A stretch of DNA of 64,000 nt. It comes from Butyrivibrio fibrisolvens. GTDB lineage: Bacteria; Bacillota; Clostridia; Lachnospirales; Lachnospiraceae. The notes beneath the pieces are model-generated. The model searched no databases. It saw only the letters and a program-made list of their open reading frames with translations, and was not told the DNA's origin. A program made the translations under genes and the position numbers. This document shows positions 1-64,000 of the stretch, piece after piece. Numbering within the stretch: the stretch's first letter is position 1; the number at the start of each line of letters is the position of its first letter. The DNA lies in assembly GCF_023206215.1 (NCBI RefSeq), contig NZ_CP065801.1, forward strand, positions 272,857-336,856, in the 5' to 3' direction.

Positions 1-27
1 GGTGCACCTGTCATAATAACTGTCTCC

Positions 28-249
28 TTAGTGTATCTGCCTGTCCTGGCGATACTTTTCCATATACTCCATGTTTATCTCACGAATCTCCTTTTTACCA
101 TCGATGTAATCCTGGTATATGTCCCAGGGACTTCCGCCTCCAAGCCAGCATGAAGAACAGTTCTCACAACCACCTCCGCAGTCAAGAGAGTTCTTCACTA
201 TCTGTTCCCGTTCTTCTTTAGTTGTATCTTTGATAAGGATAGACTTCAT
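28..249 (-). CDS. Small cysteine-rich conserved protein (73 aa)
   Basis: A compact acidic protein whose middle carries four cysteines in the pattern CGGGCENCSSC followed by a glycine-rich stretch. That spacing could bind a metal or an Fe-S cluster, but I do not recognise a named family. I start it at the ATG at 249 because GGGAGGAAT lies just upstream; the longer reading from 273 has no better site. It is preceded by about 110 bases without a gene. Function unknown. Confidence 0.6.
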   Translation of the reverse strand: MKSILIKDTTKEEREQIVKNSLDCGGGCENCSSCWLGGGSPWDIYQDYIDGKKEIREINMEYMEKYRQDRQIH

Positions 250-361
250 GCTTATTCCTCCCAGTCTTTGCAAACTAAGGCTCTGTGCATCGCATTTCCA
301 TTATTAAGTGTAGCATTTGTGCTTCCAAGTCGATAGCCCTTTATACTGAACTTTATATTCG

Positions 362-616
362 CTATGAGTTTTTAAGAAATTCTATTGTCCGTTTACATAC
401 ATCGACCATAATTTCATCTGATGGTAAATGCTTGCTATCTATCTCTATTGTAGTAACCGGTCCTGCAAAGATTTCTCTTGCCCTTCTGAATACTCTGCCT
501 GCCGGAAAAAAGATATCCTTTTCCGATGCGATTATCAGAAGAGAAGACTTAAACGATATCATCTCCCTCTTCTTATATTCCCTGGGAGGTCTCATCTCCA
601 TCTTGTATGATGACAC
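362..616 (-). pseudogene. C-terminal remnant of an alpha/beta hydrolase
   Basis: The translation resembles the last third of an alpha/beta hydrolase: a strand ending in the acidic-residue motif EKDIFFPA and a later KHLPSDE segment where the catalytic histidine would sit. The nucleophile elbow and oxyanion region are absent. It lies 14 nt downstream of the intact methyltransferase on the same strand, the usual position of gene remnants in this window. Not expected to be functional. Confidence 0.6.
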
Positions 617-630
617 TTAGGTTTATCGTT

Positions 631-1263
631 CTATCCCATTTTTCCATTTTGAAAATCCATTCTGATAAATGCCTTTCCATTAGGAAGCGGGATCCTTGTT
701 TGGAGTATGTCCTTATATCCTATCTCCTGCATTTTTGTTAAAAGAGATTTCTCATCCATCTGATGATGTACCTCATCCAGCCCGTCAAACGCATGCAAAT
801 ATGGAGAATCTGATACCCACTGCTTATCATCCACATTGATCTGAATCAAACATGAAACATATTCAGGAATTACTTTACAAACTACTCTCTGAAAAACATC
901 ATACCCAATATATTCTATGAGAAGGTTTGCTATCAGCAACTGTGCCCCGGGAAGCTGATCCGCATCGCCAATCAGATCTATCTTCAAGCATTTCAGTACA
1001 TCAGACAAATATGCATATCGTTCCGAAACTATTCGAAGATAATCTTCATTGATATCCACTCCATAAACAGTCCGGTATTTATCCCGGCTTACATGTTCCA
1101 AGCCATTTCCACCGGCGACTCCAAGGATCATAGCCGTCGAAACCGGATAAGATTCAAACTGCTCCTTCATTATTGAATTCATAATTTGGAGTTGTTTAAC
1201 AGAATCGAGGCTCATATGATTCTCATAATCATTCAAACTGATTTCTTCCCACGGATTACTCAT
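631..1263 (-). CDS. Class I SAM-dependent methyltransferase
   Basis: A 210-aa protein with the Rossmann methyltransferase core: a glycine-rich SAM loop (LGVAGGNG, about residues 47-54) and an acidic strand end (GVDIN, about 68) that should bind the ribose. The N-terminus (NPWEEISLNDYENHM) is typical of a Firmicute group of small-molecule methyltransferases of unknown substrate. The start at 1263 has only a weak ribosome site (AGGTAAG). The 170 bases upstream, up to the MerR gene, hold nothing I can identify. Intact and probably monocistronic; substrate cannot be told from sequence. Confidence 0.75.
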   Translation of the reverse strand: MSNPWEEISLNDYENHMSLDSVKQLQIMNSIMKEQFESYPVSTAMILGVAGGNGLEHVSRDKYRTVYGVDINEDYLRIVSERYAYLSDVLKCLKIDLIGDADQLPGAQLLIANLLIEYIGYDVFQRVVCKVIPEYVSCLIQINVDDKQWVSDSPYLHAFDGLDEVHHQMDEKSLLTKMQEIGYKDILQTRIPLPNGKAFIRMDFQNGKMG

Positions 1264-1433
1264 AATTCTTACCTATCTGAACTTAGAATTGCATACCAAC
1301 TGGAATCATTAAGTCCCTTTCCGTATCATCTTTTTCGACAACTTATGGATTATCATACCTTTTTTCAGACAAAAATAAAATAGCTCTGGACATCAACTAA
1401 TCAATTTTTGATTCCAGATCTACAAGAAATGCA

Positions 1434-2159
1434 TCATCCGCAGTAGATCTGTATCGCCCGATGAGTAAATTCAGCAGTTCCTTCTCCACCCATCTTATCA
1501 ATATTCTCGGTGAATTCGCCGCCACCGGCATACATCTTACCAAGTCCGGAAAGAATTTCATTAGAACACTTATAAAAATGCTCGGTAATAAAACTCTGCA
1601 GCTTCCTTACCTGATTCTGTACTTCTGCAGAAGCAGGATCCTGATCCTTCATAGCTCCGAACTCTTCAAAGATTTTCATAAAATCGGCCATCATACTTTT
1701 TTCTTCGCTCTTTGACCGCTTACCGTTCTTCTCTTCGAATTCCTTATATTCCGGAGTATTGCCCCACTGCTCTTTTGCGCGCTTAGCGTATTCGTCTAAT
1801 TTACTTGAATCAAATGCTGTAAAATCCAAATGTCTCACTCCTCTCAGTTTTAATCCACGGCACATACTGATCAGATTTTCGATATGTTCCTTCTTTAATT
1901 CAAGAAGTTCTATCTGCTGATCAAGTGCCAATCTCTTGTCAAAATCAGATCTGGTTACGATATCCTTGATATCCTTAAGCGGAAACTCAAGCTCACGAAA
2001 CAGTAAAATCTGCTGAAGTCTCTCCAGCGCCGCATCGTCATACAGCCTGTATCCGGACTCGGTATACTCCGCCGGCTTTAAGAGTCCTATCTTATCGTAA
2101 TACTGCAGCGTGCGTATACTCACTCCAGTCAGTTTACTCACTTCATTTACTGTCTTCAT
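1434..2159 (-). CDS. MerR-family regulator with TipAS-type effector domain
   Basis: About 241 aa. Residues 1-70 are a MerR winged helix (EVSKLTGVSIRTLQYYDKIGLL...GYRLYDD), followed by the dimerisation coiled coil and a C-terminal TipAS antibiotic-recognition domain (residues about 120-240). TipA-type proteins bind thiopeptide or other multidrug ligands and activate promoters with an over-long spacer. I start at the ATG at 2159, preceded by GAAGGAG; the GTG at 2177 overlaps that ribosome site. The gene's own promoter has the 19-bp spacer and dyad expected for autoregulation. No transporter is next to it, so the wider target is unknown. Confidence 0.85.
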   Translation of the reverse strand: MKTVNEVSKLTGVSIRTLQYYDKIGLLKPAEYTESGYRLYDDAALERLQQILLFRELEFPLKDIKDIVTRSDFDKRLALDQQIELLELKKEHIENLISMCRGLKLRGVRHLDFTAFDSSKLDEYAKRAKEQWGNTPEYKEFEEKNGKRSKSEEKSMMADFMKIFEEFGAMKDQDPASAEVQNQVRKLQSFITEHFYKCSNEILSGLGKMYAGGGEFTENIDKMGGEGTAEFTHRAIQIYCG

Positions 2160-2187
2160 GGCTATCATCTCCTTCACGTGTGATTAC

Positions 2188-2218
2188 ATCATAAACTATT
2201 ACGTTACGTCATAGTCAA
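2188..2218 (-). promoter_or_regulatory. MerR-type promoter with 19-bp spacer and operator dyad
   Basis: Read on the minus strand, a -35 TTGACT (2213-2218) and a -10 TATGAT (2188-2193) are separated by exactly 19 bp instead of 17. The spacer holds an interrupted palindrome, ACTAT-n-ACGT-n-ACGT-n-ATAGT (2195-2215). This is the classic architecture on which MerR-family activators twist the DNA, so the gene downstream very likely controls itself. Confidence 0.85.
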
Positions 2219-2240
2219 GCAAAAATAAATAATTTTGCCT

Positions 2241-2355
2241 AAAATCCTGTGTCAGATCAATGATAAATTTCCCACTCTGACATGTCATATTTAGCACAAG
2301 ACCAAGCCTTGTCACCATTCTTAAGTATTGTTTCTACAGTCTTATTTTCAGTCAT
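2241..2355 (-). pseudogene. Internally deleted copy of the condensation-fold gene
   Basis: Bases 2304-2355 match the first codons of the intact gene at 31862-33397, and bases 2241-2303 match a segment about 1.06 kb further along that gene. The two parts meet at a 4-base AGAC identity present at both break points, which suggests a microhomology deletion. Its ATG still overlaps the stop of the upstream membrane-protein gene. Only a scar of the first copy remains. Confidence 0.85.
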
Positions 2356-2711
2356 TATGCTTCTCCTGTTATCTCTTTTGCAAGTTCCAGAATCTCAAAG
2401 GCATATTTTTCCTTGCCCTTTTTAAGGAGCTTTTTGTATAAAGGATAGTTGATGATACAGACAGCAGCACCTACTATTCCTAGCAGCACCCCAATGACCA
2501 TGAAAATTACTCCTGTTCCAAAGACGCTAAGTCCAAAGCACATTCCTGTGCCAAAGATCAAAGTCCCAATAATTCCAAGCGTCATGGCTGTTATAAATGC
2601 CGGAAGCTTTGCTCTTTCATCAAGCTTTTTAAGCTGCCTTACCTTATTTGTTTCCTTTGGCATGTAATCCTTTGCAACACTTTCTGCATAAACCTTATCT
2701 AAATCGTTCAT
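2355..2711 (-). CDS. Small two-helix membrane protein
   Basis: A 118-aa protein with a charged N-terminal third (DLDKVYAESVAKDY...LKKLDERAK), two adjacent hydrophobic segments (about residues 37-60 and 64-90) and a basic, amphipathic tail (LYKKLLKKGKEKYAFEILELAKEI). It belongs to a conserved but uncharacterised Firmicute family. It lies between the SDR gene and the condensation-fold remnant, in the same order as the second block, where only its last ~36 codons survive (33399-33510). Likely cotranscribed with the SDR. Confidence 0.65.
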   Translation of the reverse strand: MNDLDKVYAESVAKDYMPKETNKVRQLKKLDERAKLPAFITAMTLGIIGTLIFGTGMCFGLSVFGTGVIFMVIGVLLGIVGAAVCIINYPLYKKLLKKGKEKYAFEILELAKEITGEA

Positions 2712-2747
2712 CGTATTCTTCTCCTTCTTTTCTCTTGAATGTCCTTT

Positions 2748-3767
2748 TTATGCGATCTTTCCTGTTTCTTTGAGCCATCTGATCTCGTCACGTATGGTCT
2801 CTCTATACGACCTTGTGGTATAACCCAGATCCTTACTTGCTTTACTTGAATCAAATCGGTTGTTTCTTGCAAGATTGTAAACGGAGAAAGTTGTCATAAG
2901 AGGCTTTTCTCCAGTCTTCTTAGCCTTTTTCTCAAGTACCCCGGCAATCAGGTTTGCTACTGATATTGGTAAAAAGAACTTCATCTGCTTGCAACCGCTC
3001 TCCTCTGAAACAAGCTTTGTAAAATCCTTAAAACTAACAGGCTCATTTCCAAGGATGTAGCACTCTCCGCTTTTGCCCTTATCAGCTGCCCCAATGAGTC
3101 CGTCAGCCAGATCTCTTACATCACACAGATTAAAGCTTCCGTCAATTCCGGCGGGCATCTCACCATTGATGATATCAACCAGAGTCTTTGTGGTCTCACC
3201 CATTGCAAAGTCTTCAGGTCCAAGGATTCCTGATGGATGAACAACACAGGCGTTAAGGCCTTCCTTTGCAGCTTTGAGCACCGCGTTTGTTGCCATAGCC
3301 TTTGACAATGAGTAGCAGCCTTTGATTCTCTCAGGATCAAGGGGAATAGATCCTTCGCACTCTCTTATGGTTCCTTTTTCTTCCTCAGGTATTGCTCCTG
3401 TTGATGAGCAATAGACAAGCTTTGATACTTTGTGCTCTTTGCACATCTCTATGATGTTTTCTGTTCCACCGACATTTACATCCATAACTTTCTGACTGTA
3501 ATCAGGATTTACTGTTACGATGCTCGCTATGTGGAGCACGATCACTTCTGTATCTTCAGGCGTCTCAAAGAATCTTTCCAGGTCATCTTTGTTACAAAGA
3601 TCGCCGTATGCTATTTCAACTTCCTCAGGAAGATATTTTGCTGACTTGTCGCCTTCAAGGACAAACGCCCTTACTTTTTTATTTCTTTCAACAAGCTTTC
3701 TGCAGACTGTGCTTCCAAGAAATCCTGCTGCTCCTGTTACCAGATACATCTTATTTGTTTTGCTCAT
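2748..3767 (-). CDS. Extended SDR: NAD(P)-dependent epimerase/reductase (copy A)
   Basis: A 339-aa extended short-chain dehydrogenase. The Rossmann motif TGAAGFLG is at residues 9-16 and the catalytic Tyr-x-x-x-Lys appears as YSLSK near residue 155 after a CSSTGAIP strand. The substrate is not evident; relatives include dihydroflavonol-reductase-like and sugar-nucleotide enzymes. It is about 97% identical in protein to the copy at 33511-34530, so the duplication is recent. In this copy an IS110 element sits about 90 bp upstream of the start, between the gene and its original upstream sequence, so its expression is probably changed. Confidence 0.85.
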   Translation of the reverse strand: MSKTNKMYLVTGAAGFLGSTVCRKLVERNKKVRAFVLEGDKSAKYLPEEVEIAYGDLCNKDDLERFFETPEDTEVIVLHIASIVTVNPDYSQKVMDVNVGGTENIIEMCKEHKVSKLVYCSSTGAIPEEEKGTIRECEGSIPLDPERIKGCYSLSKAMATNAVLKAAKEGLNACVVHPSGILGPEDFAMGETTKTLVDIINGEMPAGIDGSFNLCDVRDLADGLIGAADKGKSGECYILGNEPVSFKDFTKLVSEESGCKQMKFFLPISVANLIAGVLEKKAKKTGEKPLMTTFSVYNLARNNRFDSSKASKDLGYTTRSYRETIRDEIRWLKETGKIA

Positions 3768-3922
3768 TTATCTTTTCCTTTCTTATTCTCAATTTGTTTT
3801 TCGCTCTTTGCTTTGAGCTTGAAGTCATTATAGGAAAATGAGCACATAAACCTGCTAACAAATGTCAATAGCGAAACGGCTTATTTTTAAGTGTTTTCAA
3901 TTTCACCATTTTTAAGTATCAC

Positions 3923-3954
3923 AAAAAGGCTGGATGAATAATTCCAGCCTTTTT
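3923..3954 (-). terminator. Rho-independent terminator of the transposase
   Basis: A 12-bp perfect stem AAAAAGGCTGGA (3923-3934) pairs with TCCAGCCTTTTT (3943-3954) across an 8-nt loop, with T runs on either strand. It lies 15 nt after the transposase stop, inside the element, and could work in both directions. Confidence 0.85.
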
Positions 3955-3968
3955 ATAGCTGTTGCTAC

Positions 3969-5171
3969 TTATTTGTAGACTGCGGTTACTCTTGCATAAT
4001 ATATACGTAGAAATTTATTTAATCCCGCTATTTTAGCGTGTTTTTTGCACTTTCCCTCATTTTCTTTCTTGATTATATAATTATATACAGCAGCATCTTT
4101 GGGCGCCGGATGACTCTTAAGTACCCTCATTACTTCATATCCTACTTTTCGTAAAGTTGATGATCCTCTCTTTGTCATCCTTCGATTTGTGCCCACAAAT
4201 TGTCCTGACTCGTAAGGCGGTGGATCTATACCGGCACAAGCAATGAGAGCTTTTGCACTATGAAGTTTTCTTACATCTCCTATTTCTGCAATTAGTTTTG
4301 GCGCTAGCACATCTCCAACACCACCCATTTCTCTAACTGTAGAGTATTCTGGTAAGGACTTAGCAAGAACCTGCATTCGTGCTAATATAGTAGCCAAGGA
4401 GCTATCTATAGCCCTTAATACTGATACTGCTTCCTGTACTAACATTTTGGTCGATGGGGTACTGGAAGATAGTGTAGGAATACCACCGGATGCTAATTCA
4501 TAGACTTCTTCAGCTTTGGATCTGCTCCGGTGATATTTCTTTTCTTTTGCCCAGAGAAGGTACTCATCTGTGAACTTTTCAAGACTCATGGAAGTAATTA
4601 CATCATAATGCCAGAACTTTTCCACAAAATCGCTTAACTTGTCCTTGTTGTTTGATTCGTTCCAGCTATTAAACTTTTTCTTGATTCCAGGCATGACATA
4701 ATCGAGGATATGAGTTAATTCTTGTAAAGCCTTAACATGGAGTTCCATATAGTACCTATATCTGCGCCCTAGCAGCTTCAACTCAGCATATACCTCTTCG
4801 GCACCTTCATACTTTTGGAGTTTAAACCACTTTTCAATTCCATAATTAGCAATCATGACCGAATCAAGTTTGTCAGTTTTTGCACCCCTAAAGTTGTTAT
4901 CCTTTGCGAATGACTTCATCACAAAAGGATTTACTACAGATACGAAATAGCCTTTCTCTGTAAGATAAGTCAATACTGGCAAGTGATAGATGCCCGTTGC
5001 TTCCATGACTATACGTATTTCACCATCTAACTTCTGGAGAATACTATCGAGTCCGTCTAGCCCCTTCTCAACATGTTGCATTTCAAAAGGACTGCACACT
5101 ATTTCTCCATACGGCTTAAGTATGCAGACAGTGCTTTTTCCTTTTGATACATCAATTCCAACACTAATCAT
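3969..5171 (-). CDS. IS110-family DEDD transposase
   Basis: A 400-aa recombinase. The N-terminal RuvC-like DEDD domain starts at GIDVSKGKST and continues through MEATGIYH and KTDKLDS, which supply acidic residues. The C-terminal Transposase_20 domain (REMGGVGDVLAPKLIAEIGD ... KRGSSTLRK) carries the conserved serine. I start at the ATG at 5171 (MISVGIDVSK), the normal start of the family; the upstream extension to 5225 looks spurious. The gene is full length with no frameshift, so the element may be active. Members of this family use an element-encoded bridge RNA to pair donor and target DNA. Confidence 0.93.
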   Translation of the reverse strand: MISVGIDVSKGKSTVCILKPYGEIVCSPFEMQHVEKGLDGLDSILQKLDGEIRIVMEATGIYHLPVLTYLTEKGYFVSVVNPFVMKSFAKDNNFRGAKTDKLDSVMIANYGIEKWFKLQKYEGAEEVYAELKLLGRRYRYYMELHVKALQELTHILDYVMPGIKKKFNSWNESNNKDKLSDFVEKFWHYDVITSMSLEKFTDEYLLWAKEKKYHRSRSKAEEVYELASGGIPTLSSSTPSTKMLVQEAVSVLRAIDSSLATILARMQVLAKSLPEYSTVREMGGVGDVLAPKLIAEIGDVRKLHSAKALIACAGIDPPPYESGQFVGTNRRMTKRGSSTLRKVGYEVMRVLKSHPAPKDAAVYNYIIKKENEGKCKKHAKIAGLNKFLRIYYARVTAVYK

Positions 5172-5423
5172 TCTGAACCTCCTCCAACTGTAAATAGTAA
5201 TTGTTCCAGCCACACTTATTACCATTCAGTTTAGTTGGTTACACGGGTGTTTCTCCCTACCTGCTTAAGCGAATGCTTATAATAAGGGGTTGGCTAACGG
5301 TTTATGTGACGGATGCGCTGATCCAAAAAGAGCCACGTCAGACCAATTACTCCCCTTATTATAAAAAAATAAGTGCAGATGTCAGAGTTAATTACTCTCT
5401 AGCAACTACACTTTTATGGTACT
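5172..5423 (-). ncRNA. Candidate bridge RNA region of the IS110 element
   Basis: The 252-nt noncoding 5' end of the element is highly foldable. A 13-bp perfect inverted repeat (TTATAATAAGGGG at 5277-5289 and its complement at 5352-5364) encloses a TTGG/CCAA pairing, a TGAC/GTCA pairing (5307-5310 and 5337-5340) and a GGAT/ATCC hairpin (5311-5314 and 5321-5324). IS110-subgroup elements encode their bridge RNA in this place. I cannot assign target- and donor-binding loops by eye, so the RNA ends are uncertain. Confidence 0.55.
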
Positions 5424-5426
5424 AAA

Positions 5427-5500
5427 AAGAACAACACTTTTTGCAAAATGTGTTGATTTCAGGAGTACAGGTCCCGACACGTTTTGTAAAAAGTGTTGAT
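5427..5500 (-). repeat. Long hairpin repeat, copy A
   Basis: Two arms of about 24 nt (5431-5455 and 5475-5498, core ACACTTTTTGCAAAATGTGT and its near complement) form a long hairpin around a 19-nt loop containing AGGTCCC. A second copy with few differences is at 34620-34690, upstream of the other SDR gene. In the minus direction the stem is followed by TTCTTTTT, so it could act as an attenuator in the SDR leader. Confidence 0.7.
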
Positions 5501-5521
5501 TTGTAAATCCGATATAGTTTT

Positions 5522-5656
5522 TTACTGCTCTATGGCTTGATGAATATTTCCACCTGAAGCCTTCCATATTGACAGAAAAACGAAGCACATATAAATATTT
5601 TTGCCCATAGGATTATCAGCACCGATATCACCATCGATACAGATGGCCTGTTCCAT
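5522..5656 (-). pseudogene. Short orphan ORF, probable N-terminal gene fragment
   Basis: A 44-codon reading frame starting MEQAICIDGDIGADNPMG with a plausible ribosome site (AAGGTG) 7 nt upstream. It runs straight into the duplicated block that carries the hairpin repeat, so it looks like the 5' end of a gene cut off by that block. I do not recognise the protein. Confidence 0.35.
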
Positions 5657-5668
5657 ACTATCACCTTC

Positions 5669-5887
5669 TTATTCAATAATCTGTACTCTTCCGGGCTTTC
5701 TCGGCTTGCTGACCGGTTGTTCTCCGTCGGTATATCCGAGGATCACAAAGCCCTGACACCCACCATGCTGGGCATACTCGACCAGGTCATACAGATCAGA
5801 CGTATCTGACATTGCGAAAGCAAGTCTATCCTGACCGTAGATTTTTTCTATGTAAAGACCACTTACCTCTTTGAATCTCTTTATCAT
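5669..5887 (-). CDS. Small conserved protein coupled to flavin reductase
   Basis: A 72-aa acidic protein (MIKRFKEVSGLYIEKIYGQDRLAF...). Its start codon overlaps the stop of the flavin reductase gene (ATGA, 5884-5887), implying translational coupling. There is no membrane segment or known motif. It may be an intact small partner or the surviving end of a larger protein; I cannot tell which. Confidence 0.5.
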   Translation of the reverse strand: MIKRFKEVSGLYIEKIYGQDRLAFAMSDTSDLYDLVEYAQHGGCQGFVILGYTDGEQPVSKPRKPGRVQIIE

Positions 5888-6435
5888 TTCAACTGCATGC
5901 CGTCCTTAAAAGCATTGCCCACCTTTTCTCCAACTCCGTAATATCCATTACCAAATGGATCAAAGCTTATAGGCTTAAGCTTTGTGATATCAACTGCTCC
6001 ATCTGTCACTACGCTCTCATCTGCAGAGACATTTACGATTTCTCCAATCAGAATGCCATCTTCAAAGCTCTTTACCTTACACTCAAGAGCAACAGGAAGT
6101 TCATCAATCAAAGGTGCATCAACAAACTCACTCTTTGTTGCGTGAAATCCGGCCTTTTCAAATTTATCAGGTACTTTTCTTCCTGATTCTATCCCAACAT
6201 AATCGCAGGGAATTACCTGGTTTTCAGTAGCAAGGCTTACTGTGAAAGCTCCTCTCTTCGCGAGATTGTCAGTAGTCTTGTGCTCAGACAAACTGATTGA
6301 AATCTCTTTAAAATCAGTGGTTATGCCCCATGCTGCGTTCATAGCATTCGGCACTCCATTCTCATCATATGTTGCAATGATAAGAACCGGCTGCGGGTAC
6401 ATTAGTGGTTTTGCTCCAAAATTAACTCTGCTCAT
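5884..6435 (-). CDS. Flavin reductase-like FMN-binding protein
   Basis: A 183-aa protein of the flavin reductase/DIM6-NTAB family. It opens with VNFGAKPLMYPQPVLIIATYDENGVPNAMNAAWG, the usual N-terminal strand and FMN-contact region, followed by SLSEHKTTDNL and ...NQVIPCDYVGIESGRK. Such proteins bind FMN in a split beta barrel and reduce flavin or small substrates with NAD(P)H; the partner oxygenase or acceptor is unknown. GGAGGAAA lies just upstream of the ATG. It is followed by the coupled small gene. Confidence 0.85.
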   Translation of the reverse strand: MSRVNFGAKPLMYPQPVLIIATYDENGVPNAMNAAWGITTDFKEISISLSEHKTTDNLAKRGAFTVSLATENQVIPCDYVGIESGRKVPDKFEKAGFHATKSEFVDAPLIDELPVALECKVKSFEDGILIGEIVNVSADESVVTDGAVDITKLKPISFDPFGNGYYGVGEKVGNAFKDGMQLK

Positions 6436-6462
6436 CTGTTTCCTCCTTTAGCACAAACACTT

Positions 6463-6693
6463 TTACTCGTCTTCTTCCCATCCCTTGCACACATCACACC
6501 AACCCTCGGCTCCAGTAACAGCTTCAAGCTCTGAAGGTGTAACTTTAACAGAAGTAAACTCATTACCTCCTGCAGGATGTACATATTCAAATCTCTTCAT
6601 GGATACATCCTGCCAGATAGGGATGTCATCAGCCACAGCAAAAGGACATACTCCACCTGGCTCCTCACAAGATGTATCGGTCTCTGTTACCAT
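6463..6693 (-). CDS. Small hypothetical protein with cysteine pairs
   Basis: A 76-aa reading frame with an N-terminal CEEPGGVC pair and a C-terminal WCDVCKGWEEDE tail, spacing that could bind a metal. It lies upstream of the flavin reductase on the same strand, 27 nt away. There is no convincing ribosome site before the ATG, so it could be the C-terminal part of a lost longer gene. Family not recognised. Confidence 0.4.
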   Translation of the reverse strand: MVTETDTSCEEPGGVCPFAVADDIPIWQDVSMKRFEYVHPAGGNEFTSVKVTPSELEAVTGAEGWCDVCKGWEEDE

Positions 6694-6779
6694 TATATAG
6701 TTAGTAGCGCTTACTCTGCGTATGTATTTACCTATGGCTGATGATAACCTGGGGTTATATCAGAATTATCTGTTCAAGA

Positions 6780-7035
6780 TCAGGAAGTTCCGATGGCAGC
6801 TTCATCGGTTTGAATATTAATCTCTAACGCGTCTGTTAATCTTTTAATGGTATCAATACTATGTTTATATGGGCTGCTGATTGCGACATCCCTTATTCCA
6901 TATAGTTTTCCTCCAAAATTCTCAGTCCTTCCTTATAATCCTGTCCCAAAGCTTCTGAATAGCATCTTTAAATGTTGCTTCCTTCGTCAGCAATTTCTGT
7001 ATTTCTTTATTGTTTTCTGACCATGATTTGTCCAT
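6780..7035 (-). pseudogene. Broken gene: DinB-like N-terminus joined to unknown fragment
   Basis: From the ATG at 7035 the reading frame MDKSWSENNKEIQKLLTKEA resembles the start of a DinB/YfiT-like damage-inducible protein but stops after 37 codons. A second frame downstream (RDVAISSPYKHSIDTIKRLT) is protein-like but unrecognised. The 430 bases between the small hypothetical gene and the MATE gene hold only this debris. Confidence 0.4.
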
Positions 7036-7130
7036 AATCTATCTTCTCTCATCGATTAATCCGGCATTATTCCATATTGCTTTCTTGCATTTTAACAAAA
7101 ATCCAAGGAGTCTTTTATTGCTACTTTATG

Positions 7131-8474
7131 CTATTGCTTTAGTTCTTTGCCAATTAAACAATAGTATGTCACCATGAGCATCAGAAAAGCGCCTATCCAT
7201 GCAGATACTTCAGAAATGGCAATTCCTTTAAATCCGTTCCTTCCTACCAAAAAGCCAAAGATCAGTCTCATAATGACTTCGAGCCCGCCTGAGAGCATTG
7301 GTATAAAGGTATTGCCCAACCCCTGAACAGAGTATCTGTATACAAAAAGCCAGCCCAGGGCAAAAAAGCTTATTCCCATGATCGGCATGAAATCGGTACA
7401 ATAACCGATTATCATGTTGTCAGTCAGCAGCATCCTTGCCAGGCTTCCGGGCACAAATATCATAAGGAGCGATATAGGCACATTCACAAGTGTAGAGATC
7501 ATCAGGCCCTGTCTTACTCCTGTGCGTATCCTGTCATATTTGCCAGCGCCCTTATTTTGCCCCACAAAGGTCATCATGGAAAGACCTACGGACATTCCAA
7601 ACTGCTCAAAGAGTGATGCAAATTTCATGCAGGCTGAATAGGCTGCCACATATGCGCTTCCCATAAGATTTACGAAGTACTGCAATACCATGGCCCCTGC
7701 AGCTGTGACCGAATTCATAAATGCCACAGGAAGTCCTATTTTCATCAGTTCAACCAATATATTCTTTTCATCTGCTATTTCTGACGTGTCTTTTCCCAAA
7801 CTCATAAAATCGATGGTTCTAAGCTTTTTAAGGCACAAAAGGTATGATACAAACTGAGAGACCACTGTTGCCACTGCTGCTCCGACAACTCCTGTGCCAA
7901 AGGCCATTATGAAAATAATATCAAGCATGATGTTCACGAGTGATGAACAGATCATGGCAGTGAGGGGCGTTCTGGAATCTCCCATTGACTGGAGAATTGT
8001 AATCTCTAGGTTATTCATAACCGTCACTACAATTCCCAATAAGATCACAGCAAAATATCTATACGAATCATCAAAGATATCTTCAGGAGTGTTCAAGAAC
8101 GTCAGCATCTTATTGAGCAAAGAAACGCATACAACAGTAAAGGCTATTCCAAACGTGATACTGAGCTTCTTGGCTGCTCTGATGTATGCATTCAGCATAG
8201 CCATATCGTTTTTTCCAAAGCTCTGGGCAAAGGTTATGCCAAATCCTCTGGTCATCCCCACAACAAATCCAAGTATAAGGAAGTTAAGTGTCCCGGTTGC
8301 CCCAACAGCAGCCAGCGCCTGATCCGAGATTCCCTTGCCAACTATAATGCTATCCACAAGACTATATAGTTGTTGGAAAAGATTTCCCCATAATAAGGGC
8401 AAAAAGAACAGTATGATCTGTTTCATACTGTTTCCTGAGGTCATATTTTGTGTGGTCTGTTCTGTATTTGTCAT
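7131..8474 (-). CDS. MATE-family multidrug/toxin efflux transporter
   Basis: A 447-aa polytopic protein with about 12 hydrophobic helices and the two-fold MATE repeat. The first half has LLWGNLFQQLYSLVDSIIVG, the family's helix 1-2 signature, and the second half repeats LPVAFMNSVTAAGAMVLQYFVN. MATE proteins exchange Na+ or H+ for drugs or metabolites in the cytoplasmic membrane. Length is normal. A start a few codons inside (at MKQIILFF, with AGGAAACAG before it) is also possible. It stands alone; the substrate cannot be predicted. Confidence 0.92.
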   Translation of the reverse strand: MTNTEQTTQNMTSGNSMKQIILFFLPLLWGNLFQQLYSLVDSIIVGKGISDQALAAVGATGTLNFLILGFVVGMTRGFGITFAQSFGKNDMAMLNAYIRAAKKLSITFGIAFTVVCVSLLNKMLTFLNTPEDIFDDSYRYFAVILLGIVVTVMNNLEITILQSMGDSRTPLTAMICSSLVNIMLDIIFIMAFGTGVVGAAVATVVSQFVSYLLCLKKLRTIDFMSLGKDTSEIADEKNILVELMKIGLPVAFMNSVTAAGAMVLQYFVNLMGSAYVAAYSACMKFASLFEQFGMSVGLSMMTFVGQNKGAGKYDRIRTGVRQGLMISTLVNVPISLLMIFVPGSLARMLLTDNMIIGYCTDFMPIMGISFFALGWLFVYRYSVQGLGNTFIPMLSGGLEVIMRLIFGFLVGRNGFKGIAISEVSAWIGAFLMLMVTYYCLIGKELKQ

Positions 8475-8511
8475 GGCCGCTCTCTTTGGTCTTTCTCTTG
8501 ATGTTAATTAT

Positions 8512-8634
8512 TTAATAGTTAAGATTATTTAAGTATCCAGGCTCTGCACCAAGCTCATTTGCAGCCCTAAGCACTTCTATTCTTGTAGTAACAAGCATAT
8601 CAATATCTTCTAAAGTTGCCTTTCTGAAATCCAT
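8512..8634 (-). pseudogene. Truncated GNAT acetyltransferase (N-terminus only)
   Basis: The 40-codon frame starts MDFRKATLEDIDMLVTTRIE and is closely similar to the first 28 residues of the intact GNAT at 26223-26678 (MNFRKATIEDLDILVATRIE), then ends in unrelated codons. The acetyl-CoA binding region is missing. Its start codon lies 6 nt after the SD sequence supplied by leader element R1. Confidence 0.8.
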
Positions 8635-8733
8635 TTTTAACCTCATGTCGCGAGCAAAGCGAGTGACTAATGGTTCAAATTGGTGGAGCTCGCGACACCA
8701 ATTTGGGTTTGAAAGTGGAACACTTTCAAACTT
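8635..8733 (-). repeat. Leader element R1 (structured, SD-bearing)
   Basis: One of seven copies. Read on the minus strand: hairpin 1 (GTTTGAAAGTG/CACTTTCAAAC), hairpin 2 (CAAATTGGTG/CACCAATTTG) with loop TCGCGAGCTC, then GCTCGCGACATGAGGTTA. GAGG is the SD for the ATG at 8634. Here the hairpin-2 region TGTCGCGAGC is fully complementary to GCTCGCGACA next to the SD. AGAGGA lies just upstream of the element. Confidence 0.9.
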
Positions 8734-8769
8734 CGTCCTCTTATCCAATACCATATACTTTAGCAATAA

Positions 8770-8865
8770 TTATAATTCATTTGAGACATTTATTGCTTCT
8801 GTATTTTTTGAAAAAGGACATAAATATCCGCTCCGCACATTTCTCTCATTCAGAGCTTTAGTACC
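8770..8865 (-). pseudogene. Unrecognised C-terminal gene tail
   Basis: About 30 codons (ALNERNVRSGYLCPFSKNTE...) end in a stop at 8770, directly downstream of the serine hydrolase gene. No start or recognisable domain; probably the 3' end of a lost gene. Confidence 0.3.
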
Positions 8866-8890
8866 ATCATGACAATTACTAAAAAAACTG

Positions 8891-9886
8891 TCATCCTACG
8901 CCAATGGCAGGCAATACCTTTTGCTCGATAAAATCCACTCTGTCAAATATCCTCGGCTTAAACGTACCTGTCACTCCAACAGATACTTTTTTCTCTTTGT
9001 TTATATAGATGATATTTCCGCTGTCACCAATCGCCGCATATACCTCTTTATCATCATAGGGTTTGTACCATAAGTAGCCATAGTTCATGAAGCCAAACCG
9101 TTCGCCTAGCTTGAGATGGGGAGAGAGCATATCTTTCAGATATTCTTCTGAGATTATTCTATTTCCGTTATACAGGCCATCATTCAACACCATAGCGCCG
9201 ATTACAGCCATATCTTTCGCTGACATACATAATCCCCAGCCCGCTGTAACGCAGCCCCGAGGGTCGCTGTACCATTCATATTTCCTTGGATTCTTATTCA
9301 TGAAAAAATCAAACTGATCTTCTTTGGAGCTGTCTCCATGCGCTATTCGCTCAGGAAGGTTCAACGGCACAAACAGATTATTGTTGGCAAAATCTATGCA
9401 CTTCTCATTGGCTACCTTCTCGATTATCCCTGCCAAAATCTGAATACCAAGCGTAGCATATCTGAACTCACCTGTAATCCCGCTACGTCCTCCGAGATAA
9501 TCAAGTATCGCATATGTAAAATCCTGTGAAGTACACACCTTCTTCCAGGGTTCTGACCTGCCTTTATAAGGAGCTGTCATAGTGAGCAGATGCTTTATTG
9601 TTACATCGTATATGGTTTTCTCTCCACGCTTAACAGTATAATCCGGAAAGAAATCCATTACTTTCTGATCCACACTCTTAATGCAGCCCCTGTCTAATGC
9701 GATTCCTGCAAGCAATGCCATCACACCTTTGGTCACCGAATTGACATTCATCGCATCTTCGGTCTTAAATCCGTGCCAGCAGTCGTCATAAACATCCAGC
9801 CCTTCTTTAATCGCATAAATCTGGCAAATGTTACTCTCGTTTCCGGTGCTTTCAGAAACGTATTTATGAAGTTGTTCTTTCGTCAT
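8891..9886 (-). CDS. Serine hydrolase of the beta-lactamase/PBP-like family
   Basis: A 331-aa protein of the class C beta-lactamase fold. The nucleophile motif S-x-x-K is SVTK at residues 50-53, the following helix and GxSG-like segments are in order, and a GDSGN motif near residue 293 stands in for the KTG box. There is no signal peptide, so it should act in the cytoplasm, as many Firmicute esterase or peptidase relatives do. AGGAGG lies 6 nt before the ATG. A short inverted repeat, CTTAGGA/TCCTAAG (9899-9905 and 9918-9924), overlaps the region just upstream and may be an operator. Confidence 0.85.
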   Translation of the reverse strand: MTKEQLHKYVSESTGNESNICQIYAIKEGLDVYDDCWHGFKTEDAMNVNSVTKGVMALLAGIALDRGCIKSVDQKVMDFFPDYTVKRGEKTIYDVTIKHLLTMTAPYKGRSEPWKKVCTSQDFTYAILDYLGGRSGITGEFRYATLGIQILAGIIEKVANEKCIDFANNNLFVPLNLPERIAHGDSSKEDQFDFFMNKNPRKYEWYSDPRGCVTAGWGLCMSAKDMAVIGAMVLNDGLYNGNRIISEEYLKDMLSPHLKLGERFGFMNYGYLWYKPYDDKEVYAAIGDSGNIIYINKEKKVSVGVTGTFKPRIFDRVDFIEQKVLPAIGVG

Positions 9887-9930
9887 AAAAAGCCTCCTCT
9901 TAGGAATGATTCGGACGTCCTAAGAAAAGG

Positions 9931-10130
9931 CTAATATGATTTAAAATTGTTTTCAAGAAAAATCTTAAAAATCTTTATATTCCGATAATGCGTTTCTTCT
10001 GCTGTCTGCTTTATGTAGTCCAGCATAGTAACAGCATCTTAGTCATGCCAACCAGATGCCTTGCATATGCATTGGTAAAGGTTGACTTTCCACAGCCGCA
10101 AGGCCCTGAAACAAATATTATCTTAGCCAC
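9931..10130 (-). pseudogene. P-loop kinase remnant with internal deletion
   Basis: The frame begins at a GTG (10130) after AGAGGA and reads AKIIFVSGPCGCGKSTFTNAYA, a clear Walker A motif of a small nucleotide or zeta-toxin-like kinase. It then shifts frame and continues with the protein-like tail DYIKQTAEETHYRNIKIFK to a stop at 9931. The central catalytic part is missing. Confidence 0.65.
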
Positions 10131-10209
10131 AAATCTATCCTCTGATTTCTTAATTTTTCTTTACTTCTTTATCTTTTTTACTTCGTCATTTTTTACTTCT
10201 TTATTCCTC

Positions 10210-10824
10210 TTACTCCAAAACAAGCTCTTCTCCAGGCTTGAGTATTATCTTCCCTGGTGCATCAAAGCTCTCTGCAACACTTATATCAAAACCGCTTTTA
10301 TCCTTCACCGGTTCCATGTGGTAAGGAATCGTATGCTTTGCACCAATTGTCTTTGCACATTCTGACGCTTCAGCCACATCCATGTTGTATACTCCATCGC
10401 AGCACAGAAAAGCGTAATCCAACTTCCTATCTGCAAATCCTGCCATAGATGGAGTTGTAGATGTATCTCCGGAAAAATATGCTTTTACACCGTCAGAAAA
10501 TGTAAGTATAAAACCGACACATTCTGTGACGTTGTGATTCTTGTTATATCCAGCTTCTACAGTTTCAATAGATACAAAACCAAAATCATAATTCTGATAT
10601 TCGCCATCTTTGAGAGCATCTGACCATTTAATTACAGAGCATTCTTCATTCTTTGTAGAGATAAGATCCACCTGCGTGTGATCATAGTGTCCATGTGTCA
10701 TGAGAATAAGATCCGCCGGAAGATCATAGCCATCCCCCAAGAATGGATCAATAAAAATAACTTTCCCCTCACCTGTAACAATCCTTACGCTTCCATGTCC
10801 CTGATACAGTAATGTTGCTGCCAT
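10210..10824 (-). CDS. Metallo-beta-lactamase-fold hydrolase (UlaG-like)
   Basis: A 204-aa single-domain enzyme. The metal ligands HGHYDH are at residues 44-49, a GDTST loop near residue 117 supplies the bridging aspartate and a late PYHMEP segment the last histidine. The compact form without inserted domains matches the UlaG/YtkL-like group of cytoplasmic hydrolases. The substrate is unknown. It stands 70 nt downstream of another MBL-fold gene of a different subfamily; the two are not recent duplicates. Confidence 0.88.
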   Translation of the reverse strand: MAATLLYQGHGSVRIVTGEGKVIFIDPFLGDGYDLPADLILMTHGHYDHTQVDLISTKNEECSVIKWSDALKDGEYQNYDFGFVSIETVEAGYNKNHNVTECVGFILTFSDGVKAYFSGDTSTTPSMAGFADRKLDYAFLCCDGVYNMDVAEASECAKTIGAKHTIPYHMEPVKDKSGFDISVAESFDAPGKIILKPGEELVLE

Positions 10825-10893
10825 GTCATTTTCCTCCGTGTTTTCTATAAGTTATTTCTTTCCATTTTCTTTTGGTAAATCTATAATCTTCAT

Positions 10894-11580
10894 TTATTCT
10901 TTTACATCCTCTAACAAATCTTTAATTGTATCTTCTTTTGGAACCGGAACCCAATGTCCTTCAAGACAGGTAGTTGCCTCTGAGCTTCTGATCGTTTCTG
11001 CCAAACGCTTACTTAATTCAGGGTCTTTTTCCCATTCAGGGAATGTCCCACAGGTTGCATCTCCAACAAACAAAACGCCTTCCGCTGGAACCTCAATAAA
11101 AGTCGAATCATTTGTATGCGGCGCATCAGCCTGAAAAATCTTAATAATGCAGTTGCCTGCATCCAGCGTCATGCTATCATGAAAGATCATGTCTGCAGTA
11201 GTTACGATTACCGGTTTATTTCCCGAGTATTCTTTTCGTATACTCTCATGCATGTTCAGAAAAAACTCCGGTCCTTCTTGCGATAATCTGCGCTTAAAAT
11301 CAATCAGATACTGATTTGTGCGCTCATTTGCAATGCAAAGTCCATTAACTGCATGCATTCCAAATGTATGATCCCAGTGCCAGTGCGTGATTACTGTGAG
11401 CTTTGGAAGTGGTAAGCCATTTTCTTCCAATGCTCTATAAAACTCTTTGGTATGTGCCTCTGAATGGCCAGCATCAATAGCAATACTCCAGTTATCTCCA
11501 CGTATATATCCAAGATTGGGCCTGTCCCGTTCTTCTTCCATGGGATAGTACCATATTCTATCAGTTAATCTCTTTAACAT
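10894..11580 (-). CDS. Metallo-beta-lactamase-fold hydrolase
   Basis: About 228 aa from the ATG at 11580; the AUG at 11598 overlaps the GAGGAG ribosome site and is less likely. The motif HWHWDH (residues 66-71) binds the two metals, with downstream ligands in APHTND, FVGDATCG and CLEGHW. It resembles glyoxalase II-like or beta-lactamase-like hydrolases, but the substrate cannot be predicted. It may share a transcript with the MBL gene below it. Confidence 0.86.
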   Translation of the reverse strand: MLKRLTDRIWYYPMEEERDRPNLGYIRGDNWSIAIDAGHSEAHTKEFYRALEENGLPLPKLTVITHWHWDHTFGMHAVNGLCIANERTNQYLIDFKRRLSQEGPEFFLNMHESIRKEYSGNKPVIVTTADMIFHDSMTLDAGNCIIKIFQADAPHTNDSTFIEVPAEGVLFVGDATCGTFPEWEKDPELSKRLAETIRSSEATTCLEGHWVPVPKEDTIKDLLEDVKE

Positions 11581-11654
11581 CTTTGTATAACTCCTCATTG
11601 AAAAAAGCTATTAGCATATTTCAAATAGTTTTTCTTTTTATATACTCATATTAT

Positions 11655-12242
11655 TTATATTGTATAGCTATCTTTTTCCACCAGATCATAGATATCCTTG
11701 CCGGCTTTTTCTTCGAAATATGCTTTCAGCCTCATGTTTGAATCCCACTTCGCCTGCGGGAAATTGCCATAACGCCTTTTTACATCATTCATACGATCCT
11801 CGATGTTCATGACGCTTTCACTACCGGCAAGTGCATCACAAAGCTGGATAAGCATGTCATATTCATCAGCTTTAATCTTCCCCAGTTCTGTCTGAATCAG
11901 CTCATACTCATCTTCCGAAGTATCAACCTTTCCGATGTACTCATCAAGTCTCATATTATTGAATGAGTGTGTAAGACAAATTCTGGCAACTTCATCATAT
12001 CCAAGTGACATCATATATGAGTATCCATCCGAAACATGGCCCAAATGCCTTACTCCGAATTTTCTTCCTATATCATGAAGAAGCCCCAAGATATAAGCTT
12101 TCTCCGGGTCCATTCCGCCGCAGCCTAATGCGATCTTCTCTGCGCAGTGTGCTGCCACACGGCTATGATTCCCCCATGGTCCGGGATTGCACTTCTCTGC
12201 TTCTTCTAATAATCTTTCTGCTTCTGATCTTGTCGGTAACAT
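11655..12242 (-). CDS. HD-domain phosphohydrolase
   Basis: A 195-aa protein with the metal-dependent HD phosphohydrolase fold: H26, then H56-D57 (LLHDIGRKFG) and a later aspartate (LCDALAG). The short single domain suggests a nucleotide or small phosphoester hydrolase. It is followed 75 nt later by the MBL-fold genes on the same strand, and an operon is possible. Confidence 0.85.
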   Translation of the reverse strand: MLPTRSEAERLLEEAEKCNPGPWGNHSRVAAHCAEKIALGCGGMDPEKAYILGLLHDIGRKFGVRHLGHVSDGYSYMMSLGYDEVARICLTHSFNNMRLDEYIGKVDTSEDEYELIQTELGKIKADEYDMLIQLCDALAGSESVMNIEDRMNDVKRRYGNFPQAKWDSNMRLKAYFEEKAGKDIYDLVEKDSYTI

Positions 12243-12256
12243 ATTTTCTCCCCAAT

Positions 12257-12405
12257 TTACTGTCTCTCAGCCCACTCAAGAATTATTCTCTTATCATATT
12301 CATTAAGGTTTTCAGGCAATTCCTTTTTCTTAAAAAATCTATGTTCCATTATCTCTTCGGGATCATTGACTTTGACCTTTGATGTGCTTGCTACCTCACC
12401 TGAGG
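12257..12405 (-). pseudogene. C-terminal remnant of a second NUDIX gene
   Basis: In a frame different from the intact NUDIX gene, the segment KVNDPEEIMEHRFFKKKELP runs to a stop at 12257. This is the typical C-terminal tail of a NUDIX hydrolase. The catalytic box is missing, and the fragment starts where the intact NUDIX gene ends. Confidence 0.55.
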
Positions 12406-12908
12406 GTATTAATGTATTTTTCAAATCTCTGATTATGTGACCCGATGGTATTTTCCGAATCAACATATTCAAGAAAAGCCTCTTTATCAAGCCATTTATA
12501 TGCTACTGTCTCGCCTTCCTGCAAAGTTACACTGTCTTTATCACAGCTCACTCTGGCCAGATATGAATAAAACATAGCTCTGCTTGGATCTTTGAACAGA
12601 ACATTGACAAGTTCCATGCTATCGGGAACAAGTCCTGTCTCTTCAAGGAGTTCTCTTGTAGCCGCTTCAAGCGGCTCTTCTCCGCTAAGAGCTGATCCAC
12701 CTGCACTGGCTTCCCAAAAACCTGGGTATACGTCCTTATCATCACTTCTCTTCATCAAAAGATACGTTCCATCCTCATGAACCACAAGGATATCTACGCC
12801 AAGGTGATATCTTCCTTCCGGAATATCTTTGTAATTACCAAAGCCCCTTACCCATGTTTCTCCGGTTCTATTTCCGTCGCGATCATACAAATCCCAAATT
12901 TCAGCCAT
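12396..12908 (-). CDS. NUDIX hydrolase (Idi/DR0079-like)
   Basis: A 170-aa protein beginning AEIWDLYDRDGNRTGETWVRG, the entry strand of the isopentenyl-isomerase-like NUDIX group. The NUDIX box GSALSGEEPLEAATRELLEE continues with TGLV and has all key glycine, glutamate and arginine residues. Such enzymes cleave nucleoside diphosphate derivatives. Its end overlaps a remnant of another NUDIX gene, so the last few residues may not be original. Confidence 0.88.
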   Translation of the reverse strand: MAEIWDLYDRDGNRTGETWVRGFGNYKDIPEGRYHLGVDILVVHEDGTYLLMKRSDDKDVYPGFWEASAGGSALSGEEPLEAATRELLEETGLVPDSMELVNVLFKDPSRAMFYSYLARVSCDKDSVTLQEGETVAYKWLDKEAFLEYVDSENTIGSHNQRFEKYINTLR

Positions 12909-12959
12909 AATATCTTATTCCTCCACTTGTTTTCCATGTTTCTTCTAACAAGACCACAT

Positions 12960-13229
12960 TTACCAATGCACAAATTCTCCGGCTATAATGCCTCGAACAT
13001 TTTCATCTGCCAGAATATCATATCTCTCAGGATGCCTGTACTTATCGCCCATGATATCACCACTTCTGTGCTTCCTAAGGCTATCAAGGTCAAGATCTGC
13101 AACATAAACTCCCGGCTCACCTGAAGCCTCAAACACGCATATATCACGTCCCCACGGTACTCCGTCAAAAAGAGTCGAATGTCCATTGCAATCAGGATGC
13201 CCCATTATGTCTTCCCCCACAATATGCAT
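12960..13229 (-). pseudogene. C-terminal remnant of a carbon-nitrogen hydrolase
   Basis: The sequence CNGHSTLFDGVPWGRDICVF, followed by a VADLDLDSLRKHR strand and YRHPERYDIL, matches the last quarter of nitrilase-family amidohydrolases. The Glu-Lys-Cys catalytic residues lie in the missing part. The break point is at about 13232, where sequence shared with the 43.5-kb region begins. Confidence 0.7.
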
Positions 13230-13275
13230 TACATCTGTGTTTCTTTAATGATACATTATTAAATCATAGAAAAAA

Positions 13276-13311
13276 AGAGGCTCCTACGAATCATCTTTCG
13301 CAGAAACCTCT
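13276..13311 (-). terminator. Terminator after the GNAT/YoaP gene (copy A)
   Basis: On the minus strand AGAGGTTTCTGCGAA pairs over 15 bp (with G-U pairs) with TTCGTAGGAGCCTCT and is followed by seven T residues. The second copy of the gene has an equivalent terminator at 43521-43555. Confidence 0.85.
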
Positions 13312-13392
13312 CATAACTTGTTGACCACGTTCCATCATCTTTTGGAAAATGGAAGTAAAGGCCATTATAGAAAACGTATTTTTTATATTATT

Positions 13393-14139
13393 TTACTTCC
13401 CGATCAGTTTCAGGAACTTCTTGTCATTCATCTGCTCATTGGTTACATACTCACCATCACAAAAGAATGCATACGTTGTAACAGGTGTAGGTGCACTCTG
13501 CGCTTCATCCTTTGTCTGTATCTTGACCGCCTTGAAAGGAATCTTGTTCTTCTTTGCTGTTTCTTCAAGGACCGGAACATACTTGGCATTGAAAGGACAC
13601 TGATTTGTGTAATACAAAACATACCCTTTCTCATCTATATGCGGATGCTTGGCACATTCCTTAATTGAAGGCACCTTAGCTTTTTTATCAAAAGGAAGAT
13701 ACATAAGCTGTATTCCGTTGTCCGCTTCATCGCACACTTCAAAGCCCTTGTACTTTAAGAACTTTGGATCTGCAAGGAATGGCTTTTTCTTAGCTGATGA
13801 AAGAATACAAAGACCTTTTTTGCCTTTCTCTTTACTATCCTCAATACATGCGTTTAGAAGATCAGAAGAATATCCGTGTCCCTTAAATGAACCGGATACC
13901 CATAGGCAATCTATGTACATATAACCATCTGCATCGATCGGAACCCATGCGTTCTCGGCAGGGATATACTCTATAAAACACTTACCGCGCTCTGCACTCT
14001 TTAAAAAGACAAGCCCCTCATCAAATCTGTCCGCAAGCCAGGCTTTCTTTGACGCAACCTGAATATCTTTATTATTTGAAATTGCGCAGCATATGTGCTC
14101 CTGTTCCAGATTGTCCTTCGTAACTTTGATATACTCCAT
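13393..14139 (-). CDS. GNAT acetyltransferase fused to YoaP-type thioredoxin-like domain (copy A)
   Basis: A 248-aa two-domain protein. Residues 1-150 are a GNAT domain with its acetyl-CoA loop at FKGHGYSSDLL. After residue 165 follows a YoaP-like C-terminal domain whose NQCPFNAKYVP motif resembles a redox-active CxxA thioredoxin-like site. I start at the ATG at 14139 (MEYIKVTKDN), preceded by GGAGG. It is about 90% identical to the gene at 43601-44347. That copy has leader element R3 before its start; this one has only the plain sequence GGAGGTTAAGGCC. Confidence 0.85.
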   Translation of the reverse strand: MEYIKVTKDNLEQEHICCAISNNKDIQVASKKAWLADRFDEGLVFLKSAERGKCFIEYIPAENAWVPIDADGYMYIDCLWVSGSFKGHGYSSDLLNACIEDSKEKGKKGLCILSSAKKKPFLADPKFLKYKGFEVCDEADNGIQLMYLPFDKKAKVPSIKECAKHPHIDEKGYVLYYTNQCPFNAKYVPVLEETAKKNKIPFKAVKIQTKDEAQSAPTPVTTYAFFCDGEYVTNEQMNDKKFLKLIGK

Positions 14140-14143
14140 GGCC

Positions 14144-14300
14144 TTAACCTCCATCGTCAAACAAACTCATCTGCTGATATTTTTCAGGAAATTCACTCAT
14201 GAACCTAAAGCAATCTTCCGGATCTGACATGATCCCGTTTTCTTTGCAAGTCTTTTGAAATAGCTCTGGTGCATTCTGCTTAACTTCCTTTCCGTTTAAT
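14144..14300 (-). pseudogene. Unrecognised C-terminal gene tail
   Basis: A frame overlapping the end of the GyrI-like gene reads KEVKQNAPELFQKTCKENGI and continues through DPEDCFRFMSEFPEKYQQMS to a stop at 14144. It looks like real protein but I cannot name it. Its stop codon lies inside the ribosome site of the GNAT/YoaP gene. Confidence 0.35.
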
Positions 14301-14969
14301 CGGATGCCTTATCACTGTTTTTAATTTCTCCGGAGCAACTTTCCTTACATCACTTAGATATATTTCATGATGAAGGCGTTTATCAGTAATATCAAGAACA
14401 TATCCCTGTGCCTCCATAAATTCATGCATCATCTTAACCGTTGCAGGCTCATCATCATAAGAACCTATGTGCATACACTGAACGCAAAGCCCTTCATCTA
14501 CAGTCAGGAACTCCACATTTGAAAAGTCCATTTTCTTTTTCTTCGTCGCCTCAGATACTGCCCAGTTGAAGTCTTCCTTTGTAACAAAATCAGGAACTCG
14601 GATCACAGAGATCCAGTGAAAGTCTTCTTTATGGGAGTAATCGATTCCTGCTACCATGCTTCGCTCAGCTGGGTCAGTTTGTGTTTTAGAATTTTCTGAT
14701 GGTCGTTCCTCCTGCCACCAAAATCCTTCTAGCGGTGGAACCACATAATCGAAATATCCTTCGATACGATGATCACCTTTCTTACTCATCTTTATTGTAA
14801 AGGCAATCCCATATAGTAATCCAATAGATTTTTTATAATCACTATCTTCCTGGTTCGGATCTCCCGCTCCTCGTACAGCAATATAATTCATGCTCGGAAC
14901 CGTAATAATACCAGGTTTATTCTTGGGAAGATAAAACTCTTTATATTCTTTCTTAAAATCAAAAGCCAT
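14280..14969 (-). CDS. GyrI-like small-molecule-binding domain protein
   Basis: A 229-aa protein of the GyrI-like/AraC-effector (SRPBCC-unrelated SHS2) fold: the N-terminal EFYLPKNKPGIITVPSMNYI strand and the late LCVQCMHIGSYDDEPATVKM segment are characteristic. Such stand-alone proteins bind or hydrolyse small amphipathic molecules. The next gene upstream, 12 nt away, encodes a WYL regulator; this pairing is common in Firmicutes and suggests a shared transcript. Confidence 0.85.
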   Translation of the reverse strand: MAFDFKKEYKEFYLPKNKPGIITVPSMNYIAVRGAGDPNQEDSDYKKSIGLLYGIAFTIKMSKKGDHRIEGYFDYVVPPLEGFWWQEERPSENSKTQTDPAERSMVAGIDYSHKEDFHWISVIRVPDFVTKEDFNWAVSEATKKKKMDFSNVEFLTVDEGLCVQCMHIGSYDDEPATVKMMHEFMEAQGYVLDITDKRLHHEIYLSDVRKVAPEKLKTVIRHPIKRKGS

Positions 14970-14981
14970 ATTTATTACCCT

Positions 14982-15908
14982 CTAAGTCTTTTTACACGTT
15001 CGACATGAATAATTTCTTTCCATAGCCTCAACTATCTTCCGTATTTTCTCTCTTGCTTCCTTGGGTTCAAGTAGCTCTGCCTTATCTCCAAACGTCAGTA
15101 TCCAGGTAACCAGATTGTCCATATCAGTATAGTCAGCTTTAAACAATAATCTTCCGTCCGGCTCCTGAGTAAAGCACTCCGGCCCAAACTCTTCTACAAG
15201 CCTCCATTTAACATCCTCTGTAAAAAGAGCTTTAACCTTAATTCCACCATGAAATATCTTTTCTGTAGACAAGTCTGGCGTTGGAACATCTCTGCAGACA
15301 AACTCCGAATCTGTCATTGTAACCTTATCCATTCGGTTAAGTTTGAATAGACGAAATTCATTCCTTTTTAAGCACCACCCCCATACATACCAGCTGGACC
15401 ATTTGAATACAATATAATAAGGTTCAAGCTCGCGAATACTCTCGCCTTTTTGATTGTAGTAAGTAAACTTTAATGTATGTCTACTTTCAATCGCATTTTG
15501 TATAACTTCTATCTTTGGAGCAAGTGATTCCCGGTACCAGGATGACAGATCGATCAAAATAGAATCCCTGCCGCTTACAAACTCAGAGGAACCTGTCTTT
15601 ATCTTCTCCATGAGCTGCCCATAATACCTGCTTCCGCTCACACTATCAAGGCTTCTGAGTCCTGCAAGTATCATCTGCATATCCCTAGATGTCAGGATTG
15701 TCCTGTCCATACGATATCCATCCATGATACTGATTCCGCCGCCAACCCCCTGGGATGTCTGTATCGGAATCCCAGCCTTGCACAAAGCTTCGATGTCTCT
15801 ATTGATAGTCCTTTTGGACACCTCGAAACGCTCTGCCAGCTCAGGAGCTGTAGTTTTCTCTTCCTGTAACAATACGGAAAGTATTCCGATCAACCTGTCT
15901 ATCTTCAT
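14982..15908 (-). CDS. YafY-type HTH/WYL-domain transcriptional regulator
   Basis: A 308-aa regulator. Residues 1-60 form an HTH_11 winged helix (MKIDRLIGILSVLL... FEVSKRTINRDIEAL). A WYL domain follows, with YYNQKGESIRELEPYYIVF and SSWYVWGWCL, and a WCX-like C-terminal extension. WYL domains sense nucleic acid or nucleotide ligands. The upstream region has two direct TGACAT motifs spaced by four bases (15941-15962), a possible autoregulatory site. Confidence 0.9.
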   Translation of the reverse strand: MKIDRLIGILSVLLQEEKTTAPELAERFEVSKRTINRDIEALCKAGIPIQTSQGVGGGISIMDGYRMDRTILTSRDMQMILAGLRSLDSVSGSRYYGQLMEKIKTGSSEFVSGRDSILIDLSSWYRESLAPKIEVIQNAIESRHTLKFTYYNQKGESIRELEPYYIVFKWSSWYVWGWCLKRNEFRLFKLNRMDKVTMTDSEFVCRDVPTPDLSTEKIFHGGIKVKALFTEDVKWRLVEEFGPECFTQEPDGRLLFKADYTDMDNLVTWILTFGDKAELLEPKEAREKIRKIVEAMERNYSCRTCKKT

Positions 15909-16033
15909 TTTCTTTACTACACATTCATCATATCAACCCAAACATGTCATCTATATGTCATGTTTATTATATCAATTTTTTTACTTAAAACCGTAATGTG
16001 ATTTAAAAAATAAACTTCCAACTCATTAGACAC

Positions 16034-16074
16034 AAAAAAGGCTGATGAAGACTTCTAATCTCCATCAACCTTTT
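16034..16074 (-). terminator. Rho-independent terminator after the AlkZ-related gene
   Basis: On the minus strand GGTTGATGGAG (16060-16070) pairs with CTTCATCAGCC (16040-16050), closed by G-U pairs, followed by six T residues. It ends transcription from 16155-17282. Confidence 0.85.
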
Positions 16075-16154
16075 CCTACAAAATCTCACACATATTAAAT
16101 TGTCTAAAGCCTTGCATATTCCCAAGGCAACAATTATTTATTTCTCCTTCTTAA

Positions 16155-17282
16155 TTAAATTTCCTGACTCAGTGCATCACTTAATTTTCCAGGTATTCCT
16201 CTTGGACCTCTTACTGCATAGATACTGTAAACATCTTTGAGCTTTTCAAATGTGAACTGCTTTGGATCATACCTCTTTAATAATTTTATCTTCATTAGTG
16301 CAGTGATCTTCAAGTTCTCATTTTCAAAATCGTATGGTATGTCAGTTTCAGTAACACTACATTTATACATGATCGCAGAAACCGGTGCTCCAACATACAT
16401 ATAGACGATATCATCCTTAATTATCCCGGCGCCCTGCTTCCAATCAATTTCTTCAGCATCGTCAAAGGCATGAACTATATCATAATACTTGGGATTCGCC
16501 GGAACCAGCCATTCTTTAGGCTTTCTGTTACTCTTTTTCCTACTGCCTGACGGACCCGCGCCAGTGAGAATCCTTTTTATCTGTGAATCTGTAGCGACAG
16601 GATATATATCTTTTATATGGTCCGCGATAGCTTTACCGGAATCTTCAGGTTTTTCATTGTACCTTGAAGTAACATGCTCATACCCCCAGATTGCTTCAGG
16701 CTTAGCGTAAACTGCTATCGGCCATCCGTAGAATTCGCCCTTTTTATTCTTCCTCTGCCTGAAGTCCCTAACGCATAGATAAGTTTTCATCTGAAGATCT
16801 GTGACTGTTCCATCAAAGCCCTTTTCACCATCTTTTCCAAATCCGGCCCTTGCTTTGACTTCATTGGAATATAGCTCATCTTCAGACTCGAACAGATCCA
16901 TTATCTTCTTCTGGCGTCTTGACGCTTTCTCATCATCCCAGAGTGCGTCAAAGTCATAACCATCACGGCGAAGATTTACGAAATAAGGAAGCCACTTTTT
17001 TGATATAAAACCGGCCTTCTTTTCAAAGAATTTACCGTAAGCAATCTCGCCACTTCTTGCGATGATCTCGCGCCATTCCCACGGGTCAACTTCAGGATCA
17101 CCGCACCACCAATATTCCGGCACTGTCCTTTCTTCTAGAGAAAAGCCCGGAATATCATTTTTGAATAATGGCAAAAAGCCTATATCATTTATATAGTCTA
17201 TTGCTTCCTGTACTGTATGGATGCATTCCGGATCGTTCCAGTCTATGCCATACATGATCCATGTTCCGCTTTCGTTTCCCAT
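16155..17282 (-). CDS. AlkZ-related protein with EVE/PUA-like C-terminal part
   Basis: A 375-aa protein. The N-terminal half (IDWNDPECIHTVQEAIDYIN ... EYWWCGDPEVDPWEWREIIA) matches proteins annotated as AlkZ-related, winged-helix relatives of interstrand-crosslink glycosylases. After a basic linker rich in Lys and Ser (about residues 240-260), the C-terminal part (VPANPKYYDIVHAFDDAEEI ... IVYMYVGAPVSAIMYKC) resembles an EVE domain, a PUA-like fold that reads modified bases. The combination suggests recognition of damaged or modified DNA. It precedes the FMN reductase gene's stop by 9 nt, so cotranscription is likely. Confidence 0.7.
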   Translation of the reverse strand: MGNESGTWIMYGIDWNDPECIHTVQEAIDYINDIGFLPLFKNDIPGFSLEERTVPEYWWCGDPEVDPWEWREIIARSGEIAYGKFFEKKAGFISKKWLPYFVNLRRDGYDFDALWDDEKASRRQKKIMDLFESEDELYSNEVKARAGFGKDGEKGFDGTVTDLQMKTYLCVRDFRQRKNKKGEFYGWPIAVYAKPEAIWGYEHVTSRYNEKPEDSGKAIADHIKDIYPVATDSQIKRILTGAGPSGSRKKSNRKPKEWLVPANPKYYDIVHAFDDAEEIDWKQGAGIIKDDIVYMYVGAPVSAIMYKCSVTETDIPYDFENENLKITALMKIKLLKRYDPKQFTFEKLKDVYSIYAVRGPRGIPGKLSDALSQEI

Positions 17283-17290
17283 ATACTCCC

Positions 17291-17833
17291 CTATAATATA
17301 TCTTTACAGAAGTCGATTATTTCTTTTTTCCTTGGTTCAACATTTTCTTTGTACTCAATTGCTGTTAAACCAAGGTGTCCAGCACATTCAATATGCAAAT
17401 GTCCGTAGAAGTGTTCGATGCTCTGAACGATTCTGTCGCACTCACGCATACTTTGGCCTGTTCTAAGCGCAACGGAGTATCCCCTTTTACCCTCTTTTAT
17501 AGAGGCATGAGGCTCATGAGTGTCGCACCAAGGAGTACATCTGTCTATGAAAGCTTTGTACTGCCCTGGTATATCAGCCCAGTATGATGGAGATACAGAT
17601 ACAATGATATCCGCATTATCAAATTCTTCCATGATCTTAGTAATATCGTCATCCATTATACATTTTGCTGTATTGTGACATGTTCTGCATCCTTTGCAGA
17701 AGTCGAAAGAATAGTCATCTATACATATACTTTTTGTATCATATCTTGAAGAGAGCTCATTATTTATGATACTTGCAATCTCTGCGGTAGCACCATTTTT
17801 GACAGGACTACAATTAATGATCAGTGCTTTCAT
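17291..17833 (-). CDS. NADPH-dependent FMN reductase / flavodoxin-fold protein
   Basis: A 180-aa flavodoxin-like protein. The phosphate loop INCSPVKNGATAEI at the N-terminus binds FMN phosphate; the central CKGCRTCHNTAKC cluster and SPSYWADIPGQYKAFIDRC segment are typical of NADPH-dependent FMN reductases of anaerobes. Its start overlaps the stop of the upstream gene (ATGA at 17830-17833). Part of a second copy survives at 43154-43489. Confidence 0.88.
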   Translation of the reverse strand: MKALIINCSPVKNGATAEIASIINNELSSRYDTKSICIDDYSFDFCKGCRTCHNTAKCIMDDDITKIMEEFDNADIIVSVSPSYWADIPGQYKAFIDRCTPWCDTHEPHASIKEGKRGYSVALRTGQSMRECDRIVQSIEHFYGHLHIECAGHLGLTAIEYKENVEPRKKEIIDFCKDIL

Positions 17834-18984
17834 TGGTTCTCCTTTACAAGCGGTATCTTATAAAGTCTTACTACATCCTTAGGTTTAAAGTCATGGCTGT
17901 ATCCAAACCCCAGAATATTACTTGAAGTAATGACATAAAGGTTATCTTCATCATCGATCATTTTGGTAATTATGTTTCCCTTAACACTTTTCAATAATAG
18001 ACGTTGATAATCCATATCAAAAGCCATTAAATTCTTTGAAGATTGAATACGCAAAACATCATTAACATTATGAAGTTTAATGGGATTATACCGGTCTTCT
18101 GGTATTGCGCCTATACTTTCAACTTCTGCGATCTCATCCTCATCATAAAATTCGTGAACTATACATTCCCAATCATTATAAATTGCCAGTGTGCCAGGAA
18201 GATTTACTAAAGCTCTTGACTGTTCACCGGGAGCCCATTTTTCAAATGGCAACTTATAGTCATATATCTTCTGCAATGAAGGATTTTTGTCGCCTGTTAT
18301 CTGGTAACAGTGAATATGGCTATAGTCTATTTCTCCATCCGAAGGTTCAACCACTCTGACCACTCCATGCTTCCCATCTTCGTAGTCGATTGTCTTATCT
18401 ACTACCATTCCTGGAATTTCGCATAGCAGCTCTACAGTGTCAGAAGCTTTACTTTTCTTTTTGGTTTTGGCATTTTCTGCCTCAATTTCTTTAAGAACCG
18501 CCTCTTTATCAGGAATCAGCCTATCCGGCATATGATCATACATAAACTTTTCTATATAAAATGGAAGTCCGCTAATAGCTGAAAGCTTGCTTATAGCATC
18601 TCCTGCAAACATCTCTTTTTTCAAAAGGTACCTGAAGGCTTTTGCTGCTATAAAATCAAGGTCAAGCATACTCACCATCGCAGAATAATTTTTTGACTCT
18701 ATTCCGCCATATTCATTATAGTAATATGCTTTCTTTTTTCCGCTGCTGTATATGCTCAGTTCAAAAATGTCATCATCAAAATAGATGGTTGTGACTATGT
18801 TTGTATCAAGCGATTTTGACAAAGATACTGCAAGATTGCAGATTCTGTCAAAATCATGCTCGTGTTCATTTTCGAGAATCGTATCCCAATCCTCTACAAT
18901 ATTCGCTACAAAATACTCTTTTCCCGGATCATATTCTTTTTTATCCGGATTATATACGTTCAAATTACAAAGTGAAGTCCCCAT
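17830..18984 (-). CDS. Hypothetical protein, 384 aa
   Basis: An acidic soluble protein (MGTSLCNLNVYNPDKKEYDP...) without a signal peptide or membrane segment. There is a lysine-rich linker near residue 165 (KTKKKSKASD) between an N-terminal alpha/beta part and a beta-rich C-terminal part. I do not recognise a family. It is translationally coupled to the FMN reductase and belongs to the three-gene group 18984 to 16155, which also includes the AlkZ-related protein. Confidence 0.65.
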   Translation of the reverse strand: MGTSLCNLNVYNPDKKEYDPGKEYFVANIVEDWDTILENEHEHDFDRICNLAVSLSKSLDTNIVTTIYFDDDIFELSIYSSGKKKAYYYNEYGGIESKNYSAMVSMLDLDFIAAKAFRYLLKKEMFAGDAISKLSAISGLPFYIEKFMYDHMPDRLIPDKEAVLKEIEAENAKTKKKSKASDTVELLCEIPGMVVDKTIDYEDGKHGVVRVVEPSDGEIDYSHIHCYQITGDKNPSLQKIYDYKLPFEKWAPGEQSRALVNLPGTLAIYNDWECIVHEFYDEDEIAEVESIGAIPEDRYNPIKLHNVNDVLRIQSSKNLMAFDMDYQRLLLKSVKGNIITKMIDDEDNLYVITSSNILGFGYSHDFKPKDVVRLYKIPLVKENQ

Positions 18985-19070
18985 TTTCTATTTCTCCGCC
19001 ACGAATAAACTTTTTGCATTGTTTCAATTCTTTTACTATATATATTTACATGTCTTTTTGCATAGTAACT

Positions 19071-19493
19071 TTAACAATTAGCACCCAATTCATATCCGTA
19101 TTTCAGATACGCTTCAAGCATCTCCATAAAGGTATCGTACTCACCAAAATCATTGCTGCCAGCCTCTCCTATGGCATACTTGTGGGTATTAGCATCATAG
19201 ATGAAACTGTTATCATCTACGCATCCAAACCATATGCATTTCTGATCATCGTCCCACCATTCGAATAAGCTTTCTTCATCGCATCTAAAATAATCGAAGA
19301 AGTTGTTATTCTGCCTGTAGTATTCCTCAAGTTCAGCAACGATTTTCTGCTCAACGCCATATTTATCACATATAGTCCTGAACGCCTTAATTTCTTCCTC
19401 CGAAGCAGGTGTAAGTTCAACACAATGTCCGTTGCAGACATATCCCCACTCGCTCATAGCGCAGTACTTCTCAAACAATTCCTTTAATGTCAT
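19071..19493 (-). CDS. SMI1/KNR4 (SUKH)-like protein
   Basis: A 140-aa protein with the aromatic-rich core FDYFRCDEESLFEWWDDDQK followed by IWFGCVDDNSFIYD and KYAIGEAGSNDFGEYDTFME, which looks like SMI1/KNR4 proteins. In bacteria such proteins are often immunity proteins to contact-dependent toxins, but no toxin gene is nearby. AGAGGA precedes the ATG. Assignment is by eye and moderate. Confidence 0.5.
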   Translation of the reverse strand: MTLKELFEKYCAMSEWGYVCNGHCVELTPASEEEIKAFRTICDKYGVEQKIVAELEEYYRQNNNFFDYFRCDEESLFEWWDDDQKCIWFGCVDDNSFIYDANTHKYAIGEAGSNDFGEYDTFMEMLEAYLKYGYELGANC

Positions 19494-19517
19494 GTCTTAT
19501 TCCTCTTTTCAATATTT

Positions 19518-19979
19518 CTAGCTGAATGATTCAATCTTTTTTACATATACTCTGGAAAGTTCCCCGTTCATATCCTTCAGCTTTGTTTTAAGTTCGCACC
19601 CATACTTCTCATAGAGCCCGACATGGCTTGTTGAGATGTATACTTCTGATATACCTTCTTCCCTGGCAAGTTTTTCAACTTCTTCCATCAAAAGAGCAAT
19701 GTAGCGATGCCCTCTATGCTCAGGGCGCGTAAAAACAAATCCCATCCACGGTGTTAGATCTGTAGAAGGAATATCATCTTTTTTAGCATAAGTACAAAAT
19801 GAGATCAATTCATCTCCGTCTGTAAGTAGCAATACTTTTGAGCCTTCGCCTACGAAGTCAAAAAAAGTCTCATTACTGAGCATATCATAAATAAATCTGG
19901 CTGCTTCCCAGTCGCATTTTTGAATCTCGCCTAGCCAGTACTCTTTTTTATCACTATCAAAATAATTGATTATTCTCAT
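19518..19979 (-). CDS. GNAT-family N-acetyltransferase
   Basis: A single GNAT domain of about 153 aa, started at MRIINYF because the upstream GTG codon has no ribosome site. The acetyl-CoA loop is RPEHRGHRYIALLMEEVEKL and the final strand ends in LYEKYGCELKTKLKD. The acceptor is unknown; the N-terminal part (EYWLGEIQKCDWEAARFIYD) is a recognised Lachnospiraceae variant. One of at least eight intact GNATs in the window. Confidence 0.85.
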   Translation of the reverse strand: MRIINYFDSDKKEYWLGEIQKCDWEAARFIYDMLSNETFFDFVGEGSKVLLLTDGDELISFCTYAKKDDIPSTDLTPWMGFVFTRPEHRGHRYIALLMEEVEKLAREEGISEVYISTSHVGLYEKYGCELKTKLKDMNGELSRVYVKKIESFS

Positions 19980-20001
19980 AAAATGCCCCACAGTCTTTTT
20001 C

Positions 20002-20117
20002 TCAAATAACCTTCTTCATATAACCACATGTAAAAGGGAAGAAATCAAACTTCTTTGTACCTATATGAACAACTCCATTTTGTTCATACCATTTGCGCAG
20101 AACAGCATTTTCTCCTC
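20002..20117 (-). pseudogene. C-terminal remnant of a GNAT acetyltransferase
   Basis: The frame ENAVLRKWYEQNGVVHIGTK followed by FDFFPFTCGYMKKVI is the typical last helix and strand of a GNAT protein (VRxWYE...F/VHxGTKKF). Everything before, including the acetyl-CoA loop, is missing. It lies downstream of the intact GNAT at 20150-20662 but is not derived from it. Confidence 0.7.
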
Positions 20118-20149
20118 TTTAGCAAGCAATAATCAAATGTCTAGTCACA

Positions 20150-20662
20150 TTAAAGCAGTTTTGATATCACCATATTACATCTACCCCAAGCTTCATCCTT
20201 GAACATAAATGCATTCTCATCAGTTCTTCGCTCTTTAAATCCAATCTTTTCATAAAACTTCTTAGCTCGAATATTCTCTGGAAATACATTAAGATGAACT
20301 GCATTAGCATTTGGATTATCAAAGGCGTCTTTAAGCGCAAGCTTTATCATCTCCCCAGCTACGCCTTTTCCTCTGACTTGAGGTGAGACAACTACGAATT
20401 TAAGCATTCCTTCGTTAGTGGTGTTATTAAGCGAATAACAATAGAAGCCCACAACGCTACCCTCATCAGTAACCGCAACGAACGCCTTATCTCCAAACAT
20501 CTCCTTTATTTCAGATAAGATCTGCTGCAAATTACTTTTATCAAGCGGATATATCAAATGGTTCGCACTCCACATAGCATGCGTTCTCTCGTCTGTGATC
20601 CAGTCCTTTATTATGTCAAAATCGTTATCTATCTCAAACTCTCTAATCTTCATAGTCCTCAT
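20150..20662 (-). CDS. GNAT-family N-acetyltransferase
   Basis: A 170-aa GNAT of the RimJ-like broad group. FVVVSPQVRGKGVAGEMIKL gives the acetyl-CoA loop and FPENIRAKKFYEKIGFKERR the conserved C-terminal helix-strand. Start choice between the two close methionines (residues 1 and 4) is uncertain. Acceptor unknown. Confidence 0.87.
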   Translation of the reverse strand: MRTMKIREFEIDNDFDIIKDWITDERTHAMWSANHLIYPLDKSNLQQILSEIKEMFGDKAFVAVTDEGSVVGFYCYSLNNTTNEGMLKFVVVSPQVRGKGVAGEMIKLALKDAFDNPNANAVHLNVFPENIRAKKFYEKIGFKERRTDENAFMFKDEAWGRCNMVISKLL

Positions 20663-20680
20663 ACCTAAAAATTATGAATT

Positions 20681-21943
20681 TCATGACAAAAGAAACTTGT
20701 GTACAGGAATTACTTCTATTGCATATCCATCTTCTTCTATCGTTCTTTCTTCTTCGCTTGTGACTATTACCAGTCTTTTTACCTCTTCAGTTTTTTGGGC
20801 AAGTGATACAAGACTTTTAGTTTCTCTTTCTTGTGCATCACCTAGCGCGTATGCAACCTGAACTGCCATTCCTTCCTCTGGAATATAAAAATCAATATCT
20901 ATTCCTGTCTGGTTGGATTTGAAGTAATATACACCGTCTTCATATTTACGCTTAAGGCAGATTCCTACTGCATTTTCCAGTAGTGCTGAAGGTTTATCTA
21001 CAAGAAACAGCGACAAGATTCCATTATCATAGAAATAAAATCTTGGAGTGCTTTCCTTTTCAGCAAACTTGGAAACATAATTTCTAGTCCTGAATATAAG
21101 ATACGCATTCTCGGCATGAGAAGTATAATCTATCATCGAGTCAGTAGATGTCTTTATTCCTGTAGCTTTTATATTACCGGAAAGTGTATTAAAGGAAATC
21201 TCGTGCATTACCGTCTCAGCAATCTTTTTTACCATAAGACGAAGTGCCATTTTATTCTTAACCTGCTCACGCTCAATAATGTCACCTAAAAGCACTTTTT
21301 CATAAACACTCTTTATATATTCCCTCTTATTCTTCAAAAGAAGAGCATCCGGAAGCCCTCCACCGGCAATATATTCCTGGCACGCCCTTTTGATCTTGGC
21401 AGCCTTTGCTGTTGTAAGCAGCGCCGCTTCATCATGAGCTATCTTCTGAAAATCAAGCGCTTCACTTAGAGAAAATGGCATGATCATTTTAGGAATATAT
21501 CTGCCGCCCAAAACTCTGGCCATTTCTGAACTGAGCATTTTGGCATTACTGCCTGTAATGTAAACATGCCTTTTCTGGTCAGCCATTCTTCTTGCAAAGT
21601 GCTCCCAGCCATCTATTATCTGAATCTCGTCAAAGAAAAAATAAATATCTTTGGAATCATTAAGTTCATATGCAGTCTCTACGACATCATTAAAGTCTTC
21701 CTTTGTAAATCCCAATAATCTATCATCCTCAAAATTCACATAGATTATCTGAGACCAATCACAACCTTCAGATACAAGCTCTCTGGCAATCTTATATAAA
21801 AGGGTAGACTTACCGGATCTTCTAAGTCCTACCAATACATAATTAACGTTCTTCTCAAAAAAATAGTCTCTCGGGATGATCTCTGCATTCTGAATAACTT
21901 CGATTTGATCAAAAATGACTTTTTTTAATATATCGTGATTCAT
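20681..21943 (-). CDS. AAA ATPase with DUF4143 (ATP-binding protein)
   Basis: A 420-aa P-loop ATPase: Walker A GLRRSGKST near residue 40, Walker B DIYFFFDEIQ, sensor ITGSNAKMLS, and a C-terminal DUF4143 domain ending in a nuclease-like fold (YYFKSNQTGIDIDFYIPEEG). Proteins of this type are common and poorly understood; some act with toxins or in mobile elements. I start at the ATG at 21943, after GGAGG; the longer form would overlap the operator region. Its promoter carries four evenly spaced palindromes, so it is probably tightly repressed. A remnant of a relative is at 31218-31439. Confidence 0.9.
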   Translation of the reverse strand: MNHDILKKVIFDQIEVIQNAEIIPRDYFFEKNVNYVLVGLRRSGKSTLLYKIARELVSEGCDWSQIIYVNFEDDRLLGFTKEDFNDVVETAYELNDSKDIYFFFDEIQIIDGWEHFARRMADQKRHVYITGSNAKMLSSEMARVLGGRYIPKMIMPFSLSEALDFQKIAHDEAALLTTAKAAKIKRACQEYIAGGGLPDALLLKNKREYIKSVYEKVLLGDIIEREQVKNKMALRLMVKKIAETVMHEISFNTLSGNIKATGIKTSTDSMIDYTSHAENAYLIFRTRNYVSKFAEKESTPRFYFYDNGILSLFLVDKPSALLENAVGICLKRKYEDGVYYFKSNQTGIDIDFYIPEEGMAVQVAYALGDAQERETKSLVSLAQKTEEVKRLVIVTSEEERTIEEDGYAIEVIPVHKFLLS

Positions 21944-21968
21944 TTTGCAACCTCCGACGAACATTTTA

Positions 21969-22078
21969 TCGTGTATACACGATGATATATTTTAATTTTA
22001 TCGTGTATGCACGATAATTTCAACCATTTTTGTCGTGTATACACGATGGTTTTACTTATTTTTATCGTGCATACACGA
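21969..22078 (-). promoter_or_regulatory. Four-site operator array with embedded promoter
   Basis: Four copies of the 14-bp palindrome TCGTGTATACACGA (one change each in sites 2 and 4) start at 21969, 22001, 22033 and 22065, exactly 32 bp apart. On the minus strand a -35 TTGAAA (22018-22023) and -10 TAAAAT (21995-22000) have a 17-bp spacer almost entirely filled by site 2. Equal spacing of three helical turns puts all sites on one DNA face, pointing to cooperative binding of a dimeric repressor. Confidence 0.9.
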
Positions 22079-22106
22079 CAAAAACATAGTTGTACTATAA
22101 CAGAAA

Positions 22107-22147
22107 AAGAGCCATCTAACAGCAATTAATACTGTCAAATGGCTCTT
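22107..22147 (-). terminator. Terminator between the 61-aa gene and the operator array
   Basis: AAGAGCCAT (22107-22115) and ATGGCTCTT (22139-22147) pair, with ACAG/CTGT inside. On the minus strand it ends in TTTTTC. A similar sequence recurs at 27576-27608. Confidence 0.8.
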
Positions 22148-22169
22148 ATCCAACTCATCTTTAACCCTC

Positions 22170-22355
22170 TCATACTCCTGCCGGCCACTCAGAGCCAACG
22201 TCCAGCCCATTCTCCGTAAGCCAGTCATCTTCCACTGACACAAGTTTCTCATTCCCCGCATCATCCGCAAGAGTAACTGATGCCTTAGGCTTCTGTCCCG
22301 GCTGTAATTCCTCGCAGCCATAATCCCCATCAAATATCTGCTTTATCTTCCACAT
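22170..22355 (-). CDS. 61-aa conserved small protein (copy A)
   Basis: A small beta-rich protein (MWKIKQIFDGDYGCEELQPG ... DWLTENGLDVGSEWPAGV). Nearly the same protein is encoded at 37226-37411, and the differences are mostly conservative, which supports real coding. It starts just after the DUF523 stop, with GAGG in the overlap, so it is probably translated from the same transcript. Function unknown. Confidence 0.7.
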   Translation of the reverse strand: MWKIKQIFDGDYGCEELQPGQKPKASVTLADDAGNEKLVSVEDDWLTENGLDVGSEWPAGV

Positions 22356-22360
22356 AAACC

Positions 22361-22780
22361 TCAGTCCAAGTCCTCCACGTCAATCAGCTTAATCGAAGTT
22401 TCACTAACCATCTGCGCAAAGACTCCCATGCCAGGGATCTTCTTTCCTGTAAAAGAGCCATCGTAAACCTCTTTTACTCCGCAGCTTGGGCTTCTTGACT
22501 GAAGAATACAAACCTGCGCACCAGAATCCATAATCTTCTTAAATGCTGCCTCTGCTCCGGATCTGAATTCTTTATCAACAACCTTGCCTTCTCTGTTGGT
22601 AACAACTCCGTTCACTATCTCAGCCGGAACCCTTGGAGTAGGAAGTCCTCCCATTACTTCAGGACATATAGGAATCACTTTATGATCTTCACAGAAAGCC
22701 CTGACTTTCTCGCTGCAGTTATTTCCACCGTTATATTTGCAGTTCTCACCTAAAAGGCATGCGCTAATAGCAATGACCAT
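22361..22780 (-). CDS. DUF523-family protein
   Basis: A 139-aa protein with the family's conserved features: AISACLLGENCKYNGGNN at the start, ICPEVMGGLPTPRVPAEI in the middle, and LQSRSPSCGVKEVYDGSFTG near the end. The cysteines (CLLG, CPE, SPSCG) probably bind a metal or cluster. The biochemical role is unknown, although fusions with DUF1722 suggest a link to thiouridine or DNA repair. The last 24 codons of a second copy survive at 37417-37490. Confidence 0.88.
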   Translation of the reverse strand: MVIAISACLLGENCKYNGGNNCSEKVRAFCEDHKVIPICPEVMGGLPTPRVPAEIVNGVVTNREGKVVDKEFRSGAEAAFKKIMDSGAQVCILQSRSPSCGVKEVYDGSFTGKKIPGMGVFAQMVSETSIKLIDVEDLD

Positions 22781-22797
22781 TACAGTTTTCCATCCTT

Positions 22798-23055
22798 CTA
22801 TGCTTTTCTTCGATTCTTTCTATAGGTCTCAATTTCTTCCGCTATTGTGTTACAGACTCTCTCAAACAATTCCTCATATGCCTGCTTCCACAGGATTTCA
22901 CCGGGAACTTTTTCAAGGAGATTTTCCTGAACAAACAGCTTGCTCTTTTCTTTATATTTGGGAAGATCATTTCTCTCTAAAAGATGATTTAACTCAGTCC
23001 TCCACAGAATGGAGATTTTCCTCTTATCCTTGACTCTGGGATTTACCTCCATCAT
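22798..23055 (-). CDS. Hypothetical basic protein, about 85 aa
   Basis: A helical, charged protein (VNPRVKDKRKISILWRTELN ... EELFERVCNTIAEEIETYRK). I start it at the ATG at 23055 after AGGATGAGT, but longer frames reach 23121. No known domain. It could be an intact small gene or part of a longer one. Confidence 0.4.
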   Translation of the reverse strand: MMEVNPRVKDKRKISILWRTELNHLLERNDLPKYKEKSKLFVQENLLEKVPGEILWKQAYEELFERVCNTIAEEIETYRKNRRKA

Positions 23056-23210
23056 ACTCATCCTGGCGCCTGTCCTGCGCAGGCAGATAGTATTATTGGA
23101 CATAGCAATAGTGCCATGCACTGCTTAATTCTTTTCACTAAACTCTCCTCATATAAATTCATCAAACGTCAAAGCAAAAAGCTTACTTCCTTAGCACGTT
23201 TTGCTGAAAT

Positions 23211-23579
23211 TCAAAGTTTAATTATCGTCGCAAGTTTCTTTCCACATAGAATTCCAAATATGCAGCAACAACAACTTAGTGCTACATATAATCCGCCATT
23301 CATATATTGTTTCTTCTCAAACAAATTAAAAGCTTCAAGGGAAAATGTAGAGAACGTGGTAAAACCTCCGCACACCCCTGTCTTCCAGAAAAGAATGGTA
23401 TTATCAGATACACTTTCTCGATTACTGGCAATTCCAACAACGAATCCAATTAGTATGGCACCGATGATATTTGTAATCAGAGTTAATATCGGAAAATAAG
23501 TCTTAACAGGAATCAGACTTATTGCATATCGCGCTACTGCACCCAAGGCACCACCAAGTGCTACAAATAGAAAATTCAT
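23211..23579 (-). CDS. crcB: Fluoride efflux channel CrcB (Fluc)
   Basis: A 122-aa membrane protein with four helices. Signature segments are GGALGAVARYAISL at the N-terminus, LITNIIGAILIGF in helix 2, and GVCGGFTTFSTFSLEA, the conserved TTFSTF motif lining the pore. Fluc proteins work as dual-topology dimers that export fluoride. Many genomes carry two tandem genes; here there is one, as for homodimers. I looked for a fluoride riboswitch upstream (23580-23640) and saw none. Confidence 0.93.
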   Translation of the reverse strand: MNFLFVALGGALGAVARYAISLIPVKTYFPILTLITNIIGAILIGFVVGIASNRESVSDNTILFWKTGVCGGFTTFSTFSLEAFNLFEKKQYMNGGLYVALSCCCCIFGILCGKKLATIIKL

Positions 23580-23641
23580 ATCAACCTCTCCGTTAATTTC
23601 TGATATTTATCTTCTACTATATCCGTTTTCCCAAAATAAAA

Positions 23642-23677
23642 AAAGTCATCTGACAGTTTTATCCGCCAGATGACTTT
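23642..23677 (-). terminator. Rho-independent terminator after the Fe-S gene block
   Basis: AAAGTCATCTG (23642-23652) pairs with CAGATGACTTT (23667-23677); on the minus strand it is followed by a run of seven T residues. Confidence 0.85.
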
Positions 23678-23760
23678 AAAATCGAATTCTGTTGTGATCA
23701 CCTTCCGCAATGGATCTTAATTGCATGGAAGATAAACTCTCATCACTCCACACATGAACT

Positions 23761-23872
23761 TCAAAGCGATTCGTTAATTACTGCTTTCAGAGTTTCCGAT
23801 GATTTCAGTAATGCCTCTTTTTCCTGCTCACTAAGTCTGATCGGCACAGAACCTTCAACGCCAGCTCTTCCG
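23761..23872 (-). pseudogene. 3' remnant of L-lactate dehydrogenase (copy A)
   Basis: About 37 codons match the C-terminus of the intact lactate dehydrogenase at 35052-35999 (VEGSVPIRLSEQEKEALLKS...). The upstream 280 codons have been lost, and the remnant now joins directly to the end region of the Fe-S gene. Shows that the ldh gene was once present in both blocks. Confidence 0.9.
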
Positions 23873-23892
23873 ACAAATGTTTGTTGGGAAAT

Positions 23893-24663
23893 TTAATCAA
23901 GTACCTCTCCGTTACGAGAGATGGTTACAACATGCCAGGGAAGGAACTTTCCACTGTTCTTTATAGCATTCTCTGCGGCCCTCTGGAGTCCTCCGCAGCA
24001 TGGAACCTCCATCCTTACTATGGTCACGCTAGCGATGTCGTTATTTGATATGATTTCTGTCAGCTTTTCTGTGTAGTCGCCATCATCCAGCTTTGGGCAT
24101 CCTATCATTGTAACCTTCCCCTTCATGAACTCCTCGTGCATGTTTGCATAGGCGTATGCTGTGCAGTCAGCTGCAATGAGGAGCTTGGCCCCATTATAAA
24201 AATTTGCCTGCGTCGGCAAAAGTTTTATCTGACATGGCCACTGCATCAGTCTTGAGGGATGTGAGCTCATTCTTGAAATCATGTCCTGACTGGGATCATT
24301 GTCTTCCTGGTTGCTTCTCTTAAGCGTCATAAATTTTGACCCCGGACATCCATGTCCAGCAGCATGTTGTTCCATTTCATTCATCATCTTGTTCTCGCAC
24401 TGATGCATATCCTTATCCAATCCTTTCTTTTCCTGTGCTGCCTTTACTGCTGCTTCATCATAAGCAGGCGCTTCCCTTTCTTCAAAAGAAATCGCTCCCA
24501 TAGGACAGCCCGGCAAACAGTCCCCAAATCCATCGCAAAAGTTCTCTCTTACTAGCTTTGCTTTTCCATTCACAATATCAATAGCTCCTTCGTGGCATGC
24601 GCTAGCGCAAATACCACAGCCATTGCACTTTTCTTCGTCGATCTTTATTATCTTTCTTACCAT
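23893..24663 (-). CDS. 4Fe-4S dicluster ferredoxin-type protein (copy A)
   Basis: A 256-aa protein. Residues 1-60 hold two 4Fe-4S motifs (CNGCGICASAC at about 14-24 and CDGFGDCLPGCP at about 43-54). The rest has a methionine-rich linker and an Fe-S-associated domain ending in RMEVPCCGGLQRAAENAI. Proteins of this kind in Clostridia sit beside HcpR-like Crp/Fnr regulators and serve the nitrosative-stress response; here such a regulator is divergently encoded. It is about 96% identical to the copy at 36081-36851. Confidence 0.88.
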   Translation of the reverse strand: MVRKIIKIDEEKCNGCGICASACHEGAIDIVNGKAKLVRENFCDGFGDCLPGCPMGAISFEEREAPAYDEAAVKAAQEKKGLDKDMHQCENKMMNEMEQHAAGHGCPGSKFMTLKRSNQEDNDPSQDMISRMSSHPSRLMQWPCQIKLLPTQANFYNGAKLLIAADCTAYAYANMHEEFMKGKVTMIGCPKLDDGDYTEKLTEIISNNDIASVTIVRMEVPCCGGLQRAAENAIKNSGKFLPWHVVTISRNGEVLD

Positions 24664-24769
24664 CTTTAAACCTCTCTGTTCTTTGCTTTATCCTTGTTCT
24701 GATGGTGTCAGTATAATATACTATCCTTAACAAGTATGTTGTTTAAACCACATTTTAGGAGAAATATTT
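24664..24769. promoter_or_regulatory. Divergent promoter region with inverted repeat
   Basis: The 106-bp space between the Fe-S gene and the Crp/Fnr gene contains TTAACAA...TTGTTTAA, an imperfect inverted repeat at about 24727-24747, placed where a Crp/Fnr dimer could control both genes. The region is conserved in the second block (36852-36957), although the regulator gene there is gone. Confidence 0.5.
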
Positions 24770-25429
24770 ATGAATCTTGAAGGTATAGAAAAAAGCAGAC
24801 TGTTCCAGGGAATGACAGCAAAAGAGCTATCCTCGTGCCTTGACTTCCTGGATGCAAAGGAAAAGAGATTCCGAAAAGACGATGTGATCCTCCATGCCGG
24901 AGAACAGACTTCCCAAATAGGCATGGTGCTTTCTGGTAGTGTTACTGTTGAAAGCAATGACATCTGGGGCAACCGAACTGTATTAAGCCATGTGGGTAAG
25001 AACCAGTACTTTGCCGAGACCTATGCTCTTCTTGGTGAAGTCCTTCTGGTTGATGTCAGAGCAAATGAGGAAAGCCGTATTCTCTTTTGCAATATAAAGA
25101 ACCTTCTTGAAGATAGCAAAAAGAGCTCTCCCTGGAAGGAAAAGCTCCTTAAAAATATACTTATCATCTCATCACAAAAGAACCTTATCCTCTCCGGACG
25201 AAGCTTTTATACTTCTTCCAAGAGCTGCCGCGGACGCCTCCTGTCTTATCTCAATGCCATTGCACTACAGACTGACTCCAGAGAATTTGATATTCCATTC
25301 AACAGACAACAGCTTGCTGATTATCTGAACCTTGAGCGCACCAATATGTCAAAAGAACTCTCACGCATACAAGATGAAGGGCTTATAGAGTATAGAGAAA
25401 GTCATTTCAAGCTTCTTAAGGCTGATTAG
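24770..25429 (+). CDS. Crp/Fnr-family regulator, HcpR-like
   Basis: A 219-aa regulator: cyclic-nucleotide-binding-like beta roll (residues about 15-115, VILHAGEQTSQIGMVLSGSV), long dimer helix, and a C-terminal HTH_Crp (FDIPFNRQQLADYLNLERTN). It lacks the residues that bind cAMP. Placement opposite the Fe-S protein suggests an HcpR-type sensor of redox or nitric oxide stress, an inference from context. AGGAGAAATATT precedes the ATG. It is one of few plus-strand genes and ends overlapping a remnant's stop codon. Confidence 0.87.
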   Translation: MNLEGIEKSRLFQGMTAKELSSCLDFLDAKEKRFRKDDVILHAGEQTSQIGMVLSGSVTVESNDIWGNRTVLSHVGKNQYFAETYALLGEVLLVDVRANEESRILFCNIKNLLEDSKKSSPWKEKLLKNILIISSQKNLILSGRSFYTSSKSCRGRLLSYLNAIALQTDSREFDIPFNRQQLADYLNLERTNMSKELSRIQDEGLIEYRESHFKLLKAD

Positions 25430-25650
25430 CCAATATATGCATCATCTGCAAAGTTGTGGAAATTCTGCTTTTCCAACCACTCTTTCTCTTCGTCATTCTC
25501 CGGAATATCAACACGCTCGATTTTAAAGATAACAGGTCTTGTCCCGTCATTGCAGCATGCGATCATCATTCGATCATCATTAGTCTACCCCTTCATAATG
25601 GATCCACCCCAGAGGGTTGGAGCTCCCCTCGGCTATCAAAATCCAGCATA
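25426..25650 (-). pseudogene. Remnant of an unrecognised gene
   Basis: The frame ACCNDGTRPVIFKIERVDIP followed by NDEEKEWLEKQNFHNFADDA ends at a stop overlapping the Crp stop codon. A second piece (MKGSAFMLDFDSRGELQPSG) lies upstream in another frame. Both look like parts of one small conserved protein that I cannot name. Confidence 0.4.
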
Positions 25651-25671
25651 AAGGCAGATCCTTTCATCTGA

Positions 25672-26142
25672 TCAAAAATTATACTGCATGAAATTTCCGT
25701 TATGCTTAAATCCATATGATTCGTACAACTTCACACCCATATTCGATGCTGTAATATAGATTGTTCCGCAGCCATATTCTTTTGCCTCTTTTACTACCCT
25801 GTCCAGTAACTCTGTAGCGATTCCCAACCTCCTATAGTTCGGATCGGTATACATGCTGGACAAGATACCTAATTTCCCTGAAGGGCATGTGAAGTATGGC
25901 GGTTTTTCCGCGAAGGACATACCACTTGTTCCGACTATCTTATCTCCATCAAATGCCAGCCAGGAAATATAGGTTCCGGCAGCCATATTTCTTTTATAAA
26001 AATCCAGCAAAGCCTCTTCAAGATTTACATCATTCGGTACAGTTTTTCCCTCTGATGTGTATTCTTCTGTCAGTTGATCTATTCTCATTCTTATGATCCT
26101 GTTTAATTCGTTCTCTGATAATCTTTTATAAACAATATCCAT
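25672..26142 (-). CDS. GNAT-family N-acetyltransferase
   Basis: A 156-aa GNAT from the second methionine (MDIVYKRLSE). Acetyl-CoA loop YRRLGIATELLDRVVKEA, final motif ITASNMGVKLYESYGFKHNG. First of a run of three GNAT genes (25672-27461) on one strand. Confidence 0.88.
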   Translation of the reverse strand: MDIVYKRLSENELNRIIRMRIDQLTEEYTSEGKTVPNDVNLEEALLDFYKRNMAAGTYISWLAFDGDKIVGTSGMSFAEKPPYFTCPSGKLGILSSMYTDPNYRRLGIATELLDRVVKEAKEYGCGTIYITASNMGVKLYESYGFKHNGNFMQYNF

Positions 26143-26222
26143 AAACATATCCTTCCATTATGTCTATTCTATGTGGTTGTATTTCATTACTTCATCAGCC
26201 TTTTTCAGTAATATTCCTGCTA

Positions 26223-26678
26223 TTACCTAAGTTCCATTTCATCATTCATTTTTACAAAGCCATACTTCTCATACAGAGGTCTTCCCATCTCAGTAGCTTC
26301 AAGAGAGATTGCTTTGATTCCTCTACTCTTTGCATCCTGTACAAGAAGGTCCAAAGTCTTATAAGCTATTCCCTGCCTGCGATAATCAGATGCCGTGTAC
26401 ATATTCATGATGTATGCTTTTTCACCTGATGTATTATGATATGTTGGCATTACTCTGTAATAGCTCACTCCGCCGGCACCTATAAATTTGTCCTCGTCAA
26501 ACACCAGATATGCTGTATGTGAGCCATCAGCCATAGCTTTAGAATAGTAATCTCTGGATTGCCGCTCTACCTCTGACATATCAATGCTTGCATCAAGCCT
26601 ATTTGCTGCCCTCAAAACTTCTATTCTTGTGGCGACAAGTATATCCAGATCTTCTATTGTTGCCTTTCTGAAATTCAT
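26223..26678 (-). CDS. GNAT-family N-acetyltransferase
   Basis: A 151-aa GNAT with acetyl-CoA loop YRRQGIAYKTLDLLVQDA and closing motif LEATEMGRPLYEKYGFVKMN. Its ATG directly follows the stop of the next upstream gene (TAAATG), so the pair is coupled. Its N-terminus is nearly the same as the truncated GNAT at 8512-8634, showing that the truncated gene was a close paralogue. Confidence 0.88.
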   Translation of the reverse strand: MNFRKATIEDLDILVATRIEVLRAANRLDASIDMSEVERQSRDYYSKAMADGSHTAYLVFDEDKFIGAGGVSYYRVMPTYHNTSGEKAYIMNMYTASDYRRQGIAYKTLDLLVQDAKSRGIKAISLEATEMGRPLYEKYGFVKMNDEMELR

Positions 26679-27461
26679 TTATTTACCCGCCTCTGAATTA
26701 ATCTCATCAACTATATTTGCTGGTTTTATAGTCATCTCAACCCATGCCGGAGCAAATCCACTCTTCGCTGCATTTCTAGCTGATCTTATATTTGACCATG
26801 CAGAACAGTAAAATGGCACCTTTCCTCTTTCAAGTATTTCTTTTGCCAACCTGCTTGTAAGAGCAGATGCTATTCCTTTTTGTCTGTACTCAGGAAGAAC
26901 ATCTACCCCTATCTGCCACATGTCATCACAATCAGCTGAACATGCAGCAAATCCTACCAGATTATCCTTGTCATAGGCTCCAACTCCCAGAACATCCAAA
27001 TTTTTACGATCACTGCATAGCGCATTACTCCACTCAGGTAGATATAAGTCCTTAAAGTCATCCTGTTCAAGTATTCTTGTTTCATATAAGCATTGTTCAT
27101 TGGGAATCCTCTCCACATCAGGAAGATAGTACTCCGCCATAAAACATATCTTGTACCCACGCTCTGCAAGACGTTCCTCAAGCCAGTGCATATTGGGAGT
27201 CTCAAAAAGATGGTAGAACTCATATTTATCTACGTATTCAGAAACCAGATCTTCCACTTCGCCCATTGTGGCAGCTACAACATTATTACCATAAGAAACA
27301 AAGTTACAGGTGATTGGTTCTTTATAATACCTGCGTGCATTATCTCCCAAATGAAACTTACAGATTATATTTTTCTCAGATAAAAAATCCTCCGCTTTAC
27401 ATCCTATATCTTCAGCGGATTGTCTCATTGCAATTTCTTTAATCTCTTTATTTGTTAGCAT
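26679..27461 (-). CDS. GNAT acetyltransferase with extended N-terminal domain
   Basis: A 260-aa protein: an N-terminal GNAT-like half without a good acetyl-CoA loop, and a C-terminal GNAT domain with YRQKGIASALTSRLAKEILE. Tandem-fold GNATs of this size often modify small amines or proteins; the acceptor is unknown. It ends one base before the next GNAT's start codon, forming a two-gene unit. Confidence 0.85.
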   Translation of the reverse strand: MLTNKEIKEIAMRQSAEDIGCKAEDFLSEKNIICKFHLGDNARRYYKEPITCNFVSYGNNVVAATMGEVEDLVSEYVDKYEFYHLFETPNMHWLEERLAERGYKICFMAEYYLPDVERIPNEQCLYETRILEQDDFKDLYLPEWSNALCSDRKNLDVLGVGAYDKDNLVGFAACSADCDDMWQIGVDVLPEYRQKGIASALTSRLAKEILERGKVPFYCSAWSNIRSARNAAKSGFAPAWVEMTIKPANIVDEINSEAGK

Positions 27462-27575
27462 TTTCATATTTTAATAGATCCTCTCTATTACCGGAGATTT
27501 ATCAGTTGTTTTTTCGCATATATCCGACCAGAATCATCCTCCAACGAAAACATATTTTTACTATAACAAAAAAGA

Positions 27576-27608
27576 GCCATTTGACAGTAATTAGCACTGT
27601 CAAACGGC
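27576..27608 (-). terminator. Rho-independent terminator after a GNAT gene
   Basis: GCCATTTGACAGT (27576-27588) pairs with ACTGTCAAACGGC (27596-27608), with one G-U pair on the minus strand, and is followed by CTCTTTTTTG. It is close in sequence to the terminator at 22107-22147. Confidence 0.82.
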
Positions 27609-27639
27609 AATTTTATTTCTTTCAAAAATAATCCTAGTT

Positions 27640-28083
27640 TCAGTCTCGCTCTAGCATCACGATATATTCAGGTGTGCCTTCTTCTAATTGTCTTTTTCCG
27701 TTAAGCTTAAATCCATGTGTCTTGTAAAAATGTATAGCTTCTTTGTTCTTCTCCAGCGTCCATAGGTGTCTGCTATCATATTTTTCTTTTGCGAACTCTA
27801 ACAATTGGGCTCCTATGCCTTGGTTCCAAAAGAAGTAATCTACATATAATTCCGAAATTTCTTTTCCCTCCAGATGCATCATTCCCTTAACTATGCCATC
27901 ATCATATACCCAAACTTTATTGAGAAGTTCAGAATCCTTGAATTCATTGGCGACCTTTACTACCTGCAACTCGTTAAAAGAGTAATCATCATTATGAAAT
28001 ATTGATCTGTACTTCATTCTTTTTGTAAACACCAGGATTTCGGCAATTCTTGATATATCTTTTGGTTCTGCTTTTCTTATCAC
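27640..28083 (-). CDS. GNAT-family N-acetyltransferase
   Basis: A 147-aa GNAT; acetyl-CoA loop FFWNQGIGAQLLEFAKEKYD and closing motif KNKEAIHFYKTHGFKLNGKR. The N-terminus (MIRKAEPKDISRIAEILVFT) is typical. Acceptor unknown. Confidence 0.88.
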   Translation of the reverse strand: MIRKAEPKDISRIAEILVFTKRMKYRSIFHNDDYSFNELQVVKVANEFKDSELLNKVWVYDDGIVKGMMHLEGKEISELYVDYFFWNQGIGAQLLEFAKEKYDSRHLWTLEKNKEAIHFYKTHGFKLNGKRQLEEGTPEYIVMLERD

Positions 28084-28098
28084 GTTTCTGTATCCGCC

Positions 28099-28215
28099 TT
28101 AAATCTCAATCATTTTCCTAATGCCATTAGGAATCACTTCGAAGCCAATTTTCTTGTAGAAGCCCTCTTTACCATTGGCGGAGACTCCACCAATGGTGGT
28201 AAACTTGCCTGTTGA
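28099..28215 (-). pseudogene. C-terminal remnant of a GNAT acetyltransferase
   Basis: NGKEGFYKKIGFEVIPNGIR ending KMIEI and a stop at 28099 matches the last strand of a small GNAT. A GGTGGAGTCTCCGCC-type inverted repeat lies at its upstream edge (28171-28195). Only about 25 codons remain in frame. Confidence 0.55.
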
Positions 28216-28241
28216 TGAATTCTTTAATAAGGGCAATTAAA

Positions 28242-28685
28242 TCAGTATTTCTTCCTCAATTGATAATACACCACTTTATCTATTGCAATCTGTATAATTA
28301 ACAATCCAAACAAATACCAAACTATAGTCTTATGATTGATAATCATTCCTGCTTTTCCAATAATAGAGAATGTCACCTCGGAAATGCATATCAAGAAAAA
28401 AATGATATTATAAGCTATTCTACCCGATTTGTCGCGTAGTTTCTCGTTCAATTCATCATGTAGACTAATATCTTCCTGTTCCTTAATTTCACTGTATCTT
28501 TTCTTGTTTTTGGGAGCAGACCAGTAAAAATGCTTTATAATCCATCCAATACCGGGTCCTAAAGCGCCTCCCGCCAACCCCCAGAGCAAGCCGTCTACTT
28601 CACTCTCGGTAAAAACCGCTGCTAGAACAAAGCAACTTCCAACGAGTATACATAAAACACCTTTATTAAGATCACTTATTTTCAT
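28242..28685 (-). CDS. Membrane protein coupled to an XRE regulator
   Basis: About 147 aa from the ATG at 28685, which overlaps the last codons of the XRE gene by 14 nt and follows GGGAGGTGG. Four hydrophobic segments (about residues 10-28, 32-48, 92-112, 122-140). It belongs to the small membrane proteins commonly encoded next to YgzD-like XRE regulators (DUF2178/DUF6442-like). It probably acts as a stress or signal partner; the function is not known. Confidence 0.75.
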   Translation of the reverse strand: MKISDLNKGVLCILVGSCFVLAAVFTESEVDGLLWGLAGGALGPGIGWIIKHFYWSAPKNKKRYSEIKEQEDISLHDELNEKLRDKSGRIAYNIIFFLICISEVTFSIIGKAGMIINHKTIVWYLFGLLIIQIAIDKVVYYQLRKKY

Positions 28686-28887
28686 CGTTTCCACCTCCCT
28701 TATGAATAAAAATATCTTCAATTGCCATTCCAAAATAATCTGCTATGGTAAACGCGAGATCAAGCGATGGATTATACTTACCATTCTCGATTGAACTGAT
28801 CGTCTGCCTGGAAACTCGGATTATTTTAGCAAATTCCTCCTGGTTTAAACCGCGTTCCTTCCGCAGCTTCTCTACATAATTTTCCAA
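28672..28887 (-). CDS. XRE-family HTH regulator (YgzD/YozG-like, 71 aa)
   Basis: A minimal Cro/C1-type HTH protein: LRKERGLNQEEFAKIIRVSR followed by QTISSIENGKYNPSLDLAFT, ending after the HTH with a short tail. This is the common Firmicute type paired with a membrane protein. Its promoter carries two direct repeats with an inverted core, consistent with autoregulation. Confidence 0.9.
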   Translation of the reverse strand: MENYVEKLRKERGLNQEEFAKIIRVSRQTISSIENGKYNPSLDLAFTIADYFGMAIEDIFIHKGGGNDENK

Positions 28888-28909
28888 TGCATATCCTCCA
28901 ATTGAAATT

Positions 28910-28976
28910 TGTCAAGGTTCCTTTACATTTTGAATATATCATAGTGTGTCATCTATGTCAAGGTTCCTTTACATTT
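28910..28976 (-). promoter_or_regulatory. Promoter with paired XRE operator repeats
   Basis: A 21-bp sequence occurs twice in direct orientation (28910-28930 and 28956-28976), 46 bp apart, each containing the inverted core AAGGTTCCTT. On the minus strand the upstream copy overlaps a -35 TTGACA (28956-28961) with TATATT 17 bp downstream. Two sites around the promoter suggest autorepression by the XRE protein. Confidence 0.82.
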
Positions 28977-29094
28977 ATTCTGACAATCTTATTCTGACAA
29001 TTACATCATCTTAAAAACAAACTGATTATCAATGTGCCACTACAACTCTTCGGTCAAGGGCGTTTTCACGCCCCTGCCTACTGCTATCAGTTAT

Positions 29095-29250
29095 TCATCT
29101 CTCAGGTCTTAGATTATTCCTATTAAGATTTGGACCTTGCTCCTCTTTCCTCTGATCAACTATCGCCTGGCTTTCTCTTAACTTTTGTAAAATGCTTGTT
29201 TTAGCCTTTTCAGCTATCTCAGGCTTCTTTGTCTTGTCCGAGGCTGAATA
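29095..29250 (-). pseudogene. C-terminal remnant, possibly of a conjugative-element protein
   Basis: YSASDKTKKPEIAEKAKTSI continues with LQKLRESQAIVDQRKEEQGP to a stop at 29095. The lysine- and glutamine-rich helical tail resembles C-termini of conjugation-associated proteins in Clostridia, but similarity is low-complexity in nature. A GGGCG/CGCCC hairpin (29058-29073) follows. Confidence 0.35.
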
Positions 29251-29297
29251 CAATTATAGATAAAAGAAAACCCCAAAAAACACTGAGTTTCTGAGGT

Positions 29298-29436
29298 AAG
29301 CAACGAGCCACTTCGATTCCGCTTCGCTCCATCTTTGTCGCGACAGTCGTCGCGAAAAATCAAAAAAATAACGCCCTGTGAATGCAAGCATTCCAGGACG
29401 CAATTTTTCGATTTTTTGTGCCTCGTTGTTTCGCGA
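29298..29436. terminator. Large compound palindrome, probable terminator
   Basis: Nested inverted repeats: CAACGAG/CTCGTTG (29301-29307 and 29422-29428), CGCGAA/TTCGCG (29351-29356 and 29430-29435), and a long stem of about 28 bp (29355-29384 and 29389-29416) closed by loop CAAG. T and A runs flank the inner stem on both strands. It could end the ABC operon in the minus direction. The rest of 28977-29585 holds no gene I can support. Confidence 0.6.
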
Positions 29437-29585
29437 AGATTATCTCTTTGAGAACTATTAATGAAGTGAAAGATAACACGCTATCACATCATCCCGACAA
29501 ACTTGAAGTTATCGAACTCTTTAACATAAAAATGTATCTTATCAAATATCAACTTATCATCAATTGTGTTAAAGCAATCTACATA

Positions 29586-30341
29586 CTAATATCTGAACTT
29601 TTTCTTTTCTAACATTTTTATTTTTACTATCATAATTAGTAAACAATAAACCGCCAAGTGCATACATATCAGCATCATCTCTCTTGGTTCAAAATAACTA
29701 TTGCTTCCCACAGATTTGAGCCCATCAGTGATAGGCGGGAGTATAAAGTTCAAAATACTAAATGCTGATGAACAATCAATAAGTCCCTCCTTAGAGACTG
29801 CAAGCAGGGAAATCGCTATTGCTCCTATTATCGCATTCCTTCTCTTTCTAAAAATTCTTGGGTGAAAAAAATCTCCTGTCATCATACCCCCGAGTCCACA
29901 CATGAAAATATGTCCCCCTCCACATGCAATATCTGCAAGTTCCATCTGCCTGGTAAATCTGCCATTATCCATCAAAAACAGTATCGTAGGCACTAATGTC
30001 AGCACAAGTGTATAGCATAAATCCAATGTAATTAATAACAGTTCGCGCGAAAAGTAATAGCTATGAATGTCCAAACAATGCAGGAATAGCGTTTCTTCAT
30101 ATATATCATTCTCTCCACCATTCAAGTATATAGACAGAAACAGACATATAAAGTATATGAAGAGCGCAGACAGTAAAAAACTACTACATATATTATGCGG
30201 TGCTACAGAATACATTGCTCCGAGAAAAATCAGAGTGACAACTGTAGGAATCGTTAATGTAGAGCTTTTCTTCAGCATTTTTAACCTTAATCTATATATT
30301 TCAATCAAGTTTCTCAATCCCAACAATTTCCCAACCCTCAT
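29586..30341 (-). CDS. ABC transporter permease
   Basis: A protein of up to 251 aa with six to seven hydrophobic segments and no recognised soluble domain. It follows the ATPase gene on the same strand with overlap, so it should be its membrane partner. The true start is uncertain: the ATG at 30278 (MLKKSSTL) follows AAGG, and a TTG overlapping the ATPase stop is also possible. The substrate is unknown; two-gene exporters of this type often move peptides, bacteriocins or drugs. Confidence 0.75.
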   Translation of the reverse strand: MRVGKLLGLRNLIEIYRLRLKMLKKSSTLTIPTVVTLIFLGAMYSVAPHNICSSFLLSALFIYFICLFLSIYLNGGENDIYEETLFLHCLDIHSYYFSRELLLITLDLCYTLVLTLVPTILFLMDNGRFTRQMELADIACGGGHIFMCGLGGMMTGDFFHPRIFRKRRNAIIGAIAISLLAVSKEGLIDCSSAFSILNFILPPITDGLKSVGSNSYFEPREMMLICMHLAVYCLLIMIVKIKMLEKKKFRY

Positions 30342-31098
30342 CGTATAGTTTTAGCACCATTTCCTTTAACACTGCTTCCTTTGCCGTAATTTCATACCTA
30401 TCACCATTACTTTTCATACCAAGCCAAGCTTGTAGCTTGGGGCATTTTCTAACATAGACCAAATATTGTAACTCTCCTGGGTTCTTTACTTCCATGAGTT
30501 TTCCTTTATCTATCGTATAGACCTTGTCAGACAACTCATTTATCAGCATCTTCTCATGACAAGCCATGAAGATCGTAACTCCCTTGTTCCTCAATTCATT
30601 CATTTTTGTTATAAACAGTTTCTGAGAGTCTGCATCCTGACCTGAAAGAGGTTCATCAAGAAAAATCACATCCCGCGGTGCAAGAATAGCCTGAATAACT
30701 CCTACTTTTTGAAGGCTTCCCTTCGATAGTTTGTTTAATCTTGTTTTGATCATGGATTCCAAGTAGAATTCACTGATCAGTTCATTCACTATCGAAAAAT
30801 CCACTCTTTCTATCCTGGCAATGCCTTGAAGATAATCAATCATCGATATTTCCATACCTGGAAACTTTTCAGGTACATAACCGAATTTAAGTTTCTTTTG
30901 ATACACTATTTTTCCAGAGCTTAACGAAACAATGCTAGCTAATAGCTTAAGCATTGTACTTTTGCCACATCCATTATGTCCACATAATGCTATGGATTCT
31001 CCTTGGGCAAATTCATGTGAAATATTATTTATCACATACTTACCATCATATACCTTTGAGGCATTTTCAAGTGTAATTACTTTTTTGTTTAGACTCAT
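30301..31098 (-). CDS. ABC transporter ATP-binding protein
   Basis: A 265-aa ABC ATPase: Walker A GHNGCGKST (residues about 39-47), signature LSKGSLQKV in place of LSGGQ, Walker B VIFLDEPLSGQD and switch histidine ACHE. The altered signature is typical of CcmA/YxlF-like exporters of Firmicutes. It forms a two-gene unit with the following permease. Just upstream lies only the fragment of a methyltransferase, so the promoter may be newly acquired. Confidence 0.92.
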   Translation of the reverse strand: MSLNKKVITLENASKVYDGKYVINNISHEFAQGESIALCGHNGCGKSTMLKLLASIVSLSSGKIVYQKKLKFGYVPEKFPGMEISMIDYLQGIARIERVDFSIVNELISEFYLESMIKTRLNKLSKGSLQKVGVIQAILAPRDVIFLDEPLSGQDADSQKLFITKMNELRNKGVTIFMACHEKMLINELSDKVYTIDKGKLMEVKNPGELQYLVYVRKCPKLQAWLGMKSNGDRYEITAKEAVLKEMVLKLYDEGWEIVGIEKLD

Positions 31099-31104
31099 AA
31101 TTAT

Positions 31105-31217
31105 TCTTAAAGGTTATAACTTCAAAACCGTTATAGTCCTTAAACTTCTCCCTACAGATATCAGCCAAGTTATTCCCATACTCAATAGCTATTATATGGC
31201 ATTTCTTTTCAAGATTT
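31105..31217 (-). pseudogene. Internal fragment of a SAM-dependent methyltransferase
   Basis: The frame CHIIAIEYGNNLADICREKF followed by KDYNGFEVITF matches the acidic strand and next helix of class I methyltransferases (AIExGxNLAxIxRxKF). It has neither start nor end and runs into the ABC gene's start region. Confidence 0.5.
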
Positions 31218-31439
31218 CTACTTTATATATTTCAATAAAAATTCAGTAACCCCTATAATTGAGAATCCATTCTCATCTAGTGTTTCACCAATCGGTCTAT
31301 TTACAACAAGTATCTTTTGTACTTGATCATTTAACTTAAAATAAGGACGTATTTCTCTTTCTCTTGTTTCTGCATTAGAGATATCAGCAGTTACCTGTAT
31401 ATAAAGAGATCTAAGCCCATTAGTGGCATAAAAATCCAC
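31218..31439 (-). pseudogene. C-terminal remnant of an AAA/DUF4143 ATPase
   Basis: EVDFYATNGLRSLYIQVTAD and the ending ILVVNRPIGETLDENGFSII match the nuclease-like C-terminal domain of DUF4143 ATPases. The P-loop domain is missing. It belongs to a different subgroup from the intact gene at 20681-21943. Confidence 0.75.
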
Positions 31440-31616
31440 TTCACATTATCTTAATCAACAAAGTTGTAGAATTCTACACTTTTAGCGATTATCTCTTAGA
31501 GAACTTTTTCACTGCCTTAAATACCTTGTTTTGGGCATTTGTAAAGCAAGTTGCTGTTTACCTGCTGCGTACGGTAGAAAGCTCAGGTCTACTGTATGCT
31601 GCTGGTGGCAACTTTG

Positions 31617-31845
31617 TTATTCTTTATTGTCAAACCATTTAGGAACTTTGTGTGACAATCTCACAAGACTACCATCTTTGTAAATTGCAAATCTTTTAAA
31701 ATCTTCTGTGTTATCATATACCGCAAAAGGCATTCTCACTGACACATTTACTGCGGATAAGTTTTTCCTTTACATCGCCGCCGAATTTTTGCTTTAAATC
31801 CTTGTATGTCAGATCTCCAAGAATCTGATCCGTAGACTCCTGAAT
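31617..31845 (-). pseudogene. Frameshifted remnant of an unknown gene
   Basis: TDQILGDLTYKDLKQKFGGD continues, after a frame change, with MPFAVYDNTEDFKRFAIYKD to a stop at 31617. It looks like the last 70 codons of a small conserved protein that I cannot name. The stretch 31440-31616 holds nothing recognisable apart from the palindrome GTAGAATTCTAC at 31463-31474. Confidence 0.4.
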
Positions 31846-31861
31846 TTATTTTATTGAATAT

Positions 31862-33397
31862 TTACGAAATAAACAATGAGGGGGCATTTTCCACTAGTTT
31901 CTGCATCTCTTCCTGAGTATTCTTAGTTGGATCAAAGCTCTTCATTGTGCCTGATGCAGCATCATAATATAGCGCAGTAATCTGAGGGCTCATATTTCTG
32001 GCCGCTTCTGCACGTTCCTTTGCAGCCTGCGATGAGGCCTTTGCAGCAGCAACAAACTTATCAAGCCAGTCTCTTACCTGTTCCCCAGTGTCTGCCGGTG
32101 ATGTTATGATTTCTGAGAGTTCATCAAATGGCGTTTCAAATATGATCTCATCAGATACTACCAGATCTATTCCTGCCTTTTCAAACTGCTTCCTAAGTGC
32201 ATTTACATATTTGTCAGTCGAAAAATCCTGTGTCAGATCAATGATAAATTTCCCACTCTGACATGTCATATTGAGCACAAGACCGCTTGAACAGTTTGAA
32301 TACAGGTGTACCTCATCCACAAGTTCACCCGGCATATCAAACTGACCTACGTAACTTATAAGATAAGTGTCCAGCGCAAGATTTTCCATGAATCCAAGGA
32401 GTTTCTGTCTTCCTGCAAATGAATGAAAATGTCCTATGACACTCAGAAGCATATTGATATTATTAAATTCCTTTGCACAGTAATCATGCTCTTTCTGGGC
32501 ATTGAGAAGCCTTTTATATTTCGCAGCTAATTCACTGTCTGAAAGGTTCTCTTCTTCTCTTCCGTAAGGCAGAGTCATACTCTTAACACAGTTTTTGAAG
32601 GTGTCATCACAACCTAATATATGTCTTGCGTCCATAGGGAAATTACTTACTATAGTCTTATCACAGTCTAAAGAAATCTCTTTTATCCCTCTGCTCATCA
32701 ATATGCTCAGATATGTGATCGGAGATGCGCCGATGCTCTTGCAGGCATCCATAAACTGCTTCTGTGAAAAAGTGATCTCATAACGCCTATGATCATCTTT
32801 ATTCTTTGTTTCAGGAAGCTTATATCCTTTATCGGACAGGCCTTCAATCTTCATGCTTTTTCCATTTAGTTCATACTTCTTTTCACACGGATCAGTAAGT
32901 TCGGCTACCGATAGTTCAGATGCCAGCAAGTGGTGCTCTTCTCTTATCTGCGCATATTCACCCATGTCAGCATTTTTATAATCACTGTAGAATCTGAGCA
33001 ATGTCTCGAGAAATGTCTTTGCACCTCTTCCATCTGTAAGTCCGTGATGAAAAGAGAGTTTAAGGCTCTTTTCCCAATATGTAACTCCCATAAGATGATA
33101 GTTGTTACTATGTCCGCCCAGTGGGATAAATCCATCTTTGTGATGTGCCTCAAGCTTCATTTCATTCCTTACCGCATAGAAATCTCCATCTTTTTCTATG
33201 AATCTGACGCCAAAGTAAGGGTATCTGATGACAGTGTCTGCTATCGCCAGTTTCAGAAGTTCACCATTTATATCTTCCTTCATCCTGACATCATAAACCT
33301 CACTTGGAAGGCCCTTGGATCTGTATAAATATGGCATTCCAGACAAAGCCTTGTCACCATTCTTAAGTATTGTTTCTACATTCTTATTTTCCATCAT
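31862..33397 (-). CDS. Condensation-fold (CoA-dependent acyltransferase-like) protein
   Basis: A 511-aa protein of the chloramphenicol acetyltransferase/condensation superfamily. The catalytic motif HHxxxDG is HHGLTDG at residues 117-123, and the second half ends in an alanine-rich helix (AAAKASSQAAKERAEAARNM). Without carrier or adenylation domains it is probably a stand-alone acyltransferase of the alcohol acetyltransferase or PapA type, joining an acyl group to an alcohol or amine. It directly follows the membrane-protein remnant and SDR. A deleted copy is at 2241-2355, and a distant paralogue is at 46642-47850. Confidence 0.8.
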   Translation of the reverse strand: MMENKNVETILKNGDKALSGMPYLYRSKGLPSEVYDVRMKEDINGELLKLAIADTVIRYPYFGVRFIEKDGDFYAVRNEMKLEAHHKDGFIPLGGHSNNYHLMGVTYWEKSLKLSFHHGLTDGRGAKTFLETLLRFYSDYKNADMGEYAQIREEHHLLASELSVAELTDPCEKKYELNGKSMKIEGLSDKGYKLPETKNKDDHRRYEITFSQKQFMDACKSIGASPITYLSILMSRGIKEISLDCDKTIVSNFPMDARHILGCDDTFKNCVKSMTLPYGREEENLSDSELAAKYKRLLNAQKEHDYCAKEFNNINMLLSVIGHFHSFAGRQKLLGFMENLALDTYLISYVGQFDMPGELVDEVHLYSNCSSGLVLNMTCQSGKFIIDLTQDFSTDKYVNALRKQFEKAGIDLVVSDEIIFETPFDELSEIITSPADTGEQVRDWLDKFVAAAKASSQAAKERAEAARNMSPQITALYYDAASGTMKSFDPTKNTQEEMQKLVENAPSLFIS

Positions 33398-33398
33398 T

Positions 33399-33510
33399 AT
33401 GCTTCTCCTGTTATCTCTTTAGCAAGTTCCAGAATTTCAAAGGCATATTTTTCCTTGCCCTTTTTCAGAATCTTCTTATATAAATGATAGTTAGTGATGC
33501 AAATTGCAGC
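33399..33510 (-). pseudogene. 3' remnant of the two-helix membrane protein (copy B)
   Basis: Bases 33399-33500 match the last ~35 codons of the gene at 2355-2711 (KYAFEILELAKEITGEA end). The rest, including both membrane helices, is deleted up to the SDR stop codon. Thus block A lost the condensation-fold gene and block B lost this one. Confidence 0.85.
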
Positions 33511-34530
33511 TTATGCTATTTTTCCTGTTTCTTTGAGCCATCTGATCTCGTCACGTATGGTCTCTCTGTATGATCTTGTAGTATAACCAAGTTCCTTACT
33601 TGCTTTACTTGAATCAAAGCGGTTGTTCCTTGCAAGATTATAAACGGAGAAAGTTGTCATAAGCGGCTTTTCTCCTGTCTTTTTGGCTTTTTTCTCAAGT
33701 ATCTTTGCAATGAAGTTTGCTGCTGATATAGGTAAAAAGAACTTCATCTGTTTACATCCGCTCTCCTCTGAAACAAGCTTTGTAAAATCCTTAAAGCTGA
33801 CTGGCTCATTCCCAAGAATGTAGCACTCTCCGCTTTTTCCCTTATCCGCTGCTCCAATGAGTCCGTCAGCCAGATCCCTTACATCACACAGATTAAAGCT
33901 TCCGTCAATTCCGGCGGGCATCTCACCATTGATGATATCAACCAGAGTCTTTGTGGTCTCACCCATTGCAAAGTCCTCAGGTCCGAGGATTCCTGAAGGG
34001 TGAACTACACATGCATTAAGCCCTTCCTTTGCAGCCTTGAGCACCACATTTGTTGCCATAGCCTTTGACAATGAGTAGCAGCCTTTGATTCTCTCAGGAT
34101 CAAGTGGGATTGAACCTTCACACTCTCTTATGGTTCCTTTTTCTTCCTCAGGTATTGCTCCTGTTGATGAGCAATAGACAAGCTTTGATACTTTGTGCTC
34201 TTTGCACATCTCTATGATGTTTTCTGTTCCACCGACATTTACATCCATGACTTTCTGACTGTAATCAGGATTTACTGTTACGATGCTTGCTATGTGGAGC
34301 ACAATTACTTCCGTATCTTCAGGCGTCTCAAAGAATCTCTCCAGGTCATCTTTATTACAAAGATCTCCGTATACGATTTCTACTTCTTCCGGAAGATATG
34401 CGGCTGACTTATCACCTTCAAGGACAAATGCCCTTACTTTTTCGTTTCTTTCAACAAGCTTTCTGCAGACTGTGCTTCCAAGAAATCCTGCTGCTCCTGT
34501 TACCAGATACATCTTATTTGTTTGACTCAT
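33511..34530 (-). CDS. Extended SDR: NAD(P)-dependent epimerase/reductase (copy B)
   Basis: The 339-aa duplicate of the gene at 2748-3767, with the same TGAAGFLG cofactor motif and YSLSK active site. About eleven residues differ, several near the C-terminal substrate lid (SAANFIAKILEKKA against SVANLIAGVLEKKA), so the two may differ in specificity. In this copy the promoter side keeps the original uninterrupted sequence, including the hairpin repeat. Confidence 0.87.
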   Translation of the reverse strand: MSQTNKMYLVTGAAGFLGSTVCRKLVERNEKVRAFVLEGDKSAAYLPEEVEIVYGDLCNKDDLERFFETPEDTEVIVLHIASIVTVNPDYSQKVMDVNVGGTENIIEMCKEHKVSKLVYCSSTGAIPEEEKGTIRECEGSIPLDPERIKGCYSLSKAMATNVVLKAAKEGLNACVVHPSGILGPEDFAMGETTKTLVDIINGEMPAGIDGSFNLCDVRDLADGLIGAADKGKSGECYILGNEPVSFKDFTKLVSEESGCKQMKFFLPISAANFIAKILEKKAKKTGEKPLMTTFSVYNLARNNRFDSSKASKELGYTTRSYRETIRDEIRWLKETGKIA

Positions 34531-34619
34531 TTATCTTTACCTCTCTTATTTTCAATTTGTTTTCTTGCTCTCTGTTTTGAGCTTGAAGTCATTATAGAAA
34601 AATGAGCCTGCAAAAAGAA

Positions 34620-34690
34620 CAACACTTTTTACAAAATGTGTTGATTTAAGGATCACAGGTCCCGACACGTTTTGTAAAAAGTGTTGATTT
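34620..34690 (-). repeat. Long hairpin repeat, copy B
   Basis: Same structure as 5427-5500: arms at 34621-34644 and 34664-34687 around a loop containing AGGTCCC. It lies 90 bp upstream of the SDR start and shows where the IS110 element is absent. Confidence 0.75.
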
Positions 34691-34750
34691 GTAAGTCCGA
34701 TATACTGTTTTTACTGCTCTATGGCTTGATGATACACTTCTGTATAACGC

Positions 34751-35065
34751 TTATGATCTCATCTTTGGACTCGGCGCATCCCCCTCGTACCCACTCAGTG
34801 ACAACTCCGATCCTTCCAAAAAGCCGTACTTCCTCGCGAAATCATTCAGAGGACATCTTGTAAAATAATAATAGCTACCGTCTTTATGTTTCGAATTATC
34901 AAAATTAAAATCCCAGGTTTTATCCCTATACTGCGGATGTGCATCTGCCCAATCCTGCAGGTATCTCTTCCACTGAGCACTCATATGTATAATCCCTGTT
35001 GAACCATATCTGGCCGTAATATCCAAAAGATGTTCCGAGTAGGGCATATACTCAAAGCGATTCAT
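34751..35065 (-). pseudogene. Fragment resembling L-2-amino-thiazoline-4-carboxylate hydrolase family
   Basis: A 104-codon frame (HMSAQWKRYLQDWADAHPQY ... YYYFTRCPLNDFARKYGFLE) resembles the later part of ATC-hydrolase-like proteins, but it ends in unrelated residues just before the duplicated hairpin block and lacks the family's C-terminal CDF motif. It overlaps the end of ldh by 14 nt. Another remnant of this family is at 37517-37753. Confidence 0.45.
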
Positions 35066-35999
35066 TAATTACTGCTTTCAGAGTTTCAGATGACTTCAGT
35101 AATGCCTCTTTTTCCTGCTCACTAAGTCTGATCGGCACAGAACCTTCAACTCCACCTCTTCCGATAATTACAGGCATGCTGAGCGCCACTCCATCAATAC
35201 CGTTTTCACCATGCTGCATGCTCGATATAGGCAGAACTGATTTTTCATCACGTATTATAGCCTCACAGATACGTCTTACACTCATGGCAATTCCATAATA
35301 GGTCGCGCCTTTTTTCTCAATGATCTCATAGGCACTGTTCTTAACATTTTCAGCAATCTCTTTCATGGCTTTTTCATGTTCGAAGTGACCTCTCATCTCA
35401 CAGAAATCATGAATTGGAATCCCCGAGACATTTGCACTGCTCCATGCTGCAATCTCACTGTCCCCATGCTCACCTATGATAAACGCATGCACTGAACGGC
35501 TGTCCACACTCAGGTGTTCGCCAAGAAGATATTTGAATCTTGCTGTATCAAGGACCGTTCCTGAGCCAAACACCCTGTTCTCAGGGAAACCGCTGAACTT
35601 GACTGCGGCATACGTAAGAATATCAACAGGATTCGCCACGATAAGAAGTATTCCTTCTTTGTTATACTTTGCAATCTCAGGAATAATAGACTTAAAGATA
35701 CCTACATTCTTTTTAACGAGATCAAGCCTGGTCTCCCCCGGTTTCTGTCCCGCACCTGCCGTAACAACTACAACAGCAGCATCGCCTGCATCTTTATAAT
35801 CACCGGCATATATCTGCATTGGCTTTGCAAAAGGAAGTCCATGGCTGATATCAAGAGCTTCCCCCTCAGCCTTCTCTTTATTTACATCTATCAGCACCAT
35901 CTCGGAAAAAAGCCCGCTTTCCATAAGGGCAAATGCTGATGCTGAACCAACAAATCCACAACCTACTACTGCTACTTTTCTTTCGTTTAATGTTGCCAT
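35052..35999 (-). CDS. ldh: L-lactate dehydrogenase
   Basis: A 315-aa NAD-dependent L-lactate dehydrogenase. GCGFVGSA (residues 13-20) binds NAD, GETRLDLVKKN carries the substrate-loop arginine, and IIGEHGDSE (about 173-181) has the catalytic histidine. The residue composition fits LDH and not malate dehydrogenase. It reduces pyruvate to lactate to regenerate NAD+. The first block keeps only its last ~37 codons (23761-23872), so this is the sole intact copy here. Confidence 0.93.
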   Translation of the reverse strand: MATLNERKVAVVGCGFVGSASAFALMESGLFSEMVLIDVNKEKAEGEALDISHGLPFAKPMQIYAGDYKDAGDAAVVVVTAGAGQKPGETRLDLVKKNVGIFKSIIPEIAKYNKEGILLIVANPVDILTYAAVKFSGFPENRVFGSGTVLDTARFKYLLGEHLSVDSRSVHAFIIGEHGDSEIAAWSSANVSGIPIHDFCEMRGHFEHEKAMKEIAENVKNSAYEIIEKKGATYYGIAMSVRRICEAIIRDEKSVLPISSMQHGENGIDGVALSMPVIIGRGGVEGSVPIRLSEQEKEALLKSSETLKAVINESL

Positions 36000-36080
36000 A
36001 GTGTGCCTCCTTATCTTTCACTATATTAAGTATAAGCTCTCTTCCCTGAGGCTTTCGCAAAAAAATGTTTATTGGGAAAT

Positions 36081-36851
36081 TTAATCAATTACCTCACCGT
36101 TACGTGAGATAGTTACAACCTGCCAGGGAAGGAACTTTCCACTGTTCTTTATTGCATTCTCTGCGGCTCTCTGCAGGCCTCCGCAGCATGGAACTTCCAT
36201 CCTTACTATGGTCACGCCGGCGATATCATTATTTGATATAATTTCCGTCAGTTTTTCTGTGTAATCTCCCTCATCCAGTTTTGGGCATCCTATCATTGTA
36301 ACCTTACCCTTCATAAACTCTTCGTGCATGTTTGCATAGGCGTATGCTGTGCAGTCAGCTGCTATGAGGAGCTTGGCCCCGTTATAAAAATCCGCCTGTG
36401 TTGGAAGTAGTTTTATCTGGCAAGGCCACTGCATCAGTCTTGAGGGATGTGAGCTCATTCTTGAAATCATGTCCTGACTGGGATCATTGTCTTCCTGATT
36501 GCTTCTCTTAAGCGTCATAAATTTTGACCCTGGGCATCCATGTCCAGCAGCATGTTGTTCCATTTCATTCATCATCTTGTTCTCGCACTGATGCATATCT
36601 TTTACCATTCCTTTCTTTTCCTGCGCTTCCTTTACTGCTGCTTCATCATAAGCAGGCGCTTCCCTTTCTTCAAAAGAAATCGCTCCCATAGGGCATCCCG
36701 GCAAACAGTCCCCAAATCCATCACAGAAGTTCTCTCTTACCAGTTTTGCTTTTCCATTCACAATATCAATAGCCCCTTCGTGGCATGCACTGGCACAAAT
36801 ACCACAGCCATTGCACTTTTCTTCGTCGATCTTTATTATCTTTCTTACCAT
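36081..36851 (-). CDS. 4Fe-4S dicluster ferredoxin-type protein (copy B)
   Basis: A 256-aa duplicate of 23893-24663 with all eight cluster cysteines kept (CNGCGICASAC, CDGFGDCLPGCP) and the same PCCGG ending. About ten residues differ, mostly in the linker. Unlike copy A it has no adjacent Crp/Fnr gene; the upstream control region is kept to 36957. It lies 80 nt upstream of ldh on the same strand. Confidence 0.87.
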   Translation of the reverse strand: MVRKIIKIDEEKCNGCGICASACHEGAIDIVNGKAKLVRENFCDGFGDCLPGCPMGAISFEEREAPAYDEAAVKEAQEKKGMVKDMHQCENKMMNEMEQHAAGHGCPGSKFMTLKRSNQEDNDPSQDMISRMSSHPSRLMQWPCQIKLLPTQADFYNGAKLLIAADCTAYAYANMHEEFMKGKVTMIGCPKLDEGDYTEKLTEIISNNDIAGVTIVRMEVPCCGGLQRAAENAIKNSGKFLPWQVVTISRNGEVID

Positions 36852-36957
36852 CTTTAAACCTCTCTGTTCTTTGCTTTATCCTTGTTCTGATGGTGTCAGT
36901 ATAATATACTATCCTCAACAAGTATGTTGTTTAAACCACATTTTGGAGAAATTATTT
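36852..36957. promoter_or_regulatory. Duplicated Fe-S gene control region, regulator missing
   Basis: This stretch is nearly identical to 24664-24769, including the AACAAGTATGTTGTTTAAAC inverted repeat, up to the ribosome site of the former Crp/Fnr gene, where similarity stops. The Fe-S copy here may therefore still respond in trans to the regulator at 24770-25429. Confidence 0.7.
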
Positions 36958-36961
36958 AAAA

Positions 36962-36998
36962 AAATCGGGTAACCACGCCAGAAACGCAGCTACCCGCC
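36962..36998 (-). terminator. Rho-independent terminator
   Basis: CGGGTA (36966-36971) pairs with TACCCG (36991-36996), extended inside by GC pairs. On the minus strand it is followed by seven T residues. It marks the edge of the material that replaced the Crp/Fnr gene. Confidence 0.8.
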
Positions 36999-37031
36999 AT
37001 CTCAAAAATCTTTATCAATATATACTTCTCT

Positions 37032-37244
37032 TCAGAGTATCCGTCCGGTATATGATTTTGCCGGATTATCTTTTCTCTCAAGCGGTTCCCTGATTGGTTC
37101 TCCTGCCTCAGAATATCCCAATATCAGGCCTCCGGTTATCGTTTCATCTTCCCTAAGACCATACTTATACATGAAGTTCCGCACAGCCTCATTTTCATCG
37201 AGCCAGTGGAGCTGGTTGATCTTTCTCATACTCCTACCGGCCAC
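37032..37244 (-). pseudogene. C-terminal remnant of a nitroreductase
   Basis: EAVRNFMYKYGLREDETITG followed by GLILGYSEAGEPIREPLERK is the typical end of a nitroreductase-family flavoprotein (GLILGY...PLxRK). The FMN-binding N-terminal part is missing. It begins at the end of the 61-aa gene. Confidence 0.65.
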
Positions 37245-37411
37245 TCAGAGCCAACATCTAAATCATTCTCCGTAAGCCAGTCATCTTCAACTGTCACAAA
37301 CTTCTCATTTCCAGCATTATCCACAAGAGTAACTGATACCTTAGGTTTCTGTCCTGGCTGTAATTCCTCGCAGCCATAATCTCCATCAAATATCCGCTTT
37401 ATCTTCCACAT
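37226..37411 (-). CDS. 61-aa conserved small protein (copy B)
   Basis: Duplicate of 22170-22355 with eight to nine substitutions out of 61, mostly conservative (K/R, A/V, D/N), which points to continued selection on the protein. The DUF523 neighbour has been lost except for its 3' end directly upstream. Function unknown. Confidence 0.68.
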   Translation of the reverse strand: MWKIKRIFDGDYGCEELQPGQKPKVSVTLVDNAGNEKFVTVEDDWLTENDLDVGSEWPVGV

Positions 37412-37416
37412 AAGCC

Positions 37417-37490
37417 TCAGTCCAAATCCTCCACATCAATCATCTTTATTGAAGTTTCACTAACCATCTGCGCAAATACTCTTTTACCAT
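37417..37490 (-). pseudogene. 3' remnant of the DUF523 gene (copy B)
   Basis: The last 21 codons (RVFAQMVSETSIKMIDVEDL) match the end of the intact gene at 22361-22780. Upstream of 37490 the sequence is unrelated. Confidence 0.85.
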
Positions 37491-37516
37491 CTGTAATTTT
37501 CCTATGTCTATAGGCC

Positions 37517-37753
37517 TTATAGCGACTTAGTAAGTCTATAGTCGCAGCAATCGTCACCTTCCGCTACTGATTTTGTCCTCTTATAATTAACTCCTCTAAA
37601 GCCGTTCATGTATTCTTTATCCATACAGCAGATCATCTGGACAGCTTCCGGAGTACCAAGTTCTAAAGCCTTATCATAAAGAGGGCAGCTTACTACATCC
37701 ATAAAGCACTTTTCTTTAGTAATTTCAAGATTTTTTATAAAAGCGTTAATCAT
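37517..37753 (-). pseudogene. C-terminal remnant of an L-2-amino-thiazoline-4-carboxylate hydrolase-like gene
   Basis: VVSCPLYDKALELGTPEAVQ followed by MICCMDKEYMNGFRGVNYKR and the closing GDDCCDYRL is the standard C-terminal third of this family. The N-terminal two thirds are missing or replaced; the ATG at 37753 is probably internal. Confidence 0.65.
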
Positions 37754-38799
37754 TTATTTTGTCTTATTATCAATAAAGGCAATCACTCGATCAAAAGCTT
37801 CTTTGGCAGTCGAATCCACTCGTTCAGCTGCAACGAAGCAGTGCTGCTTTTCTTCACCTTTTTCTGCTAAAGGATCTATCAAAACATTTTCTACAGCAAC
37901 TGCATCTAACTGATCATGCATCACATTCATATCGTGACGATACTCACTTCCAAGCATAATAGCTGGAGGATAATCTGCTGTCATATATGGGATGCAGTCA
38001 TATCGTTCCAACTCACTTTTGCTCAAGAAAATTGATCCTTTGACATAATTTCCAACCAGGATTTTGCACGCAAGTGAAAAATCTTCGTATATGAGAGGAG
38101 CATCATCTACAACTATTGCGCTAATCTGCTCTTTTTCAGAACAGGCTCTATTCCAAGGAGTTTTGCATATTCAGGATTGCTTACCGCAGTTCCTATCTGA
38201 GAAACCATGATTGCTCCTGCAGATGATCCCATCAGAACAATTTTATCTGTATTCAAATGATACTCTTCACCATGCTCCATGATATATGCAAATGCCTGAT
38301 TTGCCTGAATCAGAGGATCCGGAAAATGTCCTTCGGGAACCAACACATAATCCACATTTACTATGTTATACCCCTTTGCACAAAGATCATCGATAAGATA
38401 AGTCGCTTCACTGGCTGCAAGCGGATCACCCATGTTCTTGCTCCCTGCAAAAAAGCCTCCACCATGAAAGTAAAACAATGTTGGTCTGTCCGCTTCAAAA
38501 TCATCATCCGGATAAGTTATATCTAAAAAGCTGTTAGGGTAATCGCTTCCATAATTGATCTCACTGATAAGATACTGCCCATTTTCCTTTTCCCCATTGA
38601 CCGGATCATACAAGGGTTCATAAGAATTGAGAGGTTTGCCATTAACCATAGCTCCCTTCTGGATAATATCAATGACTATCTGTGTATGTGTGGCAAGATA
38701 AAAGGCTCCTCCTACGATACTAAATGCAAAAACTGCAAAAACTATCAGCAATATATTTAGCCCTTTATGCTTCTTTTTTGCCTTCTTCAAATCGTCCAT
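37754..38799 (-). CDS. Membrane-anchored alpha/beta hydrolase (frameshift at a T5 run)
   Basis: One gene of about 348 codons read in two frames. The first part has an N-terminal membrane anchor (residues about 13-36), the oxyanion motif FHGGGFF and the nucleophile motif GSSAGA of the esterase/lipase (HSL-like) group. The second, from about 38130, supplies the cap and the catalytic acid and histidine region. One extra base in the T5 run at 38132-38136 would join them (LKK-EQISAIVVDD). This is either a sequencing error or a slippery-tract mutation. It is divergent from the TetR gene, whose operators lie between them. Confidence 0.75.
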
Positions 38800-38844
38800 T
38801 TATATCACCTCTTTGACTTTTGAAAACAAACATGTTACTTTATG

Positions 38845-38919
38845 GGTACAATTGTACCTCATGTTTTCATTCGGTCAATATCCCAATAAAAAAAGGTACA
38901 AAGGAGGACTATTTGTACC
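38845..38919. promoter_or_regulatory. Two TetR-type operators between tetR-like gene and hydrolase
   Basis: A perfect 14-bp palindrome GGTACAATTGTACC lies at 38845-38858. A second site has arms GGTACAAA (38895-38902) and TTTGTACC (38912-38919) around the AGGAGG ribosome site and ends at the base before the ATG. The shared half-site suggests one repressor controlling both divergent genes. Confidence 0.85.
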
Positions 38920-39408
38920 ATGAAAGAATCAACCAAATATGTTATGGATAAAATCACCTTTTCCCTCATTGAGCTAATGAGGAAAACACCTCTAGGCAAT
39001 ATATCCATTTGTGCCATCATAGAAAATGCAGAGGTAAGCCGTAACTCATTTTACCGCCATTTTCAGGATAAAGATGATATACTCCGATATTACATTTCTT
39101 CAGAAACAGAACAGTGGCTGGAACAAACAGGTATAAATTATCTGAATGTTCCATCTCCACAGGAGTATATCGTTTTTCTTTTGAAGCATCTTTACGAATA
39201 TCGGGATATCATCGATCTTCTTATCCGTGATAATAAGATGAACCTTCTGGAAGAAGAATTTGACAGGCGTTTTAATGCCATTCTATCCAGCATTACTGAT
39301 CCATGGCATATAGCCTTTACTATTGGCGGCTTCTATAAGCTCTTTTGCTACTGGGCAAAAACCGGATATGAAAAGACACCTGAAGAAATTGCAGCCTATA
39401 TTAAGTAA
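38920..39408 (+). CDS. TetR/AcrR-family regulator
   Basis: A 162-aa regulator with an N-terminal HTH (ISICAIIENAEVSRNSFYRH, residues about 27-46) and a shorter than usual helical ligand domain ending in FYKLFCYWAKTGYEKTPEEI. It is divergent from the alpha/beta hydrolase, and its ribosome site lies inside an operator, so binding would block both transcription and translation initiation at the DNA level. The ligand may be the hydrolase substrate, an inference from context. Confidence 0.88.
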   Translation: MKESTKYVMDKITFSLIELMRKTPLGNISICAIIENAEVSRNSFYRHFQDKDDILRYYISSETEQWLEQTGINYLNVPSPQEYIVFLLKHLYEYRDIIDLLIRDNKMNLLEEEFDRRFNAILSSITDPWHIAFTIGGFYKLFCYWAKTGYEKTPEEIAAYIK

Positions 39409-39463
39409 TCTTTGTTCACATGTGACAAAGCTGCTGTATAGCGCTTAGCAAAGTATAACCAAT

Positions 39464-41014
39464 TCATGCACCCATTCCATCATTTATATATGCACTGTCA
39501 ACACCTGTAATCTCCGTATCCCTATCGCATCTGATTCCATATATTTCTGTGAATTGTGATAAATCCATCTGTTTAATCTGTGTTCCTTTAATATCCAGAT
39601 AGCCAAGTTCAGTGTTATTAGTTAAATCGATGTCCTTTATACCTGCACAATTGCTACATGACAGATGTCTAAGCTTACTATTTTGTGAAAAGTCTGTATC
39701 ACTTATATCTGTATCTGAAATATCAAGATACATGAGATTTTTATTATTACTGACATCAATCTCGTTTATCCGGCTCCCTGCGCAAATAAACGTTTCCAGA
39801 TTTGGCAAATCAGATAATTCTACCCTTGTTATGGCTGATTTACTGCAATCCAGGTATTCAATAGATTTATTTGATGAAAGATTGATTGCGCTTATTTCTG
39901 TGTTCTGAAATACGAGTTCGGTTAATTTCTTATTCTCTGACAGATTCAGTCCTGTTATTTTGGTCTCGGAACACTTTAACTTCTGCAAATTGACGTTATG
40001 TGACAAATCAAGTTTTTCTATCGCTGTATCGTTGCAATAGAGTTTTTCAAGCAACTCATTTTTTGACAGATCAATGTCTTTGACCGACGAACCACAACAA
40101 TCAAGATACTTTAATTCAGTAAGGTATTCTATCCCCGCAAGACTCGCCATATTTCTACATCCCTGGTCACAATTAATGTATAGTCTTTCAGCAAGGCCGA
40201 TCTCATCACCTGACAATATGTTATTTTTATCCATATCGAATTTTTCTTTCAGATAATTTCTGAAACACTCGTCAGGAAAGTATTCTTCATTAAGCGGAAT
40301 ACTTTTATGATTTTCAGAATCCGCTTTTTCTGACAGATGATTATCTATCAGATCATCATCTGTCACCTTATAATCACCATAATTATCAATACTATAAGTA
40401 GTCTTATCATTATAAATAACCCAGTCCTTCAGTATCTTATCATAGATAAACCAATGCTTTTTCTTTTTGAGATCTTCTTCGGATATTCCATTGCTTTTAA
40501 ACCAGTCCATTATCTCTGCTTCACTGTAGTCAATATCATTGCCATCTTCACCGTATAACACCTTACCATTTTCAATCTTATACAGATGTATTTTGTCGAA
40601 TGAGAGTGTGGAATCTGCCAGATCATATCTGAAGTACATGTAATACCTGCCATTATCATATTCTTCACATAATTCAAATGATATATACCTTGGTTTTTGG
40701 TAATAATATATGACTATATCCTGATTTGGATCCAACTCATCATCTCTGTATTCGGAGGTGATTAATCCATATTCATGTAAATTGCGGTATTCTCTTTCAG
40801 GATCTTCATATTTAAATTGAGGCAACTTATCATATACAGTCTCCTCTGCTTTAAAAGTAGCAAATACAGGTTCTATTTTATGCTGTCTTTCATAGTACAT
40901 TTCATCGAATATATTGCTTTTTGTTTTCTGTGCAGGCATGAACAATTTTGCTGCAAAAATAAAACATACCACTATTACTGCGGTTACAATTATGTGTATA
41001 GTCTTCCTTTGCAT
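39464..41014 (-). CDS. Membrane-anchored leucine-rich-repeat protein
   Basis: A 516-aa exported protein. A signal anchor (residues about 7-26) precedes a 230-aa region without known motif. From about residue 270 follow roughly eleven leucine-rich repeats of 21 residues of the LDLSxNxxL-xxLxCxxT type, with a cysteine at a fixed place in several (LDCCGSS, LYCND, LKCSET, FICAGS, LSCSN). Such repeats form a surface-exposed binding solenoid. The domain is short for an adhesin and has no LPXTG signal. It ends 55 nt after the convergent TetR gene. Confidence 0.82.
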   Translation of the reverse strand: MQRKTIHIIVTAVIVVCFIFAAKLFMPAQKTKSNIFDEMYYERQHKIEPVFATFKAEETVYDKLPQFKYEDPEREYRNLHEYGLITSEYRDDELDPNQDIVIYYYQKPRYISFELCEEYDNGRYYMYFRYDLADSTLSFDKIHLYKIENGKVLYGEDGNDIDYSEAEIMDWFKSNGISEEDLKKKKHWFIYDKILKDWVIYNDKTTYSIDNYGDYKVTDDDLIDNHLSEKADSENHKSIPLNEEYFPDECFRNYLKEKFDMDKNNILSGDEIGLAERLYINCDQGCRNMASLAGIEYLTELKYLDCCGSSVKDIDLSKNELLEKLYCNDTAIEKLDLSHNVNLQKLKCSETKITGLNLSENKKLTELVFQNTEISAINLSSNKSIEYLDCSKSAITRVELSDLPNLETFICAGSRINEIDVSNNKNLMYLDISDTDISDTDFSQNSKLRHLSCSNCAGIKDIDLTNNTELGYLDIKGTQIKQMDLSQFTEIYGIRCDRDTEITGVDSAYINDGMGA

Positions 41015-41121
41015 ATCTTTCGCCTTCCTTATCCTTCAGTTTTTTCTATATGTTCATGACCTGTAAGACTTATACTTCAACATCATTAAATGAAATAAAC
41101 AATAACCTCCTCATGCGTAAC

Positions 41122-41310
41122 TTATTTTTCCCTAATGATATTGTTACAGCCTGTTATGAATTCCTGCAGATCATCATAATACTCTTTGCTGTTTGCGCCA
41201 TCTGAAGTGTCATAATCCTTAAGTGTAAAGTATTTTGCATACATATCAGCTATGTTTATCGCACTAATACTGTGTTCAACGCTTAATATTGTATCACACA
41301 TGCTCCACAT
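41122..41310 (-). CDS. Hypothetical protein or fragment, 62 aa
   Basis: A helical acidic frame (DTILSVEHSISAINIADMYA ... DDLQEFITGCNNIIREK). No ribosome site stands out and no domain is recognised; it may be the end of a lost gene. Confidence 0.35.
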   Translation of the reverse strand: MWSMCDTILSVEHSISAINIADMYAKYFTLKDYDTSDGANSKEYYDDLQEFITGCNNIIREK

Positions 41311-41374
41311 ATAAAAAAATAGAGGGGCTGTCGCTTAGATAAGTTCCTAGAGGTACTGTAAGTTGATAAGGCAT

Positions 41375-41720
41375 TTAGAAGATTGTTGATATGTTGCCAT
41401 GCAACAAAATCCGGACAATTCCTATAACAAACAAGTGTACCGGATAGTAGAAATAAAACAGCCACTTCATGCCCTTCCACTCACCACGCTTTCCGTTATA
41501 TTTTGCCAAAATCGGAATCGTGAGGAAAGTAAACATCTGAAGTATTCCATAAGGCTTATCCAAAAACAGAAAATATACCGAGGCATAGATTGCTGACCAT
41601 AACACAATATCTCGTGCCTGTGCCTTAAAGTTTCCTCTATGAAGATACAGATAAAAAGGACACATCGCAGCTATGCTTGACCAATCTGATTAGAATTTAA
41701 TCCCGTTTTTTAGTCTCCAT
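41375..41720 (-). pseudogene. TraX-family gene with internal deletion
   Basis: From the ATG at 41720 a few codons (METKKR) are followed by a stop. A second frame picks up at WSSIAAMCPFYLYLHRGNFK and continues through ARDIVLWSAIYASVYFLFLD and LTIPILAKYNGKRG to 41375. This is the C-terminal half of a TraX-type membrane acyltransferase. The N-terminal half has been removed. The start codon follows leader element R2. Confidence 0.75.
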
Positions 41721-41820
41721 TTTTTAACCTCATGTCGCGAGCAAAGCGAGTGACTAATGGTTCAAATTGATGGAGCTCGCGTCATCAATTTGGGTTTGAA
41801 AATGGAACATTTTCAAACTT
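41721..41820 (-). repeat. Leader element R2
   Basis: Same architecture as R1. Hairpin 1 is GTTTGAAAATG/CATTTTCAAAC, with A-T where R1 and R3 have G-C. Hairpin 2 is CAAATTGATG/CATCAATTTG. SD GAGG stands 7 nt before the TraX ATG, one more than in the other copies. GGAAGGA lies upstream of the element. Confidence 0.9.
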
Positions 41821-41872
41821 CAGTCCTTCCAATTCGTTGGTACTATTTTTGCACCATTCAAGAAGCATAGTT

Positions 41873-42262
41873 TCAAAGGATTTCCAAATATTGCATCTTT
41901 ACGACATTTTCATTAAAAAATATAAATGCCTTGTGTGATAAATCTGCTATAGGATTATAATGGAAAATCATAATAAAACATATACCCAAGGCAATGGTAT
42001 AACTAACCAATATAGGCCATATCTTATACGTTAATTTTATTTTTTTATTCAATAAATCTATAATCAACGGAATAATCATTATGATTGCAAAAATAGCGCT
42101 AACTATATTATTTATTAACCTTCCCGCTTCTGTATAACATACTGCGTTCATAGTACCATCGCCAAAATCTACCGAAAGTGAAGGTTCCTGAAGATTAAAT
42201 CCATAAAAAAAAGATATAAATATAAAACCATAAATAATAAATAATAATAATTTCTTTCTCAT
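41873..42262 (-). CDS. Small membrane protein
   Basis: About 129 aa from the ATG at 42262 (MRKKLLLFIIYGF), after AGAGGA. Three hydrophobic segments (residues about 3-20, 51-70, 80-102). No known family. The C-terminus ends near leader element R2 and may have been altered. Function unknown. Confidence 0.55.
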   Translation of the reverse strand: MRKKLLLFIIYGFIFISFFYGFNLQEPSLSVDFGDGTMNAVCYTEAGRLINNIVSAIFAIIMIIPLIIDLLNKKIKLTYKIWPILVSYTIALGICFIMIFHYNPIADLSHKAFIFFNENVVKMQYLEIL

Positions 42263-42357
42263 CATGTCCTCTGGCAATTTGAAGTTATCAAGCTTTTCGC
42301 TTATAGAAGAGCCCTACAAATATCGATTAAAACTTCCTTTATACTAACAGCCCCAGA

Positions 42358-43117
42358 CTACCTACCAACTTTCTTAATGGCACGCATAGCTAAAAATGTA
42401 GGTATGCTAAGTTCATGAAGACGCCCTTCTCCGTTGGTATCTTCATACAGATCAAGAAGAGTAAATCCTGCTTCAAGCTGCCCACCAATCTGTTCTTCAA
42501 GAGAATGTGAAAACTGCATTCCGCAATCAACTTCTTCTAACTGTTTTCTTTGCTCTTCATTGGTCAGTGGGTCAAAAGGAAGGCTGTTCACAATCTCTTT
42601 TTCCTCATCATCGACTATGTAGTTAATGTAGTGATCAACTCCAGAAAGTAGTATTCCTCCTGCCTTTAAGACTCTGAAGCACTCTTTCCAAATTGGTTTT
42701 ACCTCTTTAACATAACAATTAGATACAGGATGGAAAATCAGATCGAACTCCCCATCCTCAAAAGGCAATCTCTTAGTCATATCGCCTCTGATAATCCGAA
42801 TGTTATAGCCTTCGCGCTGCGCCACAATTCTTTCACTTTCTATCTGCTTCTCTGAATAGTCCAATACTGTGCATTCAGCACCCAACGCTGCAAAAAATAG
42901 GCATCTGCTGACCTCCGCCGCTTGCAAGTCCAAGTATTTTCTTGCCCTTTAGTTTTCCAAACCAATCGTGTGGCACAAATTTAGTTGGTGTAAGCTTAAC
43001 GTCCCATTTTCCATTTATAGCATTTACATATTCTTCATGGCTAAGCGGTATTCCCCATTCCCAGCCTTCTTCAATCCATCTATCGATGGTTTCTGCATTT
43101 ATATCCTGATAATTCAT
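42358..43117 (-). CDS. Class I SAM-dependent methyltransferase (frameshift at an A6 run)
   Basis: Two frames make one methyltransferase of about 252 aa. The first (from 43117) has the N-terminal region NYQDINAETIDRWIEEGWEW and SAM loop KILGLASGGGQQMPIF; the second continues ALGAECTVLDYSEKQIESER with the acidic strand and the RLPFEDGEFDLIFHPVSNCY motif. Removing one base from the A6 run at 42892-42897 restores the frame. Typical UbiE/Methyltransf_11 fold, substrate unknown. Confidence 0.8.
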
Positions 43118-43153
43118 ATATACCTCTTTCTACCTGATATTCATTTGTAAGTT

Positions 43154-43489
43154 TTACTGTAATAGAACCTTCTTACAAAACTCAATTATTTCTTGTTTCC
43201 TGGGTTCTACATTCTCTTTATACTCAATTGATGTTAGGCCAAGATGACCTGCGCACTCAATATGCAAATGACCATAGAAATGCTCAATGCTCTGAATAAT
43301 CCTGTCGCACTCATGCATGCCTTGTTCTGTTCTAAGAGCAACTGAGTATCCCTTTTTGCCTTCTTTGATTGAAGCATGCGGTTCATGTGTATCGCACCAA
43401 GGCGTGCATCTGTCGATAAATGCCTTGTACTGTCCTGGAATATCAGCCCAGTAGGAGGGTGATACAGATACGATGACATCTGCATTTCT
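43154..43489 (-). pseudogene. 3' remnant of the FMN reductase gene (copy B)
   Basis: The frame ADVIVSVSPSYWADIPGQYK and following residues match the C-terminal 110 codons of the gene at 17291-17833 (about 88% identical). The FMN-binding N-terminus is missing. Similarity ends at about 43487, next to the 3' flank of the second GNAT/YoaP gene. Confidence 0.85.
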
Positions 43490-43520
43490 TTGATGATACT
43501 ATATTGAAGCGCAAGAAAAA

Positions 43521-43555
43521 AGAGGTTCTCACGAATTACTATCGTAAAAACCTCT
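43521..43555 (-). terminator. Terminator after the GNAT/YoaP gene (copy B)
   Basis: AGAGGTTCTCACGA (43521-43534) pairs with TCGTAAAAACCTCT (43542-43555), wobble pairs included, followed on the minus strand by six T residues. Equivalent to 13276-13311. Confidence 0.82.
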
Positions 43556-43600
43556 CTGCGACTCTTTTTCTGACATGAATCACGCATCAACTATGTATTA

Positions 43601-44347
43601 TTACTTCCCAATCAGCTTAAGGAATTTCTTATCATTCATCTGCTCGTTGGTCACGTACTCGCCATCACAGAAGAAAGAATATGTTGTGATAGGAGTAGGT
43701 GCGTTCTGAGCTTCATCTCTGCTCTGGATCTTAATTGCTTTGAATGGAATGCTGTTCTTCTTGGCGGTTTCTTCCAAGACAGGAACATACTTAGCATTGA
43801 ATGGACACTGGTTTGTGTAATAAAGCACATAGCCTTTTTCATCTATGTGTGGATGCTTGGCACATTCCTTAAAAGCTGGCTTGCCAGCCTTCTTATCAAA
43901 TGGCAGGTACCAAAGCTGAATACCATTATCAGCTTCATCGCATACTTCAAAGCCTTTATATTTCAAGAACTTAGGATCCGCAAGGAATGGCTTTTTCTTG
44001 GCTGAAGAAAGAATGCAAAGACCTTTCCTACCCTTTTCCTTACTGTCAGCAATACAGGCATCCAGAAGCTCTGTGGAATAGCCATGTCCTTTAAAAGAGC
44101 CAGAAACCCACAGGCAATCTATGTACATATAACCATCAGCCTCAATAGGGACCCATGCACTCTCAGCAGGAATGTACTCAATAAAGCACTTGCCACGCTC
44201 TGCGCTCTTAAAAAAAACAAGTCCTTCGTCAAATCTGTCTGCAAGCCAGGCTTTCTTTGATGAAACCTGAACATCTTTATTATTGGATATAGCGCAGCAA
44301 ATGTGCTCTTCCTCTAAATTGTCCTTGGTAACTCTAATATATTCCAT
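43601..44347 (-). CDS. GNAT acetyltransferase fused to YoaP-type thioredoxin-like domain (copy B)
   Basis: A 248-aa paralogue of 13393-14139 with the same GNAT loop (FKGHGYSTELL) and the NQCPFNAKYVP redox-like motif. About 25 residues differ, so this pair is older than the SDR and Fe-S pairs. Its ATG at 44347 is 6 nt after the SD of leader element R3, which copy A lacks. It ends with its own terminator, and beyond that the two copies join different truncated genes. Confidence 0.86.
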   Translation of the reverse strand: MEYIRVTKDNLEEEHICCAISNNKDVQVSSKKAWLADRFDEGLVFFKSAERGKCFIEYIPAESAWVPIEADGYMYIDCLWVSGSFKGHGYSTELLDACIADSKEKGRKGLCILSSAKKKPFLADPKFLKYKGFEVCDEADNGIQLWYLPFDKKAGKPAFKECAKHPHIDEKGYVLYYTNQCPFNAKYVPVLEETAKKNSIPFKAIKIQSRDEAQNAPTPITTYSFFCDGEYVTNEQMNDKKFLKLIGK

Positions 44348-44446
44348 GATTAACCTCATGTCGCGAGTGAAACGAGTGACTAATGGTTCAAATTGATGGA
44401 GCTCGCGTCATCAATTTGAGTTTGAAAGTGGAACACTTTCAAACTT
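44348..44446 (-). repeat. Leader element R3
   Basis: Hairpin 1 GTTTGAAAGTG/CACTTTCAAAC, hairpin 2 CAAATTGATG/CATCAATTTG with loop ACGCGAGCTC, then CTCGCGACATGAGGTTA. The CGCGAG loop can pair with CTCGCG. GGAGGAATAAG lies directly upstream, followed by a TTG that opens a 20-codon frame. Confidence 0.92.
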
Positions 44447-44468
44447 ATTCCTCCAATTTATTCTTCCA

Positions 44469-45392
44469 TCAAGGATTATGTATTACATTTCTCTTTCCAC
44501 TATTGGCAGTTCCTCTTACTTCTTCGTGGTAAAAGTAATCTACGATTGTTGGATGTCCTTTCTCTACTCTCTCATACGGAGTTTCATTATCAACAAACCT
44601 GCAATCATACTTTTTAGCCAGCTCTTCTGCTTTCTTTTCCAGCGCTTCAAAATAGCTGCGGTTCTTTTTGTTATAAATTTCGTCATACAGCGGCACCAGA
44701 TCCGGATGTTTATCGGAAATGTATTTCATGATATCTGCCTTAAAACCTCCGCGAAGATTCAGATTCTCAAGCCATACAAGGTCACACTGATCTTTTGTCC
44801 TGTCTATGATTGCTTCTATATCCGTAATCCCTGGGAACACGGGTGAAATGAAGCAAATTGTACGAATGCCTGCCGCATATACCTCTTTCATTGCAGCAAG
44901 CCTTCTTTCTATGCTTACTGCCGCATCCATATCATCTTTAAACTCTTCATCGAGAGTATTGATTGACCATGATACTGTAAGTCTGCTATTTTCATTGATC
45001 TCTTTTAGCAGATTCAGATCTCTTAGTACAAGGTCTGACTTTGTGCAGATAAGTATGTCCGCACCACTGTCCTTTAGTTCTTCCAGAAGTCTTCTTGTAT
45101 TTTTATATGTTTCCTCTAGCGGATTATAACCATCCGTAACTGTTCCAATGATCACCTTCTGGCCGGCATACTTCTTTGGATTCTTTATTTCAGGCCAGTC
45201 TTTCACATCCATGAAAGTTCCCCATTCCTCCGTATGCCCTGTAAAGCGTTTCATAAAAGATGCGTAGCAGTATTTACAGGCATGGGGACACCCCACATAG
45301 GGATTCACCGAATATCCTCCAATAGGAGTATTCGATTTTGTCATTACACTTTTTGTTTCTATATGATTTACTTTGATTTCTGGTTGTTCCAT
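44469..45392 (-). CDS. Radical SAM mobile pair protein B
   Basis: A 307-aa radical SAM protein of the SplB-like group. GCPHACKYCYASF (cysteines at residues 35, 39 and 42) binds the 4Fe-4S cluster that cleaves SAM; GTVTDGYNPLE and CTKSDLVLRDLNLL are further family motifs. It overlaps the upstream gene by 25 nt. The order MarR regulator - protein A - protein B is the laterally moving radical SAM mobile pair cassette known by computational annotation; its substrate has not been established to my knowledge. Confidence 0.88.
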   Translation of the reverse strand: MEQPEIKVNHIETKSVMTKSNTPIGGYSVNPYVGCPHACKYCYASFMKRFTGHTEEWGTFMDVKDWPEIKNPKKYAGQKVIIGTVTDGYNPLEETYKNTRRLLEELKDSGADILICTKSDLVLRDLNLLKEINENSRLTVSWSINTLDEEFKDDMDAAVSIERRLAAMKEVYAAGIRTICFISPVFPGITDIEAIIDRTKDQCDLVWLENLNLRGGFKADIMKYISDKHPDLVPLYDEIYNKKNRSYFEALEKKAEELAKKYDCRFVDNETPYERVEKGHPTIVDYFYHEEVRGTANSGKRNVIHNP

Positions 45393-46066
45393 ATCCTCTG
45401 TTCCTCCAGCACTTTGTTAAAAGCATCCGGCATTTCCTGTATCATTTCTTCTCCCATAATCGGAACAAGATCTTCTTTCCAGAATACAGGAATGTTCAGT
45501 TCATGAGCCTGTTCTGTCAATGAATAAGCCCACCCGGGATCTGTTTTAACAGTCCTGCTCTTTGCACCTGTCATGGTTCCCACCACAATCCAGTCAATGC
45601 CTGTAAGATCAACCTTACCCGGATCATCGAACAAAGGCTCAAAGGTAACATGATATTTTTTTGCCTTTACATTGCTCCGCAGTGCATCAATACGCCATAA
45701 CTCAGACTTTCTCGTAACTGTAACGCCAAACCATGCATTATCAAGATCTGTTTCAAAAGACAGAAGATCCGGTCGTTTGGTAAGAAAAAGAAACTGGTGC
45801 TGAGGATTCTCTGCTATCTTTTTAAAGACTTCCTCTCTCCATTCCTCATGCCAGCCCGAGAGATCGCTCATGCCGGTCAGCAGAAAATTCTGCGGCTTTT
45901 TCTTTTCCATCATACGAAGCTTTCCTTGAAAAAACTGTGGTTTTTCAAAATCATCTATGATGTGATAACGCCTCGTATTGTTTCTGGCATAGCAGTACGG
46001 ACATCCAACAGTGCACCCTATAACAAGATTCATGTTCTGAATCTGATCTTTAATACAGATACTCAT
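45368..46066 (-). CDS. Radical SAM mobile pair protein A
   Basis: A 232-aa DUF5131-like radical SAM protein. GCTVGCPYCYARN (cysteines at residues 18, 22 and 25) is the cluster motif, followed by LLTGMSDLSGWHEEW and FLTKRPDLL. It is shorter than most radical SAM enzymes. Its start overlaps the MarR stop by 4 nt (ATGA) and its end overlaps protein B, giving a tightly coupled three-gene operon. Likely works together with protein B. Confidence 0.88.
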   Translation of the reverse strand: MSICIKDQIQNMNLVIGCTVGCPYCYARNNTRRYHIIDDFEKPQFFQGKLRMMEKKKPQNFLLTGMSDLSGWHEEWREEVFKKIAENPQHQFLFLTKRPDLLSFETDLDNAWFGVTVTRKSELWRIDALRSNVKAKKYHVTFEPLFDDPGKVDLTGIDWIVVGTMTGAKSRTVKTDPGWAYSLTEQAHELNIPVFWKEDLVPIMGEEMIQEMPDAFNKVLEEQRIWNNQKSK

Positions 46067-46500
46067 TTGTCACTCCATTCCTCAAGGTTTACCCTGATGC
46101 GGTTAAGATACTCTTCAAACTGAAGAATCTCTTTATCCGTAAAATCACGATAATAAATATTCCCCATCTCATTGGATACGGAGTCATAAGCTTCTTTAAG
46201 TTCTTTGGCTTTATCTGTGAGGAACAGAAGAGTTTTTCTCTTATCAGCTTCATCCGTTTTGCGGCTTATCAGTCCGTTTTTTTCCATCCGCTCAAGCATG
46301 GTCGTAAGTGAAGTAATTGCAAGTCCGCTTTTCTCGGAAATAATTTTAATAGGAACACCATCTTCCTGCCATAAGACATAAAGAATCCTTCCCTGAGCTC
46401 CGTTAAATGCATCAATGTTTTTTTCTGCCAGTATCCTTTCAAATATACGATCACCCAGCTGTTTTATTTTTGTAACAAGAAATCCACCATTTGTCTTCAT
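46063..46500 (-). CDS. MarR-family regulator of the radical SAM mobile pair
   Basis: A 145-aa winged-helix protein: GAQGRILYVLWQEDGVPIKI, then the recognition helix SGLAITSLTTMLERMEKNGL and wing RKTDEADKRKTLLFLT. It is the first gene of the radical SAM operon and presumably represses it. The strong palindrome over its promoter and ribosome site is the expected operator. Confidence 0.9.
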   Translation of the reverse strand: MKTNGGFLVTKIKQLGDRIFERILAEKNIDAFNGAQGRILYVLWQEDGVPIKIISEKSGLAITSLTTMLERMEKNGLISRKTDEADKRKTLLFLTDKAKELKEAYDSVSNEMGNIYYRDFTDKEILQFEEYLNRIRVNLEEWSDK

Positions 46501-46504
46501 AATT

Positions 46505-46556
46505 AAATACTCCTATATCGTAGTTTTATACTACGATATAGGAGTATTTTTGTCAA
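46505..46556 (-). promoter_or_regulatory. MarR operator: 19-bp inverted repeat over promoter and SD
   Basis: AAATACTCCTATATCGTAG (46505-46523) and its exact complement (46531-46549) are separated by 7 nt. On the minus strand a -35 TTGACA (46551-46556) and -10 TAGTAT have a 17-bp spacer inside the repeat, and the AGGAG ribosome site of marR lies in the second arm. Regulator binding would cover the promoter; in mRNA the arm could also hide the SD if transcription starts early enough. Confidence 0.9.
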
Positions 46557-46641
46557 GCACACATATCATAACTTCGGAGATAACTTACTACTGTTATCCT
46601 GGAATATAATAAAAGTTGAGAAAACTAATACTATTTCAATT

Positions 46642-47850
46642 TTACACTGAATGTATCGAGCATATCCTCATCTTCTTGTTAATCGTCAGAACGCCCCACG
46701 CCTTCCGGTTTGCAGGAGATGCAGGCGGAATGAATACAGCCTCGCTTATAACGCTACTCTCTACCCTGCCAAGGTTTGTTATACAATGACCGTCACGCTT
46801 TTCATAGCCAAACATCTTGCTACCGACAAATCTACCGGCCTTGCTTTCAAAACTCCCAAGAGTCGATATTGCTATGGCATCAAGAAGTTCCGGATCCATA
46901 TTGAAATAACACGAGAGAACAAGCATTTCCTTATCAGGCTTACTCATGATGCTCCTGACTTCATGATCTACAGCCTTGGCAAGTTCCATGATCTCAGATC
47001 TTTTCTTCTTAACCACCACTCCGAAGGCAGTAGCATAGTTTCCAAGAGCACCTTTCTTATAGTTTTTGATTTCATTCCTTATGTCAGAAGCTATGACCAC
47101 CTTATCCGTACCCTCATTTATCATCATCTTAGCAACAAGATAGTCATTGAGTGATACCCCATTTTTCCTGCATAGATCAAGGAGAGAATCAAGTTCTTCT
47201 TCGTCAATCTTCTTTATTTCGCGCTTTATATCCTGTTTTGAATCATGATCACGTTCAAACCTAAGATACTCTTCGTAGCTGACCGTATGCCCTTCACCGC
47301 GCCACTTCTTATTGGCATACTTTATAAGCACCTTGCTGATAAACCCAAGGTCGCTGCCGCTCGGAAGGTCATCAAAACTTTCCATAAGCTTCTCATCAAC
47401 TGGGTGCGGCTTAACATCGTTCACATAAAGATCTGCAAACTCCTGCATCAGCTGAAGAAGTCCTCTTCCGTCACAAAGAAGATGATGAGTTATAAAAAGG
47501 ACTCTCGTTCCGCTCTCTGAAGGATAAGCAAAGACCTTAAGTAGTGCTTTCTTTTGAACGTTCCACCCGGCAGAAGATACCGCCTCATAATCAGTCTGCC
47601 AGTCATCGTTTGCTTTTTTGATTGTTACCGGGATTTCAAGTTGCGATTGTTCCTCATAATATATTCTGGCGCTTCCCTGCTCCTCGGCTATCAGACTTCT
47701 CATAAGCGGATGAGCTGATTTTAGAACACCAATGCTCTCGATGATCCTGTTCGCATCAAACTCTGCCCCAATCTCCGCCACGATGCCAAAGTGCATATTG
47801 GGGCACATGTAGTGCGCCCTTTCCGTATATAAATACTTCTTCTCAGCCAA
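46642..47850 (-). CDS. Condensation-fold acyltransferase-like protein
   Basis: A 402-aa protein of the condensation/PapA superfamily: catalytic motif HHLLCDG at residues 122-128, N-terminal ERAHYMCPNMHFGIVAEIGA and a late NLGRVESS segment. It is probably a stand-alone CoA-dependent acyltransferase. It starts with TTG at 47850 after GGGG; there is no better start. It is distantly related to the protein at 31862-33397, but not a recent duplicate. Confidence 0.8.
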   Translation of the reverse strand: MAEKKYLYTERAHYMCPNMHFGIVAEIGAEFDANRIIESIGVLKSAHPLMRSLIAEEQGSARIYYEEQSQLEIPVTIKKANDDWQTDYEAVSSAGWNVQKKALLKVFAYPSESGTRVLFITHHLLCDGRGLLQLMQEFADLYVNDVKPHPVDEKLMESFDDLPSGSDLGFISKVLIKYANKKWRGEGHTVSYEEYLRFERDHDSKQDIKREIKKIDEEELDSLLDLCRKNGVSLNDYLVAKMMINEGTDKVVIASDIRNEIKNYKKGALGNYATAFGVVVKKKRSEIMELAKAVDHEVRSIMSKPDKEMLVLSCYFNMDPELLDAIAISTLGSFESKAGRFVGSKMFGYEKRDGHCITNLGRVESSVISEAVFIPPASPANRKAWGVLTINKKMRICSIHSV

Positions 47851-47889
47851 TATCGTCCCCTTTTATGCAGATAGATTATTAAGTTCTCC

Positions 47890-49080
47890 TTACTCTCCCA
47901 GTATACAATCATTGAACTTCGCAAAATTCTTTAGTGTACGCTCCAACGCAGCACTAAGCTTTTTCGTCTGACGGATTCCGTCTTCCCACCATAGTCCTTT
48001 GACTCTCAAAATTCCCTCTTTGCGATCCGGTATGGCTTCAATACGCCCTACGAACTTATCTCCGTAGAGGATAGGCAATGTGTAATAGCCATATTTCCTT
48101 TTCACAGCCGGAGTATATATTTCCCAGGAATACTGAAAATCCCACAAAGCCTTTATAAGCGCTTTGTCCCACATTAGCGGATCAAGCGGAGCTATGAAAG
48201 ACATTCGGGGCTTAAGATCAGCATCTCCTTGAAGCACCTGCTTCATCAGCTCTTCATCTTCTACGCGGTAATAAAATAGCGGCTTAAAGCCTTCCACAAT
48301 TACCGGAACTATTTCCCCCTCAGTTGTCAGCCTATCAAGTATCCCTTTACGCTTCTCAGCATTTATGTTTATTCCAAGAAGTGCTGTACTGTTTTTATCC
48401 CACAAAAGACCTACCGCACCGATTCTGCGAAGAACACGCCACGTGATAAAATCGTCTTCATTTTTGCATGGATTATCTGCATTCAGAATTTCCTCAGATA
48501 TATGACTTTTAGCCAAATCATAGTACTTTCGGCTGCCCTTTTTGTGATGTATAACAAGCTCACCGTCTGTATATAACTGCTCCAGTACAGATCTGGCAGC
48601 CTGGGACTTTTTATGCCAATTACCACTCCAGTGCATCGAGGAATGCCAGAATATCTCTCCTTCAATAGGCAGAGTATCGCTGGACACAGGACCGTTCTCT
48701 TTTATGTAGGAAATAGCCTGTTCCTCTAGTTCAGCCAGGCCTTCAAAGGTATCTCCCAGCTCATTACTACGATCCCTGTAAGAAGAAAAATACGGCCAGT
48801 CTTCCGTAGGCCATATGGATAACTCTTTGTCCGCATAGTCCACAAGTTTGCGGTCTTTATACAAAAGATCCTGCAACATAGATTTCTTAAATCCTTTGAC
48901 TCTGGACTGCAAGGTCAGCTCTGCATTTTTCCCGCAAACATCCACAGGATCATACTGTATGCAGCCTGCCTGACGCACATACTCATATGCTCCATCTTTT
49001 CCTATAAACCGATATGTTCCTATCAGTCCCTGTTTTAAAAGGATAAATTGTCTTGCTTGTTCATTAGTAATTGTTTTCAT
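47890..49080 (-). CDS. AlkZ/YcaQ-like DNA glycosylase
   Basis: A 396-aa winged-helix (HTH_42) protein. AGCIQYDPVDVCGKNAELTL contains the catalytic Q-x-D motif, the form found in the YcaQ/AlkX subgroup, and LWWEDGIRQTKKLSAALERT is the usual C-terminal end. These enzymes remove alkylated bases and unhook interstrand crosslinks. The length is normal. It is 39 nt upstream of the condensation-fold gene on the same strand. A more distant relative is at 16155-17282. Confidence 0.85.
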   Translation of the reverse strand: MKTITNEQARQFILLKQGLIGTYRFIGKDGAYEYVRQAGCIQYDPVDVCGKNAELTLQSRVKGFKKSMLQDLLYKDRKLVDYADKELSIWPTEDWPYFSSYRDRSNELGDTFEGLAELEEQAISYIKENGPVSSDTLPIEGEIFWHSSMHWSGNWHKKSQAARSVLEQLYTDGELVIHHKKGSRKYYDLAKSHISEEILNADNPCKNEDDFITWRVLRRIGAVGLLWDKNSTALLGININAEKRKGILDRLTTEGEIVPVIVEGFKPLFYYRVEDEELMKQVLQGDADLKPRMSFIAPLDPLMWDKALIKALWDFQYSWEIYTPAVKRKYGYYTLPILYGDKFVGRIEAIPDRKEGILRVKGLWWEDGIRQTKKLSAALERTLKNFAKFNDCILGE

Positions 49081-49270
49081 CTATATTCTTTCCCGATATT
49101 TGAATCAATAAAGACCATTCGTTCCGAATCAAATTCCAGGTCCGTTCCAACCGGCAAATCATATATAGCTAAAACTGCAGGCTCTATTTAAACAAGCCTG
49201 TCAAAATCTACCTACTCCAACGATCCAATCCTCTATATACTTCGCCGATTATTCTGAAATATATTCCGGT

Positions 49271-49553
49271 TTACTGTTCCAACACTTTAAGATCAGATCT
49301 CTCATATTTGTTTTGACCTTTGAGGCTCTTCTTATACTTCCAGCATCTTATAGCATCATCCAGCGAAGCACCTTTGTTATCTGCAAAGAAATCCCTGATA
49401 TAGGTATTATACTCGAACTGCTTTCCAATAACGGTCTGCCCCTGCTTTGCCGTTCTCTTGATTTCATAATAAGCATCAATGGCATTACCATATGTTTTCC
49501 CAGCATTCGCTTTGAGCCATTTTTGAAATGTTACATTGAAAGAAAATGACCCC
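49271..49553 (-). pseudogene. C-terminal remnant of a DUF6434/SAP-type protein
   Basis: NVTFQKWLKANAGKTYGNAI, FEYNTYIRDFFADNKGASLD and the closing CWKYKKSLKGQNKYERSDL match the DUF6434 end of SAP-domain proteins of Firmicutes. No start remains. The region 49081-49270 holds nothing else I can identify. Confidence 0.6.
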
Positions 49554-49611
49554 TATTTTGCTCAGAAAAGGTTTCATACCCTTATATCTTAATAGTTGAA
49601 ACAAATAAAGA

Positions 49612-49634
49612 AAAGCCTTGTCATCAAGGCCTTT
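49612..49634 (-). terminator. Short terminator hairpin
   Basis: AAAGCCTTG (49612-49620) pairs with CAAGGCCTTT (49625-49634), with one bulge. On the minus strand it runs into TTTTCTTTATTT. It overlaps the stop codon of the next remnant. Confidence 0.65.
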
Positions 49635-49785
49635 CTATTATAAAATCCATCTTTACGTGATACCTGTACAGTTCATTACCTGGGTGCGGACCGTCAAATT
49701 GAAGGATGCGCTTGGTTTCAACATGATAATAGCCTATTCCTGATCCTCTTCCGCCCTCGAACTTTTCGCAGCCACATTGCTTCAT
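49624..49785 (-). pseudogene. HicA-like toxin remnant (C-terminal)
   Basis: GGRGSGIGYYHVETKRILQF followed by DGPHPGNELYRYHVKMDFII resembles the C-terminal strand-helix of HicA-type mRNA interferases, with the usual HPGN-like turn. The N-terminal part is missing and no HicB antitoxin is present. The assignment is tentative. Confidence 0.35.
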
Positions 49786-49924
49786 AAGTGCCGATATTTG
49801 GTCTTCGAATACTTTTCATGTGCTGTCAAGACCATTTATCTGCTTGTTTGTGTAGATATTTGGTCTTTTGCATGATATAAAGATATTACATAGTATATCC
49901 TGATAAGGAGATTTATGCGAAGTT

Positions 49925-50124
49925 AAATGTACTGATTCTGCATATGTTGTGTCTGCAGATTATGAGAAAGAACTTATTAACAAAAAGTCAGTATTTAAAG
50001 ATATGACAAATACAAAAACGCGATAAAAATCACCCTTATTTCAGCAAAAGGGACTTCCGGAACAGCGCATATGGGACATATATCAGAAGTGCTTACGCTT
50101 GATGATCTCTTCTTGCCGCTATGA
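49925..50124 (+). pseudogene. C-terminal remnant of an AAA-family ATPase (plus strand)
   Basis: CTDSAYVVSADYEKELINKK, then after an A5/A6 slip ITLISAKGTSGTAHMGHISE and VLTLDDLFLP, is the typical C-terminus of archaeal-type/DUF234-like AAA ATPases. The P-loop part is absent. It is one of few plus-strand remnants. Confidence 0.6.
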
Positions 50125-50386
50125 GTATATTAAACAGCATAGAAGAAGATAAATATACTAAGCAGCATAGAAAAGGAAAGGAGCGGCAACTCCTGTCCTT
50201 TTCGCTAATCTCAGAAAACAAGTCAGAAGATGAACTGATATCCGGCCTAAGGAACAACCAATATCAATTTATTATCCTTTCCCATCCATGCAAAGACTTT
50301 GGGGATGCCGGCCCGTCCAAGTGGGAAGTTTTAGTACTTTTAATTTTATATTCATTACGCTCCGCTCGGATAACGCTGAAAATTTT
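50125..50386. other. Gene-free stretch with one hairpin
   Basis: I see no convincing gene. An imperfect inverted repeat (AAAGGAGCGGCAACTCCTGT region, 50174-50201) could be a terminator. The open frame across it has no ribosome site or protein-like features. Confidence 0.4.
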
Positions 50387-51178
50387 TTAACAAGTAACAG
50401 GTGTGTAGAGGCCTAATTTCTCACAGGCATTATATATTCCATTTTTATCTACATCATCTGTTACATAGTCAGCCAGTTCTTTTAATTCAGGTATTGCATT
50501 GCCCATTGCTACTTTGGTCCAATCATCTTTAAACATTGAAATATCATTTCCTGAATCGCCAAATACTACTGCATCTTTGTAATCTGCACCAAAATAATCC
50601 ATTACCTTTTTTATTCCAACAGATTTATATGAAGGTTCAACAAACAAGTAATTTTCATGAAATCTATACCAAGGAAGATTTTTCAAAGATTTAAGTGTTT
50701 TCTCTTCTTCTATACTGCATGCCACATATGCCTTATAAATATTCTCATAATCCTCGGGATCAAGCCCTTCTACAATTCTTTGTTTCATGTAAATATCATG
50801 TGCGACTTTCTGAAAGCGGTCATCCGGAACAGTTCTTGTAGCAGAATTATCTATCTGTATTCCCCAAGGAAATCCCTTTTCCTGGCATTCTCTAATTAGT
50901 GCCACTATCTCCTTTTTAGGAAGAGGTTTAATACCAATAAGAGAGTTGTTGATTGTTACACCGTAGCCACCATCACTAACCATATTTTCAAAGCCAAGGT
51001 CTTTCATTGTATCTATTGCAAGAGCTTGTGCTCTTCCAGTAGCAATACATAGAAAGTGTCCTGCTTTTTTTAGCTTATCTATCGCCAATTTAGCTGAATC
51101 CGGTATATAGAAATTTTCATAGCCGCCTGCAGCAAGGGTTCCGTCGATATCAAAAAACAAGTATTTTTTCTTACTCAT
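50387..51178 (-). CDS. Cof-type HAD-superfamily phosphatase
   Basis: A 263-aa HAD IIB hydrolase: motif I FFDIDGTLAAGG (nucleophile Asp near residue 9), motif II ATGRAQ, and motif IV VVFGDSGNDISMFK. Cof-type enzymes dephosphorylate sugar phosphates or similar metabolites in the cytoplasm. AAGGAATATTTT precedes the ATG. The gene is divergent from a DeoR regulator, the usual partner for sugar-phosphate sensing. Confidence 0.92.
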   Translation of the reverse strand: MSKKKYLFFDIDGTLAAGGYENFYIPDSAKLAIDKLKKAGHFLCIATGRAQALAIDTMKDLGFENMVSDGGYGVTINNSLIGIKPLPKKEIVALIRECQEKGFPWGIQIDNSATRTVPDDRFQKVAHDIYMKQRIVEGLDPEDYENIYKAYVACSIEEEKTLKSLKNLPWYRFHENYLFVEPSYKSVGIKKVMDYFGADYKDAVVFGDSGNDISMFKDDWTKVAMGNAIPELKELADYVTDDVDKNGIYNACEKLGLYTPVTC

Positions 51179-51318
51179 AAAATATTCCTTTCAATAATCA
51201 ATTGAAGTATATAGATAATACCACGCAAATAAACACAGTATAATGTTTTTTGATGTTTATTTTTGGCGTTTATATGGTATATTATTGTTAGATTAAACAT
51301 TTATCAGAAATGTGGGTT

Positions 51319-51422
51319 AAGTTTGAAAATGTTTTATTTTATTTTCAAACCCAAATTGAAAACGAAAGTTTCATAAATTTGAACCATTAGTCACTCGTTT
51401 TTCTCACGACATGAGGTTATCT
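51319..51422 (+). repeat. Leader element R4 (divergent member)
   Basis: Shares the element's ends (AAGTTTGAAAATG at the start, TTGAACCATTAGTCACTCG and ACGACATGAGGTTA at the end) but hairpin 1 is enlarged and hairpin 2 weakened. SD GAGG is 6 nt before the DeoR ATG. Shows the element also occurs on the plus strand, in the same orientation relative to its gene. Confidence 0.85.
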
Positions 51423-52214
51423 ATGAATAACAAAAATGAACTTACAGGCATAACACGAAGAGCCCAGATCTATGAATTATTAAAAGAAACATTAACAGTA
51501 AATGTCAAAGAATTAGCTGCCAGATATGGAGTGTCCGATATGACTATAAGAAGAGACCTTCATATCATGGAAGACCAGGGAATACTAATCTCGCATTATG
51601 GGGGAGCTACACTCCGCCACCCTTCTTCCTCGGTATATGATTTCGATATTCGAAAAGAAAAGTTCTACTCTGCCAAGGTTGCTATTGCTCGCCGTGCTTG
51701 TGAACATATAAAAGAAAATGATGTGATCTACCTGGATCAAAGTACAACAGTTCTACTCATGACTCGTTTTCTTCCGGCATTACATCATACAGTAGTGACA
51801 AGTTCTCTATCTGTAATGCATGAATGCGCCCACAATCCATATGTGAATCTGTACATTGCTCCAGGTAAATATAATGAAACCACCGGCGGTGCTATGGATA
51901 TTGATACCATGACATACTTATCAACATTTCATTTTAATACAGCATTTTTGGGAACAGGATTCATAGATACCAAATATGGAGTTACAAGTACAGAAATGGA
52001 CAGCTCTATCAAGCAGCTCATCATGAAGAATTCTGAGAATAACATCCTTTTAGTCGACCATTCCAAATTTGGAAAACATGTTATGAAAAAATTTGGGAAT
52101 ATCAGAGATTTTAATACTATTATTACTGATTCGGGCATTTCTGCAAACGATGAGAAAAAAATTTTAAGTGAAAATGTCACACTTAATATATGTGATATAA
52201 AAAGTGGAATTTAA
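51423..52214 (+). CDS. DeoR/GlpR-family regulator
   Basis: About 263 aa. N-terminal DeoR HTH (LTVNVKELAARYGVSDMTIR, residues about 21-40) and C-terminal sugar-phosphate sensor domain (DVIYLDQSTTVLLMTRFLP, FLGTGFIDTKYGVTSTEMD). I start at the ATG at 51423 because GAGG of leader element R4 lies 6 nt upstream; an in-frame ATG four codons earlier is inside the element. It probably represses the divergent HAD phosphatase gene or a distant sugar operon. Confidence 0.9.
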   Translation: MNNKNELTGITRRAQIYELLKETLTVNVKELAARYGVSDMTIRRDLHIMEDQGILISHYGGATLRHPSSSVYDFDIRKEKFYSAKVAIARRACEHIKENDVIYLDQSTTVLLMTRFLPALHHTVVTSSLSVMHECAHNPYVNLYIAPGKYNETTGGAMDIDTMTYLSTFHFNTAFLGTGFIDTKYGVTSTEMDSSIKQLIMKNSENNILLVDHSKFGKHVMKKFGNIRDFNTIITDSGISANDEKKILSENVTLNICDIKSGI

Positions 52215-52334
52215 CTTCCACTTTTACATCTCTATCACACTTTACATAAAAAATCATCCAGTCAGGATCAATTGTAGAAAAATATTTTTCTCATTTTCAA
52301 AAATAGTCGTTTACTATGAGCCACCATGGCACGA

Positions 52335-53322
52335 TCAATACTTGACATCATTTTGAAAACGAGACAAGTGTTCGAAAGGAAGAATAAGCCGCCCTCTATA
52401 AAGGCCGCAGCCATCGTTGATAAGACTATTATTCACTGCGCTGAACATATTTACATCTACCTTTGACAGATCCAACTGTTGCAAAAGCATCCCTCTTTCA
52501 TATGCCTCATCAAAATATATATTTTCTCCAAGCGGTATTGCATTCCTGCGGCTTCGCTCTTTTTCCTGCCGCTTCTCATATCCAAGATGGTTTGCAGGGC
52601 CTATCTCTGCATTATCATCCATCTTTTTTGTTCTTAACTGCACCTCCACGAAGCTTCTTGATTCATTATCATATAAGGTAATATGAAGCGACTGATATCC
52701 ATAGGCCCGGGATTTTCAATATAATCCTTAAAGTATGGTCTTACTGATTCACTAAGTCTTCCTGATTCAAGCTTTGCTCCCCTGTTGAGATCTCAACGCT
52801 AAATCCCCGCCTTTCAAGAAAATCCGGAAGCATATCAGATATCTCATAAAGATACTTTATCTCTGCTTCTTCTCTTTCATTTTTATCTGCAACATGACAT
52901 CTTGGCATAGACACGACAATTCTATACGCTATCAGATCCCTGAAATGATCTATACTGTTTTTTATCTCAGATGGACCTGGGTAACTTTTGCTATCTTTGT
53001 ATTTTTCATAAACTATTTTCAAAATATAAGCATTAAACTTTTCTTCTGCACGAATAAGTGACTTGATCCTTCCCTTAAAAGTAAATGCCAGAAACGGATA
53101 TTCATCTGTCATGTACTTATACAATTCCCTGATACGCTGCGACTGTGATGTAAGAAAGTCATTATGTATGAGGAGTTCTTCCATTCTCAGAAGAAAGTTA
53201 CTATGAAAAAGATCTACCGTATTCCCTGTTTCGATAGATGATTCTTTTAGTGCTTCCGAGTACTTTTGTATTATTCTAAGAACTGTATCCCCACTATAAA
53301 GATAATCATTCAAAGTTACCAT
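52335..53322 (-). CDS. RelA/SpoT-type (p)ppGpp synthetase-domain protein (two frameshifts)
   Basis: A reconstructed protein of about 328 aa. The first frame gives the N-terminal helices and FKGRIKSLIRAEEKFNAYIL with LIAYRIVVSMPRCHV; the last gives YQSLHITLYDNESRSFVEVQ, the conserved synthetase core, and KMDDNAEIGPANHLGYEKRQ. Frame changes lie at a G4 run (about 52794) and a G3 run (about 52710), where one base removed and one added restore the frame. It lacks the HD, TGS and ACT domains, so it is a small alarmone synthetase-like protein. ATG at 53322 follows GGAGGTGG. Confidence 0.75.
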
Positions 53323-53344
53323 ATCCACCTCCGCAAAAAAAACA

Positions 53345-53375
53345 GGCAAAGACGCTCAACAAAAGCGCCTTTGCC
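53345..53375 (-). terminator. Rho-independent terminator after nadE
   Basis: GGCAAAGACGCT (53345-53356) pairs with AGCGCCTTTGCC (53364-53375). On the minus strand it is followed by a run of eight T residues. It is close in sequence to the terminator at 55375-55414. Confidence 0.87.
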
Positions 53376-53433
53376 TTCATAGATAATAATAACATATTAT
53401 TTTGACTTTTATCTTATACTATAAGTATTATTG

Positions 53434-55335
53434 CTAAATTTGTTCAAGCCATGTATTTACACACGCGTCAGACGGCATTCTTAAATCGCCTCTTGGAGAT
53501 ACTGCAACAGATCCAACTTTCGGGCCATCCGGAAGACAGCTGCGCTTAAACTGCTGCGAGAAGAATCTCTTATAAAAAGTCTTCTCCCATTTAAGGATAA
53601 CATCTTCTGTGTACACATCAGCAAAAGCCAGTTTTGCAAGCCTGTATATCTTGGAAGGACTTTGGGATAGTCTTAGCATATGATAAAGGAAAAAAGTCAT
53701 GAAGCTCATATGGACCTACCAGATCCTCAGTTTTCTGCATGATCTTATCACCGTCCGGAGGCAACAATTCAGGTGATACAGGTGTATCTAAAATATCATA
53801 TAGCGTCTTTTTAAGATCTAAGTTATCTGACGTATCAGCATAGTACTTCACAAGATAGCGCACCAAAGTCTTTGGAATAGAACAGTTCACCGCATACATC
53901 GACATGTGATCGCCGTTATAAGTTGCCCATCCAAGTGCTAGTTCTGATAGATCACCGGTTCCTATCACTATTCCATTTTCCTTATTGGCAATATCCATAA
54001 GTATCTGGGTTCTTTCTCTTGCCTGGCTGTTCTCATAAGTAACATCATGAACATTTTCATCCTGACCTATATCATCAAAATGCTGTCTTACCGCCTTACT
54101 GATATTCACGTCTTTAAATGAAGCTCCGATCTGCCTGATGAGCATTACTGCATTATCATATGTTCTGTCTGTAGTTCCAAAACCAGGCATAGTCACAGCA
54201 ATTATACCGATGCGTTCAAGATCAAGATAATCAAAAGCCTTTGCTGTTACTAAAAGAGCCAGTGTAGAATCAAGACCGCCTGATATACCGATAACTACCT
54301 TCTTACAGCCTATATGCTCTATCCTTTTCCTAAGTCCCATCGCCTGTATAGTAAGGATCTCGTTACATCTGTATTCCCGTTCCTGTTCTATGGAAGGCAC
54401 AAATGGGTTTGGATCTATATATCTTGATAGCCTGGTCTCTTCAATATTTAGCGTGAATTCGATCTTGGTATATTGACTGCTGCAATCAGGTTCAAATGTT
54501 GTCATCCGTCTTCTTTCAGATTCGATATACTCAAGGTCAATATCTGATATGGTCATGTTCTTTATAAATCGCTCAGACTCCGCTAAAATAGTCCCGTTTT
54601 CGGCTATCAGATTGTGGCCTGAAAAAACAACATCCTGAGTGGATTCTCCCGGGCCTGCAGATGCATACAGATAAGCGCATACAAGCCTTGCAGACTGAGC
54701 ACTTACAAGGCTCCTTCTATATCTTCCCTTACCTATTATCTCATTGGAAGCTGACAGGTTGACTATTACTGTAGCACCGGCTTTACAGTGCTTTATACTC
54801 GGGCTTTCCGGAACCCACAAATCTTCACAAAGCTCGGATGAGACCCTAAGAGATGGCATCTGCCTGCACTCAAATATAATATCTGTGCATGCTCTTACTT
54901 CCATCTCGCCTATCCTTATCATGGTATTTAAGTCTCTTCCTGAGTGAAAGTGTCTTGTCTCATAGAACTCGTTATAACCCGGCAGATAGGTCTTTGGTAC
55001 AATTCAAGGATCTGTCCATTACATATAGCTGCAGCTACGTTGTATAGCTTTCCTTCTATAACAAGCGGTAATCCTACAAAGATAAGAGCGTCAGCGCCCT
55101 GACTGTGCTTTACTATTTTTTGAAGTCCTTCCAATGCTCTTTGCAATAACTGATTTTGGAAAAAAAGATCCTGGCAGCTGTATCCTGTTATGCAAAGCTC
55201 CGGGAATACCAGTAGCTTAACCTTTTTTGCCAGAGCTTCATCTATGCAATTACATATTTCTTTAGTATTAAACTCCACATCTGCAACTCTTACCATAGGA
55301 GTAATAGTAGCAACTTTCAAATAACCGTCCTGCAT
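53434..55335 (-). CDS. nadE: Glutamine-dependent NAD+ synthetase (two frameshifts)
   Basis: A reconstructed protein of about 633 aa. The N-terminal nitrilase-type glutaminase domain has the catalytic Glu in FPELCITGY, the Lys in VPKTYLPGY (restored across the first frameshift, near 55005) and the Cys in SSELCEDLW. The C-terminal synthetase domain has the P-loop SGGLDSTLAL and GTGDLSELALGWATYNGDHM. The second frameshift is a T6 run near 53696. The enzyme makes NAD+ from nicotinate adenine dinucleotide using glutamine. Housekeeping gene, so indels are more likely technical than real. Confidence 0.9.
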
Positions 55336-55374
55336 TATTTGTTCCTCATTTCTTTTTCTTTTCAAAATACAAAA

Positions 55375-55414
55375 AAAGCAAAGTGCGCAAACTATCTGTA
55401 AGCGCCTTTGCTTT
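55375..55414 (-). terminator. Rho-independent terminator of the maltodextrin operon
   Basis: AAAGCAAAGTGCGC (55375-55388) pairs with GCGCCTTTGCTTT (55402-55414); on the minus strand a T7 run follows. It separates the transporter genes from nadE. Confidence 0.87.
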
Positions 55415-55507
55415 AGCTATATGATATCACACTTTTATGAATATTGTTTTTAAATGTAATTGGAGTTTAAAGTCCCGATTCCTCACAGGCATTAAAATGG
55501 AACCACC

Positions 55508-56333
55508 TTACTGTTTGACTGCTCCGTCGGACACTCCGGCCACCAAAAATCTTGATAGTGCAAAGTACAGGATCACGATAGGTACTGCGATGAATATGGC
55601 ACCTGCCGCAAATCTTGAAAACTCCGTTTCGCCAAGATGTGTAAGTCCTACAGCTACAGTCCACAAGTCCCTGTTCTTAAGGAGCATGTTAGGAAGTATG
55701 AAATCGCTCCAAGGCCATGCAAAAGAAGTAAGCGCTGTATATACAAGGATTGGTTTGGACAAAGGCAGCGTTACCTTAAAGAATATAGTCGGATTGGAAG
55801 CTCCATCTATTGTTGCAGCTTCATATATTGATGTACTGATCGTATCAAAATATCCTTTTTGGACCAGATATCCCATAGGTGCACCTGCTGAGTAGATCAG
55901 TATAAGGCTCCACAGATTATTGATCATATTGAAATTGATCATGATAAGGTATACTGCTGTCATCCCCATAAAGCTTGGGAACATGCTAAGTACCAGAGTT
56001 GTCTTCATAAGAGGCTTTCTCATTTTGAATTTGAATCTGCTCATGGTATAAGCAGTAAGTATCACAAGCACTGTAGAAAGTATGCATGAGCAGGCAGAAA
56101 CAAAAGAGTATTCCTAAGCCATGCCGGATAATCATACATTGCAGTATCATTAAAAAGCTTATAATAGGTTCCTGTACTAAAGCTCTTTGGAAAAATCCAT
56201 CATAATCGTATATTGACCCTGTTGCAGAAAAGGATGCCATTACAAGCCAAAGTACGGGGAAAAAGAATATGAAGGAAACGAGTATGAGAATGATGTATGT
56301 AATAACCACTTCAGATATTCTTTCTTTTCTCAT
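55508..56333 (-). CDS. Maltodextrin ABC transporter permease, MalG-like (frameshifted)
   Basis: A reconstructed permease of about 275 aa with six helices: VVITYIILILVSFIFFFPVL at the start, the EAA cytoplasmic loop EAATIDGASNPTIFFKVTLP, and the typical ending VAGVSDGAVKQ. One frame change near 56110 joins the two parts. It is the inner of two permeases and overlaps the malF-like stop by 4 nt. Part of the CUT1 sugar importer; the ATPase is probably the shared MsmX type encoded elsewhere. Confidence 0.85.
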
Positions 56334-57614
56334 CTGAATGTATCCTCCTTCTTAAATGCTGATGAATTAACATAAGTTGACAGCGATATCACTGATGTGA
56401 TCACGAATATGATAAGGCTCACCGCAGCTCCTATTCCATAGTAATTATTATCAATTGAAAGATTATACAGCCAGTTGATAAGAAGATCTGTATCGCTGGC
56501 AAGGAAATAATCGTCAAGATAAAGGCCACCTCTAAGGAAATAGAACACACCGAAGTTATTAAAGTTGCCTACAAATCCTGTTATAAGCGTAGGAGTTGTT
56601 GAGAAGACAACAAATGGAAGTGTCAGTTTTGTGAACTGTTTCCATCTTCCTGCTCCGTCAAGGCTTGCTGCTTCATACAGTTCATTGTTCATATTAGAAA
56701 GGATTCCTGTTGCAAGCAGCATCGATGTGGGTACAGATATCCATGCATTTACAAGAAGGCCTATAAGCCTTGCCTTATTGCCGGCATCGATATCAAGAAA
56801 GCCAATGCTGCTCCCGCCAAGAGCCTTAATATAATAGTTGATAGGGCCGCCATAAGAGAACATGAATTTAAAACCAAGAAGGGTTATAAATCCGGGAACT
56901 GCATAAGCGATAATTGGAAATGCCCGCCAGAAGGTCTTTCCTTTGACACATCTCTTATTAAGAAGCAGCGCAAGAAACAAACCGCAAAAATAATTGATGA
57001 CTGTAGCACAGACTGCCCAGACTATATTCCAGCTAAGAATCCTAAAAAATGTCTCTTTGATGCCGGACATAGCGAAAATCTGCTTGAAATTATCAAATCC
57101 TACCCAGTCGATAAGCTTTGGCGGTACAATATTGCCGCCGTAGTTGGTAAAGGCTATGAGGATCATAAAGACAATTGGAAGAACATTGAATATAAGCACA
57201 CCGACTACAGGAGCAAAAGAGCTACAACATAGAATTTTTTGTCCACAAACGATTCCACCGACTTAAGAAAACCAGGCGCTCTCCTGCCGCTTTCTGCTAG
57301 CTTTTGAATATTTTTTATATCTCTGATATTGCAAAGATAAAAAATGATAACTGCTCAAGTATCATGAATGAAAGGATGCCCTTCAACATCATAATAATTG
57401 AATCATCGCCCTTGGTCCCAAGCCAAGGATCACCCTCGATGGTTCCGAGGGTGAAGAGTCCTGTCATGTCAGAGATTCCCTGAGTAAAAAGATATATAAG
57501 ATATATTGCCAGAATGCCCATATACAGTATTCCTTTGATCCTCTGACCATATAGAAACTGGCCAAGTCCCATCACTACATAAGAGCATTTGGTTTTTAGA
57601 TTACTGTGTTTCAT
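56330..57614 (-). CDS. Maltodextrin ABC transporter permease, MalF-like (frameshifted)
   Basis: A reconstructed permease of about 425 aa. The N-terminal third (YVVMGLGQFLYGQRIKGILY) is the extended region with early helices seen in Gram-positive MalF/MdxF; the later part has NVLPIVFMILIAFTNYGGNI and the EAA loop YEAASLDGAGRWKQFTKLTL. A frameshift lies near 57200-57320. Works with the following MalG-like gene. Confidence 0.85.
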
Positions 57615-57625
57615 GCCGGCACCTC

Positions 57626-59075
57626 TTAATTAGCAAGAGTATAGATTGCGTCATAGATGCTTTGGTCAGCTTTGTCAAGGGCATCCTGTATTGCCGATGT
57701 ATCTTCGTATTTGACAGTTTCTCCTTTGGACTGTCTGAAAGCATCCTTGGCAACATCGCTCAGAAGAGTCTGCATCGGGTCCCAGATCTGATCGACTGCT
57801 TTGACAGAAGGCATGAGATATATATGTCCTTCATTTAGGCTCTCAAATATCATACCTGTCACACCGCCTATTTCATCTGCTACGTCTCCCCTTGTAGGAG
57901 CTATTCCAAGGATCTGTGCTCTCTTTGTGATCATCTCATAGCTAGTAGCGAAGTTAACGAATTCTATGCAGGCATCGCGATGCTCTGTATAAGCACTGAT
58001 GCCATATCCATTCACGCCGCCCATTACGATCGTGTCTGTATCTGCTGTACCGGATTCAAGATCACCGTCAGATGGCATCTTGCCGGGGAGCTCGACCATA
58101 CCAAGGTTCTCGGTGGCCTTCTTGTCAGCCTCTTCTTCGCTCAAGCCTTCGCCTGTATATACTTCTTGTAACCTGTCATAGAAAAGGACGTAAGTGTCAG
58201 GGGGTTGAGATTGAGCAAAAATATGATCCATCAGCAACCTTAGAATATCTGCTCTGCTTGATGGAATCGTCAAGGCACTCTTCGCTCATGATCCCGGCAA
58301 ACTGTCTCATAGCCGCTATACCATTGGCTGTATCCCCGGCTGCAAAGCCGATATCTTCTGAGTTAAAGCTTCCATCTTCGTTTTGACCAAATACATATCC
58401 GCCATATGAGAATATGAACTCAGCCATCATATAAAGGTCATTGCAAGGCGCAACAAGACCGAATTTCTCGCCATTAGATGACTCATAAAGCTCTTTGGAA
58501 TATGAATATAAGGAGCTCCAGTTTTCGAAGAAATCAGGAGTACCGCTTCCATCACTATCCCATGTACTCTCCCAATCTTCCGGCAGAAGATCTTTCCTGT
58601 AAAAGAGCATCGGCTCCTGAACATTAACCGGTACTCCGCAGGTGTACTTCTGACCGTCAACAGTTACGGAAAATGCATCCCAGGCTTCCTGCGGTATCTG
58701 GTCTGCGCATTCAAAATCCTCTTTGTTTATCGCCATGAGATGTTTGTCTTCTGCATAGGCCATAAGCTTATCGTTGGCCTGGTACAAAACATCAGGGCCA
58801 TAGCCATAAGGGCCGTTTTCTGCAAGATTACTGTATTCTTCCATATTGGCATCAACTGCCTGAATGCCCTTGTCTTTATAGGCTTCATTAAAGGCATTTA
58901 AAAGTTCATCAAGATAGCCTTCTGATTTGGCCGTATCATTTTCGAGGATTCTGAGAGTGATAGTCTCTCCGCCTTCACCTGTCCCTGTCTGTGTCTCTTG
59001 ACTTTTGCCACAGGCGCAGGTTCCAAGGGTCATAACTGTTGTCAATACAGTAGCAGTAACTTTCTGATATTTCAT
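57626..59075 (-). CDS. Maltodextrin-binding lipoprotein, MalE-like (frameshifted)
   Basis: A reconstructed solute-binding protein of about 480 aa. The N-terminus has a lipoprotein signal (TVMTLGTCACGKS), followed by extracellular binding-protein features (PDVLYQANDKLMAYAEDKHL, GVPVNVQEPMLFYRKDLLP, GYGISAYTEHRDACIEFVNF). A frame change near 58200 joins the halves. GGAGGAGAAATATT precedes the ATG, which overlaps the amylase stop (ATGA). It should capture maltodextrins outside the cell for the two permeases. Confidence 0.87.
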
Positions 59076-60746
59076 AATATTTCTCCTCCATCTGCAAATA
59101 GCCTGAAACTCCGGGGGCTATCTGTAATTCGTTATAAGTACCTACCTCATCTGTCTGATTTATATAAAGCTCGGCATCTGCTCTTTGGCCATGTCTTTTC
59201 AAAATCAGTACCCTTCCATCTTGTGAAGCATTTACCAATGTACCTTCAAAGAGAATTCACATTTTTTTCTAATTAGGGATAACTTACTAAGCAATAATAC
59301 TGCCTTATTGTCCTTATTAAGAGCTGTCTCCCAGTCCATACATCTGCGGCAATCCGGATCATATCCTCCCATGGTATAGCACTCCCGTACCGTAGAATAT
59401 GGATGGAGCACCGAGGAAAAGATATAAAAGGCAGAGTGCAGCATAGAGTTTGTCCTTATCTCCCTTGACCTCATTTAAAAATCTGTCGGTATCGTGACTG
59501 TCCAAAGGTTCAGCATCATATCATTAACTGTATCGGTATTTCGCATAAGTATGTCATTAAGCTTTTGTGCCGTCTTCGTGGCATCCAGTTTATTATATGC
59601 GAAATAGTCAAGGCATGCCTTAGTAAAAGCGTAATTCATGATGCTGTCATACTGATCGCCTCTAAGGTAAACCGATGCGTCGTGCCAGTTCTCCCCGATT
59701 ATGGCTGCATCTTTTTTGACAGATTTAATCGCTTTTCGATTTCCTCAAAAATCGTGGCTGATCTCATCAGATACGTCAAGCCTCAACCGTCAATATCGTA
59801 CTCCTGTATGTAGTATAGGGCTATTGCGATAAGATAGTCCTGCACTGCCGGGTTGGAGGTATTCCATTTGGGCATATAATCGCAACCAGCAAAGACTTCA
59901 TAATTTAGAGGATTCTTACAGGGTCTGTCACCGCGGATCACAAAGTAATCAAAATATTCAGAGTCTTTGCCTTTCTTGATGACATCCTGAAACAACTCGT
60001 TTTTTCACTTACATGATTAAAAACCGCATCCAGAACTATTCGCATGTTACGCTTATGAAGCTGTTCCACAAGGTCCTTAAAATCTTCCTTGCTACCAAAG
60101 TGCTCATCTATATCATAGTAATCAACTATGTCGTATTTGTGATTGGAAGGCGATCTGAATATGGGCGTAAGATAAAGGGCATCGCAGCCTATACTTTTGA
60201 TATAGTCAAGTTTTGAAATGATCCTTTAATATCTCCTCCTGCAAAACTCTTTGGAGTTGGCTTATCTCCCCACTTAAGGTTGATATAGCTCTTATCTTTG
60301 TTATCATCTCCTATACAGAATCTGTCTATGAATATCTGATAGAAGCAGCTATTACATAGCCATTCAACCTTATGATGGATGTCAGCTTCGTTTATATACG
60401 GATACTGGAAAAAATTGTAATATCCCTTACTAAAATCATAATCAAGTGAAGCGCCGTCTTCTGAAAAGTAGTAATAATTCTCTCCGTCATTTAGATAAAA
60501 AACATACGCAAGCCTTGTATCATCAAGCTTTAAGCGAATAGAATAGTAATCATATATCCTGCCGGTACCTATTTTGGTCATTGGCTTTTTGTATCGGCTT
60601 TCTGCAATCTTGTACTTGCTCTCGTATATTATATAAGCATCCTTGATATCATCAGCTGCTGTTCTGAGCCTTATAACAATTTCATTGTCTGATACAGGAA
60701 AACAATATGCAGAATCTGTAATGTGCTGTAATGCTAATTGATTCAT
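59072..60746 (-). CDS. GH13 neopullulanase/maltogenic amylase-like enzyme (several frameshifts)
   Basis: A reconstructed GH13_20-type enzyme of about 555 aa without a signal peptide. The N-terminal CBM34-like domain is MNQLALQHITDSAYCFPVSD to about residue 120. It is followed by the catalytic domain entry (NSCFYQIFIDRFCIGDDN ... YFDYFVIRGDRPCKNPLNYE, NPAVQDYLIAIALYY) and late YDPDCRRCMDWE. At least four frame changes occur. The start at 60746 is 6 nt after the SD of leader element R5. It probably degrades imported maltodextrins. Confidence 0.8.
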
Positions 60747-60844
60747 ACCTAACCTCATGTTGCGCGCAAAGTAAGCCACTAATAGTTCAAAATGATGGGC
60801 TCGCAATATCAATTTGGGTTTGAAAATGAAACATTTTCAAAGTT
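60747..60844 (-). repeat. Leader element R5
   Basis: Hairpin 1 is TTTGAAAATG/CATTTTCAAA; hairpin 2 is degraded (CAAATTGATATTGCGAGCCC). Ends in AACATGAGGTTAGGT before the amylase ATG, keeping the 6-nt SD spacing. No SD is obvious upstream of this copy; it lies 9 nt after the lipoprotein stop. Confidence 0.85.
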
Positions 60845-60853
60845 GGATTCTGA

Positions 60854-61620
60854 TCAGTTTGCCCCTACCGGGTCAGAATTTCTTACAATAGTAAGCGTGT
60901 CCTGAGCCTGATTGTCAGGATTGGTTGTAAGAGTGATGGTGTAGTTGCCGTCTTCTTTAACCTGTACATTAGCTTTGTCAACTGAGTCTGCAAGGCCGCC
61001 TGCATTCTCCATCTGAGTATCATCAATCTGTGTGAACTTGCCGTAGCCTTTTTGACCATCCATGACCAGTCAGGAATGATCTGGAACTGATCGCCTTCAT
61101 AAAGATCTATTGTAAGTGAGAATTCATTAACTGCATTACCTGTAGGAACAAGCTCAAACTGGGCCTTGTCTTCATCACTAAGGTCTGCAGCCCAGTTGTT
61201 AAGTGCAAGTGATCCTGTCTTGGAAGTTCCTGCAATGTACCAGTGACGTGTATCTTCAGATACTTCTGCAGCTCTGAAATCTCCATAAAGAGTTGTATCC
61301 TTGGTAAAAGAATCTGTTTTTAAGATCCTTCTTGCTGGATTCAAGATATGAAGGTGTCTCATACCATCCGTTAAATTCACCTGACTCTGCTGTCTCAAAT
61401 GCTTCATATGAAGACTTATCAAGAACTTCTCCGACGTTAGCTGTTGCTGTTCCGATAGTCTCGTCCTGATTCATAAATGTTACTGTTATCGTCTCTGCAG
61501 TACTTGCAGCGCTACCGGCCTGACTGGAAGTATCTCCGCATCCTGTCAGCAATCCTGCTGTATGCAGAACTACTCCTGTTAAAAGAGCTGCGACTTTAGA
61601 TAATACGTTATTCTTTTCAT
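60854..61620 (-). CDS. Starch/maltodextrin-operon lipoprotein (frameshifted)
   Basis: A reconstructed lipoprotein of about 255 aa: signal sequence with lipobox LLTGCG, an InlB-type short repeat (VTFMNQDETIGTATANVGEV ... FNGWYETPSY), then a beta-rich module (HWYIAGTSKTGSLALNNWAA, DLYEGDQFQIIPDWSW, YTITLTTNPDNQAQDTLTIV) resembling starch-binding modules of SusE/F type. Restoring one A in the second codon run (ATGAAAAG to ATGAAAAAG, 61613-61617) and further indels gives one frame. First gene of the operon; GGGAGGTAAAT precedes the ATG. Likely binds glucan at the surface. Confidence 0.7.
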
Positions 61621-61658
61621 ATTTACCTCCCTTGTTTGTATCATGTGATTTTTGCGCC

Positions 61659-61829
61659 GATCGTGACTTAAGTTGATCGATGTTTAAGTTGATCGTTTCT
61701 TAAATCGATCGGTGCTTAAGATTGATCGTTGTTTAAGTTGATCGTTGCTTAAATTGATCGGTGCTTAAATTGATCGGTGCTTAAGTTGATCGGTGTTTAA
61801 ATTGATCAGTGCTTAAATTGATCAGCGCG
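61659..61829. repeat. Tandem array of a 16-bp unit in the mal operon leader
   Basis: Ten complete units and a partial one of GATCGGTGCTTAAATT, with small changes, lie end to end (starts 61659, 61675, 61691, 61707, 61724, 61740, 61756, 61772, 61788, 61804, 61820). All are 16 bp except one of 17. They fall between the predicted mal promoter and the first gene, so they would be transcribed in a 5' leader of about 235 nt. Confidence 0.92.
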
Positions 61830-61834
61830 TTTTT

Positions 61835-61933
61835 GTTAACCTTGTTAACTTAGCTGTTAAATTATAAATATCACTTTTGCCCAAACTTGTCAATATGGCA
61901 TATTTTTTGGTATTATTGGGTTAACTTGTTAAC
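61835..61933. promoter_or_regulatory. Divergent mal/lacI-type promoters with paired GTTAAC operators
   Basis: Leftward: -35 TTGACA (61888-61893), 17-bp spacer, -10 TATTTA (61865-61870). Rightward: -35 TTGTCA (61887-61892), 18-bp spacer, -10 TATTAT (61911-61916). At each expected start site lies a doubled palindrome, GTTAAC-CTT-GTTAAC (61835-61849) and GTTAAC-TT-GTTAAC (61920-61933). The LacI-type protein encoded to the right is the likely ligand, repressing both directions. Confidence 0.8.
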
Positions 61934-61958
61934 TTAACTAATCTAAAGGAAGAGCACC

Positions 61959-62047
61959 AGTTTGAAAGTATTCCACTTTTAAACCCAAATTGATGACGCG
62001 AGCTCCATCAATTTGAACCACTCGTTTCACTCGCGACGTGAGGTTAA
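61959..62047 (+). repeat. Leader element R6 (first of a tandem pair)
   Basis: Hairpin 1 arms GTTTGAAAGT/ACTTTTAAAC, hairpin 2 CAAATTGATG/CATCAATTTG with loop ACGCGAGCTC; a short internal deletion removes part of the TTAGTCACTCG section. It ends GTGAGGTTAA and runs directly into R7. AAAGGA lies upstream. Confidence 0.88.
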
Positions 62048-62140
62048 GTTTGAAAGTGTTTCACTTTCAAACCCAAGTGTGTCATGACTCCACCAATTTG
62101 AACCATTGATCCTCGTTTCACTCGCGACATGAGGTTAAAA
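62046..62140 (+). repeat. Leader element R7 (second of a tandem pair)
   Basis: Hairpin 1 GTTTGAAAGTG/CACTTTCAAAC is intact, while hairpin 2 is altered (CCCAAGTGTGTCATGACTCC). Ends ACATGAGGTTAAAA directly before the LacI ATG, with the standard 6-nt SD spacing. Confidence 0.88.
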
Positions 62141-63155
62141 ATGGCCAAAGAGAAAAAAGCCACTGTAAAGACATAGCAAAAAAAGCAGGTGTATCCGTGG
62201 CTACTGTTTCATATGTTTTAAATGATAAAGGGAACCAAGATAAGTGACGCCACCAGAAAAAAAAGTCCTTCAGGTGGCTAATATCTAAACTACCCAGATT
62301 CCGGAAAAATATAAAAATAATGACACTAAAAAAGCAGCTATACAATTGGTATCATCTACAGCATCTTGACTGGGATAGAAGTACATCCCTGTACTTCCGG
62401 AATTCTTTTACATCCTGTAATGGCAGGAACCCCTTCGCGAAATGCCCGAATCATGCAGCTTATAAATCTTCTTGCAGAACGCTTTGAACGCATGAAGTTT
62501 AACTGTGTGCTGCTTCCGCTAGAACCTGATATCGACAGATACGAACCTGTTCAAGGGCTTGACGGGATCATTGCAATAGATCTTCACGAAAGAGATTTTA
62601 AGATCATGTCAGGCAGTTATTTTATCCCTATTATGTGCCTTGACATGATGATCAATGATTTTCTTTTCTACCAGATACATACTGATTTTGAGCAGATTGC
62701 AGATAAAGCCGCAGAAATGTTCAAAGAAGACTACTACCTTCTTACAGACAGCTGTTTTCAATGAAGGATACAGCACATATATCTCGTCTGTTTTTGGCAA
62801 AGACAGAGTTCTGTTTTTGATAAATTAACAAAAAGATCTCTCTTCACTAAAAAAGCAAAAAGCTCCTTGTATGGAGGATTATCTTGGGATGATCATCTCC
62901 GCTTTACAAATGACGAAAACGTAGTGGTCATCTCCGGTACGTATGGCAACATGCCTGGTATGGAAGGACTTAGGATCATCCACAATGATCTTGAAAAAAG
63001 GCAAATCTTGCCATGAATATTATGATGAATGCTCTTGAAAAAGAAATTCGATGTCAAGCATGAGTATAAAGTGCTTTGACGCCCCCAGTGACGAAGTCGA
63101 TGTATCATTTGATATCAAAACTGATATCTTAATCCAACCTGTAAAAAAGGTATGA
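62141..63155 (+). CDS. LacI-family regulator of the maltodextrin locus (many frameshifts)
   Basis: A reconstructed regulator of about 330 aa. The N-terminal HTH is recognisable across single-base slips (VKDIAKKAGVSVATVSYVLN, with one A missing in the run at 62158-62160), followed by a periplasmic-binding-like sensor region (HPVMAGTPSRNARIMQLINL ... VQGLDGIIAID, VVISGTYGNMPGMEG). Indels occur about every 100 bases. Divergent from the maltodextrin operon, with a paired operator at its own start site, so it probably represses that operon in the absence of sugar. Confidence 0.78.
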
Positions 63156-63176
63156 CCTACTATTAGGCATACCTTT
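63142..63176 (+). terminator. Rho-independent terminator of the lacI-type gene
   Basis: AAAAAAGGTATG (63143-63154) pairs with CATACCTTTTT (63168-63178) across a 13-nt loop; the stop codon lies in the stem. Works on the plus strand with a T5 run. Confidence 0.85.
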
Positions 63177-63357
63177 TTAGTAGCCGTAGATTACTAAAAT
63201 ATGATATATGTATTCTTTATATTATCTATTATCCTGCCGATATTTATAGAAAGCGCCTTATCAAATGCAAAAAAAAATCATTTACTAAAGTTTTTCCGCT
63301 TACGGATAGTATATAGATCATTGCCATACTTTTAATCGCTTTTTTAAAGGGGACACT

Positions 63358-63958
63358 ATGACAACAGACCAGATCAAAAAAAATCTTGAAGAAATGATAG
63401 CTCACGCAGTATTTCCAGCAGACAGTAAGTGATCCAATAAATGCAGATATGTGGTTTTGCATTCAGAACAAGTCTCCAGGATGCGGAAAATCAGCTTCAG
63501 AGCATGGGAAAGCCAAGCCCAAGCTCCCAAAAGCTGATCTGTACATTGGTGCGTATGTTCTGTATATGTGTCAAAAGTATCAAAAGTTGACCCGCAAAGA
63601 GTCTCTATATCCCAATATGCAGGAACTTAGGTAGGTAAGACTTTCAAGCTTGTCAAGATTATTGCAAAGAAACTGTGGGCAGAGATCTAAACTGGTGCAA
63701 ACTAAGCTTCTCTACCGGCCATGGTGATCTTATGATCGCGTCCAATGGCGCCGACAAGTCTGGAATGAGCTTACATTTGGCGCATGGGCTTCAAGCTTCA
63801 AATACAGCATCAACAATAATAAACCGTGAGGCATGCTTCTATGTAGATTAAAGCCTGACGAAACCTTTGATACCGACAAAAGCCCCGAAGCTCTAAATAA
63901 GTACATGGCTCTGGAGACAGGCTTTGACAGCTGGTTTGATAAAAACACTGATCATTAA
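63358..63958 (+). CDS. Unrecognised gene broken by several frameshifts
   Basis: Starts MTTDQIKKNLEEMIAHAVFP at 63358 and ends ETFDTDKSPEALNKYMALET then GFDSWFDKNTDH at 63958, with at least three frame changes between (a piece FKLVKIIAKKLWAEI near 63630-63690 and TFGAWASSFKYSINN near 63770-63815 are protein-like). Probably one protein of about 200 aa. I do not recognise the family. The 180 bases before it hold no gene. Confidence 0.45.
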
Positions 63959-63972
63959 ACAAGTCATTAAAA

Positions 63973-64000
63973 AGCAGGCAACCTTCAAAGGTTACCTGCT
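63973..64000 (+). terminator. Terminator at the window edge
   Basis: AGCAGGCAACCTT (63973-63985) pairs with AAGGTTACCTGCT (63988-64000), with one mismatch. The T run, if present, lies outside the window. Confidence 0.65.

Follow-up and report, generated by a model that had tools for sequence, protein, structure and literature searches.

The window analyzed here is a 64-kb stretch of the genome of Butyrivibrio fibrisolvens, in which seven copies (R1-R7) of a short structured element, each oriented toward a start codon, accompany a mixed set of genes. The copies and two further SD-like sites are as follows:

8637..8733, minus strand: R1, with the SD GAGGTTA, AAA, and then ATG 8634-8632, which opens a 40-codon truncated GNAT-like fragment
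8734..8745, minus strand: SD-like sequence AAGAGGACG, directly upstream of R1
26679..26694, minus strand: element-free paralogous site, with SD-like AGAGGCGGG, TAAATAA, and then the ATG of an intact GNAT gene (26226-26678)
41724..41820, minus strand: R2, upstream of a TraX gene with a broken frame in the present assembly copy
44350..44446, minus strand: R3, with the SD, ATC, and then ATG 44347-44345 of a GNAT/YoaP protein
51319..51420, plus strand: R4, diverged, with an H1 loop 5 nt longer, upstream of a DeoR-family regulator
60749..60844, minus strand: R5, upstream of a GH13 amylase, with a double change in the pseudoknot helix (TTGCG:CGCAA; weak support there)
61958..62047, plus strand: R6, first member of a tandem pair, its SD end abutted by R7
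62046..62138, plus strand: R7, second member of the pair, followed by ATG 62141-62143

End-to-end alignment confirmed these seven copies, which had been reported by a sequence-only reading of the window, and all of them are among the 139 model matches to the element in this genome (G000, 4.45 Mb). The fixed distance to the start codon described in that reading also held, with the ATG lying 3 nt past GAGGTTA in R1-R5 and R7 (4 nt in R2) and R6 running into R7. Of the genes it had named, TraX, GNAT/YoaP, DeoR, and GH13 were recovered by Pfam (GH13 via the duplicate copy C2:27090), but LacI gave no match for the one fragment tested, and the ORFs behind R1, R2, and R7 are not intact. The R1 ORF resembles the start of the GNAT gene at 26226-26678, its element-free paralog within the window; the R2 ORF meets a stop after 7 codons, while its paralog on contig C1, behind its own element copy, is an intact TraX gene; and the R7 ORF meets a stop after 11 codons.

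Comparison of the window with the start of its own contig revealed that positions 33615-53669 match C2:1-20000 (98.9% identity, 157 gaps), and that the element copies beyond 53669 extend this match to the contig start with their order kept. Since the window realigns to the contig start, R2-R7 represent the same places as C2:8064-28487 and had been double-counted. We read this duplication as a probable unclosed overlap of a circular replicon, and 133 matches remain in G000 once the contig-end redundancy is removed. The original observation therefore stands in part: the copies are real, but most are counted twice, several of the genes are broken, and the word "always" fails genome-wide.

Placement relative to start codons

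Position statistics were compiled for the 89 well-scored copies that are the last or only one at their site, with an ORF cut-off of at least 50 aa. An ORF start directly adjoined 53 of these copies (at +1 to +6; control, 6.8%). Among the other 36, an ATG was found at +2 to +4 in 23 (control, 7.5%), and in 17 of these 23 the ATG belongs to no recognized gene. The earlier claim that the element always ends in the ribosome-binding site of a gene is thus too strong. Because 23 of these 36 copies keep an ATG at the same spacing, the ATG looks like part of the insertion target. Random placement, which the earlier reading had set against its own proposal, was found only to the extent that copies without genes exist; placement relative to the ATG is non-random. 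Copies with neither a gene nor an ATG also occur (e.g. C1:965334 and C2:137120), and some copies at non-genic ATGs sit, as judged by eye, in terminator-like hairpins.

In the left flank of gene copies, a 5-of-6 SD match was detected in 20 of 43, compared with one copy in 43 for either of two windows farther upstream. The left half of the target appears weak, because little SD sequence was found in the left flank of non-coding sites (4 of 33, versus 0 and 3 in two control windows). The 3′ end of the element is itself an SD at normal spacing, and the downstream gene therefore retains a ribosome-binding site. Twenty downstream proteins were scanned, including PFK, DapB, FliS, Dus, sortase, fumarase, and glycerol-3-phosphate dehydrogenase, and displayed no common function or pathway. 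A promoter or terminator element was rejected on the one copy examined, around which the promoter search returned a single promoter-like match, overlapping the SD end and at chance level, and the terminator search found none within the element.

Insertion sites, tandem copies, and remnants

Empty sites were aligned for C1:168613 and five other loci. The flanks of C1:168613, when joined, match B. fibrisolvens D1 (G041) at 119 of 121 bases without gaps, which places the insertion between the native SD and the ATG with no target duplication; this was the sole perfect empty site. The candidate at 495436 displayed the same arrangement with diverged flanks, the divergence at 374657 and 798589 was too high for the ends to be placed exactly, and the alignments at 2580021 and 1048778 were uninformative. 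In addition, some carrier genes have orthologs without the element. Copies common to both species are also found, as exemplified by C1:360240, and could also reflect retention for function.

Across copies, the right end GGTTA is constant and the left flank variable; well-preserved copies at unrelated sites have identical ends and unrelated bases beyond them. Alignment of the element ends, AGTTTG... and ...GAGGTTA, revealed that they do not form an inverted-repeat pair. A classical MITE was rejected for this lack of terminal inverted repeats, together with the lack of target-site duplication at the one perfect site. Among the 139 matches, 14 abutting pairs were identified, with a spacing of exactly 95 nt in 8, and some sites are left with just a copy's SD end. 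Such tandem and decayed copies have the appearance of debris from transposition: a pair would form when a new copy inserts at the junction between GAGGTTA and AGTTTG of an existing one, and the SD-end remnants would be decayed copies.

Fold and family

Covariation shows that the SD-carrying strand is able to form the hairpins H1 and H2 together with a 3′ arm. Two alternative partners are available to this arm: its own 5′ arm, giving H3, or the H2 loop, giving a pseudoknot. Double changes were observed in 21 of 31 pairs, compared with 10.8 in shuffles, and 0 of 500 shuffles reached the observed covariation score, the structures having been derived from the same sequences as tested, which favours them. 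Pairs with double changes are present in the H1, H2, pseudoknot/H3, and SD-pairing helices, and the pseudoknot was supported in 12 of 18 cases, with a swapped-partner control included. In several lineages, a 4-nt segment located 5′ of the last hairpin pairs with the last SD bases and covaries with the right end; across genera, the combinations AACC:GGTT, CACC:GGTG, TGCC:GGCA, and AGCC:GGCT were seen by eye. In agreement with the earlier reading, which recognized no known riboswitch family, Rfam returned no match for the whole window at the gathering score, and with the threshold relaxed to E up to 5, none of the matches listed for the seven loci overlapped an element copy.

Within the genus, 5 of 79 genomes, G000 included, carry the element, and within the family Lachnospiraceae only 13 of 397. 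A smaller draw had missed the element family, because its 41 genomes included no carrier besides G000. G000 contains 105 occurrences of the sequence GACATGAGGTTA, and 12 other genomes of the genus together contain one. Nine other Lachnospiraceae genera contain diverged relatives at start codons, which differ in letters and are similar in fold, and 25 of the 31 copies examined there terminate at a start codon. The matches in G188 and G236 have no SD end, and the single copies in G136 and G286 have no start codon behind them. Since no model match was found in Anabaenopsis or Burkholderia, the 17-mer matches there were rejected as chance. No copies were found in phages or viral contigs, and a phage origin was set aside accordingly. 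In the plasmid collection, the sole match was the B. fibrisolvens D1 plasmid pNP243, and searches of that collection with two other lineages of the element found nothing. A literature search, in which few subscription journals were covered, found no publication on the element.

Regulation or mobility

Our findings support the proposal of the sequence-only reading that this is a spreading structured element, ending in an SD beside a start codon and oriented to the ATG. We consider that it is probably a small non-autonomous mobile element of ~95 nt with the core AGTTTG...GAGGTTA. The same reading had favoured a spreading cis-regulatory leader, perhaps under one trans factor. In a fuller form of this view, the carriers of an RNA leader would form a regulon answering to one trans factor or ligand, acting through SD sequestration and a pseudoknot/H3 switch. 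The maintenance of the fold and SD pairing by compensatory changes across genera, as well as the two possible partners of the 3′ arm, are consistent with such a leader. However, the scanned downstream proteins have mixed functions, some orthologs lack the element, copies lie before non-genic ATGs, some of them in the hairpins described above, and few family genomes carry it. One shared trans regulator is thus not supported, and a regulon leader appears unlikely.

Even less probable is enzyme-free spread, by template switching or gene conversion between 5′ UTRs via SD-like and AAAATG-like microhomology. SD-like and ATG sequences often flank the element on the donor and target sides, and our searches found neither an autonomous copy nor a matching transposase; viewing six partial or decayed copies by eye for separated ends revealed no recognizable transposase. 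However, the identical ends at unrelated sites argue against this route, and a total above 100 copies within a single lineage would be a high number for passive spread.

Elements of the IS200/IS605 type form ssDNA hairpins, insert 3′ of a short target without duplication, and use a 4-nt guide that pairs with the right cleavage site. A non-autonomous element of this type, mobilized by a Y1 HUH transposase, would fit the perfect empty site, the covariation of the right end with the 4-nt segment, and the Y1_Tnp genes in G000, G041, and G094. However, the transposase was found in 3 of 3 Butyrivibrio carriers and 0 of 4 non-Butyrivibrio carriers tested, with no match (PF01797) in G133, G290, and G366 (98-100% complete) or G424 (68%). 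Within the genus it is present in 17 of 17 genomes tested, carriers and non-carriers alike, and a pattern scan placed the element hairpin in 0 of 29 Y1 loci. This mobilizer is therefore largely refuted and highly improbable. Short GAGGTTA strings alone are present at some Y1 loci.

In the IS110/IS1111 type, a bridge-like RNA reads both flanks of the target, in line with the ATG preference on the right and the SD on the left in genes, the lack of duplication, the abutting pairs, and the conserved fold. Nevertheless, Transposase_20 (PF02371) was detected in 3 of 11 carriers (absent from 8) versus 6 of 11 non-carriers, and element motifs in 0 of 25 such loci (pattern scan); this mobilizer, too, is largely refuted, and we give it the least credence of all.

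IS200/IS605-derived elements, REPs, and IS110 bridge-RNA elements share structured ends and no target duplication, with short guide complementarity in IS200/IS605 and an RNA-read target in IS110. Our element differs in that the transposase families needed are missing in most non-Butyrivibrio carriers tested. BOX elements of Streptococcus pneumoniae are likewise small, non-coding, interspersed in many copies, and predicted to fold into stem-loop RNAs, and they can alter expression or create reading frames (PMC3049150). As described there, they are modular (boxA-boxB-boxC) with terminal inverted repeats and ISSpn2 as the proposed mobilizer. Our element lacks inverted-repeat ends, has a pseudoknot beside its own SD, and prefers sites before an ATG. 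The intergenic repeats bcr1-bcr18 of the Bacillus cereus group, are another comparison: some are MITE-like, and some have conserved RNA folds and are transcribed in 5′ UTRs; a tie to start codons is not among the features described for them (PMC3446304). Similar in placement are the TAACTGA direct repeats of Beggiatoaceae, which mostly face, at a few nt, the start codons of functionally unrelated genes; they are described as arrays of a heptamer that has little SD character and for which no fold is predicted (PMC4679880). Our element, in contrast, is a 95-nt fold that supplies an SD.

Insertions in 5′ UTRs usually harm expression. For the small mobile element that we favour, a candidate enzyme would act in trans, recognizing the fold (as ssDNA or RNA) together with an ATG-containing target, and translation downstream of a new copy would be governed by the element's SD and fold. 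More tentatively, these copies may belong to a Lachnospiraceae mobile-leader family, whose machinery, neither Y1 nor IS110, might read a translation-start-like target (the insertion point followed by NNNATG) via the folded RNA or ssDNA of the element; by re-supplying the SD, it might colonize gene starts with little harm and rewire the translation of many genes at once. The covarying pseudoknot, the absence of known transposases, and the nine further genera would make the question of the mobilizer searchable. If this is true, targeting the gap between SD and ATG while replacing the SD would constitute a distinct safe-site strategy, and the family would provide a natural supply of new 5′ UTRs, whose decay would leave behind a domesticated ribosome-binding site.

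Element copies and their position relative to start codons

All seven element copies noted in the window (R1-R7) aligned end to end, and every one was recovered by a covariance model built from 28 copies (model R1). Applied to the 4.45-Mb genome (contigs C1 and C2), with 150 of 1734 first-look candidates scored so that weak copies may be missing, this model revealed at least 139 matches at E ≤ 0.01. Window 33615-64000, the contig end, repeats the start of C2. Because window 33615-53669 aligns with C2:1-20000 (98.9%, many small gaps, 157 in total, over 20 kb) and the later copies follow in order, copies R2-R7 occupy the same places as C2:8064-28487, and six of the 139 matches are duplicates, leaving 133 unique copies. 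C2 looks like a circular replicon of ~306 kb that was left unclosed, containing uncorrected indels that break several frames in the window. The sequence GACATGAGGTTA occurs 105 times in this genome and once in total across the 12 further genomes searched within the genus. Among the 139 matches, fourteen pairs abut, a count that includes one duplicate; the spacing is exactly 95 nt in eight and 43-96 nt in the remainder.

At a threshold of 60 bits, 103 of the 133 unique copies were retained; 98 carried a recognisable end motif (five were dropped) and nine ran into another copy, which left 89 last or only copies. In 53 of these, an ORF of 50 aa or more begins 1-6 nt past GAGGTTA, compared with 6.8% of 41,534 flank positions used as control, and the ATG lies at +3 in 34 and at +4 in 14 of the 53. 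Since 23 of the 36 copies without an adjacent ORF still have an ATG at +2 to +4 (control 7.5%), the ATG seems to be part of the element's target. Six of the 23 precede genes that are broken in the sequence or start later (C2:28391, C2:281493, C2:8064, C1:2580021, C1:624632, and C1:1048778), leaving 17, of which two (C1:1849137 and C1:2259403) have the ATG inside a terminator-like hairpin, as judged by eye. The commonest location is between a Shine-Dalgarno sequence (SD) and the start codon. A 5-of-6 SD match was present in the left flank of 20/43 gene copies (1/43 in each of two windows lying farther away) versus 4/33 non-gene copies (0 and 3 in the two control windows); therefore, the left SD mostly belongs to the gene itself, and the target requires it weakly at best.

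On C1, 86 of 112 matches are co-oriented with the presumed leading strand, a figure that may include ordinary gene strand bias and assumes an origin near 0.77 Mb from synteny with B. fibrisolvens D1 (G041). Other repeats were also observed in the window:
61643-61833, about ten 16-nt units (GATCGNTGNTTAARTT-like), directly upstream of the tandem pair R6/R7
21964-22081, a 32-nt palindromic tandem repeat (TATCGTGTATACACGATA)
5424-5523 and 34612-34711, a 100-nt pair with 93% identity, one member in the redundant contig end

Insertion sites and candidate mobilisers

The element is best read as a structured, non-autonomous mobile element that lands directly before an ATG and provides a substitute SD. 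G041 is identified as D1 because one copy has the same coordinate on its C2 as on the D1 plasmid pNP243. In the comparison with D1, both flanks of 23 of the 125 copy clusters (one a duplicate) fell within the D1 stretches compared. At C1:168613, the empty D1 site runs from AAAGGTAGGTA directly into TTTATGGC, while our genome carries AAAGGTAGGTA, 95 nt, and TTTATGGC; the joined flanks matched D1 at 119/121 bases with zero gaps and without target duplication. A second, diverged empty site (C1:495436) has an SD on one side and an ATG on the other. The element is clearly common to both genomes at C1:360240, C1:189145, and C1:1116534, a diverged or decayed D1 relative was seen by eye at 626592, 663000, 268291, and 867772, and the other sites were empty or too divergent to read. 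With some sites shared and others empty, old as well as recent insertions are represented. Within the window, an intact GNAT gene (26226-26678) is an element-free paralog of the fragment at copy R1, and on the D1 plasmid pNP243 the order is AGGAGG, element, and annotated start of a GH43 gene. Among the matches listed, 18 CATGAGGTTA sites lie outside the model matches; at several, nothing but the element's final portion remains before an ATG, which we read as decayed elements with the SD retained, and the others could be chance.

Like MITE and BOX-type repeats, the element is small, dispersed, and non-coding, but it lacks the defining marks tested for TIR MITEs, Y1 elements, and IS110 elements. 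Y1_Tnp (IS200/IS605-type transposases, PF01797) was found in 17/17 genomes of the genus tested, carriers and non-carriers alike, and in 0/4 non-Butyrivibrio carriers tested; Transposase_20 (IS110 family, PF02371) was found in 3/11 carriers versus 6/11 non-carriers. This presence and absence in carriers rejects both families as the general mobiliser, barring a divergent enzyme that escaped the search. A pattern scan of 29 Y1 loci and 25 IS110-type loci did not reveal the element's hairpin, and the phages and viral contigs searched gave zero matches to the element.

Predicted fold and covariation

Covariation was assessed in a MAFFT alignment (A5) of 34 different sequences, drawn from five genomes within the genus and from four other genera. 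For a structure with hairpins H1 and H2, a 4-nt segment paired to the SD, and a pseudoknot between the 3' arm and the H2 loop, 87.2% of cells were paired (79.1 shuffled) and 21/31 pairs showed double changes (10.8 shuffled), and 0/500 shuffles reached either score. The alternative fold, in which the partner of the 3' arm is its own 5' arm, scored similarly (19/28 pairs, 10.9 shuffled, 1/500); these shuffle comparisons are inflated by relatedness, and the tested structures were drawn from the same sequences. Sliding the helices by 1-3 columns reduced pairing to 23-46%.

By eye, the 4-nt:SD pair varies with lineage (AACC:GGTT; CACC:GGTG in G290; TGCC:GGCA in G424; AGCC:GGCT in G221), single copies deviate from it, and a clear pair is absent in the G366/G335/G408/G276/G201 group. 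The pseudoknot helix reaches 10 bp in G366 (TCTGCGCGGC:GCCGCGCAGA) and G335 (TCTGTGCGAC:GTCGCACAGA). Shuffled loops equalled the real loop's binding of the 3' arm in at most 7/300 cases for 12 of 18 variants; support was weaker in R5, L196, G290, G290b, and G201, and none was seen in G136. Own pairing exceeded the mean of arms swapped from other lineages in 13/18 variants, the exceptions being R5, L207, G424, G424b, and G136. Single-sequence folding was uneven (z -0.5 to -4.2, six window copies).

In D1 loci L183-L222, two unrelated H1 types (GTTTGAAA..TTTCAAAC and GGAGTTAATC..GATTAACTCC) stand over a similar 3' half, as though the left side could be swapped. At L212 (D1 C1:206001-226000), the ortholog of C1:544724, other structured repeats (CCGACATAGAAGTTCATCCATGAACTTC...-type) stand where our genome has the element, within an apparent SD-ending hairpin element, which hints that gene starts host additional repeat families.

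Distribution and downstream genes

Counting our own genome in each survey, the element was found in 5/79 genomes of the genus (52 candidates scored per genome), in 7/397 of the family with model R1, and in 13/397, from 13 genera, with the broader covariance model R2 (10 candidates scored per genome). In G188 the 3' half is missing, and neither G136 nor G286, with one copy each, has a start codon behind it; removing these three from 12 leaves nine other genera in which one or more copies sit at a start codon, with a single copy as the basis in each of G335 and G201. In other genera, 25/31 copies end -2 to +7 nt from where an ORF of 50 aa or more begins (G133 8/8, G221 3/3, G366 3/3, G290 2/5, G424 3/4), or 25/38 if seven matches without an SD end (L270, L278-L282, L298) are scored as misses; within the genus, relatives gave 19/29 (D1 18/25). 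Besides those matches, this test omitted upstream members of tandems and fragments (L276 first copy, L202:8311), antisense echoes (L196, L199), loci listed twice (L264, L300), and unfetched copies.

The sequence-only reading had suggested that one trans factor might control the element. Twenty downstream proteins, sampled from 53 mostly in score order with some skipped, matched unrelated families, which argues against a single regulon: peptidase M3, glycerol-3-phosphate dehydrogenase, GGDEF-EAL, FHA, ATP-grasp, DapB, ABC permease, fumarase, ASCH/GNAT, sortase (twice), GHKL, FliS, radical SAM, TraX, DHODB, Dus, PFK, hydrolase, and an ECF-transporter-like protein just below the cut-off. Translational control by the element's predicted fold would be plausible.
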